DNA from: a virus
Virus record (IMG/VR): IMGVR_UViG_3300048592_000344
Coordinates: 1 to 49,005 of that record
Strand: one strand, 5' to 3'
Length of the DNA: 49,005 nucleotides
Shown here: positions 1 to 49,005 of the stretch, one piece after another
Position numbering within the stretch: position 1 is the stretch's first letter
Layout of the letters: every line of letters starts with the position of its first letter
The notes under the pieces: generated by a model
Database searches by the model: none
The model's input: the letters and a program-made list of their open reading frames with translations, nothing else
Told to the model about the DNA's origin: nothing
Translations under genes and position numbers: made by a program

Positions 1-18
1 CGCGCTCGTTTCCCCCCC
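1..18. other. Non-matching C-rich leader before the terminal repeat
   Basis: The first 18 bases end in a run of C that continues into the repeat. They do not match the 18 bases before the second copy at 45457-45474, although the sequences agree from position 19 / 45475 onward. This could be a library or assembly tail on a physical DNA end, or a real sequence difference. I cannot tell which from the sequence. Confidence 0.6.
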
Positions 19-73
19 CCCGGGCGCTCCTATGGGGACAAAGGCACTAGGTCACACCCAATCTCGGTCCGGC

Positions 74-505
74 CTACTCGGCGGGGAGTTCCGGGGTCGT
101 CATCGACAACCCGGTGAGCATGTCCTCATGCTCTTTGAAGATCGTCTCGCGAAGGGCGGCGCGTTGCTTCTTGAGTTCGGCGCGCTTGGCGGCGGTGATG
201 GCCTCGGCCTCGCTTGCACGGATGCGGTCGATCTCCTCCGTGTCCACGCGGGCGAAGGCCCATTTCAAGCTGATGCCGTCGTTGAAGTCAACATCGAGAT
301 CGACTTCGGTGACTTTGCAAACGGTGAGGCCGTGGCGGGTGCCGGTCTCTACGATGACGAGGTCATCCACGCGGATGGTCTGGTCGAGGGTTTTGAACTG
401 GTAGCTACGAACCTCTCCCGGAGCCGGTTTGTCGTTGGGTTCGTAGTTGACCTTGATGAGACGGACCTGATCATTGATCAGGAAGACGATTTTGCTGCTG
501 TCCAT
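74..505 (-). CDS. Hypothetical early protein, 143 aa
   Basis: I do not recognise a family. The N-terminal two thirds reads as beta-rich (starting MDSSKIVFLIND) and the C-terminal 45 residues are a charged helix rich in Ala, Lys, Arg and Glu, possibly a coiled coil. The start at 505 has an AAGGAG ribosome site, whereas an upstream extension would have no coding character. It is the last leftward gene before the left end. In the right copy the same gene precedes the structured spacer at 45299-45474. Confidence 0.75.
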   Translation of the reverse strand: MDSSKIVFLINDQVRLIKVNYEPNDKPAPGEVRSYQFKTLDQTIRVDDLVIVETGTRHGLTVCKVTEVDLDVDFNDGISLKWAFARVDTEEIDRIRASEAEAITAAKRAELKKQRAALRETIFKEHEDMLTGLSMTTPELPAE

Positions 506-515
506 AGGTAGCTCC

Positions 516-875
516 TTAAGCTGGGATGAGGGTTGGGATGGTGAGGTCGTAAAGTTTGGCAATTTGCTCCATCGCGGAGATGAAGCCGGGGAGGTCGTCG
601 GGACCACGAGCTTGGTCGTGTGCGTGCTGAAGTTCAGCGGCAAAATCCACGTCGAAATCATCGGGGAGGTAATCTGTGATGCTTGCCACCCCCGCTGAGT
701 TGCGTCTGTCCAATTCAAGCTGGGCTAAGGTTTGTTCATCCAGCAGAAGGCCAACGGCGCAATGCCGACCTGTGGTGGGATTAGTGTAGTAGCACCCTCC
801 GTCTTTGGCCTGCGCCAAGCCACCCTGCTTTAGCATACCAAGGTAAGCCTTGTCAAACATCTCTTGCCGGGTCAT
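516..875 (-). CDS. Hypothetical early protein, 119 aa
   Basis: No family is recognised with certainty. Around residues 28-46 there is a CYYTNPTTGRHCAVGLLL stretch; similar Cys-rich patterns occur in uncharacterised phage proteins. The C-terminal half is acidic. It overlaps the upstream gene by ATGA (872-875), implying translational coupling, and is followed after 10 bp by the 74-505 gene. Confidence 0.75.
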   Translation of the reverse strand: MTRQEMFDKAYLGMLKQGGLAQAKDGGCYYTNPTTGRHCAVGLLLDEQTLAQLELDRRNSAGVASITDYLPDDFDVDFAAELQHAHDQARGPDDLPGFISAMEQIAKLYDLTIPTLIPA

Positions 876-1114
876 TTGTTCACCATGTTAAACTGGCCGA
901 AGTGGCGAGTGCGGAAACGGATGCGGTCCATCACCTGAGCGGGGATGGGGTCGGGATCGAGAGGGAGGTCAAGCAAGATCACCCACTCGCAAACCTTGTG
1001 GGCTTGCAACCCAGTGCGCCGCATGATCTCCACGCGACAACGAGCGCCTCGGTCGAAGGCGGTTGCGACCGCATGGGCCTCGCGGAGGGCGGAGATGAAA
1101 ATGGAGGGGGTCAT
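872..1114 (-). CDS. Hypothetical early protein, 80 aa
   Basis: Small basic protein of unknown function. The start at 1114 (MTPSIFISAL) overlaps the stop of the preceding 58-aa gene in an ATGA arrangement, which fixes the start better than an upstream in-frame alternative. The stop overlaps the start of the 516-875 gene in the same way. It is part of a tightly coupled leftward cluster. Confidence 0.7.
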   Translation of the reverse strand: MTPSIFISALREAHAVATAFDRGARCRVEIMRRTGLQAHKVCEWVILLDLPLDPDPIPAQVMDRIRFRTRHFGQFNMVNK

Positions 1115-1287
1115 TGCGGCAACTCCACATGGGCGACGAGGCAATCAATCGTCTCCTTTTGCCCCCAATAAAACCACAGCCCTTTGCCCGCTCCATTGGT
1201 GATGGTGGCCGTGCGGGAGCTGCGCTTCTTCCAAATCGTGTTCTGGCGGCGGAAGTGTGCGCCGATTTTTACCTGGGCGAATGTCAT
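1111..1287 (-). CDS. Small hypothetical protein, 58 aa
   Basis: A short gene begins MTFAQVKIGA and ends HVELPQ, with a Trp/Tyr/Gly-rich middle. It fills the gap between two neighbours exactly, with ATGA overlaps at both ends: its start overlaps the stop of 1284-1487 and its stop overlaps the start of 872-1114. That packing, the absence of another reading on the leftward strand and identical duplication in the right repeat are the evidence. Function is unknown. Confidence 0.7.
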   Translation of the reverse strand: MTFAQVKIGAHFRRQNTIWKKRSSRTATITNGAGKGLWFYWGQKETIDCLVAHVELPQ

Positions 1288-1487
1288 GCTAGTTCCTCCC
1301 CCGCATTTGTCACTACCTCGTCATGGTCACGAAGCAGCGCGTTCCACTCGTCGGCGGCGTGTGCCATCCGAGCGATCTCGGCCCAAACGTGGGCGCGGCC
1401 CTCGTCATCCCCGTTCTCGAGGATGCGGCGGAGAAGGGGAAGGACCTGGGTCCAAGTCGGGGTCATGTCGATGTATTGAGTTGACAT
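1284..1487 (-). CDS. Small hypothetical protein, 67 aa
   Basis: Mostly helical acidic protein starting MSTQYIDMTP, with no recognised family. An AGGGTGA-like ribosome site precedes the ATG at 1487. The stop overlaps the start of the 58-aa gene (ATGA). It lies 5 bp after the 1493-1726 gene in the same operon. Confidence 0.65.
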   Translation of the reverse strand: MSTQYIDMTPTWTQVLPLLRRILENGDDEGRAHVWAEIARMAHAADEWNALLRDHDEVVTNAGEELA

Positions 1488-1492
1488 AATGT

Positions 1493-1726
1493 TCACCCTG
1501 CGTTGAAAGAGCGGCAAAGCACTCTCGGGGTTTCAGCAAATGCATGGCCGACACACTCGCAAGTGCTAAGCGTATCATCGACCCAGATCAGATGATCTTC
1601 GTCCCCCGCCTCATCTAGGGCCAGGCGACGTGCCTCGTCGGAGCTTACCGCCACGATAACGAAGCAATCAACCTCATCGTAGCCTACACGTCCGGTTCGG
1701 GAGATTTTAAAAATGCGCTGTTGCAT
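1493..1726 (-). CDS. Small hypothetical protein, 77 aa
   Basis: Begins MQQRIFKISRTGRVGYDEVD, with a beta-strand pattern (CFVIVAVSS) followed by an acidic segment containing WVDDT and two nearby Cys residues. The fold could be a small beta-alpha protein, but I do not recognise it. The ATG at 1726 directly follows the stop of 1728-1850, so the real start is downstream of the longer open frame. Confidence 0.7.
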   Translation of the reverse strand: MQQRIFKISRTGRVGYDEVDCFVIVAVSSDEARRLALDEAGDEDHLIWVDDTLSTCECVGHAFAETPRVLCRSFNAG

Positions 1727-1727
1727 T

Positions 1728-1850
1728 TCAGTTCGCCTCGATCTTGAGCATGTAGTCATGCCGGTCCCAATCAATGCTGAGACCGAACACGCCGATGCCA
1801 ACTGCGAGGGCGAGGAGGAAAGCGGCGAGAGCATCTGTGATGGTGTTCAT
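1728..1850 (-). CDS. Single-pass membrane microprotein, 40 aa
   Basis: Short gene with one clear hydrophobic helix (about residues 8-27, AAFLLALAVGIGVFGL) and a charged C-terminal tail. The start has the GGAGTCC leader seen before six other leftward genes. It is the first gene behind the promoter at 1916-1944 and its hairpin leader. A membrane-directed early role such as host takeover or superinfection exclusion is possible but speculative. Confidence 0.7.
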   Translation of the reverse strand: MNTITDALAAFLLALAVGIGVFGLSIDWDRHDYMLKIEAN

Positions 1851-1869
1851 GGTTTGGACTCCAATTAAA

Positions 1870-1886
1870 GTCCCCTTCGCGGGGAC
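1870..1886 (-). promoter_or_regulatory. Leader hairpin ahead of the 40-aa membrane gene
   Basis: A 6-bp stem GTCCCC / GGGGAC closes a 5-nt loop between the putative promoter at 1916-1944 and the ribosome site of 1728-1850. There is only a weak T run behind it, so an mRNA leader or processing hairpin fits better than a terminator. Confidence 0.45.
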
Positions 1887-1915
1887 AGCGCTGGGCAGAG
1901 TGCGCCCATGCCCCA

Positions 1916-1944
1916 ACCATGACATGAAACGGGGCGAAAGTCAA
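1916..1944 (-). promoter_or_regulatory. Putative leftward sigma70-type promoter
   Basis: On the minus strand a TTGACT -35 box (1944-1939) is followed by a 17-nt spacer and CATGGT (1921-1916) as a weak -10 box. The block from 1930 to 1977 is nearly identical (43 of 48) to the block around the promoter at 39975-40003, including a GATATGG half-site at the same distance upstream. It would drive the small early genes from 1850 leftward. Confidence 0.6.
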
Positions 1945-2138
1945 GAACTATTCGCGGGCTATGTCAGTTTGATATGGTCGATGCTAGGCGCGGCTGCTAG
2001 GGTGGTGTCAGGGCTTGGACACTGGTGGATGGCGGTGGCAACGGGCGGTGGCAACTGCGCGTAGCGCATAGCCCTGGTGGGTGTCCCTGACGGGTCCGGG
2101 ATTGGGGATTTTGGGGGCGAAGGCATATTGTGTGGTTC

Positions 2139-2173
2139 CGTATGGCTCTTACCATCGTGGTAAAGTATGGCTC
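2139..2173. promoter_or_regulatory. 35-nt operator-like element A
   Basis: Contains GTATGGCTC, then TTACCA-TCG-TGGTAA, then AGTATGGCTC. The inner 15 nt is a near-perfect palindrome. It belongs to a family with sites at 2260, 4176, 34269 and 40030 and forms the left arm of the 272-bp palindrome. Confidence 0.65.
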
Positions 2174-2259
2174 TAACTGAAGCGCCGTGGCTTGTTTTTT
2201 CTGAAAGGAGAAAAAAAAAAAAAAAAAAAACTCATAAAGAACAAAACGAAAACACAACT

Positions 2260-2294
2260 GGGCCATACGTTACCATCGTGGTAACAGCCATACG
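2260..2294. promoter_or_regulatory. 35-nt operator-like element B
   Basis: This is a mirror copy of element A: GGCCATACG, TTACCATCGTGGTAA, then CAGCCATACG. It has the same inner 15-nt palindrome and an inverted orientation relative to A about the A20 tract. Confidence 0.65.
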
Positions 2295-2352
2295 GAATGA
2301 CACACATGGGCAACTCCGCGAAAAGTGCCAATCTCGGGCATGTCAGGGACAC

Positions 2353-2593
2353 TTCGTAGGCGGTGGTGCGAGGTGGTGGTGGTAGGCGCAAGCCGGAGGT
2401 GGTGGCGCTATGGATTTGCCCCGGTGCGGGTGGCGCGGGATCGGGTGGCTATGGGGTGGCGCGGAATGGGGCGCTAGCGCCCGTGGAAGGCACTTTGTGG
2501 CGCGATGGTGGGGTGGTGGGTGGGTGGATACCGGGCATGGTGTTGCGCGCGTGTGGCGCGTTCCTATGGGCTTGGTATGGTCCGGCGCTGGGC
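2353..2593. other. Gene-free GGTGG/GGCGC-rich tract
   Basis: No credible gene is seen. The plus strand is dense in GGTGG, GGGTGGCG and TGGCGCG words, which makes the strand strongly G-over-C skewed. It lies between the 272-bp palindrome and the terminator of the upstream gene. Together with 1945-2080, which holds a tandem GGCGGTGGCAAC repeat near 2030-2055, it completes a roughly 700-bp non-coding block. Confidence 0.6.
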
Positions 2594-2628
2594 AAAAGAA
2601 AACCGCCCCAAGGTTTCCCAAGGGGCGG
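2594..2628 (-). terminator. Rho-independent terminator
   Basis: On the minus strand CCGCCCC (2628-2622) and GGGGCGG (2609-2603) form a GC-rich stem with an internal loop, followed by TTTTCTTTT (2602-2594). It lies just past the stop of 2651-2866 and should end leftward transcription coming from about 3985, separating it from the 1850 operon. Confidence 0.8.
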
Positions 2629-2650
2629 CGACGTTGTTAAGGGGGTGGCG

Positions 2651-2866
2651 CTAGAAACGGACGAGACCTTTCTCCACACGATACGCCCGATTGTGCGCTT
2701 CCCTTTCCGCTTTTACCGCCTCGAAGACAGCATAACGGTCCTTGCGGCGCATAGCGGACTCGGCAATTTTGCCATAACATTCACCAAGCTCGTGCAACTT
2801 TGCCGCAAGGGTTTCGCGGTCTTGTGCGTCGGTTGACGCGGGATAGGCGATGGTTGCTTTTTCCAT
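2651..2866 (-). CDS. Hypothetical early protein, 71 aa
   Basis: Small, highly charged, probably all-helical protein (MEKATIAYPA start; basic C-terminus ending RVEKGLVRF). No family is recognised. The ATG at 2866 has the shared GGAGTCC leader. It follows the 224-aa gene after a strong hairpin and is itself followed by a terminator, so it is the last gene of the first leftward unit. Confidence 0.75.
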   Translation of the reverse strand: MEKATIAYPASTDAQDRETLAAKLHELGECYGKIAESAMRRKDRYAVFEAVKAEREAHNRAYRVEKGLVRF

Positions 2867-2920
2867 GTTCGGACTCCTAACAGACATTGCCGCACCATTG
2901 CCGCAATGCGTGAAGGGAGT

Positions 2921-2950
2921 CCGCCCGGACAGCGTAAACCGTCCGGGCGG
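2921..2950 (-). promoter_or_regulatory. Intercistronic hairpin
   Basis: Perfect 10-bp inverted repeat CCGCCCGGAC / GTCCGGGCGG with a 10-nt loop, placed between the 224-aa and 71-aa genes. There is no T run on the leftward strand. It is probably an RNA processing or stability element, or a partial terminator that lowers expression of the distal gene. Confidence 0.6.
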
Positions 2951-2957
2951 GTGGCGA

Positions 2958-3632
2958 TTAGATGTCGCCCAGCATTTCGTCAAGATCGCCCGCAAGGGTG
3001 GCGCTTGCCGCTTGGCGGCGGGCCAATTCTTCCCGCGCTTCCGCCATGATGTCGCGCGCGCCATTGCCTGCCTGATTGTCAATCCAAGCAATGACCGCTT
3101 TGTCATCCCAAGTCGGCCGCTTGTCGTTCTCCTTGAAGAACGCCGCCACCTTGGGCGAAAGGGCCACGAAGGCAGCTGCCGTTGGCCTCGTCCCCGGCAT
3201 TGCCGCCGAAAGCGCCTTGGCGAAAATCGCCTTGAGAGCATCCTTGGCAATATCCAGCGCCAAGCTTTGCTCCTCGGTCCACTTGGTGCTGGTGCCGTCA
3301 CCGGCAACGCGAACCTGCCATTGCCCGGCAAGCAAGGCGTCAACCGCCTTTTGCATCGCAGCCAGCGTAGCATCCTTCACCGCCTTGTCATTGGCGGCGG
3401 CAAAGTCGCGCAGCTGGTCCCGGCTTGGCTTTGGCGTGCCTTCGGGCTTCTTGTCCGCCCAAAGCTGCCCGACAACGCCGCTTGCGGCGTCAGCCACCTT
3501 TTGCTTGATCCCATGCGCAATGACCTGCCGCAGCACGTCATGTGGGATTGCCGCCACGTCCACCGGCACGATGACATCCCGCGACTCCACGTTGATTGTG
3601 GTCGCGGGGACTGAGAGATTGAAGCTTTCCAT
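2958..3632 (-). CDS. Hypothetical early protein, 224 aa
   Basis: The largest gene of the repeat. It starts MESFNLSVPATTINVESRDV, with a short beta region, then a long Ala/Lys-rich helical body, a WTEEQSLALDIAKDALKAI segment and an acidic C-terminus (DLDEMLGDI). The start at 3632 has GGAGTCC seven bases upstream; an in-frame ATG four codons earlier would put that site inside the gene. Its abundance-type composition and position next to the earliest promoter suggest an early host-interaction or DNA-binding role, but nothing proves it. Confidence 0.75.
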   Translation of the reverse strand: MESFNLSVPATTINVESRDVIVPVDVAAIPHDVLRQVIAHGIKQKVADAASGVVGQLWADKKPEGTPKPSRDQLRDFAAANDKAVKDATLAAMQKAVDALLAGQWQVRVAGDGTSTKWTEEQSLALDIAKDALKAIFAKALSAAMPGTRPTAAAFVALSPKVAAFFKENDKRPTWDDKAVIAWIDNQAGNGARDIMAEAREELARRQAASATLAGDLDEMLGDI

Positions 3633-3667
3633 TTTGGACTCCATTAAGCGGCGGGATTGCCGCGTGA

Positions 3668-3688
3668 TCCGCCCCCCACAAGGGCGGA
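3668..3688 (-). promoter_or_regulatory. Intercistronic hairpin
   Basis: TCCGCCC (3668-3674) pairs with GGGCGGA (3682-3688), with a 7-nt loop, between the 71-aa gene at 3697-3912 and the 224-aa gene. No T run follows, so this resembles the hairpin at 2921-2950. Likely a processing or attenuation element. Confidence 0.45.
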
Positions 3689-3696
3689 CTGCGCGA

Positions 3697-3912
3697 TTAT
3701 CCAAACTGCACCGTATATTCGACCCAATCCGTTGAGGGGCTGGAGGCTAGGGCAAGGAACAACGCGCCTAGTTGGTCGAGGTCGCAAACAAGCAGGAGTG
3801 TTCCCGGTTGGTTAAGGCTGACTGGAATTGGCGTAAGGTCCCTGATCCACTCGGCAAGGCGGGCAACGGCGGCGTCATTGCCGAAGTCTTGGACGGTTAC
3901 GAAAGCTTTCAT
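3697..3912 (-). CDS. Hypothetical first leftward early protein, 71 aa
   Basis: Begins MKAFVTVQDFGNDAAVARLA, with an alternating beta-alpha pattern (TLLLVCDLDQLGALFLAL). No family is recognised. The GGAGTCC leader precedes the ATG at 3912. It is the first gene transcribed leftward from the divergent control region and lies outside the duplicated part present at the right end of this window. Confidence 0.75.
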   Translation of the reverse strand: MKAFVTVQDFGNDAAVARLAEWIRDLTPIPVSLNQPGTLLLVCDLDQLGALFLALASSPSTDWVEYTVQFG

Positions 3913-3956
3913 TTGTTGGACTCCTTCGGGGTTGGTTTGGTTGGTCGGTGCTTTGC

Positions 3957-3985
3957 AAGGGTGGGAATTGCGGCAGCCGTGTCAA
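3957..3985 (-). promoter_or_regulatory. Putative leftward early promoter
   Basis: On the minus strand a perfect TTGACA (3985-3980) is followed by a 17-nt spacer and ACCCTT (3962-3957), a poor -10 box. The -35 match and position 70 bp before the first leftward gene support it. The weak -10 could mean an activator is needed or that the true box is shifted. Confidence 0.4.
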
Positions 3986-4024
3986 GCCCCCAAGGCCACA
4001 TTGTGATTAGATGAAACACGATTT

Positions 4025-4054
4025 TTGAGTTTTTGCCCGAAGTTGTTGCATTAT
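4025..4054 (+). promoter_or_regulatory. Candidate rightward promoter in the divergent region
   Basis: TTGAGT (4025-4030), an 18-nt spacer and CATTAT (4049-4054) resemble a sigma70 promoter facing the terminase/structural arm. The rest of 4055-4281 holds a GGGCCTC / GAGGCCC hairpin (4124-4148), element C and the terminase ribosome site, but no gene. Confidence 0.35.
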
Positions 4055-4175
4055 GGCAACTGGCTAGGAAACGCCCCCACCCGTCTCGAAGCACGCATCT
4101 GGGGGGTGGGTTCGACGGTGCCGGGGCCTCGCGCGCCGGGGGAGGCCCTTCGCAAATCTCTATCTATTCTGGAAT

Positions 4176-4210
4176 AGTATGGCTCTTACCATGGTGGAAT
4201 GAGCCATACT
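4176..4210. promoter_or_regulatory. 35-nt operator-like element C
   Basis: The most symmetric member of the family. Perfect 10-bp outer arms AGTATGGCTC and GAGCCATACT flank TTACCATGGTGGAA. It sits 72 bp before the small terminase start, where it could control the whole rightward arm. Confidence 0.7.
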
Positions 4211-4281
4211 TGCCCCCGCGCTTGCCCCCGGCTTTCGCCCGTGTTAAGCTGGGGCACGAGCCAGCACGAGGACTCCGCCCG

Positions 4282-4839
4282 ATGTCACTAGGACTTCGCA
4301 CGACTGGAAGGGCCAGCAAGGCTGTCACCGCAGAACTCGAAAGGGAACTGGGGTTGGACGACGTGGCGACGCTGCTGGAGGAGAAGGGGGTAGCAGCGCC
4401 CCAGATCGTTCACATCCGCGAGCGGCACCATGCGCTGGCGCGGCTGATAGCGGAGGGGAAGAAACCCGGCGAGGCTGCCATTCTCTGCCGCTACACGCAA
4501 AGTCGGATGTCGGTGCTGCTGGGCGATCCAGCTTTTCAAGAGCTTGTCGCCCACTACCGCTCGGTCGTGAACGTGGAGTTTGTGGACTTTCAAAAGAAGT
4601 TGGCCGACCTAGCCCTGGACGCCGCAAGCATTTTGCAGGATCGGATGGAAGAGAAGCCGGAGGACCTTTCTGACGCGCTGCTGCTGCAGGTGGTGCAAGT
4701 TGGCGCGGATAGAACCGGGCACGGCCCCTCGCAAAAAACCGAGGTCAATGTTAAAATTGGGCTGGCAGGCAGGATTGCTAGCGCCCACGAGCGGGCACTT
4801 CGGGCTCGCGATATCACTCCAAAGGAGCTTGAAGGATGA
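4282..4839 (+). CDS. terS: Terminase small subunit (putative)
   Basis: 185 aa. An N-terminal helical part is followed by a helix-turn-helix-like segment at about residues 57-80 (GEAAILCRYTQSRMSVLLGD), then a long helical oligomerisation region and a basic tail. This is the usual design of small terminases, which bind the packaging site and hand DNA to the large subunit. The ATG at 4282 has GAGGA upstream; the longer open frame extends into the control region and is unlikely. It is the first gene of the rightward arm, and its stop overlaps the next start (ATGA). The role is inferred from the HTH and position, because the large subunit lies 2.9 kb downstream rather than adjacent. Confidence 0.7.
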   Translation: MSLGLRTTGRASKAVTAELERELGLDDVATLLEEKGVAAPQIVHIRERHHALARLIAEGKKPGEAAILCRYTQSRMSVLLGDPAFQELVAHYRSVVNVEFVDFQKKLADLALDAASILQDRMEEKPEDLSDALLLQVVQVGADRTGHGPSQKTEVNVKIGLAGRIASAHERALRARDITPKELEG

Positions 4840-5057
4840 CTGTTGTTAACCTCACCCGCACGGAATGGACCCAGCTTAACTCAGCTGCAAAGCGGCTGCA
4901 AGTTGTCGGTGGTCCGATCCTAGTCTCGAACAGCAACTCGCCGGTTGCCAACGACTGGCTGACCCTCCACGAGGGGGCTATCTTGGACGTTACAGCAAAC
5001 CAGTTCGGTCAAGCAGCTGGAACAAAACCGACTTGGGTGGTCGCACTAGATGCGTAA
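4836..5057 (+). CDS. Small hypothetical (virion-associated?) protein, 73 aa
   Basis: Beta-rich small protein (MTVVNLTRTE start, GPILVSNSNSPVANDWL centre, ending TWVVALDA). It overlaps the terminase gene by 4 nt and the spike gene by 8 nt. No family is recognised. Composition and neighbours suggest a minor structural or spike-associated protein. Confidence 0.6.
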   Translation: MTVVNLTRTEWTQLNSAAKRLQVVGGPILVSNSNSPVANDWLTLHEGAILDVTANQFGQAAGTKPTWVVALDA

Positions 5058-7578
5058 CTGGAACAGGGATAGGAAATATCGAGTTGTTCTGCCCACGGTT
5101 CCAACGGAGCCACTGATTGGCGAGACACTTCCTCTCATCATCACGCAGCTTACTGCGCCGACCTTCGGCCCCTACACGTCCGGCGACACGCCAGAGGACG
5201 CCTACACGGCGGGCAGCTATACCAGCACGGCAGGCACGATCTCCAGCATCGTCCCGTCCTGGGAGATCAACGGCAGCCCGGCCTTGGGGACGGATGTGCT
5301 GGCTTCTGGCGATGTGGTCGGCCTTTCGGTCCTGGTGACGGACAGCGCGGCGAACCAGCGGACGTTCAGCTATGGCGTGGCCGATCCTGCCGCCGGTATA
5401 CCTTCCGGCTTCGTCATCGTCAGCAGCAACCCCGCCGACAATGCGACGGGCGTCCTCAATACGGTCAACCCGACGATCACCTTCAGCGCCCCCGTTGTTC
5501 CGGGGACCGGGCTTATCACGCTGCGTCAGAATATTTCGGGCGTATGGTCCGACCTCGAAACCTTCGACATGGCAACGGAAGCGGTGCTTGCCACCGACGC
5601 AGCGGGTGCCGGGGCGGGTCAGGTCTACTTTAGCGGACCGACGATCTACATCCATCCATCGACCATCCTTATCGAAGGCCGTGAATATGCAATCCGCATC
5701 GCTGCGACTGCCATTGACGATATCAACGCCAACAGCTTCGCCGGGATTGCAAACGATACCACGCTGAGCTTCACCACGGCGGCGCAACCGTTTGTTGCCC
5801 GGTTCGGCCCAACCGGCACGCAGCCTGCGAACAGCGGCAACTTCGACACCAACCTCTACACCAGCACGCCCCCGGCAAATGGCACTTATGGCAACTTCAG
5901 CGTCACGGCAGGGGTGATCTCTTGCAACGGATCGCAGACCGTGGGCACCTATTCTGTCGGCGGCTATCCGGTCGAGGTGCTGAACGACTTCCGGGCGGTG
6001 ACTACCCTGACCGAGATGAATGCCGCCATTGGATTCAGCGGGCCGACCAGGACGCTTTGCATCAGGGAGGGGACGCCATATTCGTGGGACAACCGCACAG
6101 TCGGCAACTTTGGCCGCCGGGTAAACCTTGACTTCCTGACGATCCTCGGCGACGGGCCTGACGTTCGGGCTAACAAGTGGAACACGTCCTACGACAGCCG
6201 GGCGCACTTCATCCGCGTCATCCTCGGCGCGGTGCGCCGGTTTACCTGCCGCAACCTTCGCATTGTTCCGAACGGCGGTCAGACGGACGCCTGCGTCAAC
6301 TTGGCGCTGCTTTCGGGTGGCGGCGTAGACCTGGGCGACGTGAACTTTGACAAGTGCCTTTTCATCGCCCATCGCCCCAATCCGAATGGGAACTACACGG
6401 CGGGCACCACCAGCTTTGGCGGCAACGGCTTCGCATTCTTTGCGGGCATCGCCCCCATCGGCCTGACCCTGACCGACAACGTGGCTATGGGCGGGCTGCG
6501 GAACTACCGGATCGCTGCGTCGGCATACGTTGAAATGATCGGCAACGAAAGCTGGTTGTCCTATGAGGACGGCTATCAGTATAGCCTGACAACCCCGACG
6601 ATCACCGCCGGGTGCCTTATGGGTATCGGGCTTGCAAAGCCCGGCGACAGCGGCAACCCGCACGGCGACGGCATTCAAATTCAGCCCGGCGTTCCGGCGC
6701 AGAACCACATCATTGAGGCCTGCGGCATGTTCGCGGGCGACCATCGCGGGCGCACATCAAACCAAGCCTATTTCCTGGACAACTCCACAGATGGCTACCT
6801 TGCATGGATGCGGGATAGCCTTCTGATTGACGACCCGACTTGGACCTTCTCAATCACGAACACCCAAGGCTCGATCATGGAGCATCTGGCCTGGGCGCCG
6901 ACGCCTTACACGACCCTGCCTGACAACACGAACGGCATCAGGTTCGGAAACTTGACCCCCGTCACCGGGACCAACATTCTTCGCAACTGCGTTGAAATCG
7001 TCGGCGGCGGTGTTAATGCGTCCGTCACCCGAACCGGCAACGTCCAGCCCCTGAACTACCTCGCGGCGGATTGGGAAGCGATGTATGAAGACTGGACGGT
7101 AGACCGGGAACAATACCCGTCCCTCCAGAAGATCATGGCCGATCTGCGGACCAAGGCCACAGGACCGGGCAATGGCAAGGGGCATCGCGTCACCTTCTCC
7201 GGGTCGGAAAACAGCAGCTTCGTCATTGACGGCGGAAGCCTGACCACGCCAACCCTGAGTGCGCTGACGATCACATCGACCGTGGCGGCTTCCGTCTCGG
7301 CCACCATCACGACCAACGTTCCGCTGAACCCAATCTACTTCGCCATTGTCCCGCAGGGCCAAGCGGTTGTCAGTCCGCGCGACATCAAGCGCCGTCGCGT
7401 CACGGGCGGGATCATCTGGCGCTACACCTCGGTCGGCAATGACACCTTGTCCGGCATTGTCCTGAGCGCCGCTGGGGCTGGGCTTGTGGCCGGAACCACT
7501 TACGATCTTGTCGCGGAACAGGAGAACGGCTGGACGAAGGTTTCCACCGTGGCCCGTGTCACGTTCACGGCGACCTGA
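5050..7578 (+). CDS. Large beta-helix tail spike / receptor-binding protein
   Basis: 842 aa. Residues about 1-110 form a presumed attachment region. Residues about 120-245 look like an Ig-like domain of the Big_5 type (SSNPADNATGV, ITFSAPVVPG, LSFTT). Residues about 250-700 have the short-strand, Gly/Asn-rich pattern of a right-handed parallel beta-helix, as in spikes and polysaccharide lyases. The last ~110 residues look like a fibronectin-III-type domain (TPTLSALTITST ... TYDLVAEQENGW). It probably binds or degrades surface polysaccharide. Unusually, it lies between the two terminase genes. Its GC-rich codon use differs from the flanking genes, with the shift near 5140-5160. Together with the scar ORF behind it, this suggests recent acquisition. 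No catalytic residue can be assigned. Confidence 0.75.
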   Translation: MRNWNRDRKYRVVLPTVPTEPLIGETLPLIITQLTAPTFGPYTSGDTPEDAYTAGSYTSTAGTISSIVPSWEINGSPALGTDVLASGDVVGLSVLVTDSAANQRTFSYGVADPAAGIPSGFVIVSSNPADNATGVLNTVNPTITFSAPVVPGTGLITLRQNISGVWSDLETFDMATEAVLATDAAGAGAGQVYFSGPTIYIHPSTILIEGREYAIRIAATAIDDINANSFAGIANDTTLSFTTAAQPFVARFGPTGTQPANSGNFDTNLYTSTPPANGTYGNFSVTAGVISCNGSQTVGTYSVGGYPVEVLNDFRAVTTLTEMNAAIGFSGPTRTLCIREGTPYSWDNRTVGNFGRRVNLDFLTILGDGPDVRANKWNTSYDSRAHFIRVILGAVRRFTCRNLRIVPNGGQTDACVNLALLSGGGVDLGDVNFDKCLFIAHRPNPNGNYTAGTTSFGGNGFAFFAGIAPIGLTLTDNVAMGGLRNYRIAASAYVEMIGNESWLSYEDGYQYSLTTPTITAGCLMGIGLAKPGDSGNPHGDGIQIQPGVPAQNHIIEACGMFAGDHRGRTSNQAYFLDNSTDGYLAWMRDSLLIDDPTWTFSITNTQGSIMEHLAWAPTPYTTLPDNTNGIRFGNLTPVTGTNILRNCVEIVGGGVNASVTRTGNVQPLNYLAADWEAMYEDWTVDREQYPSLQKIMADLRTKATGPGNGKGHRVTFSGSENSSFVIDGGSLTTPTLSALTITSTVAASVSATITTNVPLNPIYFAIVPQGQAVVSPRDIKRRRVTGGIIWRYTSVGNDTLSGIVLSAAGAGLVAGTTYDLVAEQENGWTKVSTVARVTFTAT

Positions 7579-7580
7579 CC

Positions 7581-7739
7581 ATGACCGGCGCAGAGGAGCG
7601 GAGCTTGGAACGGGCAGTCGGGCGGATTGAGGCGCGACTTCTTCGAACCAGTCGGCGGGTATCGCGTGGACGGCTATGGCTGCACGGACCCGGCGACCTG
7701 GCCCGCCACCCCGGCAACGCTGACATAATGAGAAACTAA
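7581..7739 (+). pseudogene. Chimeric scar ORF (two unrelated gene fragments)
   Basis: A 52-codon frame starts MTGAEERSLERAVGRIEARL, like the helical N-terminus of a small phage protein, then becomes Arg-rich nonsense. In another frame the second half (about 7637-7729) reads RDFFEPVGGYRVDGYGCTDP and continues to a stop, like the C-terminus of a different protein. Its stop TAA overlaps the terminase ATG (TAATG), so it could still serve translational coupling. Best read as remnants left by insertion of the spike gene. Confidence 0.5.
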
Positions 7740-9325
7740 TGCAAGAAGCTGATCTTGAACAGTTAGCCGACTGGCTTGCCTCCGTTCGTAACGATCCTTA
7801 TGCTTTTGTGCTGGGGGCGTATGAATGGGGGCAAGGCGAGCTTGCTCGCTATCCAGACGGGCCGGACGAGTGGCAGGTTGAGTTGCTCTGCCGTATTCGA
7901 GACGGTGTGACCTCGGTAGATGAAGCTATTGCAGCGGCGCAAGAACGCGGGGAGGAAAGCGACACTCGCCCGGTAATGGAGGCAATTACCTCCGGGCACG
8001 GAATTGGCAAGTCTGCCTTTGTTAGCTGGATCATTGATTGGTCCATGTCAACTCAGGTCGATACCAAAGGTGTTGTCACCGCGAACACGGAGAACCAGCT
8101 GAAGACCAAGACCTGGGCTGAGCTTGCCAAGTGGCACCGGCTTTCCATCACCCAGGACCTTTTTAAGATGACCGCAACGGCAAGGTTTAGTATTGACCCG
8201 CTGCACGAGAAGACCTGGCGCGTGGACATGGTTCCGTGGAGCGAGAAAAATACTGAAGCTTTCGCTGGTTTGCACAACCACGGCAAACGGATCATCATCA
8301 TTTTTGACGAAGCCTCGGCTATCCCTGATGTGATCTGGGAGGTTACCGAAGGTGCGCTAACCGACAAAGACACTCAGATTATCTGGTTGGCGTTTGGCAA
8401 CCCGACCAAGAATAGCGGTCGGTTCCGCGAGTGTTTTGCTGGCGGTAAATTCGCCCATCGCTGGAGCAGCCGCGCAATCGACAGTCGGACCGTCCGGATC
8501 AGCAACAAAGCACAGCTGCAAGCCTGGGTTGATGACTACGGCGAGGACCACGACTTCGTCCGCGTCCGCGTAAAGGGTATGTTCCCTCGCACCGACGCCG
8601 TTTCCTACATTGCCTTGGTTGACGTGCAAGAAGCGCAGGCTCGCACCCCCGAGGGGAACGAGTTTGCCCCCGTTATCGGCGCGCTCGACGTGGCTCGCTA
8701 CGGTTCTGACAACTCTGTCATGGCTTTTCGCCGTGGCAGGGACGCCGCTTCCATTCCCTGGGTCAGCATCCACGGACAGAGCACTGTGGCGCTAGCCCGC
8801 TGGGCTTTCGAGCATTACATTCGAAACAACTGCGCCGCGTTAGTTGTGGACACCGGCGGGGTCGGGGGCGGAGTTTTCGACCAGCTCGAACTCATGGGTA
8901 TCAACGTCTATTCCGTTGACTTTTCGGCAAGCCCGGATAATGATAGTCAAGAACGCTATTTGAACAAGCGAGCGGAAATGTATGGTCGAGCCAGGGACTG
9001 GATCAAGAAGGGTGGCTGTCTCCCTCCTGATGATCCTCGGGCAGAGGGGAAAGGGCTTTCCGCTCAGCTCACCGCTCCGACCTATACCTATGCTGGCGAC
9101 GTCAAGCTGCAACTGGAGAGTAAAAAAGACCTTCGTCGCCGCCTTGGGATTTCGCCAGACGACGCCGACGCCTTCGTGATTACATTCGCGTATCCGTATC
9201 TGGATGAGGCCTTCTCGGCCCAGGACTTTGCGGAAGCGGGAGATGAAGGTGAAAGCTACGCTGACTTGAACCCCTACGCTGCCGTTACCTCAACTAAATT
9301 CAACCCACTACAGGTGAGAAAATGA
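7739..9325 (+). CDS. terL: Terminase large subunit
   Basis: 528 aa ATPase-nuclease that pumps DNA into the prohead and cuts it. The Walker A motif SGHGIGKSA is at residues 85-93 and Walker B IIIIFDEAS at 186-193, with a coupling-type motif FGNPTKNSG near 219-227. The C-terminal RNase H-like nuclease shows acidic residues D317 (GALDVARYGSD), D371 (LVVDTGGVGGG) and D475/D477 (SPDDADA). Length and motif order fit a full-length enzyme. The start overlaps the preceding scar ORF, and the stop overlaps the next gene (ATGA). Confidence 0.95.
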   Translation: MQEADLEQLADWLASVRNDPYAFVLGAYEWGQGELARYPDGPDEWQVELLCRIRDGVTSVDEAIAAAQERGEESDTRPVMEAITSGHGIGKSAFVSWIIDWSMSTQVDTKGVVTANTENQLKTKTWAELAKWHRLSITQDLFKMTATARFSIDPLHEKTWRVDMVPWSEKNTEAFAGLHNHGKRIIIIFDEASAIPDVIWEVTEGALTDKDTQIIWLAFGNPTKNSGRFRECFAGGKFAHRWSSRAIDSRTVRISNKAQLQAWVDDYGEDHDFVRVRVKGMFPRTDAVSYIALVDVQEAQARTPEGNEFAPVIGALDVARYGSDNSVMAFRRGRDAASIPWVSIHGQSTVALARWAFEHYIRNNCAALVVDTGGVGGGVFDQLELMGINVYSVDFSASPDNDSQERYLNKRAEMYGRARDWIKKGGCLPPDDPRAEGKGLSAQLTAPTYTYAGDVKLQLESKKDLRRRLGISPDDADAFVITFAYPYLDEAFSAQDFAEAGDEGESYADLNPYAAVTSTKFNPLQVRK

Positions 9326-9627
9326 GAAAACCGAAAGCGCCCGCTCCAATCAACCTGCCCTACGCTTCCACTGTCGCCAGCTTTTACGGCGACCAAGGTG
9401 CGGTGCAGGGTAACTCCTTCCTTGGCAGGTTGTTCAAGGGCCGGGGGACTGACGTAAAGGTTCAGGGCAACCCCGGTCGCGCAAGCGGGTCTAGCCCCAT
9501 GTTCAACATGCTGGCTGGGATGATGGGCATGGGGTCGGGAGTCGGAACGAAAGTTCAATCCGGTGCCCCCGCTGCCAAGCCCGTAAACAAAACCAGCTTT
9601 CTTTCCGGGATGATGGGGGCGAAATGA
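9322..9627 (+). CDS. Hypothetical protein between terminase and portal, 101 aa
   Basis: Gly/Met-rich low-complexity protein (FNMLAGMMGMGSG, SFLSGMMGAK) with a basic N-terminus, probably disordered. ATGA overlaps at both ends place it in the packaging operon. In related podoviruses, small proteins at this place are uncharacterised head-completion or ejection-linked proteins. I do not assign a role. Confidence 0.7.
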   Translation: MRKPKAPAPINLPYASTVASFYGDQGAVQGNSFLGRLFKGRGTDVKVQGNPGRASGSSPMFNMLAGMMGMGSGVGTKVQSGAPAAKPVNKTSFLSGMMGAK

Positions 9628-11297
9628 ACGAAGTTGATGCAGCGGCGCTGAAAACCGCACGAGACACCATGACCGCTGCAAAAGCGGAGCAGGCCAAGTG
9701 GGTGCATGTCTGGCGGAAGCTGAATGAAAGCTTCTACCCTTTCCTCTACAACCACCTGGTAACGACCTCGCCGACCTCGGCCAGGGACCCGGACAAGATC
9801 GCTAACCCCGCCATGCTGGACGGGGAGCCTGCGCTCGCGCTGCTTGTGTTGAGCGCTGGGTTCATGAACGGCGTCACCTCTCCCGCGAGGAAATGGCTCA
9901 ACATCAAAGAGCCGGGGACCAAGCCGTATGAGGAGGGTTACTCCGGCGCTGGCGTAGTTCATTCCGCTATCAGGACAAAAATCCTCGAGACGCTGCAGGG
10001 CACCAACTATTACGACACCAGGGCTGAACAAGTCTATGATGGTTGTGGTATTGGGACCAGTGCCGTCCTTTGCTACGAGGATCGTGATTACATTTGCAAG
10101 TTTACTAACTGCCCGCCAGGCAGTTTCTGCCTTGTGACGGATGAGAGCAACCAGGTGATCAAGTTCTGCCGCGAGTTCCGCATGACTGCGAGGGACTTGC
10201 TGCGGGAGTTCGGGGAAGAAGTTCTGCCCAAGGACATCGTGGAGAAAGCGAGGAAGGGCGGAGCTGCTGCTCGCACCGAATACCTGGTGTCCCATCTGAT
10301 CGAGAAGAACGATCCCAACGACAAAGTACTGAGCACCAGTCACCCCTTCCGCGAGCTTTACTGGATGTCTGCGCAGATGGCAAACATTCCGCCTTTCCTC
10401 GCGAAGCGTCCGCTGTATGAATGGCCTGTGGCCGTGTTCCGCTGGTCGTGTCCAGATGGCTCCACCTATGGTGTTCCGCCAACCCTGTCCGTGCTCGGCA
10501 AAGCCATTCAGCTGCAAAACCTGGAGTATAAGTCTGACCAGGGCTTGGACAAAATGATGTCCCCGCCGCTGCTGGCCGACATCAGCTTGCGGAACCGTCC
10601 CAAGGCGTTCAGCGCCAACGGCATCACCTACACTTCCAACTTGGGAGAGAAAGCCGGTGCTCGTCCGATTTACCAGCTGCAAGTTCCCTTCCAGGAACTG
10701 GAAATCAAGCGGGGTCGAATTGTCCAGGCGATCAAAGACGGCTTGTTCAACTACCTCTTCGACATGATTTCCAGCCTCGAAACCGTCCGGAGCGCCACCG
10801 AAATCGACGCTCGGCGGGAAGAGAAGATGGTCATTCTGGGTCCGGTGCTTCACCGCAGCTACCTCGAAGACATCGGTGTCATCGTCAAGCGGGTGTATGG
10901 AATACTTCGGCGCAAGAAGCTGGTCCCGGAATTGCCGGAAGGCCATGGCGCCGAAATCCAATTCTCCAACATCCTCTCTGACGTGCAGAAGGCAAGCGAT
11001 GTCGCCACACTTGAAAGGTTCTCTGTCTTTGTTGGCCAGCTCGTTCCGACTTGGCCCGAGGCTCAGGCCAGCGTTGATGTCATCGACATCATTAAACAGT
11101 ATGCGGAAGGCTTGGGTGTCCGCCCGTCCGTGCTGGTTCCTGAAGAAGAAACTGCTGAGAAGCTTGCACCGGCAGCTGAGATGCAAGAGCTGATGCAGAC
11201 TTCGGAGGTGGCGAAAAACTTTGGAGCGGCAGCTGGGAGCCTGGCTAATGTCGAAGTTGGGGGAGGGATGAGTGCGGTCCAATCCCTTCTCGGGTGA
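9624..11297 (+). CDS. Portal (head-tail connector) protein
   Basis: 557 aa, the size of the T7 gp8-type connector. The N-terminal helical part carries WVHVWRKLNESFYPFLYNH, followed by the characteristic head-tail connector stretch LLVLSAGFMNGVTSPARKWL (residues about 73-92) and a central beta-rich wing, then a long helical C-terminus. A dodecamer at one capsid vertex forms the DNA channel. Position between the terminase and scaffold genes agrees. Confidence 0.9.
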   Translation: MNEVDAAALKTARDTMTAAKAEQAKWVHVWRKLNESFYPFLYNHLVTTSPTSARDPDKIANPAMLDGEPALALLVLSAGFMNGVTSPARKWLNIKEPGTKPYEEGYSGAGVVHSAIRTKILETLQGTNYYDTRAEQVYDGCGIGTSAVLCYEDRDYICKFTNCPPGSFCLVTDESNQVIKFCREFRMTARDLLREFGEEVLPKDIVEKARKGGAAARTEYLVSHLIEKNDPNDKVLSTSHPFRELYWMSAQMANIPPFLAKRPLYEWPVAVFRWSCPDGSTYGVPPTLSVLGKAIQLQNLEYKSDQGLDKMMSPPLLADISLRNRPKAFSANGITYTSNLGEKAGARPIYQLQVPFQELEIKRGRIVQAIKDGLFNYLFDMISSLETVRSATEIDARREEKMVILGPVLHRSYLEDIGVIVKRVYGILRRKKLVPELPEGHGAEIQFSNILSDVQKASDVATLERFSVFVGQLVPTWPEAQASVDVIDIIKQYAEGLGVRPSVLVPEEETAEKLAPAAEMQELMQTSEVAKNFGAAAGSLANVEVGGGMSAVQSLLG

Positions 11298-11303
11298 TAG
11301 GGA

Positions 11304-11333
11304 TTGACCGGGGAACGGGTGGCGTGGTAAGGT
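11304..11333 (+). promoter_or_regulatory. Possible promoter before capsid genes
   Basis: TTGACC (11304-11309), an 18-nt spacer and TAAGGT (11328-11333) lie in the only intergenic gap of the head operon (11298-11355). A strong GAAGGAGG ribosome site follows. The -10 match is poor. Confidence 0.25.
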
Positions 11334-11355
11334 TGAAGGAGGAAAGGGATTAAGT

Positions 11356-11643
11356 ATGGTCGGCAACTCGGACGATAAGAAACAGGAAGTGACGCTGGAG
11401 GCTCAGCTTGAGTTCGCCGTGCGCGCGATACAGGAGGATGAAAACCTCCGCGTCTTCGTTCGTCAGTTTCTAACCTTTTGCCGCGTCCTTCCTCCTTCAG
11501 ACGTCTTTGATGTCAACCCTGTCGTCAACGCGAGGAACCAGGGAATTCAGGCAGCCGGGCTTGAATTTGCCGCAATGTTAACCCAGGTCGAACCGACATT
11601 GGTTCCGACCCTCATGCTCGAGGAGCTTACCGCAGATGTATAA
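11356..11643 (+). CDS. Bbp19-like small protein, 95 aa
   Basis: The pattern RQFLTFCRVLPPSDVF followed by NARNQGIQAAGLEFAAML matches my recollection of the Bbp19 family from Bordetella phage BPP-1 and relatives, found next to portal and scaffold genes. Molecular role is not established. It overlaps the scaffold gene by 8 nt. Confidence 0.6.
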   Translation: MVGNSDDKKQEVTLEAQLEFAVRAIQEDENLRVFVRQFLTFCRVLPPSDVFDVNPVVNARNQGIQAAGLEFAAMLTQVEPTLVPTLMLEELTADV

Positions 11644-12352
11644 GCTTGGTCAAAATTGGTTCAACCTTCTCCGCTCTGCGGAGGGGGCTGATGGTGGGGT
11701 TGCTGCTCCGGGGGATGCGGCCCCGGCAGCTGGCGAAGGAGCGGGGGACGCAGCGGCAGCCGATCCCGTTCCCCCATCCACCCTTTTGTCGGAAGCGGCG
11801 AAGGCTGCAGGAGACGGGGAAGCCAAGCCGGAAGGCGAAGCCAAGCCTGCTGAAGGCGGCGAAGCCCCCGCAACCTTCGACCTTACCGCCGTCAAGCTTC
11901 CCGAGGGCGTTACCATTGATGAAAATGTCGGAAAGAGCTTTGCCGAAATTCTTTCCAAAGCCGACCTGTCCCCGCAAGAGCGCGGGCAACAGCTCATTGA
12001 CCTCCACGTGAAAGCCCTCCAGGACGTGCAGACCACGTTCACGGAGCAGGCCAAAACCACCTGGACCGAGATGAACGACAAGTGGCGGGCGGAAACCATC
12101 GCCCTGCCCGAGTTCAAAGGAAACCCCGAGGCAGAAGCTGGCAAGGTTATGCAAGCCCTCGTCGCGGTCGGTGCTGATGAGAAGTTCTTCCAAGCGATGG
12201 ACCTCACCGGCGCCGGAAACCATCCTGCAGTGATGCAGGTTCTACACCGTCTGACCAAGCCCTTCATCGAGGGTGGTGCGGTCGGCGGTAACGGCAAGGC
12301 AGTGTCGGCTCGGAAGCTGGGCGACAACATCTACACTTCAACCCAAACCTAG
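11636..12352 (+). CDS. Capsid scaffolding / assembly protein
   Basis: 238 aa. Residues about 15-80 are Ala/Gly/Pro/Glu-rich and disordered; residues about 85-200 are helical and amphipathic, and the C-terminus is short and basic (SARKLGDNIYTSTQT). That design and the place directly before the major capsid gene fit podovirus scaffolds, which line the procapsid and leave during maturation. Confidence 0.8.
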   Translation: MYKLGQNWFNLLRSAEGADGGVAAPGDAAPAAGEGAGDAAAADPVPPSTLLSEAAKAAGDGEAKPEGEAKPAEGGEAPATFDLTAVKLPEGVTIDENVGKSFAEILSKADLSPQERGQQLIDLHVKALQDVQTTFTEQAKTTWTEMNDKWRAETIALPEFKGNPEAEAGKVMQALVAVGADEKFFQAMDLTGAGNHPAVMQVLHRLTKPFIEGGAVGGNGKAVSARKLGDNIYTSTQT

Positions 12353-12365
12353 ATAGGAGCAAAGA

Positions 12366-13397
12366 ATGTCGTTCTTTCCCGACGTTCCTTTCAACCCGAC
12401 CCTGCACGATTTTCTGCAGGCGCTGGGTCCCGACGACGCAGTGACTGACCTCGGTGAGTTGCTGTCGCAGACCAACCAGATGTATGAAGACATGACCTTC
12501 ATGGAGGGCAACCTCCCGACCGGCCATCGCTTTACTGTCCGGACCGGTCTCCCCTCTCCCACCTGGCGTCGTTTCTACCAAGGCGTCCAGCCGACTAAGA
12601 GCACCCGCGCGCAGGTCACGGCGAGCTGCGGTATGCTCGAGGACTACTCGGAGATCGACAAAGCCCTGGCCGACCTGAACGGAAACACCACTCGTTTCCG
12701 TCTGCAGGAAGACGCGGCGCACATCGAGGGCTTCAACCAGAAGGTCGCGTCTTCGCTGGTGTATGAGAGCGAAGACAACACCCCTGAGGCCATCACCGGG
12801 TTCATGGCTCACTACAACGTGACGCCGGGCAGCTCGGGCGTGGGTCAGCAGATCATTGACGCTGGCGGCACGGGCACCGACAACGCCAGCATCCTTCTGG
12901 TCGGTTGGGCTCCCAACACCGTCTACGGCATCTTCCCCAAAGGGAGCAAGGCCGGTCTGTCTGTGAAGGACCTGGGCGAGCAGCGTCTTTTCGCCAAGAC
13001 GGCGGACGGGCAGAACAACGGTTACTACCAGGGTTACTCGACTCACTACCGTTGGGACCTCGGCCTTGTCATCCAGGACTACCGTTACGTTGTTCGTATC
13101 GCTAACATCGACCGGAGCCTCCTGGGCGCAGACCCGACAATCACCGGCTACACCGGCGCGAACATCCCCAACCTCATGTTCGAGGCGATGGAGTATATCC
13201 CGTCGATGGAGAACTGCCGTCCGGTCTTCTACATGGACCGCTCGATCAAGACGAAGCTTCGGCAGCAGTTGCCGAACGTGGTGAAGAACTCTACCCTCCA
13301 GATCATGGAAGTTGGTGGGAAGAAAGTGGACTCCTTCCAGGAGGTTCCGATCCGGCGCATGGATGTGATGCGCGCTGACGAAGCTCGTGTCGTGTAA
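12366..13397 (+). CDS. Major capsid protein
   Basis: 343 aa with a strong TAGGAGC ribosome site. HK97-fold character is inferred from length, position after the scaffold gene and sequence style: N-arm-like FNPTLHDFLQALGPDD, a region rich in aromatic and charged residues, and VYGIFPKGSKAGLSVKDLGE followed by the P-domain and A-domain region. This resembles capsid proteins of BPP-1-like and related podoviruses more than T7 gp10, but no search was possible. Confidence 0.85.
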   Translation: MSFFPDVPFNPTLHDFLQALGPDDAVTDLGELLSQTNQMYEDMTFMEGNLPTGHRFTVRTGLPSPTWRRFYQGVQPTKSTRAQVTASCGMLEDYSEIDKALADLNGNTTRFRLQEDAAHIEGFNQKVASSLVYESEDNTPEAITGFMAHYNVTPGSSGVGQQIIDAGGTGTDNASILLVGWAPNTVYGIFPKGSKAGLSVKDLGEQRLFAKTADGQNNGYYQGYSTHYRWDLGLVIQDYRYVVRIANIDRSLLGADPTITGYTGANIPNLMFEAMEYIPSMENCRPVFYMDRSIKTKLRQQLPNVVKNSTLQIMEVGGKKVDSFQEVPIRRMDVMRADEARVV

Positions 13398-13409
13398 GGA
13401 GACATTCCG

Positions 13410-13862
13410 ATGCTTATCGACCAACTGCTTTCTCCCGCCATCAAGGCTGCCCTGAGCGGTTTTACCGTTTCGACGCAGACCGTTGGTGGTGCCGCTAAGG
13501 TCATGGACTTTGGCGCAGCCCGGAACAATGGGCTGATGGCAAAACCCTACGGTCCCGGCTGGGATATCAACTTCCGTGGGGGCACCTCGGGCGGCGCTGC
13601 TACCGCAACGCTGCTTCTCGTGACCGATGACAACTCGGCACTCGGCTCCGCTACCACCCTCTACACCAGCCCCACCTACACGCTGGCGCAGACGGTGAAA
13701 GGCGACCTGTTTGTTCCGGTTCCGGACACCGACCTCTGGGAGCGTTACGTCGCTTGGCGTATCACTGTCGGCACGGCGGTTTTCACCGGCGGCACCCTGT
13801 CGATCGAGTATGTCGCCGACCGTCGCGCATGGCGCGGCTATCCGGCGCGGGGGAACCGCTAA
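13410..13862 (+). CDS. Bbp16-like capsid cement protein
   Basis: 150 aa, beta-rich, beginning MLIDQLLSPAIKAALSG. The combination YGPGWDINFRGG, a jelly-roll-like middle and LSIEYVADRRAWRGYPARG at the C-terminus fits the Bbp16 family of head decoration (cement) proteins. Position right after the capsid gene agrees. It would stabilise the expanded capsid. Confidence 0.7.
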   Translation: MLIDQLLSPAIKAALSGFTVSTQTVGGAAKVMDFGAARNNGLMAKPYGPGWDINFRGGTSGGAATATLLLVTDDNSALGSATTLYTSPTYTLAQTVKGDLFVPVPDTDLWERYVAWRITVGTAVFTGGTLSIEYVADRRAWRGYPARGNR

Positions 13863-13865
13863 GCC

Positions 13866-14159
13866 ATGACAAAACCGACCACCCTGGTGTCTCAGCTCAA
13901 CAAGATGGAAGCTGAGCGGAAGATCAATGAAGCCAAGGAAGACGAGGCTTTTGCGGATCGTCAGATTATCGACGGCAAGGTTTGGGTTCGACTCATCCGT
14001 CCTTGCTATGATAGCGAGGGTCGTCTTCATACGGAGGGCATCACTGCCCTTCGTCCTGAGGAGGTGCCGTCTTCGGCCAAGTTCCTCTCGAAGGTGGACG
14101 CGCAGGCAGCTGCTAAAGCAGCTAAGGGCGGAGCTGCTGACGAAGACGACGATAAGTGA
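13866..14159 (+). CDS. Hypothetical head-module protein, 97 aa
   Basis: Helical charged N-terminus, a short beta region (KVWVRLIRPCYDSEGRL) and an Ala/Lys/Asp-rich tail ending DEDDDK. It is 3 bp after the cement gene and before the mid-operon hairpin. Function is unknown; possibly a head-tail joining or minor capsid factor. Confidence 0.7.
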   Translation: MTKPTTLVSQLNKMEAERKINEAKEDEAFADRQIIDGKVWVRLIRPCYDSEGRLHTEGITALRPEEVPSSAKFLSKVDAQAAAKAAKGGAADEDDDK

Positions 14160-14165
14160 AGTAGG

Positions 14166-14191
14166 GCGGGGGTGGCGAGTGTCTCCCCCGC
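14166..14191 (+). terminator. Mid-operon hairpin after the capsid genes
   Basis: GCGGGGG (14166-14172) pairs with CCCCCGC (14185-14191) across a 12-nt loop, followed by a pyrimidine-rich stretch but no proper T run. It lies between the capsid block and tail tubular protein A, where T7 has its partial late terminator. A leaky terminator that favours capsid over tail transcripts is plausible. Confidence 0.45.
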
Positions 14192-14218
14192 TTCCACTAT
14201 TCAGCCGGGGCTCGGTCC

Positions 14219-14890
14219 ATGCAAAACCTTCGCAACCTTTTCAACCAAGCCCTGTCTGCTATCGGAAGTGAGCCGGTAGTTACAGACCCAGCCGGTGTTG
14301 GCAAAGCACAAGCCCTACTTCAGCTTTGGTATCCGCTAGCGCGACGGGCGGTCTTTACCTCCTTCCATTGGCCTACTCTCCGTTCCACCAGACGTTTGTC
14401 GCTGGTGGCGTCGAGAAACGAGGGGCTTGACTGGACTGCTGCTGACCCCGATCCCGATTACCTCTACGCCTTCGCGTATCCTGAGAATATGGTGCTGCCG
14501 CAATACATGGCGGATTTCACCAAGTTCAGTTTGGGCTTGGTCGGAGAGACCAAGGTAATCAACTCGAACAATATTTCTCCCATTCTCTACTACACCAGGG
14601 ACGATGAGGACCCGGTTCGTTGGGAGCCAGGCCTCTATCATTGCGTCGTCTGGTCTCTCGCCGCCTGCATCAACATGGCGAAGAACGGGAAGATGGCGCT
14701 GACGCAAAAGCTCGAGCAACAGGTCGTTGACTTGATAGGCGAGGCTGGCACGAACGCAGCCAATGCTGACGACACCTATTTCGAGAGCGTTCCCTCGTTC
14801 TACGCCGGAACCGAGTTCAGGGTGCCAGGGCATCAAACCCGTTTCATCTATCCGACCAATTCCTTCCGTATCAGCGGGCTGGTGAAATGA
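14219..14890 (+). CDS. Tail tubular protein A (head-tail adaptor)
   Basis: 223 aa, close to the length of T7 gp11. It is mostly helical with the typical start MQNLRNLFNQALSAIGSEPV, then ARRAVFTSFHWPTLRSTRRL and DYLYAFAYPENMVLP. It forms the ring between portal and nozzle. It overlaps the next gene by ATGA. Confidence 0.85.
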   Translation: MQNLRNLFNQALSAIGSEPVVTDPAGVGKAQALLQLWYPLARRAVFTSFHWPTLRSTRRLSLVASRNEGLDWTAADPDPDYLYAFAYPENMVLPQYMADFTKFSLGLVGETKVINSNNISPILYYTRDDEDPVRWEPGLYHCVVWSLAACINMAKNGKMALTQKLEQQVVDLIGEAGTNAANADDTYFESVPSFYAGTEFRVPGHQTRFIYPTNSFRISGLVK

Positions 14891-17379
14891 CGAACAAAAA
14901 TCAGATTTTTGCCTTCACCGCCGGGGAAGTTTCTCCGGCTTTTTACGGACGACTTGACTTGCAAAAGTATCCCTTCGGCCTAGCCGAGGTGGAAAACTTT
15001 TTCATTGATTATCACGGCGGGCTGCTTAATCGGACGGGGACAGAGTTCCTTGCAATGCTGCCGGAGCAGGTCCACAAGTGGGCAAGGTTTCGGACAAAGC
15101 TGTATGACCTGGCCCTGTTCTTTACGCTCAACAAGATGAGGGTTATGAAGGATGGGAAGTTCATCCACTCGGCTGTGGACGCAGCTGGAACCATGCTCGA
15201 TGGAACGGTGACAGCGGCGAACACGCTGACTGCGGGGCAGTTGGTTTGGGTGGACGCTGGCAACGTTAAGGGCTACTTCAACGTTGTCTCGCGCACCGCA
15301 TCCGTTTTTGTGATCTCCAGTCCGATTGGTCAGCCGGTGCCGAATGGGGCTGTGACTTGGGCGCCGGTTTATGAACTGGCAACCACGTTCAGCGACGCAG
15401 ATATCGCGGCGATGAAAGTGACGCAAGACTTGAATAAGGTTGTGGTGACTCGGGACACCAGGCTTCCGACTTTCATTGAGCGGGTGTCGGATAGCAACTG
15501 GTCGCTTTCGACGTTCTCGAATAGCCTTCCGGCAGCGCCGGGTGGGATTGGGGGAGCAGCGTCCAGCGCTGGTTCGGCCAGCGTTGGCTTCGCCGTCACC
15601 GCGGTAGTTGATGGGGTTGAGTCGGCTTCATCAACCGTGCTGGTCACAAACAGCATTGTCAACTATGCTACGACCACTGGACACTTCACGCTTACCTGGT
15701 CTGCAGTTCCAGGGGCGGAGCGGTACAACGTCTACCGCTCGCTGATTTACCCGGTGGCGTATCCGGCAGGGGCGCAGCTAGGTTACATCGGCTACACCAC
15801 TGGCTTGTCTTTCGTAGACAACAACATCACTGCTGACTTCACCAAAACTATTCCCGAGGCCATTGACTTCTTTGCCGGAAATAACTTCCCTGCTGTATAT
15901 TCCCGCTTCCAACAGCGTGGGGTTTACGCCGGGTTGGCGAATGAGCCGCTGACGGTGGTGGGATCGTTGGCGAATGACAAGGGCCGATTTGGCCTGTCGT
16001 TCCCGCCAATCGCTACGGATAGCTATAGCTACACACTGGATGCCGAGAGTGAGCGTCCGATTAAGCACATGCTGGCCCTTCGCTACGGCTTGATGCTGTT
16101 CACGGATGATGGAATTGCCCAGCTCCGCGGGGGCGAGAACACAGCCATCTCCGCTGTATCTGCGATCGCGGAGCCACAAGGCTATGTCAGCGTCAGCGAC
16201 CTCGAGCCTATCGCGATAAACCTTGACGTCCTGTTCATGACCTCGCTTAACAGCGAGTTGAACCAGATGGTCTACACCGAATACACCAACAGCTTTAAGA
16301 TGCAGGACATCCTTGTCCTATCCTCACATTTGTTTGGCGCAGACAATCAGGCTGTTGCAGTTAGCTGGGCACCCGAGCCCCATAAGATGCTTCACTTTGT
16401 CCGAGAGGATGGGCAGAGGGTTGAGCTGACTTACGAACGGAACCTGGAGGTATACGGCTGGGCAAGGTTCCGGACGCAAGGGGATTATCTTAGCGTGCTA
16501 ACGCTGAGTGAAAACTCGTATAACCTGGCCTACCAAGCCGTGCGCCGGACTATCCAGGGCGTTGAGGTTATGTTCCTGGAAAGGGAAGTTCCACGGAACG
16601 ACAGTTGCTATAGCGGCATGTGGTATGTGGACGCCGGGGTTACGCGACCTCTGATCCGCCCGGCATTTGCCGCAACGCTTCGTCGCGAGGGAGATGAAGG
16701 AGACCCCGACGCTATTTGGTATCTCGATGCTAGCGATGTTAGCTGGGCAGCGCTGGAACAAATCGTTTACATCGGCACAGGTATGTTCAGGATTGTCGGG
16801 ATCAATGTAGGTAGCGTGACGCTATCTCCCATGCGAGTGCCGGTAATTAGCTCCCTTTACAAGAAAGGGAAACTGAAGGTGCAGGCGGGGGATTGGGGTT
16901 ACAACACCAAGGTTACTTCAAGCTCTGGCCTTTGGTGGCTGGAGGGTGAAAAGGTCAGCGTGCTTAGCGACGGCGATGCTACGCTTGAGGTGTCCGTGAA
17001 TAACGGCACTATTGCACTGACTAACGATTGCGCAGCGGTGACGGTGGGGCTGGGATATAAGGCTCGAGCCAAGACTCTTCCGCTATCCCTGCCGAACTAC
17101 GTTTTGGGCGGATTTCCTCTCAGCTTGCGCGGGCTTGCTCTTCGTCAGCTTAACACCCGCGGCCTTGCCGTAGGCGCATCTTTCGATAAAATGGAGGAGC
17201 TGCCCTCTCGCCGCGACGAAGCCTGGGATAACCCGCTTGAGCTCTTCACCGAGCTAAGCGTGCACGAGCTTTGGGGTGCTGGTGGGTGGAGTGAGGATGC
17301 CCAGGTTTGCTTTGAACAAAGCTACCCCCTTCCTGCCAGCGTCGTCGGCTTCACCTTTGATCTGGACGTGGGGGAGTAA
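14887..17379 (+). CDS. Tail tubular protein B (nozzle)
   Basis: 830 aa, close to T7 gp12 (794). It is beta-rich with the family-type opening FAFTAGEVSPAFYGRLDLQKY and GGLLNRTGTEFLAML, and a fibronectin-like insert near residues 215-320 (GFAVTAVVDGVESASS, PGAERYNVYRS). It forms the tail nozzle below the adaptor ring. Confidence 0.9.
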   Translation: MTNKNQIFAFTAGEVSPAFYGRLDLQKYPFGLAEVENFFIDYHGGLLNRTGTEFLAMLPEQVHKWARFRTKLYDLALFFTLNKMRVMKDGKFIHSAVDAAGTMLDGTVTAANTLTAGQLVWVDAGNVKGYFNVVSRTASVFVISSPIGQPVPNGAVTWAPVYELATTFSDADIAAMKVTQDLNKVVVTRDTRLPTFIERVSDSNWSLSTFSNSLPAAPGGIGGAASSAGSASVGFAVTAVVDGVESASSTVLVTNSIVNYATTTGHFTLTWSAVPGAERYNVYRSLIYPVAYPAGAQLGYIGYTTGLSFVDNNITADFTKTIPEAIDFFAGNNFPAVYSRFQQRGVYAGLANEPLTVVGSLANDKGRFGLSFPPIATDSYSYTLDAESERPIKHMLALRYGLMLFTDDGIAQLRGGENTAISAVSAIAEPQGYVSVSDLEPIAINLDVLFMTSLNSELNQMVYTEYTNSFKMQDILVLSSHLFGADNQAVAVSWAPEPHKMLHFVREDGQRVELTYERNLEVYGWARFRTQGDYLSVLTLSENSYNLAYQAVRRTIQGVEVMFLEREVPRNDSCYSGMWYVDAGVTRPLIRPAFAATLRREGDEGDPDAIWYLDASDVSWAALEQIVYIGTGMFRIVGINVGSVTLSPMRVPVISSLYKKGKLKVQAGDWGYNTKVTSSSGLWWLEGEKVSVLSDGDATLEVSVNNGTIALTNDCAAVTVGLGYKARAKTLPLSLPNYVLGGFPLSLRGLALRQLNTRGLAVGASFDKMEELPSRRDEAWDNPLELFTELSVHELWGAGGWSEDAQVCFEQSYPLPASVVGFTFDLDVGE

Positions 17380-17709
17380 ATGTGGAGAAAGGTTGAAGTG
17401 GAGTTGCCGGAAGAGCTGGCGGCTAAGACTAGCTCGGTTTGGGAATACCCCGACATCATGCAGATTGGGGTGATGCGGGAAAGTATGCTGTCGCCGCCCT
17501 GGCTTTGGGCGAAAGTGCTGAAAGGCGGTTTTCGCAACGTGCGGAGAGCTCCAGAGTTGTTGGACGACCTACAATACGTAATTGCCGCTCCTATCGTCTT
17601 TGCCGAAGCCGCCGAGGACCTCCGCCGCAACCAAGACCTCCTGCTTTATCTCGGCTTTCAAGAAATCGGTCAAGCGGCTAACCGCTTCCTCTATCGTCGG
17701 AGTCTCTAA
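17380..17709 (+). CDS. Hypothetical tail-module protein, 109 aa
   Basis: Begins MWRKVEVELPEELAAKTSSV with an aromatic segment (MLSPPWLWAKVLKGGFRNV) and a helical C-terminus. It lies between the nozzle and gp14-like genes, the place of T7 gp13, which is needed for assembly of the internal core. I cannot show homology. The stop overlaps the next start (TAATG). Confidence 0.65.
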   Translation: MWRKVEVELPEELAAKTSSVWEYPDIMQIGVMRESMLSPPWLWAKVLKGGFRNVRRAPELLDDLQYVIAAPIVFAEAAEDLRRNQDLLLYLGFQEIGQAANRFLYRRSL

Positions 17710-18227
17710 TGGCCTTCCTCGCTCCCATTGCCCCGTATGTGATGGCGGCTGGTGCCGCTGTCTCCGGGCTCAGCAGCTACAACAACGCAATGTATCAGTC
17801 GCAAGTGGCGACGCAGAACGCAGAACTGCTTAAGCAGAATGCTGAACGCGAGGCTTTTGCGGCAACGCAGGATATGCAGGACCAAGACTTTGATGCTCGG
17901 GCAGAGATTGCCGATCTAATCTCTAACATGAACGCGAGTGGGTTGACCTCAACCACCGGCTCTATGATGTTCCGGAGAGCTGGAGCGGAGTCGCTGGCCT
18001 TGCGTGATCGGGAACGACTGTCGCAGAAGAAAGACATCCAGCTCGAAAACACTAAACGCCAGGAAGGCACGATGCGGGCGGAAGCAAAGGCGATGAAAAA
18101 GGCTGGGAAGCTTGGACTGTTGAAAACCTTCCTCGACATTCCGACATCCTTCCTTTCCGGCGCCAGCATGGTGAATGAATTTAACAAGGGTCGGCTGACG
18201 CTTAGCGACCCCAGCTACGTGAGGTAA
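17709..18227 (+). CDS. Internal virion protein B (gp14-like)
   Basis: 172 aa. The N-terminal hydrophobic segment FLAPIAPYVMAAGAAVSGL is followed by a long helical body with SGLTSTTGSMMFRRAGAESL, a layout typical of T7 gp14-type ejection proteins that form an outer-membrane pore at infection. It is first of three consecutive ejection genes. Confidence 0.75.
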   Translation: MAFLAPIAPYVMAAGAAVSGLSSYNNAMYQSQVATQNAELLKQNAEREAFAATQDMQDQDFDARAEIADLISNMNASGLTSTTGSMMFRRAGAESLALRDRERLSQKKDIQLENTKRQEGTMRAEAKAMKKAGKLGLLKTFLDIPTSFLSGASMVNEFNKGRLTLSDPSYVR

Positions 18228-18230
18228 AAC

Positions 18231-21155
18231 ATGGCTCTTGGAACCGTTCGGGCAAGTGGTGGGCTGCAGAACCAGCTTGTCAACGATCGCTCAAGCAGCA
18301 TCATGGCGGAAGCTACCTCCGGGTTGGGTGACTCGGTCAACAGGCTGGCACAAGCAGGGGTGGGCTTTCTTGACTCTCGCACGGATATCGAGGCGGTGTA
18401 TGACCGCCGGGCTATGGCAAGCAAGGCACTGGAGTTGGACACGCAATTCCTGCAGTATCAGCAGGATCGAGCAAAAGAATTCACAGAGTATTCTCGCGGT
18501 CGTTCGGCTAACCCAGGCGGAATGACGAAAGAATATGATGCTATGCTGGCGGAGCAGGAGAAGGCGTTTCTCGAAACCGTGCCTGAGCGGCATCGGGAGG
18601 AAATGGCGGCTAAGCTGGCGAGAGACAGGGCGACCAGAGTTGGCTCGGCTTTTGCGGCAGAGCTCGAGCTGCTTGACACCGCCGACACCAACACCCTGAA
18701 CAAGGGGTTGAACACCCTTGGCTCTGGTCTGAAAGGTGGAGGGGTTTCACTTGAGGACGCCGAAGCTCAGTGGATTGAAATGGTGGAAAAGTCGGCGCTG
18801 CCGGAAATCACCAAACAAGAGTTTATTGAAAGCGGGAAGGCCACGCTGCAAGGACTGGACTTTGGCACGGCGGTGGAGCAAACCGCTCTTGGCTACGGCA
18901 GTGCTCGACAAGGAGATGACGGAGGCGACGTTGTAGCAGCGGGGCTTCTGCCCCAAGACAGGGGGGTGCTGAATGCCATCGCGGAAAACGAAGCTCCTGC
19001 TTATAACGTATGGAACGGAGGTTCCACCTTTGCGGGGTATGAAGATCACCCTGCGGCGACGAGCAAGGCGCCAGGCGAAAGCACAGCTGCTGGCCGTTAT
19101 CAGTTTATTCTTGGGACGTGGCGGGCGGCCTCCGAAAGCTATGAACGAACCTATGGAGTGAAGGTGCCGGACTTCTCCCCGGAGTGGCAGGATAGGGTTG
19201 CGCTGCACTGGGCGGAGACGCAATTCAACCGGCACTACAGCGGGGCTACGTTTAAGGATATTTTGGCAAGTGGTGATCCGCAACAGCTCCTGATCATCCG
19301 GGACGTGCTGGGCAAGCCTCGTTCGGACAACCCTAATGACCTTGAGTGGAAAGGTCTAGGGCATATGAGCGATGCTGAGTTCATCGAGATTATGACAGGG
19401 CAGAAAGGCTTTGCCGGAGGTGGGACTGGCCCGGCGCAAGGACCGAATGTCTGGACCGATCCTCGCTATGCCAATCTTTCCCTGGAGCAGAAGCAAAGCT
19501 TTGCAAATGCTGCGGCAGCTGCGGCTGAGCAGCAGAAGCAAACCATGGCGAATGAGATCAAACTGCAACGTGAAGCCATGCTCGACGGGGTGTATGAAGC
19601 TGGCTATCGCAACGACCAGAGCTTCGTCGAAAGCATGGAAAAAGCGGGGCAGTGGGACGCTGACGCTCAGGCTAGATTTAACTCTGGAAGAGAAGTCTTT
19701 CGTACCGCTGAAAGTGAAACGGCCAATGTCGGGGCGATGATTGCGGCGGGGACTCCTTTGGGCCAAGACCAACAGAAAGCCTTTGGTCGGTGGTTCGGTG
19801 CGGATAGCTTTGCTGGGATCGCAACGGGCGATGAGAAAGCCTACGCCAAGATGAAGTATGCGGTTAATCAGGCTCGGCTTTTCCCAGACGGATCGGTGGA
19901 TGCTTTCCGCGCGGCCATGGGGGTGCCTGAGACGCAGACGCAAGCACTTGCTTTTCTCGCGGCGGCCCATGCTGGCGACAGCACGTTGCTTCGCAGAAGC
20001 GGCTTTAGCCAGGAGGATGTGGCGCAGGTGCAGCTGTTTAAGCAGCTGGCGGAGCGGAGAGGAAGCATTGACACTGCGGTGGAAGACTTCCGCGCAGCTA
20101 CAGACGTGCAAGCTACCTCCGGCAAAACTCCAGAACAGTTGTCGAGCGAGGCTAGCAAGCTTTTCTCAACTAGTTTCCCAACTGTTGATGAGGTGGCAAA
20201 ACGGTTTGACGGCTGGTTTGTTTCCGAGCCGAACAGTAAGATCAACCCAAATACGGAAAGTCAGCTGATGCTGGACGCAAGCACCGCTTTCCAAGACGGC
20301 TACATGCGCTATGGCACTGAGGAAGCTGCTACCGCGTATATGGAAGCGTATCTGGATAAGATTTGGGGGACAAGTCAGACGGTGGTGCCACAGACGGCGT
20401 GGGGTCCTGGCGGCTTTGTTGCGGGAACGCAGCAGAACCCTGTGCTCATGCGCCACCCTCCGGAGAACCATTACGTTGGGGCGGATGGAGACCTTGGTTT
20501 CCTCTACTCCGCCATCAGCGAATACGCTGCCGCTGGCGGCGCCTCCCCCTACGGGGCAGTGCTGATCCCGGATGAGCAGACGGACCGTGAGGTCAGAGAA
20601 GGAAAGCTCCCGACTTACAAAGTGCTTGGCATGGGAGAGTTTGGCGAAGCCATTGTCCTGGAGGGAAGGTTCGGTGGACCTGAACTGCAATCTGGGCAAG
20701 ATGCTATGATGTCGGAAGAAGCACTGCGGAAGAACGCGGTGAGTAAGGTCTCAGCGAACGAACGGCAAGTGCTGGAGCTGGATGGAAAGATTGCCAAGGC
20801 CAAAGCTATGGGGCAAGCGGATGTTGTGAACGAACTGGAGTTGGAGAAGTCCCGCTTCGTTCAGCAACGAGATGCGGCGAAGTTGGCGGCGCAAGAGCTT
20901 GGCTACCTTACCGTGGTGCCGCAGGGCGAAGCGGATGAAACGGTGATTAATAACGCTGTGACCATGCTTGGAACGGCGATGCAGCAAGACCCTGCTATGT
21001 CGCAACGGGTAACGCAGTTGGCCAAGAAGCACAAGGGTATGTCGCCGGATGAGGCGAATAAGCTGGCGCTGGCTGAGGTCGTCGAAAAAGAAATGCGGAT
21101 CACGCCGGAAGATGCGCTGAAGGTGGTGGAACTTTACCTGGGAGCAAATGAATGA
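18231..21155 (+). CDS. Internal virion protein C (gp15-like) with embedded muralytic domain
   Basis: 974 aa ejection protein. Residues 1-235 are helical. Residues about 240-375 resemble the lambda R / GH104 transglycosylase fold: VLNAIAENEAP with probable catalytic E254, then FAGYEDHP, TAAGRYQFILGTW at 286-298 and a helical end. The remaining ~600 residues are helical with coiled-coil-like parts. It would cut peptidoglycan locally while the DNA channel forms. T7 carries its muralytic domain on gp16 instead. It overlaps the next gene by ATGA. Confidence 0.8.
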   Translation: MALGTVRASGGLQNQLVNDRSSSIMAEATSGLGDSVNRLAQAGVGFLDSRTDIEAVYDRRAMASKALELDTQFLQYQQDRAKEFTEYSRGRSANPGGMTKEYDAMLAEQEKAFLETVPERHREEMAAKLARDRATRVGSAFAAELELLDTADTNTLNKGLNTLGSGLKGGGVSLEDAEAQWIEMVEKSALPEITKQEFIESGKATLQGLDFGTAVEQTALGYGSARQGDDGGDVVAAGLLPQDRGVLNAIAENEAPAYNVWNGGSTFAGYEDHPAATSKAPGESTAAGRYQFILGTWRAASESYERTYGVKVPDFSPEWQDRVALHWAETQFNRHYSGATFKDILASGDPQQLLIIRDVLGKPRSDNPNDLEWKGLGHMSDAEFIEIMTGQKGFAGGGTGPAQGPNVWTDPRYANLSLEQKQSFANAAAAAAEQQKQTMANEIKLQREAMLDGVYEAGYRNDQSFVESMEKAGQWDADAQARFNSGREVFRTAESETANVGAMIAAGTPLGQDQQKAFGRWFGADSFAGIATGDEKAYAKMKYAVNQARLFPDGSVDAFRAAMGVPETQTQALAFLAAAHAGDSTLLRRSGFSQEDVAQVQLFKQLAERRGSIDTAVEDFRAATDVQATSGKTPEQLSSEASKLFSTSFPTVDEVAKRFDGWFVSEPNSKINPNTESQLMLDASTAFQDGYMRYGTEEAATAYMEAYLDKIWGTSQTVVPQTAWGPGGFVAGTQQNPVLMRHPPENHYVGADGDLGFLYSAISEYAAAGGASPYGAVLIPDEQTDREVREGKLPTYKVLGMGEFGEAIVLEGRFGGPELQSGQDAMMSEEALRKNAVSKVSANERQVLELDGKIAKAKAMGQADVVNELELEKSRFVQQRDAAKLAAQELGYLTVVPQGEADETVINNAVTMLGTAMQQDPAMSQRVTQLAKKHKGMSPDEANKLALAEVVEKEMRITPEDALKVVELYLGANE

Positions 21156-24100
21156 ACGACATTTTCAAAAGGCTGACGCTTCCGGGGGCTGACGCAGCTG
21201 AGCTCAAGCCCAGCTTTGTCGAGACCATCGGCTCCGCTTTCAATCTCGAGAACGATGTTGCCAACCTCTACGCGCATCTGAACAAGCCGGTGTTTCAGCC
21301 CGATCCTACCTTCAACTTCATGTCGGAATTTAAGAAGCGTCAGCTGCCGGTGGATTGGATGGTGCCACTGGCTGGCTCGCAATCGGTGCAGGAATTTGAC
21401 ACCACGCTGTCCCGGATGCAGAAGGAGTATCAAGATCGGGCGGTGCTTGCGGCGAGCGGGTGGAAGGGGACTGCAGCGGCGTTTGCGGCGGGAATGCTGT
21501 CTCCGACTGTGTTCATTCCTATTGCCGGGCAGGCGAGAGGAGCGAAAGGGATGTCGCAAATTCTGGCGCTTGCGGCTGCTGGGGCAACGGCGCAGAATGG
21601 CGCGCTTTTCCTGAACCAGGAGATAAGGTCGGAAGCGGAGCTCTATGCCGGAATTGCGCTAGACACAGCTCTGCTTGGACTGATGGGGGCGGCATATCTC
21701 CGGATGACGAGACCAGCTCGGGCGCAGGTGCAGGCAGCTATCACGCTTAACCAGAAAAAAGTGGACGTGCCGGTTGGTGAACCTGATCTTCCAATTTTGC
21801 ACGAGCAGTCAGTTCGGGTGGAAGCACCAACTGCTGCTGAAGTAAAAATGGAAGCAAGAGCTGCTGGTATTCGTGATCCTGAGCAAGTCGCGGAAATGAT
21901 GGATGAAGCGGAGCCGATGACATACGTTCCGCTGAAGGATCGGGCACTTACGATTGGTCAGCCCAAGCGTGTCAAAGCCAAGGACATCGAGACGCAGATG
22001 GCCTATGGCGGAAGCTACCTCGAGGCGCCTGTGGCCGAAGATGTTATGGCTCGATTTGTCAAAGTTCCAGTGGGGTCTGGAGGCAAGTGGTTTGTCGGGG
22101 GCGAGTATGCTATCACCCTTCACCGGGCAGACGGAACTGAGATCACACTTCCGCTTGGGGCTGTTGACACTCACATGAAGGCAGGCAGAACTCCCTATTT
22201 CAAGGAAGCGGAACTGAAAGAAGCCCTCGCCAACGGTGAACTTGACGACCAGCTTTACACTATGCTTGAAGCGGCGGAAGACCCTGGTATGGCTCGTTCC
22301 ACGATGGAAACGCCCATATCCAAACCTGCCGACAATGGCAAAGCTGCAGACACCCAAGCGATCGGCGCCGCACCCAGCCGGACGCGGAACACTCTCGGCC
22401 CGAAGCCAGCGCCGAATAGGGTTAGCCAGGCCCTGATGAATATGCTGGGGAAAATGTCACCCAGCTATCGCATGTTCAGCCAGCGGCTATTTCCCTCGCT
22501 TCGCAACGGTATTGCCAAGTTAGATAACTCCGGCATCCAGCAAGCGGGGCTGGAACAGATGCAACCGTCGGCAGACGGCGGCACGGTGATTGAGCGTATC
22601 CGAGCCTATGACGCCTATGTCGTCTCGTTCGCCAAGAAGCTTGACCAGCACTACTACGACTATGTGTATGACGGAGCCAAAGGCGCTGACATGAACATGG
22701 CGGCGTTCACACAAATCCGTTCTCAGTTTGGGAAGATACCGCCAGGCAAACTTAACTGGACGGAGTATAAAGCTGCAGTGTTTGAGCAGCTGAACACAGG
22801 GGAGATTAAACCCGAGCTTGCTCCGGCTGTGCAGGAGTTCAAGAAGTTTTTCGAGTTCTACAACAATCGGCACAAGCAATATTTGGCGGAGATGGAAGCG
22901 AAGGGAATTGAGGTCGAACCGCTGTATAAGGAACTGCTGGACGATGACCTTGGACCGGACGTGAAGAACTACGCCCACCATATCTTTGACCAGCAGAAGC
23001 TGATGGAGAACTTCTCTCAGTTCCTCGAGGACTTCGGCAAGGCTTATGAAAAGTCGCTGCAAGAAAGCTTTGACAAGGGAAGGAAGACTTATCTCAAGCG
23101 GAAGGAGAAGCTGGAGTTTGAGCAGCTGATCAGTCAGCTTGACGACGCCGAGATCAGCACCCGGCTTGCGGACACGGAAGCGGAGATTGAGTTTCTCGAT
23201 GAAACGCCGGAGCTCCAGGGCTTCAACACCCAACGCCTTGCTCTGAATAAGCAGGCGAAGGAGGAGGGTTGGCCCAAGGAACAGCTGAAAGCAGCGCAAA
23301 AAGACTTGGCCGATAGCATCACTGCCGACACTAGACTTCTGTTGGATGAGCGGAAGCGGTTGCTTGGCGTGGCCAGGGCGTTGAAGAAGTTTGGCGGGGA
23401 CGCCACCGAACGGACAACTAAGCTGCGCGCGGAGCTTGACAGGACCAACGAACTTATCGCGGAGATGTTCCGGACGGAGCTGCCCAAGATCGCAGCGGTT
23501 GACCTGAATATTGAGAAGATACAGCTGAAGGGGGATAAGGCCCTCGCCCCGCTCACTCGCCAGATGACAAAGGTCGTCAAGGAGATGGAAAAGCGGACGG
23601 CGGCTATGCAGAAGTTGATCGCCAGCAAGCGGAAGAACCCAGTGTCTGGGGCAAGGTTAGATGAGCAAATGGCTCGATCGCTTGAGCGCCATCAACGCTT
23701 GCTTGATCGGATTAAAGCGGTGGAGGGACAACAGGTTGCGCTGGACCAGCGGCTGCGTGAACTGCAGTTGCTTCGGGAGGATGTAATCTCTGACGCTACG
23801 CTGCTGGTTCGGTCGAGGGCGGTTCGTGCTGAGGCAACGGAAGAAAAGCTGGAAGCAGCTGCTGCGAAGATTATTCCGCCGGAAGAAAAGCTGCGGATGC
23901 GGGATCAGATTGGAAGAGAGCTGGAAGACCTTGAGGCGGACTTCCGAAACACCTGGAGTTTGCGCGGAGAAAATTCAGGTGACCCTATTGCCACGACCAC
24001 ACCCAACTTCAGGGAGAAGGCGTTGGAAATGGCGACGATGCTGCATCAAAAACTGACCAACACAGAGGTGGAACTGTCTCCCGCCTACCATGCTCTGCGA

Positions 24101-25837
24101 CAAGATGCTCGCGGCGCCGAACTCATGCGCGTGATGAACATCCCATTCGGCATGAAAAAGAAGTGGCTGATTAATGATGTGGAGCTGGTGACCAGGGCCT
24201 ATGACCGGACAATGGCACCGGACCTGGAGATTTGGCGAGCCTTCGACGGCAGCGTTAACGGTAAGTCCTTGCTGGGTGAGATGGCGCAAGAAGCCACGGC
24301 GCTGATGACTCGGATCGGTTCGGCCAAGTATGTCAAGCTGCCGAAAGGATGGGTGGACAAATCCGCTGCTTTTGCAGATAAGGTGAAGAAGCGTCTGGAT
24401 GACTTCGGAGCTATGGACGAACTGCATCTGGAGGAGAAAAACTTCTCCGACACGATGGAGGAGGGGTTTGTGGAACTGACCCCGGAGCTTCGGACGCAGC
24501 TTGGCAACTATGTATCCAACGCTACCAAGGCTATGACTCGGGACTTTGACGTGGCGATCCAGCGGCTTCGGATGACGCGGGGTGTGCCAAGGGATGGAAC
24601 TGATCCGTGGTGGAGAGCAGGGCGGTTTATCAAAAACGTCAACGTGGTGACGATGATGGGGGGAGTTGTCACCTCGTCTATCTCGGACGTTGCGAGGCCG
24701 GTTTGGCAGCACGGCGTTGGCCGGGTGTTTCGTCACGGCTGGGCTCCCTTCATTAACAAGCTTGACCCGAAGGCGAAGGAGTTCCGGCTGAAGTCAAAGG
24801 AGATCAATAGGCAGATTGGGCTTAACCTCGAGCCGGTGCTGCATAGCCGGGCGCAGGCGGTGTTTGACCTGGCGGAAGATAGCATTGGTCGGACGAGGCT
24901 GGAACGCGGCGCTAACGTGCTGGCGCAGAAGATGGGGCTTGTGGCATTGTATGACTTCTGGACAGCTGGAATGAAAACCATTGCTGGGAACGTGACTCAT
25001 GCTACGATGGCAGCGTATGTTCCGGCGGTGGCGAAAGCGTGGAGGGAGGGAGCGGAGTTCTCAGGCGACCTCTTGCAAATGCGGACGTATCTGCGGAACC
25101 TTGGTTTGTCCGACCTGGACATTCATAAGATCGCCCTGCAGATGGAGCGGCCAGACGGCGTGGAAGTTTTCTCCAACGGTGGGGTGCTGCCGAACGTTCA
25201 TCTGTGGGATGATCCCGCTGCCTATCAGGCATACCAGGCCGCCGTGCTTGGGGAGGTAAACAAACTTATCGTAACACCAGGGCTTGAGCGTCCAAACTGG
25301 ACCGACGAAAACATGGGCTTCTCCATGCTAGCCCAGTTTAAAAGCTTCACCTTCGCCAGCAACTCTCGCATGGCAATGTCGGCGCTCCAGGGCAACGACC
25401 CATACCTCATGCAAGGCATCGCCTTTTCCCTTGCCTTGGGGGCGCTTTCCTACTATACTTACGCAATGACAGTTGGAGGTAAAACTCTCGAAACCGCAAA
25501 TCAGATGGAACCTGACAAGTGGATTTGGGAGGCGGTCAAGCGGAGTGGGATACTCGGGGCTGCCAGCATCGCAGCGGATGTTGGGGCTGAAATGCCGTTG
25601 ATTACCGGGGATGATACTCCGGTTATTTTCCGGAGGCCTGGTGGGATGCTTGGAACGTTGCTCGGCCCGACCTATTCCCAGGCGGAAAGAATGGCGGGTG
25701 TGCTCACCAACCTCGACGCGGAAGATCAATCGCGCAACATGAGAGCGATCCGGCAGATGATCGTGCCGTATCAAAACCATTTCATCTTCCGGCAGCTCTT
25801 CGACCGTGTGGGTGACGCAATGTATGGAGACAACTGA
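21152..25837 (+). CDS. Internal virion protein D (gp16-like)
   Basis: 1561 aa, the largest gene. It has hydrophobic segments near residues 108-195 (AAAFAAGMLSPTVFIPIAG, LDTALLGLMGAAYL), a very long charged helical and coiled-coil region at about 620-930, and a mixed C-terminal half. Order (gp14, gp15, gp16), size and helical content fit the T7 gp16 ejection protein that extends the tail across the envelope. I see no lytic transglycosylase motif at its N-terminus, consistent with that activity sitting on the gp15-like protein. Confidence 0.8.
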   Translation: MNDIFKRLTLPGADAAELKPSFVETIGSAFNLENDVANLYAHLNKPVFQPDPTFNFMSEFKKRQLPVDWMVPLAGSQSVQEFDTTLSRMQKEYQDRAVLAASGWKGTAAAFAAGMLSPTVFIPIAGQARGAKGMSQILALAAAGATAQNGALFLNQEIRSEAELYAGIALDTALLGLMGAAYLRMTRPARAQVQAAITLNQKKVDVPVGEPDLPILHEQSVRVEAPTAAEVKMEARAAGIRDPEQVAEMMDEAEPMTYVPLKDRALTIGQPKRVKAKDIETQMAYGGSYLEAPVAEDVMARFVKVPVGSGGKWFVGGEYAITLHRADGTEITLPLGAVDTHMKAGRTPYFKEAELKEALANGELDDQLYTMLEAAEDPGMARSTMETPISKPADNGKAADTQAIGAAPSRTRNTLGPKPAPNRVSQALMNMLGKMSPSYRMFSQRLFPSLRNGIAKLDNSGIQQAGLEQMQPSADGGTVIERIRAYDAYVVSFAKKLDQHYYDYVYDGAKGADMNMAAFTQIRSQFGKIPPGKLNWTEYKAAVFEQLNTGEIKPELAPAVQEFKKFFEFYNNRHKQYLAEMEAKGIEVEPLYKELLDDDLGPDVKNYAHHIFDQQKLMENFSQFLEDFGKAYEKSLQESFDKGRKTYLKRKEKLEFEQLISQLDDAEISTRLADTEAEIEFLDETPELQGFNTQRLALNKQAKEEGWPKEQLKAAQKDLADSITADTRLLLDERKRLLGVARALKKFGGDATERTTKLRAELDRTNELIAEMFRTELPKIAAVDLNIEKIQLKGDKALAPLTRQMTKVVKEMEKRTAAMQKLIASKRKNPVSGARLDEQMARSLERHQRLLDRIKAVEGQQVALDQRLRELQLLREDVISDATLLVRSRAVRAEATEEKLEAAAAKIIPPEEKLRMRDQIGRELEDLEADFRNTWSLRGENSGDPIATTTPNFREKALEMATMLHQKLTNTEVELSPAYHALRQDARGAELMRVMNIPFGMKKKWLINDVELVTRAYDRTMAPDLEIWRAFDGSVNGKSLLGEMAQEATALMTRIGSAKYVKLPKGWVDKSAAFADKVKKRLDDFGAMDELHLEEKNFSDTMEEGFVELTPELRTQLGNYVSNATKAMTRDFDVAIQRLRMTRGVPRDGTDPWWRAGRFIKNVNVVTMMGGVVTSSISDVARPVWQHGVGRVFRHGWAPFINKLDPKAKEFRLKSKEINRQIGLNLEPVLHSRAQAVFDLAEDSIGRTRLERGANVLAQKMGLVALYDFWTAGMKTIAGNVTHATMAAYVPAVAKAWREGAEFSGDLLQMRTYLRNLGLSDLDIHKIALQMERPDGVEVFSNGGVLPNVHLWDDPAAYQAYQAAVLGEVNKLIVTPGLERPNWTDENMGFSMLAQFKSFTFASNSRMAMSALQGNDPYLMQGIAFSLALGALSYYTYAMTVGGKTLETANQMEPDKWIWEAVKRSGILGAASIAADVGAEMPLITGDDTPVIFRRPGGMLGTLLGPTYSQAERMAGVLTNLDAEDQSRNMRAIRQMIVPYQNHFIFRQLFDRVGDAMYGDN

Positions 25838-27228
25838 TGACTGTTTCTACTATCGACTCGGGCGCACTCCGCACCGGCAATGGCGTGACGACTGTGTTTT
25901 CCTTTGCCTTTGAGGCGAGGAACGTTGGGGAAGTTAAGGTAGCCTCGGTCGAGGGGTTTAGTCAGGTTGACATTAACCCAGCGCTGTATACGGTGGCGAT
26001 TGAACCAAGTGGAATTGGCGGAAGTGTCACGTTTACTGTGGCCCCCGAAAATGGAATGCAACTTTACATCTATCGGGAAACAGCACAGACGCAACTGGTC
26101 GGTGTTTCTTCTCAAGCCCGATATGACCCGGAAGTGGTGGAAACAGTCTGGGACAAACTGACTTTCATGATCCAAGAGCTGCAAGGGCAACTTGCCCTCG
26201 CGGTTAAGACTCTGCCTGGTGAAGACCCGGCGGAGCTTATCTCTACTCTTACGGACTTTCAGGCGGATGCTCTTGCAGCAGCAGCGGCGGCAGAAGCGTC
26301 TGCGGTAGCAGCGGCAGCGTCAGCTGCAAGCGCTCTCGCTAAAGAAAACAGTATGCTGAGGTGGAGAGGGACGTGGGTCACTGCTACGGCTTACGCTCCC
26401 TCCGACATTGTTTTCAACAGTGGGTCTTCGTATATCTGTGTGGTAGCACATACCTCGGGAACCTTCGGAACCGATCTCGGCGCTAACCGTTGGGCGTTGT
26501 TTGCCCAACAAGGTGCAGCTGGTGCAGGCACCGGGGACATGCTGAAGTCGGAAAATCTTTCCGGGCTTGCCAACGTCGCTACAGCACGGGCTAACCTTGG
26601 GGCACAGCTTGCCGACGCCAAGCTAACCGCCTTGGCTGCCCCGACCTATATCCGTGGCGACATTATCCGGGTCGGTGCGAGCGGGTTGGAGAAGCTTGGT
26701 AAAGGTGCAGCAACAGAGGTGCTGGGTGGCGACGGCACTGACACTCTTTGGGTAAAACGGGCTAAAACTACAAGGGATCAGAAACCAGGCTCCGGGGCTT
26801 CTCAACTATTTTCTGGACTTCCAGCCGGGCTTGAAGATATTGACCTTCTTGCTGATTTTATCAGCATGTCAGCGGGTGCTACATTGCGGGTGCAGCTTGG
26901 ACATGCTGGAGGCTTAGTAACAAGTGGTTACACTGCTTTTTATGCTTCTCTATCAACCGGCTTGTTACCAAATATATCTACAGCATCTACACATGGTATC
27001 CTTGGTGGAGTTCTTTCCGGCCCAGGTTTTGTTATCTCTAAAGCAAACCTTCAAAGGGTTTATGCTGTGGGGCACATCTGGATGCTTAACTTTACTGGGT
27101 TTAGAACTGAAGATAACGTAAGTCAGCATGGTTTCTTCCGGGTTGACCTTGGGGCTGAGCTTACCCAAATCCAAGTATTCCCAAGCGCTGGGGTGTTTGA
27201 CAACGGCTACTTCACTTTGAAATGGTGA
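25837..27228 (+). CDS. Tail fibre protein with T7-type N-terminal domain
   Basis: 463 aa. Residues 1-130 match the pattern of the T7 gp17 N-terminal attachment domain (RTGNGVTTVFSFAFEARNVG, LYIYRETAQTQ, ARYDPEVVETVWDKLTFMIQ). An Ala-rich trimeric coiled coil follows (about 148-168), then a carbohydrate-binding-like module WRGTWVTATAYAPSDIVF, then a repeat region (LSGLANVATARANLG) and a distal tip. The last ~400 bp are visibly more AT-rich than the rest, suggesting an exchanged receptor-binding tip. Confidence 0.85.
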   Translation: MTVSTIDSGALRTGNGVTTVFSFAFEARNVGEVKVASVEGFSQVDINPALYTVAIEPSGIGGSVTFTVAPENGMQLYIYRETAQTQLVGVSSQARYDPEVVETVWDKLTFMIQELQGQLALAVKTLPGEDPAELISTLTDFQADALAAAAAAEASAVAAAASAASALAKENSMLRWRGTWVTATAYAPSDIVFNSGSSYICVVAHTSGTFGTDLGANRWALFAQQGAAGAGTGDMLKSENLSGLANVATARANLGAQLADAKLTALAAPTYIRGDIIRVGASGLEKLGKGAATEVLGGDGTDTLWVKRAKTTRDQKPGSGASQLFSGLPAGLEDIDLLADFISMSAGATLRVQLGHAGGLVTSGYTAFYASLSTGLLPNISTASTHGILGGVLSGPGFVISKANLQRVYAVGHIWMLNFTGFRTEDNVSQHGFFRVDLGAELTQIQVFPSAGVFDNGYFTLKW

Positions 27229-27233
27229 GCAAG

Positions 27234-27611
27234 ATGCGGTATTACATGGACTCGACAGATGACCTAGCGGCTCGTTTCAAGTGGACGAGTGATGGGAAGT
27301 TTGACAGCTATAAAATCCTGGATGAACCGGAAGGACCGTTGCAAGGTGACTGCGATGACTTCGCGGTGACGGCGCTTTGGCTGACTGAGGGCCGTTCGAT
27401 GTTCCGCTTCTGGTGGGCGCTGCTAACCTTCCGCGCCGTGATATGGCAGGTGAAGGGGAAGAAGTTTGCCAGCCATGTTGTGCTTTATCATCGCAAGCTG
27501 GGCTGGATTGATAACCAAAACCCAGCTTGGGGTGAGCGGAAGGATAAGCTGAGGTTTCCGGTGCTCGCGCCGATTGTTGCCCTTAAAATGCTGCTCGGAA
27601 AACTGAGGTAA
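27234..27611 (+). CDS. Transglutaminase-like / BTLCP-type cysteine peptidase
   Basis: 125 aa from the ATG at 27234; an ATG at 27222 lacks a ribosome site. It shows a papain/transglutaminase-like triad: C40 in LQGDCDDFAVTALWL, H81 in ASHVVLYHR and D93 in GWIDNQ. Proteins of this kind occur in phages and bacteria (BTLCP family), with unclear substrates. Position at the head of the lysis cassette suggests cell wall or envelope processing, but a virion role is also possible. Confidence 0.65.
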   Translation: MRYYMDSTDDLAARFKWTSDGKFDSYKILDEPEGPLQGDCDDFAVTALWLTEGRSMFRFWWALLTFRAVIWQVKGKKFASHVVLYHRKLGWIDNQNPAWGERKDKLRFPVLAPIVALKMLLGKLR

Positions 27612-27615
27612 GATC

Positions 27616-27981
27616 GTGACGCCACGGCAAGAGAACAATCTTGAACTTTTGGTAGGGCAACTACAAGGGCAACTGTCAGCTATGAACTCGGTTATTACCG
27701 AGATGAAAGCGGATATTAAGGAAGACTTTACGCTGGTTCGGAAGGACTTGCGTAATGCCGATGCGTGGCGACATGAGGTCAAAGAACGGCTGGAGAAAAT
27801 GGAGAGGAACGATGTGTCGTCAGCGTTTCTAGCTCTTCAAAAATCCATCCACGATGGCAAGACTACCTTGCGAGGGATTATCATCGGGGTCGGACTCATG
27901 GGCGGGGCTGTCGGCGCTACCCTCGCTACGTTCTTCCAGTCGATAATTAGCTTCATCAAAGGCATCATTGGAGGACTCTAA
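27616..27981 (+). CDS. Coiled-coil protein with C-terminal membrane segment (lysis cassette)
   Basis: 121 aa from a GTG start. A helical coiled-coil-like N-terminal 85 residues (ELLVGQLQGQLSAMNSVI, EVKERLEKMERN) is followed by a Gly-rich hydrophobic C-terminus (IIIGVGLMGGAVGATLATFF and an amphipathic end). Possible holin, antiholin or membrane-tethered lysis regulator. Confidence in function is low. Confidence 0.6.
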   Translation: MTPRQENNLELLVGQLQGQLSAMNSVITEMKADIKEDFTLVRKDLRNADAWRHEVKERLEKMERNDVSSAFLALQKSIHDGKTTLRGIIIGVGLMGGAVGATLATFFQSIISFIKGIIGGL

Positions 27982-27982
27982 G

Positions 27983-28747
27983 ATGCAATTCAAGGGTAAG
28001 GCGAAGAGACTGGATGACATCGACCTTCCGTTAATTGGGAGAGAGATCGGTGTCGGCGAGGATGAAGTCCATGCGATCTTGGATGTCGAGTCAGCTGGCA
28101 CTGGTTTCGATAAGCAGGGCCGACCCAAGATGCTGTTCGAGCCCCATGTGTTTTACAGGCTGCTTGGACCTGGTCCAAAGCGGGATAAAGCAGTTAAGCT
28201 TGGGCTGGCTTACCCTCGGTGGAAGCGAGATTACCCCAAGGATAGCTATCCTCGCCTGCTGAAAGCGATGGAGATTGATGAAGATGTCGCGCTGCAATCG
28301 GCGTCGTGGGGCCTTGGGCAACTGATGGGCTTTAACGCTGTTGCAGCAGGTTATGCCTCGGCCAAGGCAATGGTTCTTGCTTTTCTAGACGACGAAGAAC
28401 ATCACCTCCGAGCCATGATCCGGTTTATCAAGTCCATGGAACTAGATGATGAATTGCGTCGGCATGACTGGAAAGGCTTTGCTCGCGGATACAATGGGCC
28501 AGGGTTTGCCAAGAATGGGTATGACAAAAAGCTGGCAGCCTCCTTTGCCCGATGGCAGAAAATCAAAGACACTGTTATTCCGAAGCAAGCGGTGCAGCAG
28601 CTTGTGGAAGCGGTGAGGGAGAATATCGAAACTAAAACCCCATCGAACACTGTGCCTGTTGCTGTCGGCGCAGCTTTTGGCACCGTGGCTATGTCTTTTT
28701 ACACCTGGTGGGAAGACGTGCTGGACTGGATCATTTTCTGGAACTGA
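27983..28747 (+). CDS. Endolysin: N-acetylmuramidase family
   Basis: 254 aa from the ATG at 27983, with GGAGGA upstream. The catalytic region contains ILDVESAGTGFD (E36), MLFEPHVFYR and SASWGLGQLMGFN (about 107-119), the signature of the N-acetylmuramidase (DUF3380-type) family, which cuts the glycan backbone of peptidoglycan. Unusually, the C-terminus (about 225-254) has a hydrophobic segment PVAVGAAFGTVAMSFYTWW, which may tether the enzyme to the membrane. The holin gene follows 11 bp later. Confidence 0.85.
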   Translation: MQFKGKAKRLDDIDLPLIGREIGVGEDEVHAILDVESAGTGFDKQGRPKMLFEPHVFYRLLGPGPKRDKAVKLGLAYPRWKRDYPKDSYPRLLKAMEIDEDVALQSASWGLGQLMGFNAVAAGYASAKAMVLAFLDDEEHHLRAMIRFIKSMELDDELRRHDWKGFARGYNGPGFAKNGYDKKLAASFARWQKIKDTVIPKQAVQQLVEAVRENIETKTPSNTVPVAVGAAFGTVAMSFYTWWEDVLDWIIFWN

Positions 28748-28758
28748 AAGGAAGCGGT

Positions 28759-28971
28759 ATGAAACTGAAGCTTGTGGCGAATTGGCGAGCGGCACCAAAG
28801 TGGCTGTCCATGCAATTCTTGGCGCTGTCTGCTATGTGGGCGACAATCCCAGTGGAAGCTAAGATGGTGATCCCAGTTAACTGGCATGGCTACATTACCC
28901 TTGGACTGTTCCTAGGCGTGGGGTTGGGCCGACTGATTGACCAGGGAACCTCGACGGAGCCAAAGAAATGA
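28759..28971 (+). CDS. Putative holin, 70 aa
   Basis: Two hydrophobic segments (about residues 15-32 WLSMQFLALSAMWATIPV, and 43-60 WHGYITLGLFLGVGLGRL) with a charged, basic start MKLKLVANWRAAPK. Size, topology and position right behind the endolysin fit a small holin that would open the inner membrane. ATGA overlap with the next gene. Confidence 0.7.
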   Translation: MKLKLVANWRAAPKWLSMQFLALSAMWATIPVEAKMVIPVNWHGYITLGLFLGVGLGRLIDQGTSTEPKK

Positions 28972-29318
28972 TCCGGTTTCTTGCGTCACTGTTGGGCGGG
29001 GGTATCCCCGCTCAGCTTCGCCAGGCCTACGAAGCAAAGCTTGCCGCGCAGAATGATGCGGAACGGATTGCGGCAGAGGTGCAGATTGCTAAGCTGGAAG
29101 CGCGGCAGGCAAGCCATACGATTGCTGGTCGGTGGATCACACTGGTGCAAATCGCATGGGCGCTTCCCTTTGTGATTTACAATGCAAAGCTTGTGCTGTG
29201 GGATAAGGTGTTGGGATGGGGGGTGACTGACCCCCTATCACCAGAGCTTTATAGTCTGCAAAGCGTCATCGTTGGTTTCTTTTTTGTTACAACGACGATC
29301 AGAGGGCTGGCTCGCTAG
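28968..29318 (+). CDS. Membrane lysis-cassette protein, 116 aa
   Basis: Amphipathic charged N-terminal half (AYEAKLAAQNDAERIAAEV) followed by hydrophobic segments (WITLVQIAWALPFVIY and LQSVIVGFFFVTTTI). It could be a second holin or a spanin-like accessory. It is the last rightward gene; its stop overlaps the stop of the converging gene (CTAG shared at 29315-29318). Confidence 0.6.
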   Translation: MIRFLASLLGGGIPAQLRQAYEAKLAAQNDAERIAAEVQIAKLEARQASHTIAGRWITLVQIAWALPFVIYNAKLVLWDKVLGWGVTDPLSPELYSLQSVIVGFFFVTTTIRGLAR

Positions 29319-29746
29319 GTCTTGTGATCCAGCGGCGGCTTGTTGAACGTGCAAAGTTTCTCCAGGTCGGTGTAAGGTTCTGCTTCCAGCTGTAACTCAA
29401 TCAGCATGAGCAAGCAGACAATCTCATGGGCGACGTGGGGAAGGTTACTCTCAGGATCAATTGACTGTAAAGTAAACACCCTGTCGTCTTTGTGCTCGAG
29501 CAGGCGGGCTTGGCGGTGACGTTCGGCTGCCTGGAGATAGCGGGCGGCGGCGTTTGGAACTTTGCGCCAACTGTGCTCCTCGTATTTGATGGCACCATAC
29601 TCAAGCGTTGCTTGGACCAAGCGAAGAGCTCGCTGGAAGCCGACCTGGAGTAGGTCGGGGCGAGGCTTGCCTGCGTCAGCTTTGAAGCGCTGGCTTTCAT
29701 GGAACGAGTCAAGCTGGTTGTTTTCCAAGATGTATTCTTTACTCAT
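29315..29746 (-). CDS. dATP/dGTP diphosphohydrolase-like (MazG-related) protein
   Basis: 143 aa. The pattern FKADAGKPRPDLLQV, LEYGAIKYEEHSWR, ARYLQAAERHRQARLLE and LPHVAHEIVCLLML fits the dATP/dGTP diphosphohydrolase N-terminal family, all-helical relatives of MazG. It probably trims the nucleotide pool by hydrolysing dNTPs or modified dNTPs. The related MazZ supports 2-aminoadenine genomes, but no PurZ-like gene is present here. It is the last leftward gene, coupled to the helicase-like gene by ATGA. Confidence 0.75.
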   Translation of the reverse strand: MSKEYILENNQLDSFHESQRFKADAGKPRPDLLQVGFQRALRLVQATLEYGAIKYEEHSWRKVPNAAARYLQAAERHRQARLLEHKDDRVFTLQSIDPESNLPHVAHEIVCLLMLIELQLEAEPYTDLEKLCTFNKPPLDHKT

Positions 29747-30945
29747 TGATAGGGGTTCCTTTCCTTGGCTGTGTAAAGCATTCCCTCTCCCTTCTCCGCC
29801 ACCGCCCGGATCATGTCGGCCTTCTCCATCAGGTCAATGATCCGTTCGACTGCGTGGGAGGGAACACGCTGGGAGATAAACTTGATTAGCAGGGAACGTG
29901 GCGCTCCCTTCTTGTAGCGGGCCTTGAACTGGAAGAGCATGTGCCAAGCTTCCTCCATCACCTTGCCCTCGCCCCCATTGTGCATTGCTTTGAAGATTTC
30001 GGGAATGTGGGCCTCAAGGTCGAAGAGCCAGTCCATGGCCTGCTGGATGTGCTCGACGGTGATGACGAGGGAGTTGCCCATGCTGACGCAGGCAACCTGA
30101 GATAGCTTGAGTAGGTGGGCGCTGCGGCGGGACAAGTAGTGGAGAAGTTTGGGGTGATCCGGGACGGGTTGCTTCCCTGACATGTGCCAACTGTCGATGA
30201 ACTCAGCGGCTTCTTCGGTGAATTTAATCTCTCCGTAAAGATTGCCGATCTCCCGCATGTCGGACTCCATCTTACTTTGCATAGCCATGTCTTCCTTGCC
30301 TTGGCTGAAAAGGGACTGAACTTTGACATCGGCGTCGTAGACGAGCATGGTGCGGGAAAGAAAGCCTTGATCCCAGGCGCCCTCTGGTAGCAGTTGGACG
30401 AGGGAAGACGGGGTGGTCCCTGCGACGAAGTTGATCTGTGGGCGAGGGATTTCGATCTTGAGTTTGGCGGTGCGTTTGCGTTCGGTGAATGGCTCGTTGT
30501 CGTAGATGTTGGTGAGGACGCTCATGAAGTCGGTGGCGTAGTCAGGGATGAAGACGGTGAGCTCGCTGGCGATAACCTTGAGGGAATGAAACTCGATGGT
30601 GGGTGGATTGCGACCGGGGTGGATAAGGACACGCTGGGCGTCGTGCAGCTCGTCGATTAGAGAAGCCTTGCTAACGCTGCTTGCGGCGATCTTGTGTTCT
30701 TTCAGCTGGGACCAGAAGCGTCGGAGCTGGCCGAGCACGGCTGACTTGCCAACCCCAGGAGGGGCGACAAAGATTGTGTAGAGGTTTGGATACAACGGAC
30801 TGTTGTTCGTGTGAACCCAAACTTTTTGTTCCAGTGCTCCGGCGACACAAGCGATGCCCGCCCACCTTCGAAGCCTTGCTGGACTTCCCGTGTATTTGGT
30901 TAGCTCCTCGAAAGCAGCTACCCAATTATCTAGCTTTCGCACCAT
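29743..30945 (-). CDS. Primase/helicase-like P-loop ATPase (DUF3987-type)
   Basis: 400 aa. N-terminal ARLRRWAGIACVAGALEQKV and FVAPPGVGKSAV (Walker A at 61-68), then a SELTVFIPDYATDFMSVL region and a helical C-terminus with winged-helix character (LLIKFISQRVPSHAVERIID). This is the design of DUF3987-type replicative helicase/primase proteins in phages. It lies 2 bp after the polymerase gene. A separate primase domain is not visible. Confidence 0.7.
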   Translation of the reverse strand: MVRKLDNWVAAFEELTKYTGSPARLRRWAGIACVAGALEQKVWVHTNNSPLYPNLYTIFVAPPGVGKSAVLGQLRRFWSQLKEHKIAASSVSKASLIDELHDAQRVLIHPGRNPPTIEFHSLKVIASELTVFIPDYATDFMSVLTNIYDNEPFTERKRTAKLKIEIPRPQINFVAGTTPSSLVQLLPEGAWDQGFLSRTMLVYDADVKVQSLFSQGKEDMAMQSKMESDMREIGNLYGEIKFTEEAAEFIDSWHMSGKQPVPDHPKLLHYLSRRSAHLLKLSQVACVSMGNSLVITVEHIQQAMDWLFDLEAHIPEIFKAMHNGGEGKVMEEAWHMLFQFKARYKKGAPRSLLIKFISQRVPSHAVERIIDLMEKADMIRAVAEKGEGMLYTAKERNPYQ

Positions 30946-30947
30946 GC

Positions 30948-32555
30948 TTACAACTGCCGGATTGGGGTGTTTAGTATATTCTCGAAGGTTGCGAGGTGCT
31001 TGGGCGGTTTACGAGTTTCTTCCCCGGTCCACTTCTTTAGACCGAAAGGATTGTCCTCATCCGCCATACCGTAGTTCCAGCCTGCCTTAACGCCGTGGGG
31101 GATTGTGAATTCTCTCCCTTTAGCGAGGGGTAGAATGACGCGGAGCTGCTCAAGGATGATTGGGATGAGGGTTTGGATTTGGTCTTGTTTGACCATGAGG
31201 ACGAGGGAGTCGTGGACCTGGAGAAGGAAGCGGATGGGGAGGTTGTGAAGGTTGCGATAGCGCTGGAGGCGGATGGCACCACGGTTAATGAACTCGCCGG
31301 TGGTGGATTGAGGAGAGTAAGCGATGGCTGCGTTGTGCGTGGGGACTGCGTTGGGATCGTTCCAGAAGTAGCGGCGACGACCCCAAGGAGTTATGAGGCG
31401 ACGCTCCTCGCGAACCTGGCGAATGGTTTCTTGTTGCCAAGCAGGGATGACGGGGAATGCGCCGAAGTAATTCCGCTGGAAGTCAACGATGGTGGAGACT
31501 GGGAGATGGGCGTGCATAGCCATGGTGTTTGGCTGGCCGAGGTAGTTGGTGCCATGTCCGAGTTTCTTGGCCAGGTCGCGGTAGCTCAGCTCGCGATAGG
31601 CGTTCATCTCCGCCACCGCTTTGCAAAGCTTGGGGTCGAGAGACTCGGGCCAAGGTAGCTTAGGCCAGGCCATGCGGACGACAGTGGTGTGCAGGTCTCC
31701 GCTTTCGCAAGCGTCGAGGTAGCTGCCGGCCCACGCTTCGCCATGGCTCTCGACAAACCAGTTCCAGCCGATTGCTCCGACACCACGGCTATCGCCCTGC
31801 TCCAGGTCGATATCAACAATCATCCAGCCGGGGTCAGCGACAAACTGGTTCTTCATCTTGCCGGTGACGTTTTGGAGATTGGTGCCTGTGCCGGTGTCGG
31901 AGAAGCTGGAGTTGAGTCGGCCTGTCGTTGTCCCAGCGATGTTGAAAGAACAACGGATGTGGTTGTCTGGGTCAAGTTTGGTCCGAAGAAAGCCAATGGC
32001 TTTGCTTGCATCTCGCATGGCGAGAATAAAGTTGACAAAGACCTCGGCAAAGTAGTAGCTGCGGAAGCCTTCGAGGACCTCACGATCGGTTGTGACCTTA
32101 GCCTCATCCATACCCTTCTTCCGCTTCTTCTTCTCGGGAATTTGAAGCACGGTGTGGAAGAGGTATTGCACGTCCTTGGGAGAAGCAGGGTTGATGGGAA
32201 GGGCGGTGCGTCCGCCACTGCGTTTTGTGCGATCGGCAGGGATGCCGAGGCCCTCGACGCATAAGCGGGTGAAGCCTGCCTCGAGACGGGCAAGCTGCTC
32301 CTCGTAATGGGTTAGGGCCTTGCGCCGTTGGGCCAGGTCAACGGGAAGCCCCTCCAACATCATCTCAAGAATAACGGGAATGGTGTCGAGGGATGTTTGG
32401 TAGGTTGCCCGACTAACCTCGTCGAGCTGCGGCTCGATGACATTGATGACATCGTAGGTGACGCAACAATCTAGAGCGCAGTATGTCCAATAGATTTCGC
32501 TGTCCGTCATGGATGCGGCGGTTTCCTCTAGCGTTGTTGTATCGATGATAATCAT
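30948..32555 (-). CDS. polA: DNA polymerase I (family A), polymerase fragment with Exo III
   Basis: 535 aa. Residues 20-33 (IYWTYCALDCCVTY) carry the Exo III motif Y25-x3-D29 of a DEDDy 3'-5' exonuclease, whose Exo I and II are on the separate gene at 33236-34252. The palm and fingers follow: TGRLNS (211-216), motif A VDIDLEQGD (D248/D250), motif B RDLAKKLGHGTNYLG (326-340) and motif C LLQVHDSLV (H448, D449). All polymerase catalytic residues are present, so the fragment should be active, probably with the exonuclease fragment bound. No thumb or exo core precedes it. Confidence 0.9.
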   Translation of the reverse strand: MIIIDTTTLEETAASMTDSEIYWTYCALDCCVTYDVINVIEPQLDEVSRATYQTSLDTIPVILEMMLEGLPVDLAQRRKALTHYEEQLARLEAGFTRLCVEGLGIPADRTKRSGGRTALPINPASPKDVQYLFHTVLQIPEKKKRKKGMDEAKVTTDREVLEGFRSYYFAEVFVNFILAMRDASKAIGFLRTKLDPDNHIRCSFNIAGTTTGRLNSSFSDTGTGTNLQNVTGKMKNQFVADPGWMIVDIDLEQGDSRGVGAIGWNWFVESHGEAWAGSYLDACESGDLHTTVVRMAWPKLPWPESLDPKLCKAVAEMNAYRELSYRDLAKKLGHGTNYLGQPNTMAMHAHLPVSTIVDFQRNYFGAFPVIPAWQQETIRQVREERRLITPWGRRRYFWNDPNAVPTHNAAIAYSPQSTTGEFINRGAIRLQRYRNLHNLPIRFLLQVHDSLVLMVKQDQIQTLIPIILEQLRVILPLAKGREFTIPHGVKAGWNYGMADEDNPFGLKKWTGEETRKPPKHLATFENILNTPIRQL

Positions 32556-32893
32556 CTGCTGATCTCGGGGGGCTGGAGGTAGTTGACTGGTTTGCCTAGC
32601 TGCTTGGCCAGAGCAATTTCATATTGCACGCCTTTGGAAATGTCCCAACCGTCAAGCTTGAGCACCATCAAGCTGGTGCAGGCGGTGAGCATGGCGTCGT
32701 TGAAGTTCTTCCAGCTTTTGTAATCCGTGCCGATCATCTTCTCCATGCTCTTGCCGTAGACGATGGGGGAGAACATGGCCTCGCCGTTTTTAAGCCAGTT
32801 AGCCGTGACTATGCGAGCGAGCTCATAGCGAAGCTCACGGACGGCTGGGTTGGGGTGTGAGTAGGGTGAAGCGAGATAGATCAAAGGAGCCAT
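32552..32893 (-). CDS. DUF1937-type protein (nucleoside deoxyribosyltransferase-like)
   Basis: 113 aa. The start IYLASPYSHPNPAVRELRYE and the FSPIVYGKSM / SLMVLKLDGWDISKGVQYEI blocks match the DUF1937 family, which shares the fold of nucleoside 2-deoxyribosyltransferases. A nucleotide-salvage role or ligand binding is likely. It lies between the two polymerase halves, overlapping the polymerase start by ATGA. Confidence 0.75.
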   Translation of the reverse strand: MAPLIYLASPYSHPNPAVRELRYELARIVTANWLKNGEAMFSPIVYGKSMEKMIGTDYKSWKNFNDAMLTACTSLMVLKLDGWDISKGVQYEIALAKQLGKPVNYLQPPEISR

Positions 32894-33234
32894 GCGCGGT
32901 CTCTCCCGGTGTCGAGGAAAAGATGGGAAGGGATTTGGTAGCGTTCCATAATGGGGGAGAACTCTACGATCCAGTTTTCATACGGCACCTTGGTCGTGTT
33001 GACGCAGTGCATGAGATACTTCCGGACGAGATACTTGAGGAAGTTGACTGGATCGGGGCGGGCCTCGAACGAGGCGAGGGGGAACTTGCAGTCAAGGTCA
33101 AAGGTTCCGACCTCTCCGGTTTGAGTGTCCCGCATCTTCCTGGTGTAGATTTTGAAGAGGGTGAACTCTTGGTCCAGCCCTGCCTTGCTCCACGCTACGT
33201 AATCGCTTAGAAGCTCTGGAATATCCTCTGTCAT
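32881..33234 (-). CDS. Hypothetical protein between polymerase halves, 117 aa
   Basis: Starts MTEDIPELLSDYVAWSKAGL at 33234, one base after the stop of the exonuclease gene; the longer frame would overlap that gene extensively. Helical N-terminus, FTLFKIYTRKMRDTQTG beta region, C-terminal WIVEFSPIMERYQIPS. No family is recognised. It overlaps the DUF1937 gene by 13 nt. Confidence 0.7.
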   Translation of the reverse strand: MTEDIPELLSDYVAWSKAGLDQEFTLFKIYTRKMRDTQTGEVGTFDLDCKFPLASFEARPDPVNFLKYLVRKYLMHCVNTTKVPYENWIVEFSPIMERYQIPSHLFLDTGRDRAWLL

Positions 33235-33235
33235 T

Positions 33236-34252
33236 TCATTCGTCCTCTTTCTTGCCGCTGCGATCCGCAGCCCGTCTCTTGTGCATGAACTTCCAAGCCA
33301 GCTCCTCGGAATAGATGGAGGCCAGGAAGCCAAGGCCCTTGTCCATCTCAATCTGAAGAGCGTGGTGCATTAGCATGGTGTCATCGCGCCAACTCTTTGC
33401 GGTGATCCCCATAAAACGCCAAAGATATTGAACGTCAAATTGAAAATTCTGGCCAAACACGCGCTTCCCCTCGTGGTTGATGCAGCGCTCGACAAACTTC
33501 CACGCGATGCGTTCCTCGCGGGGAGTGACCCAATAGTTGCCGGTGGCTTTCTCCTGGTCGAAAAAGGGGATGACAATGGCGCGGTCAGGGGAGGGAGCGA
33601 TGCCGACACAGGTGATGAGTGGGTGCTTGGTCTCGATGTCCACGGACAAGCCGGGGGAGGGGAGGATGTAGTCCTGCCAAAAGGTTTCAAGGTCCTCTAG
33701 GCTGGGACGGAGGTGAATGAACCGGCGTGGGCGGATTATCTCGGGGAAGGATGACTGCCGCTTTGCCTTCATCAGGTCCATGATGAGGATGGGTTCCTGC
33801 TTGATCTCGGCAAGCACCGCGCGAGGGTGTAGGACAGGGAGGACCTTTCCCCCACCGCAGCTGGCGATGGAGGTAGTGATGCGACCGCGAGCGAATTTTA
33901 GTTTGGTCTGGTGGGTTAGCAGAAGCAGCGGCAGCTCCCCACACGCTATGATTACGTTGGGGCGGAGGCGGCGAATGGTGGTGTAGAGGTTATGGATTTC
34001 CGGACCGAACTCAGCGCGGAGATAGGCCTTGCGCCCGACAGCTGGGATGCCTGTGAGTGCGCCGCTCTTGCTTTCCTGGGTGAAAGCATAAAAGGAAGCG
34101 GCAGGGGTGTTAAGGCAATTAAGCCAAGTGCACTCGTCGGGGACGATCCCCGCCCGGCGAAGCTGGCCCTTGAAATATCCCCAAAAGCCATTAGTGAAGG
34201 GACGACCAGCTTCGTTAAGAGAAGGGTAGTCGGACAGGATAAGAATTGACAT
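33236..34252 (-). CDS. UDG-like + 3'-5' exonuclease fragment of DNA polymerase
   Basis: 338 aa. Residues 1-165 resemble the uracil-DNA glycosylase superfamily domain fused to some phage polymerases such as that of SPO1: ILSDYPSLNEAG, RPNVIIACGELPL and VLPVLHPRAVL. The usual GEAPG-type motif is SDYPS, so catalysis is doubtful. Residues 200-325 hold the exonuclease core: Exo I LSVDIETK (D205, E207), Exo II VFGQNFQFDVQYL (D273) and DDTMLMHHAL. Exo III is missing here and found on 30948-32555. The gene ends in a lysine/glutamate tail exactly where a fused polymerase would continue. Confidence 0.85.
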   Translation of the reverse strand: MSILILSDYPSLNEAGRPFTNGFWGYFKGQLRRAGIVPDECTWLNCLNTPAASFYAFTQESKSGALTGIPAVGRKAYLRAEFGPEIHNLYTTIRRLRPNVIIACGELPLLLLTHQTKLKFARGRITTSIASCGGGKVLPVLHPRAVLAEIKQEPILIMDLMKAKRQSSFPEIIRPRRFIHLRPSLEDLETFWQDYILPSPGLSVDIETKHPLITCVGIAPSPDRAIVIPFFDQEKATGNYWVTPREERIAWKFVERCINHEGKRVFGQNFQFDVQYLWRFMGITAKSWRDDTMLMHHALQIEMDKGLGFLASIYSEELAWKFMHKRRAADRSGKKEDE

Positions 34253-34268
34253 GCTTTGCCCCAGGTTT

Positions 34269-34303
34269 GATATGGTTTATTCCATGATGGAAACAGCCAT
34301 ATC
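34269..34303. promoter_or_regulatory. 35-nt operator-like element D
   Basis: Outer arms GATATGG / CCATATC flank the core ATTCCATGATGGAA. It fills most of the short gap between the ParB-methyltransferase stop and the exonuclease start, so it lies where a promoter or operator for the polymerase operon would be. Confidence 0.65.
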
Positions 34304-35639
34304 ATTCCCTCCGTTTAACCGCCTCCCTCAACACCAGTGCGTTTGCGTAGATTTCGGGAAGCGCCTCGATGCCGAGGACGAATTGCGGGGATGACTCTTC
34401 CGCCGCAAGGATGCTATTGCCACTGCCCATGGTGGGATCGAGCATTACAGTGGACTCGTCCACGAACATTCGGAAGAAGTGCTGGAGCATTGGGCGAGGT
34501 TTTTCGCTCGCGTGGATTTCCTTCGTCTTGGGGTGCGCGAATAGGTTAGACACAGCTTGGACGATCTTTCGATCGCCTCGTGAGCCAAAAAGGCAGACTT
34601 CGTAAACCTGCCGAGGTCCTCGTTGAGGGTCTGGGAGCACTCCGGAGTTGTCGCTGCGGTGCCAAATAAGTGGAACGGCAGCGACTTTCCACCCCATGTC
34701 CTCAAGGGCAAGGCGAGTTTGATGAACAATCTCGTGACGCGCGGATAACCAAAACATGAGGTGCGCGGACTCAGCCACTCGGTCGGCCATACAGAGTTTA
34801 AGGGAACGGAGGCACTCAAGGTAGAGCTCGGGGGTGTCGGCATACTTTCCAAGGAGGCCGGTGGCCCCGCCATTATGCTTGTCGTAGTTGATCCCGTAGG
34901 GAAAGTCGCAGTGGATAAAGTTGAACTTGGGGCCTGACCAGGGAGTGGTAGCCCACTTGCGAAAGTCGTCGTTGAGATAGGGGATGATCTTCTGCGGCTG
35001 CTCGACCAGCGGAAGCGTGGGCTCGTTTGAGCCGGGTTTGCGGGATGTAGGCTCGATCGAGGTGGGTTTGTTAAACACCGCCTCAAAAGCCTTATCGAGG
35101 ATCGTGGCTTCGTTGGCCTCGGCCCGCTGTTCCTTGCGGAGACAGATGTTGTGGGCGGTGACAAGGTTGTCCGCGCCGACTACGAGGGGTTCCTCCTTTG
35201 CCAGGTAATCGGCGACAAGGAGGTAGCGGCTGATGGAAGTGTTGGAAACGGAAAGGAGCTCTGCGGTGTCGGAAGCGGTCCAGCTTTCTTCGGTGCCCTG
35301 CTTCAACGCATGGAGGCGGGCGACGGCGGTGACCTCCTCTTTCCAGCTAAGCGCCTTTCGCTTGACGTTTTCCTCCAGTTCAATTGCCTCGAGCTCCTCT
35401 TGCGGGAGGTCGGTGGTAAACTGGACGGTGATATGGGTTAGGCCGAGGTGCTGGTGCGCGCGGAGGCGGCGTTCGCCCGCAACAAGAACACCGTCTGGCG
35501 TTAACACGATCGGGTGGATCAGTCCGAGGCTGCGGATGGAGGAAGCGAGCTCCTCGATGCCGGACAGTTCTTTCCGCTGCCGATCGGGGGAGACGGTGAT
35601 GGAGGAGATTGGATAGGAGCGGAAAGAACCGGAGAGCAT
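34302..35639 (-). CDS. ParB-like CTP-binding/HTH domain fused to DNA methyltransferase
   Basis: 445 aa from the ATG at 35639 with GAGGAA upstream; longer frames have no ribosome site. The N-terminal ~110 residues show a full ParB/Srx fold: LASSIRSLGLIHPIVL, the CTP-binding box GERRLRA and EENVKRKALSWKEEV. An HTH follows (SDTAELLSVSNTSISRYL). The C-terminal half is an amino-methyltransferase of permuted order: DFPYG (catalytic motif IV, with Phe instead of the first Pro), HASEKP, and motif I DPTMGSGNS binding S-adenosylmethionine. It probably methylates adenine or cytosine at sites chosen by the ParB/HTH part, protecting DNA or regulating transcription. Confidence 0.85.
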   Translation of the reverse strand: MLSGSFRSYPISSITVSPDRQRKELSGIEELASSIRSLGLIHPIVLTPDGVLVAGERRLRAHQHLGLTHITVQFTTDLPQEELEAIELEENVKRKALSWKEEVTAVARLHALKQGTEESWTASDTAELLSVSNTSISRYLLVADYLAKEEPLVVGADNLVTAHNICLRKEQRAEANEATILDKAFEAVFNKPTSIEPTSRKPGSNEPTLPLVEQPQKIIPYLNDDFRKWATTPWSGPKFNFIHCDFPYGINYDKHNGGATGLLGKYADTPELYLECLRSLKLCMADRVAESAHLMFWLSARHEIVHQTRLALEDMGWKVAAVPLIWHRSDNSGVLPDPQRGPRQVYEVCLFGSRGDRKIVQAVSNLFAHPKTKEIHASEKPRPMLQHFFRMFVDESTVMLDPTMGSGNSILAAEESSPQFVLGIEALPEIYANALVLREAVKRRE

Positions 35640-35646
35640 GGTTTCC

Positions 35647-35946
35647 TCAAACATCAAAAAGGGGGGTAAGCGAGCCTTCGAGGTCAGAGATTAACCCGCT
35701 GAGCTCGGAAAGGCTGATGGTGAGGGAGGAGATGTGTCCGTTCCCTTTGTAGTGGACGCGACCGCCATCTTCTACAAGCTCCGCTTTCGGTTGTGGACCG
35801 TAAAGCTGCTCTGCCTTGCGCTGGGAGCGGAGAAGTAAGGTGTGCAGACGGTCCTTACAGGCGTCCACAGTGTGCATGTATGCGGGGAAATTGCTTCCCT
35901 CTAAGTCAGCTTCAACAGCTGCGATGTTTGCGAAAGCCGGGCTCAT
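35647..35946 (-). CDS. Hypothetical protein, 99 aa
   Basis: Helical N-terminal half (VDACKDRLHTLLLRSQRKAEQ) and a beta/helix C-terminal half with a short acidic end. No family is recognised. It lies directly before the ParB-methyltransferase gene, separated by 7 bp, so it is probably cotranscribed. Confidence 0.7.
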   Translation of the reverse strand: MSPAFANIAAVEADLEGSNFPAYMHTVDACKDRLHTLLLRSQRKAEQLYGPQPKAELVEDGGRVHYKGNGHISSLTISLSELSGLISDLEGSLTPLFDV

Positions 35947-36009
35947 TTTCTTTCCTCATGCGGTAAGGGTTAGGGCGGGAGATTATTCCCCCGCCCAGGT
36001 CTTGTTGGC

Positions 36010-36480
36010 TCAATCCATCGGAGCCCAGTTCTTCACGTCGCAGTAGGTCTCGTCACGCTCGGGAACGTGGCGATGTGCGGCTTGTGCGACAAACTCAGCG
36101 CCGACGCCTTTGGCGAGAAGCTCCTTGAGGGTGCTGTCGTCGTCGCCCTCGACGCGAAGGGTGTCGAGGAGGAAACGCTTGAGGTTGAACTTCCACTTCT
36201 CCAGGTCGTTGTTCCCGGCAGTGGTGTCCACCATGAAGCGGATCGAGTTGGGAGCGGAAGCGAGGCTGCCAAAGTCCTTCAGCTCGTCCATGTCCACATC
36301 CTCAGCCGGCTCGTAGGGAGCCTTGGGGATGCAGGGGATTTCAATGGTGAACCATTTGCCGTCCTTGGAGGTGGACTCCTTGTGCGGCTTATTCATCACC
36401 CAGATGTAGGTGCCGACAGGCATAAGCTTGGGCTTCTCGATGTCGCCTACACGGGTGTTCAATGCGTCGAGGAAGTTCAC
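36010..36480 (-). CDS. Probable ssDNA-binding-like protein of recombination module
   Basis: 156 aa. Beta-rich N-terminus (PKLMPVGTYIWVMNK, KWFTIEIPC), an acidic middle and helical segment (LEKWKFNLKRFLLDTLRV). Phage proteins of this appearance often sit next to Sak4-like ATPases and are thought to bind ssDNA (DUF669-type). Function is inferred from context only. Confidence 0.6.
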   Translation of the reverse strand: MNFLDALNTRVGDIEKPKLMPVGTYIWVMNKPHKESTSKDGKWFTIEIPCIPKAPYEPAEDVDMDELKDFGSLASAPNSIRFMVDTTAGNNDLEKWKFNLKRFLLDTLRVEGDDDSTLKELLAKGVGAEFVAQAAHRHVPERDETYCDVKNWAPMD

Positions 36481-36510
36481 AGCTGATCTCCTTGATGTTG
36501 CTGCTGATGG

Positions 36511-37338
36511 TTAAGCGACTTTGTTTGAGGCAGGCGTCGCGAGTCCTGCACCTCCGAGGAGGGTAGCGAAGATGGTAGCCATTCCGGTCTCAAGGGGATA
36601 GCGTTCCTCCATCTTAAACGGGACTGGGTTTTTCAGATCGACCAACATTGTTGGGCGAGTGGTAATGGTTCGCTTGATGTTGTTGCCGCTGCCTTTGGTC
36701 TCTGCCATGATCAGAGTGGGGAAGACCTTGGCTATCTGAGGGCCGAGGGCTTTGCCGAGAGAGCTGGCATAACCCTTGGTGGTGCCGTCGTCACGCTCGA
36801 CCAAGTCAATGTGAGAAATGACAAGGATGTGGCAGGAAAAGTCGGGGCTGGTCAAAAGCTCAAGCATGGTCTTGAGGCTGTCTTGCCCTGCAGCATACCA
36901 TTGCCGAGGGTCCTTGCTGTTCGGGTTCATCCCCTTGGCCCAGTGGAAAGCGGCGCGACCGGCGCTGGTAAGGGTATCGAGGACGAAGATAGTCTTGTCG
37001 TCCCAATCGTTGATGGAGGTGCCGTCATCCCATTTGTTGAGATACTTGAGGGCGTCGACCCAGGCTTTGGGCTGCCCGGCGACTTCGAGACCGGCAAACT
37101 GGCTTGCCCGAAACTTGTCTCGAACTCGGATGATGTCAAGGCGCTCGAGAAGCTTGGGGTCGTGGTGGCGGCAGAGCTGGACGAGACTGTCGCTGTTGTT
37201 GTCAAGGTCGAGCATGCGAATGGTGTAACCGGCCTGGAGCAAGCTGATGAGGGAGCCGGTTTTACCGCTGCCGCTGTCCCCGATGTAGAGGGCGCGAACA
37301 GCATTATTTTCTGCGGTTTGTTCGGAAGCTTTAGCCAT
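36511..37338 (-). CDS. Sak4-like RecA-fold recombinase / AAA ATPase
   Basis: 275 aa. Walker A IGDSGSGKTG (19-28), DLDNN after strand 2, Walker B TIFVLDTLTS (117-124) and HILVISHIDLVERDD sensor region. The small RecA-like core without extra domains fits Sak4-type annealing/recombination ATPases in phages. Start at 37338 chosen by the GGAGAA site. With the nuclease at 37519 and the SSB-like gene at 36010 it forms a recombination set. Confidence 0.8.
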   Translation of the reverse strand: MAKASEQTAENNAVRALYIGDSGSGKTGSLISLLQAGYTIRMLDLDNNSDSLVQLCRHHDPKLLERLDIIRVRDKFRASQFAGLEVAGQPKAWVDALKYLNKWDDGTSINDWDDKTIFVLDTLTSAGRAAFHWAKGMNPNSKDPRQWYAAGQDSLKTMLELLTSPDFSCHILVISHIDLVERDDGTTKGYASSLGKALGPQIAKVFPTLIMAETKGSGNNIKRTITTRPTMLVDLKNPVPFKMEERYPLETGMATIFATLLGGAGLATPASNKVA

Positions 37339-37516
37339 TGTGGTTCTCCATTGTTTTCTGCAGCGACACGATAAGGTCGCGAGCCTGTCGAGCAAGAAGC
37401 TGCTGATGACGGGTCATGCGGGGATCATCAGCTATTGCTTGCGTAGCAAGGTAAGCGCGGGCAAGAGCGAAAACGTGAGCGTTGATGAGATGTTGCGGCT
37501 TGACAATCTCTGGCAT
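37331..37516 (-). CDS. Small helical hypothetical protein, 61 aa
   Basis: All-helical and His/Arg/Gln-rich (start MPEIVKPQHLINAHVFALA). It overlaps the ATPase start by 8 nt and lies 2 bp after the nuclease. Function is unknown. Confidence 0.65.
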   Translation of the reverse strand: MPEIVKPQHLINAHVFALARAYLATQAIADDPRMTRHQQLLARQARDLIVSLQKTMENHNG

Positions 37517-37518
37517 GG

Positions 37519-38469
37519 TTATCTCCGTTTGATTGGGTCCCAGCGGTCACACTTTTTGAAGTTGCCGTGCAACAAGTTTTCCCTAATGCCGGGCACAGCG
37601 GAACAAATGCGGCGGAACTCGCACCCGCCGTAGTTACCACAGGCCGTGCGGTTCATGGGGTAGTAGCCGGACTCGTGGCATTGCTTGGCCAGCCCGATGT
37701 AGTGGAGGGCTTCGACACGGAACTCTTCCAGCTGCTTCTCGCTACGGGTGATGGGCTGGCGACCGAAAGCGGTGAAGCCGACAGCGACATAGGCGGCGTC
37801 AACTACCACGCCCTTAACTGGCATGTTGAAGATGATCTGGCCAGCCCAGGTATAGCCGGTCATCTGGTAGTCGGGGGAGTAGCCCTCGAAAAAGCGAGGG
37901 GTGATTTGGGAACCAGTAGTCTTTTGGTCCTGGACGTAGATGTCGTTCCCGTCACCGTAGGTTACAAGCCGGTCGATGTGACCGCAGTAGACATACTCGT
38001 CGGAGAGGTCGATGGAGAAGGAATACTCTACCGCTGCGCGACCGTCGGAGAGGATGACGGTCTGCATAAGATCGTCTTTGTAATTTTCCAGATACCAGAC
38101 GATGGAGCGGATTAGGGTGTCGCGGGTCTTGCTGGCATGGAGCCAGTCTTGCGGCGCACCGCTGCCGGGGATGGGGTCTCCGTTTTCGGAACGTTCGTGA
38201 TCCCAGGTGTTGAGCATAGCTTCCAGCACGACCTTGCGGAGAGCGTCGTCGTGCGAAATGCCAGCGGCACGGAACTTGTGGAAGTGCTCGAGGGCACTGG
38301 CGTAGTGCCCGCCAAAGATGAGATGAACGGAGCGGAGCTCGCTGGTCCAGCCCTGAAGGTTGGAATAGTAATACTTGCGAGGGCAAGTTGCGAAGGCGGT
38401 GAGGCTAGTGCTATCCCAAGCGTATTGAGCGCCACTTGCATTAAAGGAAAGAAGCTTTTCTTGTGTCAT
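37519..38469 (-). CDS. PD-(D/E)XK nuclease with Fe-S cluster motif (Cas4/RecB-like)
   Basis: 316 aa. Catalytic core E148 (AAVEYSFSID), D166 (CGHIDRLV), D181-x-K183 (VQDQKTTG) and a following QMTGYTWA helix. Four cysteines, C29 (ATCPRKYY) and C277/C283/C289 (ACGNYGGCEFRRIC), form the staple typical of AddB/Cas4 4Fe-4S nucleases. It likely processes DNA ends for recombination with the Sak4-like protein. Confidence 0.85.
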   Translation of the reverse strand: MTQEKLLSFNASGAQYAWDSTSLTAFATCPRKYYYSNLQGWTSELRSVHLIFGGHYASALEHFHKFRAAGISHDDALRKVVLEAMLNTWDHERSENGDPIPGSGAPQDWLHASKTRDTLIRSIVWYLENYKDDLMQTVILSDGRAAVEYSFSIDLSDEYVYCGHIDRLVTYGDGNDIYVQDQKTTGSQITPRFFEGYSPDYQMTGYTWAGQIIFNMPVKGVVVDAAYVAVGFTAFGRQPITRSEKQLEEFRVEALHYIGLAKQCHESGYYPMNRTACGNYGGCEFRRICSAVPGIRENLLHGNFKKCDRWDPIKRR

Positions 38470-38540
38470 AGTCCTTGCTCCTTGGCTCTGCGCAAACGAT
38501 CTGCCGCTTGCTCCCGTGATGAAAGAATTTTAACTCCCAT
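38466..38540 (-). CDS. Micro-ORF, 24 aa
   Basis: Starts MGVKILSSREQAADRLRRAK and ends in EQGL. It exactly bridges two genes: the ATG lies 3 bp after the stop of 38544-38780, and the stop TGA overlaps the nuclease ATG. Either a microprotein or a coupling peptide. Confidence 0.45.
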   Translation of the reverse strand: MGVKILSSREQAADRLRRAKEQGL

Positions 38541-38543
38541 GGC

Positions 38544-38780
38544 TCAAAGGTCCTTGAACAGGTCGTCAAGCGACGTGCCGTCGAGGATTTTGGCCCGAGC
38601 CTCACGGTCCTTCTGCGCCCCGGATTTGCGGGAGGCAGGGGTGCCGATTTTCTTGTCATCGGCCAGGACAAAGTGACTGCGTGACTTACGCAAGTCGGCG
38701 ATGATCGCGTCAAGGTCTTGCTCGGAAAGCAATAGAGGGTCCCGAGCCATAAGCTCGGCGATCGGTGTCTCTTCAGGCAT
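38544..38780 (-). CDS. Hypothetical protein, 78 aa
   Basis: Charged helical protein (MPEETPIAELMARDPLLLSE start) ending LFKDL, probably partly disordered. It has the GGAGTCC leader at its start (38780). No family is recognised. It lies ahead of the nuclease in the same operon. Confidence 0.7.
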   Translation of the reverse strand: MPEETPIAELMARDPLLLSEQDLDAIIADLRKSRSHFVLADDKKIGTPASRKSGAQKDREARAKILDGTSLDDLFKDL

Positions 38781-38792
38781 TTGTTTGGACTC

Positions 38793-38984
38793 CTAGAGGT
38801 CGATGTCGGGGGTGTCGAGATTGTTCTCGGGGACGGAACGAACTTTGTCAACGAACTTGCTGATGATCCGGCGGACCATCACAGAGGAGGGGTATTTGGG
38901 GAAGAGCTCGTCAAGCGCCTCCATGTCCCCCTTGCGGAGGTTGAGGGTATGCTTTTGCAGCTCTTCAACCTTCGGTCTGGCCAT
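38793..38984 (-). CDS. Ribbon-helix-helix-like small DNA-binding protein
   Basis: 63 aa from the ATG at 38984. KHTLNLRKGDMEALDELF followed by SSVMVRRIISKFVDKV reads as one strand and two helices of an Arc/MetJ-like RHH domain; the tail is acidic. RHH dimers bind palindromic operators, so it is a candidate regulator of the 35-nt elements. Assignment is by pattern only. Confidence 0.55.
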   Translation of the reverse strand: MARPKVEELQKHTLNLRKGDMEALDELFPKYPSSVMVRRIISKFVDKVRSVPENNLDTPDIDL

Positions 38985-39198
38985 TTGCTTTCGTGTCCTT
39001 CTTGATGATCCAGAGTCGGGTTTCGCTGTCCGTAGGTGGCTGGACAAAGGTTAGGTTGGTCAGGCCAAGCTTCTTGCGTTCGGCGTAGAGTTGGTTGCGA
39101 AGAAGCTTGGGGTTGTTCGTGATAACAGAAACACCGACCTCGGCCTCGTTAGCGAGGAAGAGGAGGTGGGTTAGGTCGGGCTTGGGGAGCATGTTCAT
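38965..39198 (-). CDS. Hypothetical protein, 77 aa
   Basis: Begins MNMLPKPDLTHLLFLANEAE with a beta-alpha-beta pattern (VGVSVITNNP, LTFVQPPTD, RLWIIKKD) and a hydrophilic tail. The ATG at 39198 is preceded by GGAGCC. It overlaps the RHH-like gene by 20 nt. Function is unknown. Confidence 0.65.
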   Translation of the reverse strand: MNMLPKPDLTHLLFLANEAEVGVSVITNNPKLLRNQLYAERKKLGLTNLTFVQPPTDSETRLWIIKKDTKANGQTEG

Positions 39199-39216
39199 GT
39201 TGGCTCCAGCGTTTGT

Positions 39217-39318
39217 CGGATAGGCAGCAAGCACGGGAGGAGTCCAATCCACGCGCGCGGCACCAGTGGTATGGGGGTCATCCTGGGAGGGAGGGATACC
39301 GCCGGGGCTGCCTATCCG
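39217..39318. repeat. Perfect 12-bp inverted repeat in a gene-free spacer
   Basis: CGGATAGGCAGC (39217-39228) and GCTGCCTATCCG (39307-39318) are exact complements, 78 nt apart, between the 77-aa gene and the terminator of the 179-aa gene. The enclosed part has further short complementary words (GGTAT / ATACC). Possible structured leader RNA; a 28-codon frame inside (39195-39281) lacks a ribosome site. Confidence 0.55.
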
Positions 39319-39331
39319 AGAAAGGCTGGAA

Positions 39332-39347
39332 GGGGGCCGAAGCCCCC
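39332..39347 (-). terminator. Hairpin terminator after the 179-aa gene
   Basis: On the minus strand GGGGGC-TTCG-GCCCCC, a very stable 6-bp stem with a UUCG loop, starts 12 bp past the stop at 39360 and is followed by a T/C-rich stretch. Likely a terminator, perhaps leaky. Confidence 0.6.
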
Positions 39348-39359
39348 AACCAAACTTCG

Positions 39360-39899
39360 TTAGTGAGCCGGTTCGGGCGAAGCCTTGGCCAGGTCGCCCA
39401 GGTCCAGGCCGTCGAGGGCGTCGGTAGCGGAAGCTTCGCGGGCCTTGACCCGGCGCTTGGCCTCCTTGAGAACGTCCTCGCGTTCGGCCATCTCCGCGAT
39501 CTTGGCGTCGTAGGCTTCCTCGCCGATCTTCTCCTTGATCGCCTTGACGGTGAGCTTCTTGGAAGCGGCCCAATCCGCGAACATGCCGCGAGCGATGCGG
39601 AGAGCCTCGACCTCGACGGGATCGGTGGACTTGCGCCCGCCGCCGACAGAAGCGAGGGTGAAGACGTAGGCGGCGTCATACTCAGCGACAGCAGCGGCGA
39701 TGGTATCGACAGTCGGTTCGCCCTCTTTTGCAGTGCCCTCGACGGCGGCTTTCACTTTCGAGGCCATGTTGTTCCGAACGTTCTCGGCACGGACCTGGTT
39801 CAGCGCCTTGGCCTCGGCCTCGGTGATGACATGGCCAGCAAGGTAGGGTTGAAGGACCGGGAACATCTGCCCGGCGATGGTGATCTCTTTCGTGGTCAT
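39360..39899 (-). CDS. Hypothetical early protein, 179 aa
   Basis: Start at 39899 (MTTKEITIAGQMFPVLQPYL) has GAGGAG eight bases upstream; the longer frame runs into the promoter. The N-terminal part is helical (HVITEAEAKALNQVRAENV), then SVGGGRKSTDPVEVEALRIA and a long charged helix. With its own promoter, strong ribosome site and terminator it looks like an abundantly made monocistronic product, perhaps DNA-binding. No family is recognised. Confidence 0.75.
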   Translation of the reverse strand: MTTKEITIAGQMFPVLQPYLAGHVITEAEAKALNQVRAENVRNNMASKVKAAVEGTAKEGEPTVDTIAAAVAEYDAAYVFTLASVGGGRKSTDPVEVEALRIARGMFADWAASKKLTVKAIKEKIGEEAYDAKIAEMAEREDVLKEAKRRVKAREASATDALDGLDLGDLAKASPEPAH

Positions 39900-39974
39900 G
39901 GTAAGCTCCTCGTGATGTTGCGCGGGATTGCGCGGGGGATAGCGGCGGTCGGTGGCCAATGGGGCCATGCGACC

Positions 39975-40003
39975 TTTTTAGACTACTGCGGGGGGAAAGT
40001 CAA
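39975..40003 (-). promoter_or_regulatory. Leftward sigma70-type promoter
   Basis: TTGACT (40003-39998), a 17-nt spacer and TAAAAA (39980-39975) on the minus strand, about 75 bp before the 179-aa gene. The 48-nt block 39989-40036 repeats 1930-1977 with five mismatches, so the two promoters are related. Confidence 0.7.
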
Positions 40004-40029
40004 GAAGTGTTTGCGGGCTATGTCAGTTG

Positions 40030-40064
40030 GATATGGGCGTTTTCACGGTGGTAAGAGCCGGCTC
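40030..40064. promoter_or_regulatory. 35-nt operator-like element E
   Basis: Starts GATATGGGCG, core TTTTCACGGTGGTAA, ends GAGCCGGCTC. It is the most diverged member. It lies 26 bp upstream of the -35 box at 40003-39998, an activator-like place. Confidence 0.55.
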
Positions 40065-40108
40065 TAACTGGACAGCAGCCCGCGTGCGGCGAGGTCATCG
40101 GGGGTCAT
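40064..40108 (-). CDS. Possible 14-aa micro-ORF
   Basis: Reads MTPDDLAARGLLSS then TAG. Its ATG overlaps the stop of 40105-40491 (ATGA), but nothing else supports it. It may be the vestige of a gene cut at element E. Confidence 0.2.
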   Translation of the reverse strand: MTPDDLAARGLLSS

Positions 40109-40491
40109 GGCTTCGGCTCCTGGATGAGGGCGCGGATCGGCTTGGAAATCGCCTGCCTAGCCAACTGCCGCCGCAACACACCAGCTTTCGGGTCTCGCCG
40201 CAATAACGACGCAACAGCCGCATCGCCTGCAACCCTTGCCGCCTCCCGCAGCTTTGCGTTCACCGCCTCTTGCAGCATCCGGTCCAGCGCGGCCTTGGCG
40301 TCGGCGGGCGTGAGGGCGCGGATGCGGGCCGAAGCTGAACTGCACACTCCTGCCTCTCTATTGGCTGCATCACAAGCTTCTGCCGCCCCCTCCACCGCCG
40401 CAGCGATCAGCGCCTTGGCCGATCCGGGGCCGTAGACCTGATCCATCAGGCCAAACGCGGTGCCGTAGGGGTTTTCAAGGGGGTTGGTCAT
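40105..40491 (-). CDS. Hypothetical protein, 128 aa
   Basis: Ala/Arg-rich helical protein (MTNPLENPYGTAFGLMDQVY start, basic tail RQLARQAISKPIRALIQE). Possibly nucleic-acid binding by charge, but no domain is recognised. It overlaps the 53-aa membrane gene by ATGA and ends the operon running down from 45298. Confidence 0.7.
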   Translation of the reverse strand: MTNPLENPYGTAFGLMDQVYGPGSAKALIAAAVEGAAEACDAANREAGVCSSASARIRALTPADAKAALDRMLQEAVNAKLREAARVAGDAAVASLLRRDPKAGVLRRQLARQAISKPIRALIQEPKP

Positions 40492-40649
40492 GGCTGGGCC
40501 TCCGGCAGCATAACATAAGCGCAGCTAGGCACATTGTGCCGCGCCATGCAGTCGCGCCTTTCCAAATACGATCCAAGGGCAATCCATGGGACAACCCCGG
40601 ACCAGAAACATATCCAAAGGATCAAGAATATCCCGCCGATGGTGTCCAT
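40488..40649 (-). CDS. Single-pass membrane protein, 53 aa
   Basis: A short gene with an AGGAGA ribosome site. A strong N-terminal membrane helix (residues about 4-28, IGGIFLILWICFWSGVVPWI) is followed by a polar tail with two Cys (RRDCMARHNVPSCAYV). The start is one base after the stop of 40651-40818 and the stop overlaps the next ATG (ATGA). Small Cys-tailed membrane proteins of this type recur in phages with no known role. Confidence 0.7.
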   Translation of the reverse strand: MDTIGGIFLILWICFWSGVVPWIALGSYLERRDCMARHNVPSCAYVMLPEAQP

Positions 40650-40650
40650 C

Positions 40651-40818
40651 TCATTCTCCTGTTCCGAAGTTCATGGGCTGGCTGTCGATCCACTGTTCAA
40701 GCCGGTCCCACAAATCCTGAATGCGCGGCGTGCCTTCCTCTTGGATTGCGCGCCGCAACTCGTTCTTCGTGGCGTGGATCGTGCTGAACTTCACGCGGCC
40801 ATAACGGGGGTCAGTCAT
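40651..40818 (-). CDS. Small hypothetical protein, 55 aa
   Basis: Start at 40818 (MTDPRYGRVKFSTIHATKNE) overlaps the stop of the preceding gene. Mostly helical (ELRRAIQEEG, IQDLWDRLEQWI). Function is unknown. Confidence 0.65.
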   Translation of the reverse strand: MTDPRYGRVKFSTIHATKNELRRAIQEEGTPRIQDLWDRLEQWIDSQPMNFGTGE

Positions 40819-41089
40819 GGCGCACCTCGCGGGCGGCAATCATGGCGTCGGCGTAGCGGTATGCCTGCCGTGCGATAATCTGTTCACGGCTTCCGGTAGC
40901 CTCAGTGGCCCAAGGCAAGACATTTATCTTGGTGTCCATTACGCCCCGTGTTTTCCTGTCGTAGTCCTCAACAGCCTGTGGAAGCGCCTGCCCCGCGAAC
41001 CAGTCGCGCAGGGACATGCCGGGCGCATATGGGGTGGCCGTCGTCTCAATGGGAAACGCGGGCCCGCCGTCTTTCGGTTGTTCGGTCAT
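40811..41089 (-). CDS. Hypothetical protein of the DGGPAFP/SLRDWFAG type, 92 aa
   Basis: Starts MTEQPKDGGPAFPIETTATP. The combination DGGPAFP ... GMSLRDWFAGQAL and the C-terminal helix ARQAYRYADAMIAARE is common in uncharacterised phage and prophage proteins. Start at 41089 lies 2 bp after the stop of the previous gene. Role is unknown. Confidence 0.75.
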   Translation of the reverse strand: MTEQPKDGGPAFPIETTATPYAPGMSLRDWFAGQALPQAVEDYDRKTRGVMDTKINVLPWATEATGSREQIIARQAYRYADAMIAAREVRHD

Positions 41090-41090
41090 G

Positions 41091-41315
41091 TCAGTCCACC
41101 GTTTCATCAAAGTCGAGTTCGTCAGCGAGGGCAAGGATGCTGGCTTGCGCAGCCTCGGGCAGCTTGGAGAAGCTGATGTTGTGGCCGAGAAGTTGGACCT
41201 CCTCAACGGTTATATCGTCCATCCAAGCTCCTTCGGGTTCAACAACCTTGTAGCCGTAGAAGAGGACAGTTAGCTCCCCGCCCTGAAACTTGGCCATGTT
41301 TTTGCTAGTCGGCAT
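41091..41315 (-). CDS. Hypothetical protein, 74 aa
   Basis: Start at 41315 (MPTSKNMAKFQGGELTVLFY) has GGAGG upstream. Beta-rich first half, acidic helical second half. It overlaps the end of 41305-41535 by 11 nt. Function is unknown. Confidence 0.65.
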   Translation of the reverse strand: MPTSKNMAKFQGGELTVLFYGYKVVEPEGAWMDDITVEEVQLLGHNISFSKLPEAAQASILALADELDFDETVD

Positions 41316-41535
41316 TTTTCTTTCCTCCGATGATGTTTGCGTGGATGCAGGCGGCGTGGATACGCTTGGCCCAGAGGCCGCCAGCACGGGACATGCCCAC
41401 ACCAGCGGCTCGACGGCGAGCGTGGGCTATACCCTGGGCTAGGCTCTGCGTTTGCACAACCTTTTCCTTCGGGGATAGCTTTCGCTTGCGAATGAGGTGT
41501 TCGCCTTTCCAGGTGTCGTCAGTCAAAGTAACCAT
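41305..41535 (-). CDS. Hypothetical basic protein, 76 aa
   Basis: Begins MVTLTDDTWKGEHLIRKRKL. Lys/Arg-rich helical middle (SPKEKVVQTQSLAQGIAHAR), C-terminal CIHANIIGGKKNAD. It starts 17 nt inside the end of the helicase gene. Possibly nucleic-acid binding given the charge. Confidence 0.6.
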   Translation of the reverse strand: MVTLTDDTWKGEHLIRKRKLSPKEKVVQTQSLAQGIAHARRRAAGVGMSRAGGLWAKRIHAACIHANIIGGKKNAD

Positions 41536-42973
41536 CCGTGTTGATGTAGGTGAGGTTGCACTTGCTCCGCGTGGCGAGGACGTAGGCGAGGTTAAGGTCC
41601 TGGCCCTCACCGCTGAGGAGGTCGGGATCGAGGATGAAGACGTTGTCCCACTCCGCACCCTTGGCTTTATGCCCGGTGGCGAGGTCGGTTTTGCCTTCGT
41701 AGTTGAAGACCTCCTTGGCGAGGGAGACAGCGCCGAAGAGAGTGTCGGAGTTTTCGATGAAGACGAGAAGGCACTCGCACCGTTCGGCAAGGCTATCTTT
41801 GGCAGATTGCTTGCGAAGCTTGGCTTCCTTCTCCGCCTTGTAGCGAGAGAGGGCAAGGATAACGTCAGCTTGGCGCATGTTGGGAGGGCCGAGGTTCTCG
41901 AGGATTTTGACGAGGGAAGCTGCGATGTCTCGGCCCCAGACGTTGGGACGACGACCAGCTTTCAACATGCGGAGCGCGGTGCGGAAGAGTGGAGCGTTGT
42001 TCCGGCAAAGGATGGCGCTGCCCTCGGGAATGTCGGCCATGGACCAGACCTTGAGATAGGTAACGCTGCCGGGGTTGTTTGGATTGTTCTCCCATGCCTC
42101 TATCCGAGTTGCATGGTGGCGAACGTGGGAGCAGATGGTGCTGGGGCAGCGGAAGGTGGTGGAGAGGTGGAGGGTGGTCATGTTGAATCGGGAGCGGAGG
42201 AGGGGCATCCCCTCAGTATGCGCTCCGCGGAAAGCGTAGATGGCCTGAAGGCTGTCGCCCACGGCGATGAGGCGGCGCTTGGCAACTTTGGTCAGCATGA
42301 CGTGGTTGAGTTCGGACAGGTCCTGGGCCTCATCGACTAGGACGTTGGAGAAGATTGGGAAGCTGCAGCGGATGACAGTTGGCAGAAGGAGCTGGTCGGC
42401 GAAGTCGATGTTACCTTTGAGGGCTTCTTCGAAGGACTTGGTTAGCACCTCGATGATGACCTCACGTTGAACGGAGGATAGGTCCTCAGGGAACATCTCG
42501 AAGAACTCCTCGTTAGTCATGAGAGGCTCGCACTTGCTGCCGAGACGGTCGGCGATTGAGTCGGGAACGTGGCCGTGGTTTTTGGCAGCGGCGATGGCTT
42601 GCCCGGTATCCCGCATCTCGTCGAAAAGGTGTTGCTGTTCGTCCCCTGGGCGGGAGGCGATGGCCTCTAGAAGGAGGTTGTGGCACTTGCCTGCAGATAG
42701 CTGCAAGCGCCGACCGACGTGCTGCCCCCAGACCTTGTGACCGAGGCTGTTCAACGTCGAGCATTGGACGTTGGCCGGCATCTTCTTGCTCATCTCTTCC
42801 GCGATCTTCTTGTTGAAGGCGAGGCAGAGAGTGTTGCCGTCGAGGAAGCGGCAAAGCTCTACAAGGGTGGTGGTTTTGGCTGCTCCGGCGAGGGCCTCGA
42901 TGAGGAGGTTGTCCGAGGTGTTGCGGACGAAGGCGAAGATGTTGAGTTGTTCTTGGGTCCAGGAGTGGGTCAT
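41519..42973 (-). CDS. Superfamily 1 (UvrD/Rep-like) DNA helicase
   Basis: 484 aa. Q-like motif WTQEQLNIFAFV at the N-terminus, Walker A EALAGAAKTTTLV (27-39), Walker B NVLVDEAQDLSEL (near 215), motif III GDSLQAIYAFRGA, motif IV LSTTFRCPSTI and motif V/VI region TGHKAKGAEWDNVFIL with VLATRSKCNLTYI at the end. All SF1A motifs are visible, so it should translocate on ssDNA. Shorter than UvrD (about 720), as usual for phage versions. Starts coupled to 42970-43257. Confidence 0.9.
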   Translation of the reverse strand: MTHSWTQEQLNIFAFVRNTSDNLLIEALAGAAKTTTLVELCRFLDGNTLCLAFNKKIAEEMSKKMPANVQCSTLNSLGHKVWGQHVGRRLQLSAGKCHNLLLEAIASRPGDEQQHLFDEMRDTGQAIAAAKNHGHVPDSIADRLGSKCEPLMTNEEFFEMFPEDLSSVQREVIIEVLTKSFEEALKGNIDFADQLLLPTVIRCSFPIFSNVLVDEAQDLSELNHVMLTKVAKRRLIAVGDSLQAIYAFRGAHTEGMPLLRSRFNMTTLHLSTTFRCPSTICSHVRHHATRIEAWENNPNNPGSVTYLKVWSMADIPEGSAILCRNNAPLFRTALRMLKAGRRPNVWGRDIAASLVKILENLGPPNMRQADVILALSRYKAEKEAKLRKQSAKDSLAERCECLLVFIENSDTLFGAVSLAKEVFNYEGKTDLATGHKAKGAEWDNVFILDPDLLSGEGQDLNLAYVLATRSKCNLTYINTDGYFD

Positions 42974-43257
42974 TTGCGGGCATCCTTCAGCACGGCGTTC
43001 ATAAGGGCGGCAAAGTCGAGAAGCTGTGGTTGGTGACGGTAAAGGGCCTCGATAGCTTCAAAGGGAAGAGCGAGGCGGTTGATGGTGGCGGCGGCTTGCA
43101 TCTTCTCGAGAGATGCTTGGCCCCAATCTCTTCCGCTATCATCGGCGTAATAGTAGCTGGCGTTGGACAGCTTCTTGATGATGTGAAAGAGCTCGGCGGC
43201 TGTCGCCTTGTTAAAAAGCGGTGCATCGACTGGAATGTTGTAGATGATGTCGGTCAT
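42970..43257 (-). CDS. Hypothetical protein, 95 aa
   Basis: Helical protein (MTDIIYNIPVDAPLFNKATA start; C-terminal LMNAVLKDARK). Has the GGAGTCC leader and overlaps the helicase start by ATGA. It may be a helicase partner by coupling only. Confidence 0.65.
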   Translation of the reverse strand: MTDIIYNIPVDAPLFNKATAAELFHIIKKLSNASYYYADDSGRDWGQASLEKMQAAATINRLALPFEAIEALYRHQPQLLDFAALMNAVLKDARK

Positions 43258-43266
43258 GGTGGACTC

Positions 43267-43371
43267 CTAGGTTTTCAGAAGAAGATAGATTGGGTAGGTG
43301 GCAAGTAGCGCAGCTAGGCCGATAGCGAAGGCCACGGCAAGCTGGAGGAGGATATGAAGGAAAGGACCCAT
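43267..43371 (-). CDS. Single-pass membrane microprotein, 34 aa
   Basis: Almost entirely one hydrophobic helix: MGPFLHILLQLAVAFAIGLA, then ALLATYPIYLLLKT. The ATG is one base after the TAA of 43373-43681, with AAAGGA upstream, and the TAG ends just before the GGAGTCC site of the next gene. Exact fit into the operon supports it. Function is unknown. Confidence 0.65.
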   Translation of the reverse strand: MGPFLHILLQLAVAFAIGLAALLATYPIYLLLKT

Positions 43372-43372
43372 G

Positions 43373-43681
43373 TTAGAGGTCCTTTAGAAGGTCGTTAACC
43401 TCGTCTTCCGATAGCACACGGATGGTCTGAGAATAGGCTTTGTATTCCGGGTTGATCTTGCGGAGCTGGAGAGAGTGAAGGGCGACGGAGAGATCGACAA
43501 AGCTGCCGACGCAGAAGGTGGCGGTGCGAGAGTTGCGCCAACGAAACACATCATGTCCCATCCGCTCGACGTGGAAGGAGTGATAGGAACCAGGCTCGGG
43601 GTTTAGCCAAGCTTCCTTCTCTTCCTCAGTAAGATCGCGATATTGGGAGGCGTCGGTGGCGCCGAGATCGTAGCTTTTCAT
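43373..43681 (-). CDS. Hypothetical protein, 102 aa
   Basis: Starts MKSYDLGATDASQYRDLTEE. Contains a compact aromatic region (YHSFHVERMGHDVFRWRNS) and a helical C-terminus. ATGA overlap with 43678-44088. No family is recognised. Confidence 0.7.
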   Translation of the reverse strand: MKSYDLGATDASQYRDLTEEEKEAWLNPEPGSYHSFHVERMGHDVFRWRNSRTATFCVGSFVDLSVALHSLQLRKINPEYKAYSQTIRVLSEDEVNDLLKDL

Positions 43682-44088
43682 TCTTTGTTCTTCTCCTCAA
43701 ATTCGGCAAGGAAGCTGTCGAGGTCGGCTTCGCGAGAAGCGACCTCATGTGGGGTTAGCACGGGGGCTTCGAGGGTCTGCTTGGACAGATCGAGTGGGGT
43801 GCCATCGGGGAGGGTGGCGACGAAACCGAAGCCACGAGGCTCGACGATGACAAAGTTCTGCTTCGGCTTTCGGCGGACCATGAGATGATCGAACTGGCAG
43901 GTGAAGTCCTTGCCTGCGTCTTTGTTCTGCTGGCGGAGGAGGACGCGGTAGGCGTTGGCCCTGCCGTTCCAAGTTACCGCTTGAGCGGGGGTGGCAAAGT
44001 CAAGGCGGACTGAGCCGTGCTTTCCTGCCGCCTCGAAGACTTGGTGAATGTCCACATAGCTGAGGACGGATTTGGAATAGGCGGTCAT
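43678..44088 (-). CDS. Hypothetical protein, 136 aa
   Basis: Alpha/beta protein with SVRLDFATPAQAVTWNGRAN, FTCQFDHLMVRRKPK and FVIVEPRGFGFV, ending in an acidic helix. Looks like a small globular enzyme or DNA-binding domain, but I do not recognise it. Confidence 0.7.
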   Translation of the reverse strand: MTAYSKSVLSYVDIHQVFEAAGKHGSVRLDFATPAQAVTWNGRANAYRVLLRQQNKDAGKDFTCQFDHLMVRRKPKQNFVIVEPRGFGFVATLPDGTPLDLSKQTLEAPVLTPHEVASREADLDSFLAEFEEKNKE

Positions 44089-44098
44089 GGGTGCCTCG

Positions 44099-44335
44099 TT
44101 AAATTCGGGTGGCAGAAGCAGCGTGGGTGGGGCGAGGACCTTCGTCGGGCTCGATCACCCCTCCGGCTTGGGTCACGCGGAAAGCGTGGAAGGGGAGGTT
44201 GTTTTGCATGGCAAGGGCCTTGGCGAACTCGATGATGGCGATCTCGTCGAAGGAAACGGCGAGGCTAGTGCAAGTCAAGTCGTTTGCGTTGAGGCCCTCG
44301 AGGATGTAGAAAGTGGAGGTGTGGACCTTGCTCAT
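44099..44335 (-). CDS. Hypothetical protein, 78 aa
   Basis: Begins MSKVHTSTFYILEGLNANDL with a beta-alpha pattern and a hydrophilic tail. It overlaps 44332-44562 by ATGA and precedes the 136-aa gene by 10 bp. Function is unknown. Confidence 0.65.
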   Translation of the reverse strand: MSKVHTSTFYILEGLNANDLTCTSLAVSFDEIAIIEFAKALAMQNNLPFHAFRVTQAGGVIEPDEGPRPTHAASATRI

Positions 44336-44562
44336 TGATCAAGCTTTCCTGCTGCGGTTGCGCGAGAGCGGAGGAGGAACTCCGCGTCGATCCAAGTCAT
44401 GCGGGTGAGGGCGGCGAAGGCCTCGATGATGCCGATCTCTTTGCCGAAGAAATATTCTTTTTTCTCGGGGTCGGTGGCCCGCTTGTATTCGACTTTAGCC
44501 GCTGCATACTCGGTGATGCAGGTTTCGATAGCGACCTCGGTGATGTGGCGATGGAGGGTCAT
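44332..44562 (-). CDS. Hypothetical protein, 76 aa
   Basis: Start at 44562 (MTLHRHITEVAIETCITEYA) lies 1 bp after the stop of 44564-44854. All-helical, with a YKRATDPEKKEYFFGKE charged middle. Function is unknown. Confidence 0.65.
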   Translation of the reverse strand: MTLHRHITEVAIETCITEYAAAKVEYKRATDPEKKEYFFGKEIGIIEAFAALTRMTWIDAEFLLRSRATAAGKLDQ

Positions 44563-44563
44563 G

Positions 44564-44854
44564 TCAGTTGTCCACGATGGAGGGGCGAGCGTAGCTGATG
44601 AAAATAGACAGGTAGGGCTCGACCTGATAGTAAAGCATGGGCTCGCCTTTGTTGTATTCATCAATCAGCATCTTGACCAGCTTTTCCGCCTTGTCCATGG
44701 CGCTAGGACTTAGCTCGGCAAGCCAAAGTTGCATCAGCCGACTCTGCATCTTGCAAAGCGCCGACTTCCGACCATCGTAACAGTATTCAACAACTGCTTG
44801 GATGAACTCCCGCGTCGCCTGGAAGTTGAACTTGCGTTGGGTCTCGGTGGGCAT
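44564..44854 (-). CDS. Hypothetical protein, 96 aa
   Basis: Start at 44854 (MPTETQRKFNFQATREFIQA) has the AAAGGAGTCC leader. Helical, with a QSRLMQLWLAELS segment. It begins inside the 3' part of the zinc-ribbon gene (68-nt overlap). Function is unknown. Confidence 0.7.
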   Translation of the reverse strand: MPTETQRKFNFQATREFIQAVVEYCYDGRKSALCKMQSRLMQLWLAELSPSAMDKAEKLVKMLIDEYNKGEPMLYYQVEPYLSIFISYARPSIVDN

Positions 44855-44993
44855 TGGTGGACTCCTTTCGAGGGGTGGGGTTGCCGAAGCGGTCGAGCGT
44901 GGCATAGCTAGGTTGAACGCCGCAATGCTGGCAAATGAAGAGGCCAGCGGAGCGACGGGTGATGCGTTTGGCTCCACACTTGCGACAGTTCAT
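44787..44993 (-). CDS. Zinc-ribbon protein, 68 aa
   Basis: MNCRKCGAKRITRRSAGLFI continues to CQHCG, giving CxxC-x14-CxxC, a classical zinc ribbon near the N-terminus. The start overlaps the stop of 44990-45298 (ATGA) and has GGAG upstream. The C-terminal third overlaps the next gene and may be tolerated read-through sequence. Confidence 0.6.
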   Translation of the reverse strand: MNCRKCGAKRITRRSAGLFICQHCGVQPSYATLDRFGNPTPRKESTNAHRDPTQVQLPGDAGVHPSSC

Positions 44994-45298
44994 AGCAACT
45001 CCACGACTTGACGGCGAGTGAAGAAGAGGGAAAGGGCGGGGGCGAAGAAGAAGTTGGTCTCTGGTCCGATGATGTGCAGCATGGCGACAGTATCGGAGCC
45101 AAGGATGCCTGGGAAAGTGAAGTTCTCGTAACGGCAACTGAAGTAGGCGAGAGACTCTGTTGCTTGCAGCTCGGGGGTTACAAACTTAACCACTTCCTCC
45201 GGCGCGTTGGCTAGCTTGCCGTGCCAGTGCTGCGCTTGCATTGCGGTCTCGAACTGCTCGAGGGAGGCGATGAACTCGATGAAGTCGTAGGTTGGCAT
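44990..45298 (-). CDS. Hypothetical protein, 102 aa
   Basis: Starts MPTYDFIEFIASLEQFETAM. Aromatic-rich beta C-terminal half (YFSCRYENFTFPGILGSD, NFFFAPALSLFFTRRQ). First gene left of the terminal repeat boundary. The ribosome site is GAGGA. Function is unknown. Confidence 0.7.
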   Translation of the reverse strand: MPTYDFIEFIASLEQFETAMQAQHWHGKLANAPEEVVKFVTPELQATESLAYFSCRYENFTFPGILGSDTVAMLHIIGPETNFFFAPALSLFFTRRQVVELL

Positions 45299-45327
45299 GG
45301 CGATCCTCGTCGTGCTTGGCTCAAGGC

Positions 45328-45359
45328 AAAAAGCAGCGCGGGGCTGCCTTTAGCGTCAA
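45328..45359 (-). terminator. Hairpin with T5 tail, overlapped by a TTGACG box
   Basis: On the minus strand GCAGC (45347-45343) and GCTGC (45337-45333) form a stem over a 5-nt loop, followed by TTTTT (45332-45328): a simple terminator or attenuator before 44990-45298. TTGACG at 45359-45354 lies just upstream and could be a -35 box, but no good -10 is seen. Confidence 0.5.
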
Positions 45360-45369
45360 GCGGTAGGAT

Positions 45370-45428
45370 GGGGAAACGGACAGAGGCACTTCGCCTTCAA
45401 GCCCCACGATATTTCTGTCCGTTTCCCC
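45370..45428. repeat. Perfect 14-bp inverted repeat next to the repeat boundary
   Basis: GGGGAAACGGACAG (45370-45383) and CTGTCCGTTTCCCC (45415-45428) are exact complements with a 31-nt loop, in the gene-free interval 45299-45474. It ends 46 bp before the terminal repeat begins at 45475. Possible packaging or cleavage signal, or transcription barrier. Confidence 0.75.
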
Positions 45429-45453
45429 TTCTTCTCTTCACTGCGTGAAGATA

Positions 45454-45486
45454 GGGAGCGAGCGAATGCGAGCTCCCGGGCGCTCC
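45454..45486. repeat. Overlapping hairpins across the repeat boundary
   Basis: GGGAGC (45454-45459) pairs with GCTCCC (45472-45477), and GGAGCG (45455-45460) can pair instead with CGCTCC (45481-45486). The two alternatives straddle the junction at 45475, where a packaging cut would fall if the repeat is terminal. Confidence 0.5.
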
Positions 45487-45529
45487 TATGGGGACAAAGG
45501 CACTAGGTCACACCCAATCTCGGTCCGGC

Positions 45530-45961
45530 CTACTCGGCGGGGAGTTCCGGGGTCGTCATCGACAACCCGGTGAGCATGTCCTCATGCTCTTTGAAGATCG
45601 TCTCGCGAAGGGCGGCGCGTTGCTTCTTGAGTTCGGCGCGCTTGGCGGCGGTGATGGCCTCGGCCTCGCTTGCACGGATGCGGTCGATCTCCTCCGTGTC
45701 CACGCGGGCGAAGGCCCATTTCAAGCTGATGCCGTCGTTGAAGTCAACATCGAGATCGACTTCGGTGACTTTGCAAACGGTGAGGCCGTGGCGGGTGCCG
45801 GTCTCTACGATGACGAGGTCATCCACGCGGATGGTCTGGTCGAGGGTTTTGAACTGGTAGCTACGAACCTCTCCCGGAGCCGGTTTGTCGTTGGGTTCGT
45901 AGTTGACCTTGATGAGACGGACCTGATCATTGATCAGGAAGACGATTTTGCTGCTGTCCAT
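45530..45961 (-). CDS. Second copy of 143-aa hypothetical protein
   Basis: Identical to the gene at 74-505. Its stop is followed by the hairpins at 45454-45486, the 14-bp inverted repeat and the putative terminator before the next leftward gene at 45298. Confidence 0.75.
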   Translation of the reverse strand: MDSSKIVFLINDQVRLIKVNYEPNDKPAPGEVRSYQFKTLDQTIRVDDLVIVETGTRHGLTVCKVTEVDLDVDFNDGISLKWAFARVDTEEIDRIRASEAEAITAAKRAELKKQRAALRETIFKEHEDMLTGLSMTTPELPAE

Positions 45962-45971
45962 AGGTAGCTCC

Positions 45972-46331
45972 TTAAGCTGGGATGAGGGTTGGGATGGTGA
46001 GGTCGTAAAGTTTGGCAATTTGCTCCATCGCGGAGATGAAGCCGGGGAGGTCGTCGGGACCACGAGCTTGGTCGTGTGCGTGCTGAAGTTCAGCGGCAAA
46101 ATCCACGTCGAAATCATCGGGGAGGTAATCTGTGATGCTTGCCACCCCCGCTGAGTTGCGTCTGTCCAATTCAAGCTGGGCTAAGGTTTGTTCATCCAGC
46201 AGAAGGCCAACGGCGCAATGCCGACCTGTGGTGGGATTAGTGTAGTAGCACCCTCCGTCTTTGGCCTGCGCCAAGCCACCCTGCTTTAGCATACCAAGGT
46301 AAGCCTTGTCAAACATCTCTTGCCGGGTCAT
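45972..46331 (-). CDS. Second copy of 119-aa hypothetical protein
   Basis: Identical to the gene at 516-875, including the ATGA overlap with its upstream neighbour. Confidence 0.75.
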   Translation of the reverse strand: MTRQEMFDKAYLGMLKQGGLAQAKDGGCYYTNPTTGRHCAVGLLLDEQTLAQLELDRRNSAGVASITDYLPDDFDVDFAAELQHAHDQARGPDDLPGFISAMEQIAKLYDLTIPTLIPA

Positions 46332-46570
46332 TTGTTCACCATGTTAAACTGGCCGAAGTGGCGAGTGCGGAAACGGATGCGGTCCATCACCTGAGCGGGG
46401 ATGGGGTCGGGATCGAGAGGGAGGTCAAGCAAGATCACCCACTCGCAAACCTTGTGGGCTTGCAACCCAGTGCGCCGCATGATCTCCACGCGACAACGAG
46501 CGCCTCGGTCGAAGGCGGTTGCGACCGCATGGGCCTCGCGGAGGGCGGAGATGAAAATGGAGGGGGTCAT
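46328..46570 (-). CDS. Second copy of 80-aa hypothetical protein
   Basis: Identical to the gene at 872-1114; start and stop both sit in ATGA overlaps. Confidence 0.7.
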   Translation of the reverse strand: MTPSIFISALREAHAVATAFDRGARCRVEIMRRTGLQAHKVCEWVILLDLPLDPDPIPAQVMDRIRFRTRHFGQFNMVNK

Positions 46571-46743
46571 TGCGGCAACTCCACATGGGCGACGAGGCAA
46601 TCAATCGTCTCCTTTTGCCCCCAATAAAACCACAGCCCTTTGCCCGCTCCATTGGTGATGGTGGCCGTGCGGGAGCTGCGCTTCTTCCAAATCGTGTTCT
46701 GGCGGCGGAAGTGTGCGCCGATTTTTACCTGGGCGAATGTCAT
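46567..46743 (-). CDS. Second copy of 58-aa hypothetical protein
   Basis: Identical to the gene at 1111-1287, again filling the gap between its neighbours exactly. Confidence 0.7.
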   Translation of the reverse strand: MTFAQVKIGAHFRRQNTIWKKRSSRTATITNGAGKGLWFYWGQKETIDCLVAHVELPQ

Positions 46744-46943
46744 GCTAGTTCCTCCCCCGCATTTGTCACTACCTCGTCATGGTCACGAAGCAGCGCGTTC
46801 CACTCGTCGGCGGCGTGTGCCATCCGAGCGATCTCGGCCCAAACGTGGGCGCGGCCCTCGTCATCCCCGTTCTCGAGGATGCGGCGGAGAAGGGGAAGGA
46901 CCTGGGTCCAAGTCGGGGTCATGTCGATGTATTGAGTTGACAT
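46740..46943 (-). CDS. Second copy of 67-aa hypothetical protein
   Basis: Identical to the gene at 1284-1487. Confidence 0.65.
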   Translation of the reverse strand: MSTQYIDMTPTWTQVLPLLRRILENGDDEGRAHVWAEIARMAHAADEWNALLRDHDEVVTNAGEELA

Positions 46944-46948
46944 AATGT

Positions 46949-47182
46949 TCACCCTGCGTTGAAAGAGCGGCAAAGCACTCTCGGGGTTTCAGCAAATGCA
47001 TGGCCGACACACTCGCAAGTGCTAAGCGTATCATCGACCCAGATCAGATGATCTTCGTCCCCCGCCTCATCTAGGGCCAGGCGACGTGCCTCGTCGGAGC
47101 TTACCGCCACGATAACGAAGCAATCAACCTCATCGTAGCCTACACGTCCGGTTCGGGAGATTTTAAAAATGCGCTGTTGCAT
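46949..47182 (-). CDS. Second copy of 77-aa hypothetical protein
   Basis: Identical to the gene at 1493-1726. Confidence 0.7.
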   Translation of the reverse strand: MQQRIFKISRTGRVGYDEVDCFVIVAVSSDEARRLALDEAGDEDHLIWVDDTLSTCECVGHAFAETPRVLCRSFNAG

Positions 47183-47183
47183 T

Positions 47184-47306
47184 TCAGTTCGCCTCGATCT
47201 TGAGCATGTAGTCATGCCGGTCCCAATCAATGCTGAGACCGAACACGCCGATGCCAACTGCGAGGGCGAGGAGGAAAGCGGCGAGAGCATCTGTGATGGT
47301 GTTCAT
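47184..47306 (-). CDS. Second copy of 40-aa membrane microprotein
   Basis: Identical to the gene at 1728-1850; one membrane helix and a GGAGTCC leader. Confidence 0.7.
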   Translation of the reverse strand: MNTITDALAAFLLALAVGIGVFGLSIDWDRHDYMLKIEAN

Positions 47307-47371
47307 GGTTTGGACTCCAATTAAAGTCCCCTTCGCGGGGACAGCGCTGGGCAGAGTGCGCCCATGCCCCA

Positions 47372-47400
47372 ACCATGACATGAAACGGGGCGAAAGTCAA
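47372..47400 (-). promoter_or_regulatory. Second copy of leftward promoter
   Basis: Same TTGACT / 17 nt / CATGGT arrangement as 1916-1944. In a linear molecule ending at 49005 this would be the promoter that feeds the right-hand early genes. Confidence 0.55.
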
Positions 47401-47536
47401 GAACTATTCGCGGGCTATGTCAGTTTGATATGGTCGATGCTAGGCGCGGCTGCTAGGGTGGTGTCAGGGCTTGGACACTGGTGGATGGCGGTGGCAACGG
47501 GCGGTGGCAACTGCGCGTAGCGCATAGCCCTGGTGG

Positions 47537-47808
47537 GTGTCCCTGACGGGTCCGGGATTGGGGATTTTGGGGGCGAAGGCATATTGTGTGGTTCCGTATG
47601 GCTCTTACCATCGTGGTAAAGTATGGCTCTAACTGAAGCGCCGTGGCTTGTTTTTTCTGAAAGGAGAAAAAAAAAAAAAAAAAAAACTCATAAAGAACAA
47701 AACGAAAACACAACTGGGCCATACGTTACCATCGTGGTAACAGCCATACGGAATGACACACATGGGCAACTCCGCGAAAAGTGCCAATCTCGGGCATGTC
47801 AGGGACAC
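47537..47808. repeat. Second copy of the 272-bp palindrome, with elements A and B
   Basis: Same arms and A20 centre as 2081-2352. Operator-like elements lie at 47595-47629 and 47716-47750. It is followed by the G-rich gene-free tract to about 48049. Confidence 0.8.
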
Positions 47809-48049
47809 TTCGTAGGCGGTGGTGCGAGGTGGTGGTGGTAGGCGCAAGCCGGAGGTGGTGGCGCTATGGATTTGCCCCGGTGCGGGTGGCGCGGGATCGG
47901 GTGGCTATGGGGTGGCGCGGAATGGGGCGCTAGCGCCCGTGGAAGGCACTTTGTGGCGCGATGGTGGGGTGGTGGGTGGGTGGATACCGGGCATGGTGTT
48001 GCGCGCGTGTGGCGCGTTCCTATGGGCTTGGTATGGTCCGGCGCTGGGC

Positions 48050-48084
48050 AAAAGAAAACCGCCCCAAGGTTTCCCAAGGGGCGG
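48050..48084 (-). terminator. Second copy of rho-independent terminator
   Basis: Identical to 2594-2628: CCGCCCC / GGGGCGG stem followed by TTTTCTTTT on the minus strand. Confidence 0.8.
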
Positions 48085-48106
48085 CGACGTTGTTAAGGGG
48101 GTGGCG

Positions 48107-48322
48107 CTAGAAACGGACGAGACCTTTCTCCACACGATACGCCCGATTGTGCGCTTCCCTTTCCGCTTTTACCGCCTCGAAGACAGCATAACGGTCCTTG
48201 CGGCGCATAGCGGACTCGGCAATTTTGCCATAACATTCACCAAGCTCGTGCAACTTTGCCGCAAGGGTTTCGCGGTCTTGTGCGTCGGTTGACGCGGGAT
48301 AGGCGATGGTTGCTTTTTCCAT
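48107..48322 (-). CDS. Second copy of 71-aa hypothetical protein
   Basis: Identical to the gene at 2651-2866, with the same GGAGTCC leader and downstream terminator. Confidence 0.75.
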   Translation of the reverse strand: MEKATIAYPASTDAQDRETLAAKLHELGECYGKIAESAMRRKDRYAVFEAVKAEREAHNRAYRVEKGLVRF

Positions 48323-48413
48323 GTTCGGACTCCTAACAGACATTGCCGCACCATTGCCGCAATGCGTGAAGGGAGTCCGCCCGGACAGCGTAAACCGTCC
48401 GGGCGGGTGGCGA

Positions 48414-49005
48414 TTAGATGTCGCCCAGCATTTCGTCAAGATCGCCCGCAAGGGTGGCGCTTGCCGCTTGGCGGCGGGCCAATTCTTCCCGCGCTTCCGC
48501 CATGATGTCGCGCGCGCCATTGCCTGCCTGATTGTCAATCCAAGCAATGACCGCTTTGTCATCCCAAGTCGGCCGCTTGTCGTTCTCCTTGAAGAACGCC
48601 GCCACCTTGGGCGAAAGGGCCACGAAGGCAGCTGCCGTTGGCCTCGTCCCCGGCATTGCCGCCGAAAGCGCCTTGGCGAAAATCGCCTTGAGAGCATCCT
48701 TGGCAATATCCAGCGCCAAGCTTTGCTCCTCGGTCCACTTGGTGCTGGTGCCGTCACCGGCAACGCGAACCTGCCATTGCCCGGCAAGCAAGGCGTCAAC
48801 CGCCTTTTGCATCGCAGCCAGCGTAGCATCCTTCACCGCCTTGTCATTGGCGGCGGCAAAGTCGCGCAGCTGGTCCCGGCTTGGCTTTGGCGTGCCTTCG
48901 GGCTTCTTGTCCGCCCAAAGCTGCCCGACAACGCCGCTTGCGGCGTCAGCCACCTTTTGCTTGATCCCATGCGCAATGACCTGCCGCAGCACGTCATGTG
49001 GGATT
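48414..49005 (-). CDS. Second copy of 224-aa protein, 5' end missing
   Basis: Identical to 2958-3632 up to the window end. The first 83 nt (about 27 codons) and the promoter are lost, so this copy is not a complete gene in a linear molecule. A methionine near the cut could in theory start a 192-aa product, but no ribosome site is visible. Confidence 0.75.
   Translation of the reverse strand, partial: IPHDVLRQVIAHGIKQKVADAASGVVGQLWADKKPEGTPKPSRDQLRDFAAANDKAVKDATLAAMQKAVDALLAGQWQVRVAGDGTSTKWTEEQSLALDIAKDALKAIFAKALSAAMPGTRPTAAAFVALSPKVAAFFKENDKRPTWDDKAVIAWIDNQAGNGARDIMAEAREELARRQAASATLAGDLDEMLGDI

Follow-up and report, generated by a model that had tools for sequence, protein, structure and literature searches.

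The window, by which we mean the whole stretch of DNA analyzed, is the complete IMG/VR record IMGVR_UViG_3300048592_000344 (49,005 bases). Its ends repeat at an offset of 45,456, giving a map of ∼45.46 kb for either a circle or a terminally redundant genome. The repeat is exact from about position 22; when positions 1-22 are set against 45456-45478, a poly-C start mismatches the other copy, which is probably an assembly end artifact; the mismatched first bases could account for the linear label that IMG/VR gives the record. Rightward genes extend from a small-terminase-like gene (terS) at 4282, so labeled from its position and its similarity to the annotation of Caulobacter phage Kuura, through a podovirus structural set (terminase, portal, capsid, and tail) to 29318; leftward genes extend from 3912, across the record end, to 29315. 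The leftward genes carry the replication set: a DUF3987 primase/helicase, a PolA polymerase, a Sak4-like protein, an exonuclease, and a UvrD-like helicase. PolA is split in the window (30948-34252, minus strand), its polymerase part (30948-32555) and exonuclease/UDG-like part (33236-34252) being separate genes, versus a single 2.3-kb gene in the relative ctMlz233. An 842-aa protein at 5050-7578, considered as a polymerase, was ruled out as such and is an Ig-domain fiber-like protein.

A large imperfect palindrome (the element) lies between leftward genes, ∼2 kb ahead of the rightward operon, and both of its neighbors are transcribed leftward. It is present twice in the record because the record ends repeat. 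Its parts are as follows.

2081-2352, no strand: the whole imperfect palindrome, with 91-nt arms that are 74% complementary and an axis at 2216.5
47537-47808, no strand: terminal duplicate of the element, a second copy via the end repeat of the record
2211-2230, plus strand: A20 tract, the sole A/T run of at least 8 nt on the circular map
2081-2091, no strand: outer arm end GTGTCCCTGAC, with an exact mirror partner at 2342-2352 (11 nt)
2140-2173, plus strand: left dyad, with boxes GTATGGCTC at 2140-2148 and 2165-2173 (direct) and core TTACCATCGTGGTAA at 2149-2163
2260-2293, minus strand: right dyad, with boxes at 2260-2268 and 2285-2293 and core at 2270-2284

Between the element and the terminase gene, window positions 2958-3632 (minus strand) encode protein X, a fast-evolving family encoded at this place in many relatives (37 ORFs). 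Its helices are confidently predicted, and searches of Pfam, PHROG, PDB, BFVD, and folds gave no match; its acidic tail raised the suspicion of a single-strand binding protein, which none of the Pfam, PHROG, and fold searches supported.

The initial annotation described a 272-bp palindrome with three arm pairs on one axis, and both observations hold. Mirror matches about 2216.5 occur at 76 of 136 positions (ungapped; 34 are expected at 25%), making this the best center of the genome; the next nonduplicate center has 58 matches, and the best centers of 20 first-order Markov genomes reach 56 to 60. The outer 25 nt of the arms match at 21 of 25 positions, an exact 12-nt mirror pair lies at 2136-2147/2286-2297, and the two copies of the 15-nt core TTACCATCGTGGTAA are symmetric about the axis. 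The core gives 12/15 mirror matches, with its central 3 nt in direct orientation, and scores this well because it is itself palindromic. Mirroring is confined to the arms, and the region near the axis is not mirrored. The palindrome had been described as centered on A20; the axis indeed falls inside the tract, but 4 nt off its middle. No credible ORF lies within 2081-2352, consistent with the earlier description of the element as gene-free. The G-rich flank also described there is genuine on the right side in the window but is a weak trend across relatives, and it was rejected as a family feature.

Relatives were gathered by searching viral contigs with an alignment of five terminase-like proteins, which yielded 72 loci; among 80 PolA loci, three served as handles and one as the source of an alignment row. 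An A/T run of at least 10 nt is present upstream of the terminase-like gene in 27 of the 72 loci, always as A on the strand of the gene and never twice per locus. Where at least 2.1 kb of upstream sequence is available, 22/29 loci have the tract, and many of the 45 tract-less contigs end too early. Mirror symmetry was tested in the window and 26 of the 27 loci (L042 is too short on the left), and the arms are mirrored in 24 of these 27 (p ≤ 0.008 against 500 shuffles each), with L031, L046, and L073 failing. Control A/T runs of 6 to 9 nt in the same loci never reach a score of 33 (0/202), compared with 19/27 for the long runs. We also compared 21 near-complete genomes (18 from IMG/VR, the window, Kuura, and ctMlz233), assembled from fetched pieces or records. 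An A-tract of 9 to 27 nt occurs in 17 of them, always with A on the late-gene strand, and it is the sole A/T run of at least 8 nt per genome, except for one extra A8 in G003; G013, G014, G016, and G018 have no such run. In 16 genomes, the tract lies ∼0.4 to 2.1 kb (0.43 to 2.1 by coordinates) upstream of the terminase-like gene, a lower bound where the contig is unclosed (e.g., G003 and G005); no terminase match was found in ctMlz233, which is hence outside this count. G006, a genome outside this set, has a single A10 elsewhere in its contig, and loci L084, L087, and L088 have strong palindromes centered on TATATA-type sequence in place of the A-tract.

Within one genome, the two arms align with a median score of 38, compared with 17 for left arms between genomes, and the within-genome score equals or exceeds the best between-genome score in 22/30 cases. 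The element is conserved as layout rather than as sequence. A layout kept while the letters change is what one would expect if selection acted on a protein complex with mirror symmetry, in agreement with the earlier proposal that the symmetry is kept under selection. Kuura (boxes GGGCAGTT) and ctMlz233 (boxes GGAAATGGC) have the plan of the window with different boxes, and all four genome copies of GGAAATGGC fall in the ctMlz233 element. In ungapped mirroring, the Kuura element is not the best-scoring center of its genome, so that the argument for Kuura is made by location, A-tract, and mirrored boxes. In 12/28 loci, 8-mers from the arms are found again immediately ahead of terS (36 versus 2.1 expected, with overlapping 8-mers counted apart). 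Exact-pattern searches of viral contigs gave no additional result, a terS query found no relative among GTDB genomes, and a search of open-licence papers found none on this element.

The boxes are halves of a dyad, TATGG-N21-CCATA, which is found in 12 of 23 genomes searched and absent in 11. There are 27 inverted TATGG dyad hits, 26 with a spacing of 21, one with 22, and none with 20, versus a single one across all shuffled genomes. Each genome has its own palindromic inner core. Genome-wise profiles made from 2 to 5 sites, with the shuffled maximum as the cut-off, found extra sites above that maximum, and the 31-bp dyads number one to six per genome, with six in the window; a few weak profile matches just above the shuffled maximum in G011 and G018 look like noise. 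Outside the element, the window contains the following sites.

1971-1979, minus strand: half-site GACCATATC, 26 nt upstream of TTGACT at 1939-1944 (minus strand)
4177-4209, plus strand: third dyad, ahead of the small-terminase-like gene (4282-4839), in the same place in G001 and L008
22286-22320, plus strand: fourth dyad, within virion-protein ORF 21152-25837; dyads lie at the same map place in G002, G003, G019, and G020
34269-34303, minus strand: fifth dyad, between the stop of a ParB-methyltransferase gene and the start of 33236-34252
40030-40064, minus strand: sixth dyad, degenerate, 26 nt upstream of a TTGACT promoter-like site for early gene 39360-39968

The same dyads thus stand upstream of other genes and promoters, and the label of operator-like was apt. 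Among 29 dyad sites examined, 16 start no more than 30 nt from the stop of the preceding ORF, and five share one map position inside a virion ORF of 1,329 to 1,562 codons. An RNA hairpin reading was rejected, since G-T non-pairs are not in excess over A-C (26 dyads; 18 versus 25 at dispersed sites), favoring symmetry of DNA over RNA. Ahead of the dyad at 4177, a GC-rich hairpin (GGGGCCTC...GAGGCCC, window 4100-4150) is conserved in L007, and a similar one in Kuura ends ∼16 nt before the right end of its terminal repeat. Two contigs fold back, L013 (G002) at 1-1950 and L008 at 1-170, such that inverted copies near dyads adjoin the DNA upstream of the terminase-like gene; these could be either artifacts arising via near-identical dyads or real isomers.

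Promoter context distinguishes single from paired dyads. A dyad precedes one homologous early-gene family, ∼6 to 8.5 kb left of the element, in 8/8 genomes examined, and a sigma70-like site scoring at least 9/12 follows it in seven (that of G007 scores merely 7/12), compared with 2.6% of 1,600 random positions. The gap from dyad to site is 16 or 17 nt in six genomes and 23 and 26 nt in the other two. This early protein family (window 39360-39968, minus strand; 160 to 210 aa, with an ITIAG..PY.AGH motif) lies behind the best dyad-linked promoter in all eight genomes, and its window member has no PHROG match. At the element, sites scoring at least 9/12 occur in 2/19 cases versus 26% of random windows, so that sigma70 −35/−10 hexamers are not above random DNA in these 19 elements. 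Single dyads therefore go with promoters, and paired mirrored dyads go with the A-tract. The bidirectional switch first suggested for this site fits poorly, as no divergent promoter pair was seen and the neighbors on both sides are leftward. Promoters for a phage RNA polymerase were considered as well; PF00940 was found in none of 17 genomes, but this is a weak negative, as its controls also rang in none.

The best candidate for a protein binding the dyads is the product of a gene that ends directly at one of them.

34302-35657, minus strand: fusion of ParB_N, a ParB-type helix-turn-helix (HTH), and an N6/N4 DNA methyltransferase, candidate dyad-binding protein

The dyad at 34269-34303 is directly behind its stop codon, and by family clustering 21/23 genomes encode the family. 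Sequence matches of the N-domain include Spo0J, Noc, and ParB (best 1.1e-9), and GERR and ENxxR motifs are visible in the protein. A helix-turn-helix spans 128-153 in the predicted model (pLDDT 81, pTM 0.50), which resembles Noc/ParB chains over ∼190 to 205 columns, as well as DNA adenine methyltransferases; a ParB N-domain fold with an HTH places the fusion in the ParB/Noc/KorB superfamily. The HTH is the most variable part, with pairwise identity among 19 members of 0.29 (0.20 in its recognition part), compared with 0.55 for ParB_N and 0.51 for the methyltransferase. HTH similarity correlates with inner-core similarity across 13 genomes (rho 0.30, Mantel p 0.003; the other domains give 0.21 and 0.19), and partial correlations after the other domains are 0.28 and 0.23. 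This correlation, modest and partly due to relatedness, is suggestive of cognate binding, and we consider the fusion the likely binder of the dyads. An HTH_3 protein of G004 was rejected as the regulator because it is not conserved (HTH_3 in 1/17 genomes).

The element is accompanied in relatives by a homologous replication set (DUF3987, PolA, Sak4, and exonuclease). No initiator gene was recognized, with Rep absent among the scanned neighbors, and neither the UvrD-like nor the DUF3987 helicase of the window could be linked to the boxes. Because simple cumulative-skew origin finding is confounded by codon preference, skew at 4-fold sites was split into strand and coding terms. The strand term is positive (r > 0) in 21/21 genomes (median 0.16; 0.01 in ctMlz233) and on both gene arms, and the coding term is negative. 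This fits one strand leading all round, with rightward one-way replication; a difference in codon usage between early and late genes could mimic such a bias. Detrended cumulative GC skew has a maximum, not a minimum, at the element in the window and Kuura, opposite to a canonical bidirectional origin and with no strand-composition switch of origin sign there. Plus-strand 4-fold-site GC skew climbs from approximately −0.1 to +0.55 along the genome and falls back at the element (whole map of the window; L018; window and Kuura). The strand term, together with a tract polarity that is fixed in every relative having the tract here, speaks against a symmetric bidirectional origin.

What, then, does the element do? 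That it is a chance palindrome is contradicted by the significance of the mirror test, the control runs, and the simulated genomes; an assembly artifact might be suspected from a homopolymer combined with an inverted repeat and from the fold-back contigs (G002 and L008) near such sites, but the element recurs in independent contigs of many samples, and an isolate has it too; either explanation is hardly credible. A genome-end junction, which the initial annotation did not raise, is possible but somewhat unlikely; here, the terminase or a partner would start or finish a direct terminal repeat, with the mirrored sites holding a cutting complex and the A-tract serving as a place of bending or melting. 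Among the family members found, only Kuura is an isolate, and according to the available portion of its description, PhageTerm gives it a 606-bp terminal repeat (PMC9959647). This repeat is record 1-606, equal to 43208-43813, and its left end lies ∼61 nt right of the axis at 43147, in the right arm. The element is also close ahead of terS throughout, the cumulative skew extreme falls on it in the window and Kuura, and contig ends are often nearby. Nonetheless, a virion end in the element comes from one phage, and proximity to terS is what one would expect of any packaging site. Dyads of this kind also occur far from the ends, ahead of further genes and promoters; contig ends vary in position and may reflect assembly breaks; and four relatives close circularly with end overlaps of 123 to 321 nt. 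Origin and genome-end roles can coexist in one element.

The dispersed dyads at gene junctions, 16 to 26 nt upstream of early promoter-like sites, and the half-site 26 nt before TTGACT near 1940 raise the alternative of a master transcription-control or immunity locus, in which a KorB- or stoperator-like operator cluster would act at a distance on the leftward early operon and take no part in replication. KorB is described as acting from sites that precede promoters by 4 to 10 bp or by 45 to >1,000 bp (PMC11790492, in part), phage immunity systems have genome-specific cores (PMC6550527, in part), and Kuura is reported to form turbid plaques and to have a putative repressor (PMC9959647). We find this explanation unlikely; it leaves unexplained the unique oriented A-tract, the symmetry beyond the dyads, and the lack of promoters at the element alone, and integrase and ParA are absent from all 17 genomes searched, with HTH_3 in one. 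ParB-type clamps that load and spread for segregation or DNA compaction, making the element a centromere-like or genome-organizing site, would suit the predicted ParB CTPase fold and the HTH with cognate palindromes. This is very improbable, as the ParA partner of a ParABS system (PF13614) is absent from 17 genomes in a search whose controls rang in 14/14, and a prophage state is unsupported, given the lack of integrase and of a terS relative in GTDB genomes. We think a self-addressed system of modification and initiation quite unlikely: the clamp would load on dyads, chiefly the mirrored pair, slide, and methylate its own genome, the inner core serving as a self-recognition code that evolves and that the HTH matches, and this loading would also license replication or genome processing at the A-tract.

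The reading we prefer, tentatively and from sequence comparison, is that the element is a docking hub for a regulator on mirrored dyads, most likely as the place where one-way replication begins. The docking protein would be dimeric, DNA-binding, and phage-specific, most likely the fusion at 34302-35657, and would sit on the dyads at 2140-2173 and 2260-2293, which stand in mirror about an oriented A/T-rich center, an arrangement that the single copies upstream of promoters do not have. The two bound complexes would bracket and distort the A-tract, opening it, and replication would start there, one-way and most likely rightward; at the other dyads, the same protein may tune transcription. If this is an origin, it is a one-way, boxed origin under the control of a ParB-type protein. 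A large, mostly uncultured podovirus group gains a single addressable control locus, and also a natural series for regulator/site co-evolution in which outer box, spacing, and tract polarity are fixed and the core drifts with the HTH.

Several known systems offer comparisons. The start of the Kuura repeat in the element resembles a T7-like concatemer junction, the boundary of a direct terminal repeat, but here there are regulator dyads and an oriented A-tract, and a virion end at the element is known from Kuura alone. Iteron plasmid origins have direct repeats beside a rep gene, whereas these boxes are mirrored, with Rep absent among the scanned neighbors. HSV OriS, as outlined in PMC12543377, has oppositely oriented initiator boxes with an AT-rich spacer between them, and the element likewise has inverted boxes around an A/T-rich spacer. 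Its boxes, in contrast, are 31-bp dyads with genome-specific cores that also occur at promoters, the candidate origin is likely one-way, a UL9-type helicase was not identified in the phage, and the replisome is unrelated. KorB and the OB operators of plasmid RK2 share a ParB-family CTPase and sites both near and far upstream of promoters (PMC11790492), but the protein of the phage has a DNA methyltransferase at its end, its dyad combines an outer box with an inner core, and a mirrored pair flanks an A-tract. Cluster A mycobacteriophage stoperators are also dispersed, with one main orientation and a phage-specific motif; as characterized in PMC6550527, they are asymmetric 13-bp sites with up to ∼30 per genome, whereas we observe dyad symmetry and one to six 31-bp dyads per genome. 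Finally, the available text of PMC12704722 describes phage fusions of ParB-CTPase and N6_N4-methyltransferase domains, enriched in phages and prophage regions, whose function is guessed, and names no DNA sites for them; the protein at 34302-35657 has the same domain pair. In that protein, a ParB-type HTH separates the pair, and fusions so far known mainly by domain content (PMC12704722) are offered candidate DNA sites and a testable role.

Follow-up and report, generated by a model that had tools for sequence, protein, structure and literature searches.

The virus record IMGVR_UViG_3300048592_000344, whose 49,005 nucleotides form the window analysed here, carries a family of six 35-bp sites. 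Each is of bipartite design, with an inner 15-bp core between two outer arms. The sites, together with the genes and signals next to them, are the following.

1971..1977, plus strand: orphan outer arm GATATGG without a core, in the duplicated leftward promoter block 1930-1980
2139..2173, plus strand: site 1; core TTACCATCGTGGTAA between a forward left arm and a right outer arm that is inverted in place
2260..2294, plus strand: site 2; core TTACCATCGTGGTAA between a left outer arm that is inverted in place and a forward right arm
4176..4210, plus strand: site 3; symmetric, upstream of a small-terminase-like gene, the first of the rightward structural operon
21152..25837, plus strand: gene of an internal virion protein (1561 aa), which holds site 4
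22286..22320, plus strand: site 4; within the virion gene, position kept in relatives
34269..34303, minus strand: site 5; symmetric, at the ParB-methyltransferase stop codon, just ahead of the exonuclease/polymerase genes
34302..35657, minus strand: ParB-N / HTH / N6-N4 methyltransferase fusion, candidate reader of the sites
38793..38987, minus strand: ribbon-helix-helix-like (RHH) protein, 64 aa, an alternative but disfavoured reader
39360..39968, minus strand: first gene of the leftward early operon, downstream of site 6
39998..40003, minus strand: -35-like TTGACT of the putative leftward early promoter, 26 bp past site 6
40030..40064, minus strand: site 6; one good outer arm, right arm decayed, upstream of the leftward early operon
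47595..47629, plus strand: terminal-repeat copy of site 1
47716..47750, plus strand: terminal-repeat copy of site 2

The first-pass annotation had listed five of these sites, all of which are present, and had mentioned repeat copies, which we locate in the 3549-bp terminal repeat as a second 2139/2260 pair. It had also seen a half-site common to 40030 and the block 1930-1977; this is part of a 51-nt, 88% identical duplication of the promoter block. Its description of the elements as palindromic and intergenic holds only in part. Strong symmetry is found at 4176 and 34269, where 28 of the 35 positions match their mirror partner; the number is 22 at 22286, 18 at 40030, 16 at 2260 and 12 at 2139, so that the dyad is only partial. 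Sites 2139 and 2260 are not full 35-bp palindromes because each has one inverted arm, and 40030 has a decayed one. Most sites do lie between genes, but 22286-22320 is inside the large virion gene and 34269-34303 overlaps the end of the ParB-methyltransferase gene by two bases. Judged by eye, the small-terminase-like gene after site 3 probably starts with the ATG at 4282.

A symmetrised 35-bp matrix built from all six sites scores them between 35.5 and 45.9, and the next-best stretch of the record reaches 0.7. The best stretch in 20 simulated Markov-1 sequences scores 11.5. No equal match was thus found in the record besides the six sites. A megablast search of positions 1-25000 against named phages gave no match.

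For comparison, 114 virus records with the same ParB-methyltransferase gene were collected; the site family is conserved among these related phages. The exact pattern RTATGG-N21-CCATAY occurs in 81 copies, while 25 other spacings (10 to 35) together yield 10. The outer arm is constant among related phages, and the core varies from one phage to another, with variants such as TTCCA, TTACA, TTCAC and TTTCA. In a leave-one-out analysis of ten phages, cores score 15.4 against those of their own phage (n = 49) and -1.7 against those of other phages (n = 441). Read by eye, inverted arms stand 2 nt, not 3 nt, from the core, and in more distant relatives the arms are altered as well (TATGTA in G017, GGTGGG in G028). 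An AGTT extension outside the arms is present in 18 of 162 half-sites, compared with 6 when the flanks are shuffled. TATGG itself shows no avoidance in nine phages that carry sites (observed/expected 0.94-1.49). Smaller palindrome settings revealed no additional families of three across 22 records, and the inverted-repeat listings of L016, L021 and L033 were left out as too noisy. An initial DNA scan had returned seven stretches with one match each, none above 20.6 in matrix score. Several contigs, 5-321 kb long and each with a single TTTTCATCAGTAAAT site (L101, L104, L108 and others), were set aside as an apparently unrelated phage group.

Synteny was tabulated for 14 records. In 11 of them, a site precedes the first early gene (type g39360) by no more than 150 bp or falls just within its called start; in eight, a site has the same placement relative to TerS. 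The junction between ParB-methyltransferase and exonuclease carries a site in six records, in addition to flipped-arm sites in G011 and G013. In eight records a site lies inside the virion gene, and a ninth case (G011) is implied. A -35-like hexamer begins 16-30 bp past the site in all 11 early-operon cases (TTGAC/TTGCA in ten, TTTACA in one); among the eight TerS cases, a search of 70 bp shows a TTGA/TTGC hexamer in six, at a distance of 2-54 bp, and none in the other two. Judged by these hexamers, sites are located upstream of several putative promoters on one replicon, as is known for the OB operators of KorB. The idea that the outer arms themselves serve as a -10 element was dropped, as both arms point inward at each other.

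From their position we infer that the sites regulate transcription. The earlier suggestion that one regulator coordinates all arms of the genome agrees with the synteny insofar as a single family stands beside the main operons. A purely promoter-operator reading is nevertheless too narrow, since one site in six lies within a gene and is conserved at that place. Some parS/NBS sites are intragenic, too.

Elements as short as these could be thought to arise by chance or as copies of a mobile repeat. The gap between 35.5 and 0.7 in the matrix scan, the counts for the 21-bp spacing and the synteny refute this idea, whose probability we consider negligible. Recent copying also fits poorly with conserved places and phage-specific cores in relatives that are 41-82% identical in ParB-methyltransferase.

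Inverted repeats close to gene ends might also be transcribed into hairpins that act as terminators, processing sites or translational operators. We counted mirror pairs on the transcript strand at 17 ParB-methyltransferase-stop sites (16 of 17 relatives' sites, the distant L259 being omitted, plus that of the window). Among 289 pairs there are 39 A.C and 15 G.U, the opposite of what an RNA helix would give, although part of the A.C excess arises because the sites overlap the TGA stop. Furthermore, flipped arms abolish the outer pairing, and the total site width is fixed. The hairpin explanation was therefore rejected on the A.C/G.U counts and the flipped arms, and we regard it as very improbable.

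As judged from sequence, the sites are probably DNA-binding sites of one phage regulator, for which the ParB-methyltransferase fusion 34302-35657 is the foremost candidate. Pfam ParB_N matches this protein with 37.9 bits (cut-off 26.3), and the same search gives no HTH match. Profile positions 5-204, covering the N-terminal 200 residues, match Noc/ParB structures (Noc 7ng0, E 8.8e-21), and helices at 105-160 of the AF2 model (pLDDT 84) form an HTH-like region. G61, E62, R64, N97 and R100 are invariant in 41 sequences. The C-terminal half adopts an N6/N4 methylase fold, joined by a linker at 191-220 (pLDDT about 50), and the C-terminal dimerisation domain of the ParB class is absent. With a ParB_N nucleotide fold and an HTH, the fusion is a ParB-type protein that would be the cognate binder of the sites.

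Does the gene occur together with the sites? The complete records of a Desulfofustis phage and of MW202489 both encode ParB-methyltransferase and contain nine and five dispersed palindromes, respectively; RHH, g38544 and g39360 were not detected in either. Phage Kuura has homologues of exo, pol, Sak4, PD-DEXK, g38544, g39360, g36010 and TerS; neither ParB-methyltransferase nor a convincing site family was detected in it. Kuura does not single out ParB-methyltransferase, however, as UvrD is absent and RHH gives at best a weak match (E 0.004). A family of at least three sites is not more common with the gene (17 of 36 records) than without it (four of eight), whereas families of at least four occur in 11 of 36 and none of eight, respectively; of the eight records without the gene, seven have a much higher AT content. 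Exact TATGG arms and families of at least three are both missing from 13 of the 36 long ParB-methyltransferase records. Co-occurrence is partly built in, because most relatives were fetched by this very gene.

The sites could instead be operators of another phage regulator, either the RHH-like protein or an unrecognised one, with ParB-methyltransferase as a bystander. RHH proteins often bind inverted repeats, and the RHH-like protein, called by eye with no Pfam or PHROG match for 38793-38987, turned up in 19 of the 20 scanned records and was missed only in the fragment G057. Kuura, with no convincing family, likewise has no clear RHH copy. On the other hand, the strand residues T-N-R, which by analogy with Arc we take to face the DNA, are identical in phages with TTCCA, TTACA, TTCAC and TTTCA cores. 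Co-variation of RHH with the cores is low (partial r 0.258 in the best window, -0.027 for the whole protein). This constant strand, and the two distant phages that have palindrome families of their own and no detectable RHH, lead us to prefer ParB-methyltransferase as the reader; a site family that belongs to another regulator appears unlikely.

Among seven segments of ParB-methyltransferase that were compared, the recognition helix (138-150) varies most, with a mean identity of 0.29; the ParB_N and methylase segments have 0.51-0.60. Distances between recognition helices track distances between cores: with 15 phages the partial Mantel r is 0.35 (p 0.005), with 39 phages 0.22 (p 0.001). In the 39-phage set, segment 240-330 correlates as well (partial p 0.018). 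Three of 74 close pairs have a helix identity of at least 0.92, and all three have a core similarity of at least 0.92; in the remaining 71 it is at most 0.84, a value reached by L006 and G003 despite a helix identity of 0.23. Among 421 sliding windows, that of the helix comes only 8th with 15 phages and 14th with 39 phages. Equal or higher scores are reached by windows of the methylase half that begin at 231-242 and 329-337, and by stretches of g36010 and g39360. Since the helix is not singled out in this way, we take the Mantel result as suggestive: the alignments suggest that the recognition helix diverges along with the core.

The mechanism that we propose is as follows. The ParB-type HTH of a dimer would recognise the inner palindrome, which resembles a parS/NBS core but has its own sequence in each phage. 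By means of a nucleotide switch, with the motifs GERR and LEENxxR, the protein may close around the genome as a clamp. The constant outer arm, at a fixed distance from the core, would be recognised separately, perhaps by the methylase domains. Bound ahead of the early and late operons, where its own gene ends and in the virion gene, the protein may regulate or organise the whole genome in a KorB-like manner. A more far-reaching and less probable version is a ParB-guided methylase, whose two methylase domains, being flexibly linked, would act on the asymmetric TATGG/CCATA arms in either orientation. A methyl mark would then be written or read at a few control sites across the genome, coupled to the nucleotide-driven clamp and orthogonally between related phages.

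A division of labour, with ParB-methyltransferase on the variable core and a constant phage or host protein on the TATGG arms, could explain why cores vary while arms stay the same. In-place inversion of an arm, with the shift from 3 nt to 2 nt, also suggests an independently docked module. The exact 21-bp spacing in 81 copies rather argues for one rigid complex, and the distant relatives G017 and G028 change their arms, too; two proteins per site are conceivable but somewhat doubtful. If our proposal is right, it joins clamp loading, operon-wide regulation and site-directed methylation, which are usually separate in phages. The diverged pairs of core and recognition helix would form a natural series for the evolution of DNA specificity.

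Several known systems resemble this family. KorB of plasmid RK2 is a ParB-family CTPase clamp that silences plasmid genes from OB operators near and far upstream of promoters (PMC11790492). Common to both are a site family upstream of operons and a ParB-type protein, here a candidate. OB is 16 bp long and acts with KorA, whereas the phage site has 35 bp and constant outer arms, and its putative reader, unlike KorB, carries a methylase. Like parS/NBS, the phage sites are palindromes, in our case presumably HTH-read, in several copies per genome (PMC7383237). TT is retained in most cores, and some cores are similar to the consensus TGTTTCAC-GTGAAACA, such as GTTTCATCGTGAAAA in L008; the 3-nt centre (2 bp in parS/NBS), the extra arms and the phage-specific sequence are different. 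A ParA-type ATPase of the AAA_31 family (PF13614), the only family searched, has no match in the record, while all 14 control genomes match. Cluster A (L5-type) mycobacteriophages have numerous dispersed stoperators, repressor sites with a consensus that changes from phage to phage together with the preference of the repressor (PMC6550527). Stoperators are asymmetric (PMC9283540), 13 bp long and bound by a lysogeny repressor, in contrast to the long dyad described here; Phage_integrase (PF00589) has no match in the record. The same domain pairing as in the 34302-35657 protein is described by Kaljevic et al. 2025 (PMC12704722), who report ParB-fold/N6_N4 methyltransferase fusions to be more common in phages than in bacteria. 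Fusions of this kind are common in phages. In the sections of that paper considered here, no DNA site is named for them, and functions such as anti-defence are only suggested; our proposal would provide the fusions with concrete targets in dozens of phages.

All five 35-bp dyad elements claimed in the first-pass annotation, which are candidate DNA-binding sites, are present in the window, and a repeat search turned up a sixth.

Sites and genes in the window
2139: dyad site, one arm inverted in place
2260: dyad site, one arm inverted in place
4176: dyad site
22286-22320: dyad site, the sixth
34269: dyad site
40030: dyad site, one arm decayed
21152..25837 (+): 1561-aa internal virion protein
34302..35657 (-): ParB-methyltransferase, candidate reader
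38793..38987 (-): 64-aa ribbon-helix-helix-like protein (RHH)
39360-39968, leftward: first early gene, g39360

A site consists of a GRTATGG arm, 3 nt, a 15-bp core, 3 nt and a CCATAYC arm. With a symmetrised matrix built from the same six sites, these score 35.5-45.9, the best other window of the record 0.7 and the best of 20 Markov-1 sequences 11.5; the matrix scan proposed earlier thus finds no comparable match elsewhere in the record.

The record of 49005 bp includes a 3549-bp terminal repeat (1-3549/45457-49005; 10 mismatches, all within the first 18 bases), which is either a long direct terminal repeat or an assembly overlap. Sites 1 and 2, whose cores are separated by 121 bp, lie in an imperfect 91-nt inverted repeat (2081-2352, 74%) flanking a 20-A run, possibly a replication origin or control block; similar pairs occur in relatives G001 (125 bp) and G003 (114 bp). 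A leftward promoter block of 51 nt is duplicated at 1930-1980 and 39989-40039 with 88% identity.

With the ParB-methyltransferase protein as query, a scan of viral contigs yielded 63 loci, in which an arm spacing of 21 was conspicuous straight away; a second scan found 422 relatives, the best 80 of which were kept. TATGG-N21-CCATA with at most one mismatch occurs in 36 of 50 records drawn from the 63 loci. Many such one-mismatch matches in more distant records are due to chance, as a reversed-pattern control shows. Exact RTATGG-N21-CCATAY is present in 81 copies across 41 of 114 records (1.74 Mb in all), 17 of the 41 having at least two; all 25 remaining spacings between 10 and 35 together yield 10 exact matches. 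The elements are thus conserved in related phages, a point on which the first-pass annotation had staked its proposal. A single TTTTCATCAGTAAAT site with TATGG arms is identical in six seemingly unrelated viral contigs of 5-321 kb (L101, L104, L108, L120, L134, L139).

Among 105 loci with sufficient sequence past the ParB-methyltransferase stop, 17 have a site (one mismatch allowed) between -60 and +400 bp from it, 11 of these beginning at most one base from the end of the stop codon; other spacings from 12 to 30 reach at most 4 loci each. Across 14 tabulated records, 11 have a site at g39360 and 8 at the small-terminase-like gene (TerS), in each case no more than 150 bp ahead of the called start or slightly inside it. 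The ParB-methyltransferase/exonuclease junction has a site in 6 and the virion gene contains one in 8; the remaining sites are in the early region or in other places. The TerS sites of the window, G011 and G057 fall within a probably overcalled ORF start. The exonuclease-side site has a flipped arm in G011 and G013, the end site of G011 lies 619 bp beyond g18231, where the virion gene is expected, and the single exact sites of G020 and G052 fall outside all four place classes. In all 11 phages with a site at g39360, a -35-like hexamer begins 16-30 bp past it (TTGAC/TTGCA in 10, TTTACA in G060). At TerS, a TTGA/TTGC hexamer follows within 2-54 bp in 6 of 8 phages, with none nearby in the other two, and site-to-hexamer spacing is variable. 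The virion-gene site keeps an identical reading frame in all 8 phages, at an offset of 1134-1140 or 600-627. Its translation reads M...I and varies in between, so that DNA rather than protein sequence appears to be conserved.

As to whether the dyads are transcribed RNA hairpins, 191 mirror pairs of 17 sites with known transcript orientation are Watson-Crick. The remainder comprise 39 A.C, 15 G.U and 44 other pairs; this excess of A.C over G.U, and the inverted arms, which abolish outer pairing, led us to reject the hairpin and to read the sites as DNA.

While the arms are shared, the cores differ by phage.

Core sequence by phage
Window: TTCCA/TTACCA
G001: TTACA
G003, G047: TTCAC
L008/L009: TTTCA
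G011: TTCG
G060: TTTAYA

TTCCA is not exclusive to the window, as it occurs in G013 too. Across ten phages, core matrices score left-out sites of their own phage at a mean of 15.4 (n=49) and those of other phages at -1.7 (n=441), with some good cross-phage matches (e.g., the G061 matrix on G047, 12.6). Own-core scans of 14 genomes, ignoring arms, gave 64 matches, 56 of them seeds. Of the other eight, two have no arm and six have TATGG or CCATA as an arm; among these six are flipped-arm sites in G001, G011, G013 and G047. By eye, flipped arms lie 2 nt and forward arms 3 nt from the core.

The candidate reader has ParB_N and N6_N4_Mtase domains. Its N-terminal half matches Noc/ParB structures, 41 sequences share invariant residues within GERR, LEEN, CDFP and DPT.G motifs, and the AF2 model has a mean pLDDT of 84.1 with a weak linker. 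Of seven segments tested, the recognition helix varies most, and helix distances track core distances. A sliding-window control gives weaker support: the helix ranks 8 and 14 of 421, and stretches of the methylase half and of other proteins rank equally high. Three close pairs with near-identical helices have common cores and the other 71 are never as alike, which agrees in part with the helix reading the core; the L006/G003 pair shows core similarity 0.84 at helix identity 0.23. The methylase domain reading the outer arms is a tentative and rather unlikely extension. M1.HpyAVI and MboIIA, to which the domain is structurally similar, target asymmetric 5-bp sites, a specificity that would suit TATGG/CCATA arms.

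Among 18 records chosen from the results of a DNA-pattern scan, the gene is present in four, with 6 (G051), 5 (G060), 4 (G061) and 1 (G052) exact sites. The other 14 have no match to it and one to three exact sites each. Two of these 14 are fragments, G057 of 28 kb with three sites and G062 of 21 kb with two; the single site of G053 (48.6 kb), whose core is poorly palindromic, may be due to chance.

A de novo palindrome scan without use of the motif covered long records (32-56 kb). Families of at least three palindromes occur in 17 of 36 records with the gene and 4 of 8 without, so that this threshold fails to discriminate; for at least four, the counts are 11 of 36 and 0 of 8. Inspected by eye, the gene-less families of G070 and G073 are AT-rich runs, Kuura has a weak, GC-rich one, and the three palindromes peculiar to G053 are real. 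These (TGTGACA..TGTCACA; L343-L345; centres 41509, 44668, 45355), in a record with ParB-methyltransferase undetected, probably belong to another regulator. The scan gave none in Tiera and one tandem-repeat pair in AF.

Of the 36 gene-bearing records, 19 contain exact TATGG arms, and four of the 17 families have other arms or design: G017 (arms TATGTA), G028, Desulfofustis phage and MW202489, the last two being complete records with nine and five palindromes. In G028 (L317-L319), a ParB-methyltransferase phage, nine palindromes from 6916 to 48620 were linked by script, eight alike by eye (GGTGGG..GGTTCGA-n-TCGAACC..CCCACC-like): other arms, the same principle. Those of Desulfofustis phage (OP947158.1; L312, L398), whose ParB-methyltransferase is 28% identical, are dispersed, follow the pattern CTATGTCCCA-n-TGGGACATAG and have centres at 256, 2258, 7695, 15481, 23066, 29977, 37120, 41288 and 42984. 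Neither exact arms nor a family were found in 13 of the 36 (G012 with a possible pair), and complete Microcystis phage Mel-JY34 has the gene with no family found.

In Kuura, most of the core replication genes are present along with g39360/g36010, ParB-methyltransferase and UvrD are undetected, and the only RHH match is weak. Desulfofustis phage and MW202489 have ParB-methyltransferase, with RHH, g38544 and g39360 undetected and a weak g36010 match in MW202489. In these few phages, gene content points to ParB-methyltransferase as the reader. Taken jointly, that it reads a dispersed network of sites is in our judgement somewhat probable.

None of the published titles and beginnings of abstracts covered, few of them from subscription journals or preprints, reports these sites. 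The placement of the sites, ahead of operons, beside the gene of their candidate reader and within a long operon, resembles KorB on RK2 more closely than it does a partition system: AAA_31 ATPase and Phage_integrase have no match in the record.

Follow-up and report, generated by a model that had tools for sequence, protein, structure and literature searches.

Homing endonucleases can split phage genes in two, and nrdA of Aeh1 is one example. Replicative DNA polymerases divided between two genes are also known in phages. In the T4-type Aeromonas phages 25 and 44RR, the split products gp43A and gp43B purify together and have activity (PMC2988022, citing Petrov et al. 2010), and in phage 25 a homing endonuclease is linked to them. 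The gp43A/gp43B enzyme is of family B with no UDG domain described, and is reported in that review for a few related phages (PMC2988022). The locus presented here likewise encodes a phage replicative polymerase in two genes, but it belongs to family A, is fixed in a large and diverged clade, and has its exonuclease site itself cut. In the OM43 phages MEP401 and MEP402, a small ORF separates the two ORFs of a family-A PolA (PMC10580990). That break, for which the authors considered an intron, lies inside PF00476 and leaves the exonuclease domain intact, whereas here the break lies inside the exonuclease domain. In Vibrio phage VS-ABTNL-3 and Bacillus phage Goe2, which belong to the same broad family, the polymerase domain is interrupted by another gene, which in Goe2 encodes an HNH homing nuclease, and the exonuclease domain is whole, unlike in the present locus. 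Microcystis phage Mel-JY34, ctMlz233 and Desulfofustis phage LS06-2018-MD01 have the same domain order in one continuous gene, and the neighbors in Mel-JY34 are similar as well, with a DNA methylase upstream and a DUF3987 primase-like gene downstream. The split itself is found in Caulobacter phage Kuura (OQ067476), in the same order of UDG-Exo half, two small genes and polymerase half. The Kuura proteins are ~34-36% identical to ours, its exonuclease half is labeled 'hypothetical protein' in the deposited record, and the paper describing the phage nowhere uses the word 'split' (PMC9959647). Among open-licence papers, we found no report of a divided exonuclease active site or of a whole clade fixed for one; the splits that turned up in a search for an exonuclease-split PolA were all at other places in PolA or in enzymes of other families.

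The DNA analyzed here (the window) comprises positions 1 to 49,005 of the IMG/VR virus record IMGVR_UViG_3300048592_000344, 49,005 nt in all. Its two ends repeat each other directly over 3,549 bp, and the 10 mismatches between them are confined to the first 18 bases; the record is terminally redundant and the genome is therefore complete. The original prediction placed a family-A polymerase, split between Exo II and Exo III, on the outer two of four ORFs, with a 117-aa gene and a DUF1937 gene between the halves. The four ORFs are confirmed at their positions, all on the minus strand, both intervening genes are present, and the motifs are distributed as described, with DIE and NFQFD on the 338-aa gene and YCALD and all polymerase motifs on the 535-aa gene (Table 1). 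The record has a single PF00476 gene and a single PF01612 gene, with no other polymerase family among the 44 ORFs scanned; another complete polymerase gene, which the prediction had named as contrary evidence, was looked for in this genome and not found. The genes are tightly packed: 1 bp lies between the 338-aa stop and the 117-aa start, the 117-aa gene runs 13 bp into the DUF1937 gene, the DUF1937 stop and the polymerase start share 4 bp, and 2 bp separate the polymerase end from the DUF3987 primase-like gene. The four genes of the polymerase locus and the DUF3987 gene form one tight operon, a layout that makes co-expression of the two polymerase genes almost certain.

Table 1. Features of the split polymerase locus, in positions of the window
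Feature	Position	Strand	Remarks
338-aa exonuclease half	33236..34252	-	UDG-like domain and first part of DEDDy 3'-5' exonuclease domain
UDG-superfamily (family 4-like) domain, residues 3-148 of 338-aa protein	33809..34246	-	assigned by profile and fold matches
Exo I, D-I-E (D205, E207)	33632..33640	-	invariant in 122/122 split, 26/26 fused
Exo II, N-F-Q-F-D (N269, D273)	33434..33448	-	N and D invariant in 148/148
Likely docking segment, residues 293-321 of exonuclease half	33290..33376	-	conservation 0.80; pLDDT below 50
117-aa intervening gene	32881..33234	-	no Pfam or PHROG match
113-aa DUF1937 / nucleoside 2-deoxyribosyltransferase-like intervening gene	32552..32893	-	Pfam, PHROG
535-aa polymerase half	30948..32555	-	Exo III helix and complete family-A polymerase domain
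Exo III, Y-C-A-L-D (Y25, D29 of 535-aa protein)	32469..32483	-	Y and D invariant in 122/122 split
Polymerase motif A (D250, DLEQGDSR)	31785..31808	-	D invariant in 148/148
Polymerase motif B (R326...K330...Y338)	31542..31580	-	K in 122/122 split
Polymerase motif C, H448-D449	31209..31214	-	invariant in 148/148
DUF3987 / primase-like gene	29743..30945	-	directly downstream of polymerase half; conserved neighbor

One polymerase profile runs on continuously across both proteins. The 338-aa protein corresponds to positions 549-785 of the PHROG profile phrog_17 ('DNA polymerase') and the 535-aa protein to positions 802-1238 (E 1.5e-44 for the latter). Pfam places DNA_pol_A_exo1 on the 338-aa protein at 25.7 bits (cut-off 23.6) and DNA_pol_A (PF00476) on the 535-aa protein at 100.9 bits (cut-off 34.3). 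Uninterrupted homologues exist (26 non-redundant fused sequences), and the break cuts one enzyme into two ORFs. The DEDDy exonuclease motifs DxE, NxxxD and YxxxD are not all in one polypeptide. The exonuclease half stops 17 residues past a conserved WK, and the polymerase half, modeled by AF2 at a pLDDT of 87.6, opens with a long helix (residues 18-43) that carries Exo III. In Foldseek searches with the polymerase half, the Bst polymerase fragment 1xwl is the best PDB match (E 1.3e-20), and Taq fragments also match.

The 338-aa protein has a further domain at its N terminus, overlooked in the original prediction, that can be assigned to the UDG superfamily by profile and predicted fold; no UDG activity is claimed. 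Against PDB profiles it matches T. maritima UDG with E 6.8e-23, and Foldseek retrieves 1l9g with E 5.7e-9, while the Pfam match of the single 338-aa sequence, at 23.2 bits, is slightly below the 24.3 cut-off. Motif A reads SDYPS in place of GEaPG, and the His of motif B is retained (LHPRA). The start of the domain aligns with residue 35 of T. thermophilus UDG, so that the N-terminal Fe-S cysteine pair of family 4 UDGs is presumably missing.

Relatives of this arrangement are found mostly in metagenomic data. A tblastn search over 50,697 phage records yielded several with a continuous UDG-Exo-Pol gene and, as the only isolated phage with the same split, Kuura; at the DNA level, no related phage record was found. 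An alignment scan of IMG/VR gave at least 513 related stretches for the exonuclease half alone, and a scan of GTDB gave five split loci, every one in a metagenome-assembled bacterial bin. From the phage records and the IMG/VR and GTDB scans together, at least 166 split loci were collected. At 95% non-redundancy the compared set holds 122 split and 26 fused sequences, which are the equally split and fused relatives that the original prediction had proposed looking for. The 122 consist of 121 from the window's clade and L228, an independent interruption. When residues are counted by alignment columns, all 122 retain the D/E of Exo I, the N/D of Exo II, the Y/D of Exo III, the D of motif A, the K of motif B and the H/D of motif C, which rules out chance. 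The DEDDy catalytic residues are thus complete in every split homologue (122/122) once both proteins are counted. This holds in proteins that on average differ at 52-55% of positions.

Such conservation also bears on the possibility that the exonuclease half acts apart from the polymerase, in UDG-like DNA binding or repair, with the exonuclease dead or unimportant and the Exo III residues structural. This idea draws on the separate UDG-like domain of the exonuclease half and on loci in which the halves are far from each other, 5 kb apart in L152 and on opposite strands in L064 (a 5.8-kb contig). However, the acidic residues that bind metal and the tyrosine of Exo III are invariant despite that divergence, while the motif B His of the UDG-like domain is retained in just 93/122 split homologues. 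Therefore, selection guards the exonuclease and not the UDG, and a separately acting exonuclease half is distinctly unlikely.

The halves might instead be joined after transcription or translation (by a trans-spliced split intein, a split intron, or frameshift/bypass), in which case the working enzyme would be one chain. Phage polymerase genes commonly contain inteins or introns; group I introns have been described in phrog_17 polymerases (PMC11878797), and in one relative, L024, the polymerase half contains an insert resembling an intein. Against this, Rfam gave no match in 30000-35000 of the window, even with E allowed up to 1. The tails at the break, 9-19 aa past WK in the exonuclease half and 8-29 aa ahead of Exo III in the polymerase half, are too short for natural intein halves. 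The gap between the halves has a median of 514 bp and a maximum of 5,080 bp; 12 loci have a negative value (-4 or -1 bp), an overlap that leaves no room for an intron, and in other loci there are complete genes between the halves or a distance of 5 kb. A split intein was considered specifically and rejected, as no intein halves are present at the exonuclease C terminus or the polymerase N terminus and the tails lack room for them. On these sequence grounds splicing of the halves is excluded in practice, which bears out for the window the original statement that there is no intein or intron, and a joined chain of any kind is very improbable.

That recent pseudogenisation, an assembly error or a sequencing error broke one gene is already refuted by the relatives and has next to no probability, since single frame breaks do occur (the polymerase half of L035 is in two frames) but here the same breakpoint is present in 121 non-redundant loci of the split clade, isolated phage Kuura included, with genes intact on both sides. 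The split of the window's clade is old and clade-wide, and is neither an error nor a recent break. In a maximum-likelihood tree built without the breakpoint columns (a 'quick' tree, with two long fused outgroup rows), 62 split rows make up one side of a starred branch (SH-aLRT 98), and the fused rows and L228 the other. Other phrog_17 polymerases, used as outgroups, are continuous or broken elsewhere, and for this reason the continuous gene is taken to be the ancestral state.

An obligate two-subunit PolA, with its proofreading site assembled in trans, is then the most likely arrangement, as far as sequences and models can indicate. The most conserved stretch of the exonuclease half is residues 293-321, with a mean column conservation of 0.80 vs 0.51-0.59 elsewhere. 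The model of this half is confident to residue 292, and residues 293-338 are below pLDDT 50; the prediction used a shallow alignment of 24 rows without Kuura, which could account for the low confidence. In the Klenow fold, the Exo III helix would be brought against the segment after Exo II, and it is where this fold would put the contact that the strongest couplings between the halves concentrate. Among the top-20 inter-half couplings, 40-45% fall within exonuclease 285-325 x polymerase 20-60, a region that was picked partly after the first run and holds 6% of pairs, as compared with 0-10% in 16 shuffled pairings. The couplings are no stronger than those of an exonuclease-primase control, so it is their location and not their strength that supports a contact. 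Between the two halves, distances show a correlation of 0.78; with the neighboring primase-like gene, the values are 0.49 for the exonuclease half and 0.70 for the polymerase half. The original reading, in which the split is fixed and the enzyme has to assemble from its two parts, is consequently the best one, given the old clade-wide split, the six invariant exonuclease motif residues, the conserved C-terminal segment predicted not to fold by itself and the covariation, from which we infer physical assembly and activity.

Fused relatives have a short joint (WKDEG...WxYN) and no N-terminal MkIIxT segment. Exonuclease halves of the split clade terminate in a charged tail (KKEDE, KRDE), and the polymerase halves open with a segment whose consensus is M-K/R-I-I-x-T, position 4 being I in 88/119 and position 6 T in 80/119. 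As a guess, the charged tail and the MkIIxT start may be docking elements.

The statement in the original prediction that no homing endonuclease is seen is correct for the window, where no such gene is present at the break, but does not extend to the relatives. HNH endonuclease genes lie in the gap of eight split loci (L012, L070, L081, L086, L088, L092, L147 and L154). Moreover, in L228 a 145-aa HNH endonuclease ORF (phrog_3377, E 8.8e-28) interrupts the polymerase between WK and the Exo III tyrosine. This is the same joint as in the split clade, and L228 sits in the fused clade near the continuous L223 and L225; an endonuclease gene has therefore entered this joint at least once independently. 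Rfam recognised no group I intron in L228 or the other broken loci. Because HNH genes occur both in the eight gaps and at the same joint in a fused-clade member, a homing-endonuclease origin of the fixed split is likely rather than proven. The order of events could also be the reverse, with HNH genes entering an already split gene, a doubt that the review of T4-type phages voices for its own case (PMC2988022).

Returning to the two-subunit enzyme, each of the two genes would encode one subunit of a single replicative DNA polymerase of family A. The polymerase and the Exo III helix would come from the 535-aa protein, whereas the 338-aa protein would supply the UDG-like domain and what remains of the DEDDy domain, including Exo I and Exo II. 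A proofreading site would form only when exonuclease residues ~290-321 pack against the N-terminal helices (~18-60) of the polymerase half. As for the origin event, we infer that the clade's split arose once, from a continuous UDG-Exo-Pol gene, when an HNH homing endonuclease gene probably entered a loop of the exonuclease domain and the split was then fixed. Taken as a whole, the explanation by a two-subunit enzyme, a proofreading site formed in trans and a single origin through probable HNH entry is one that we hold with high confidence.

The enzyme seems to represent a class of two-subunit family-A polymerases not described before, spread through a large group of mostly uncultured phages in which the exonuclease half is likely annotated as hypothetical. 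The reassembly of split polypeptides and the fixation of splits become testable here, the material for comparison comprising fused relatives, one relative whose joint holds an HNH gene, split loci that have or lack HNH genes, and gapless loci. A two-subunit exonuclease would also be a natural tool to switch PolA proofreading on or off. Whether the phage itself profits in this way is far more speculative: it might turn proofreading by its polymerase on or off through attachment and release of the UDG-bearing subunit, which carries half of the proofreading site, perhaps guided by uracil or modified bases in DNA, with MkIIxT and the KKEDE-like tail as evolved docking elements, but we consider this rather unlikely.

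Once the split was fixed, the gap would have been lost, kept, or filled with passenger genes, often of nucleotide metabolism. Among the gap genes of the split loci, nucleoside-2-deoxyribosyltransferase-like genes predominate, in two families of 48 and 16 ORFs that include the DUF1937-like ORFs similar to the window's. A family resembling the 117-aa gene has 13 members, found in the window and 12 other split loci, and deoxynucleotide kinase, MazG, PRA-PH and others occur as single gap genes.

The polymerase family to which the split enzyme of the window belongs is also interrupted at places other than the joint between Exo II and Exo III. A second recurrent break, close to the NLQN motif (about residue 218 in polymerase-half numbering), is found in six loci from fused-clade or more distant relatives (L182, L202, L206, L207, L208 and L213), in which unrelated small genes interrupt the polymerase and the exonuclease domain is whole. 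In phage ctLwi270 (locus L184, 1658-4364), the polymerase is broken past Exo III and its pieces are separated by a zinc-ribbon-like reading frame, which is a third break place within the same enzyme family.

Two further relatives have irregular polymerase halves. In locus L035 (967-2438), this half is made up of two frames with a break at about residues 385-404, possibly a sequencing error. The polymerase half of locus L024 (4575-6421) carries an intein-like insert of about 280 aa soon past motif A, starting with CLTADHEVLTPDGW and ending with VTGN-S.

Genes flanking the polymerase operon and its primase-like gene in the window
Feature	Position	Location
ParB-like N-terminal domain and DNA methyltransferase, fused in one gene	34302-35657	directly upstream of the polymerase operon
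Small gene	29315-29746	just downstream of the primase-like gene

Several fused relatives, too, have a related ParB or methylase gene upstream. A scan among the window ORFs detected a dATP/dGTP diphosphohydrolase N-terminal domain; the small gene may be the ORF that carries it, which would suggest dNTP pool control beside the polymerase.

The structural region of the window holds two very large ORFs of 974 and 1561 aa (18231-25837), the second possibly encoding a virion-internal protein. Because a direct terminal repeat of 3.55 kb is present (1-3549 and 45457-49005, differing in the first 18 bases only), the record is complete, either as a terminally redundant genome or as a circular assembly of about 45.5 kb.
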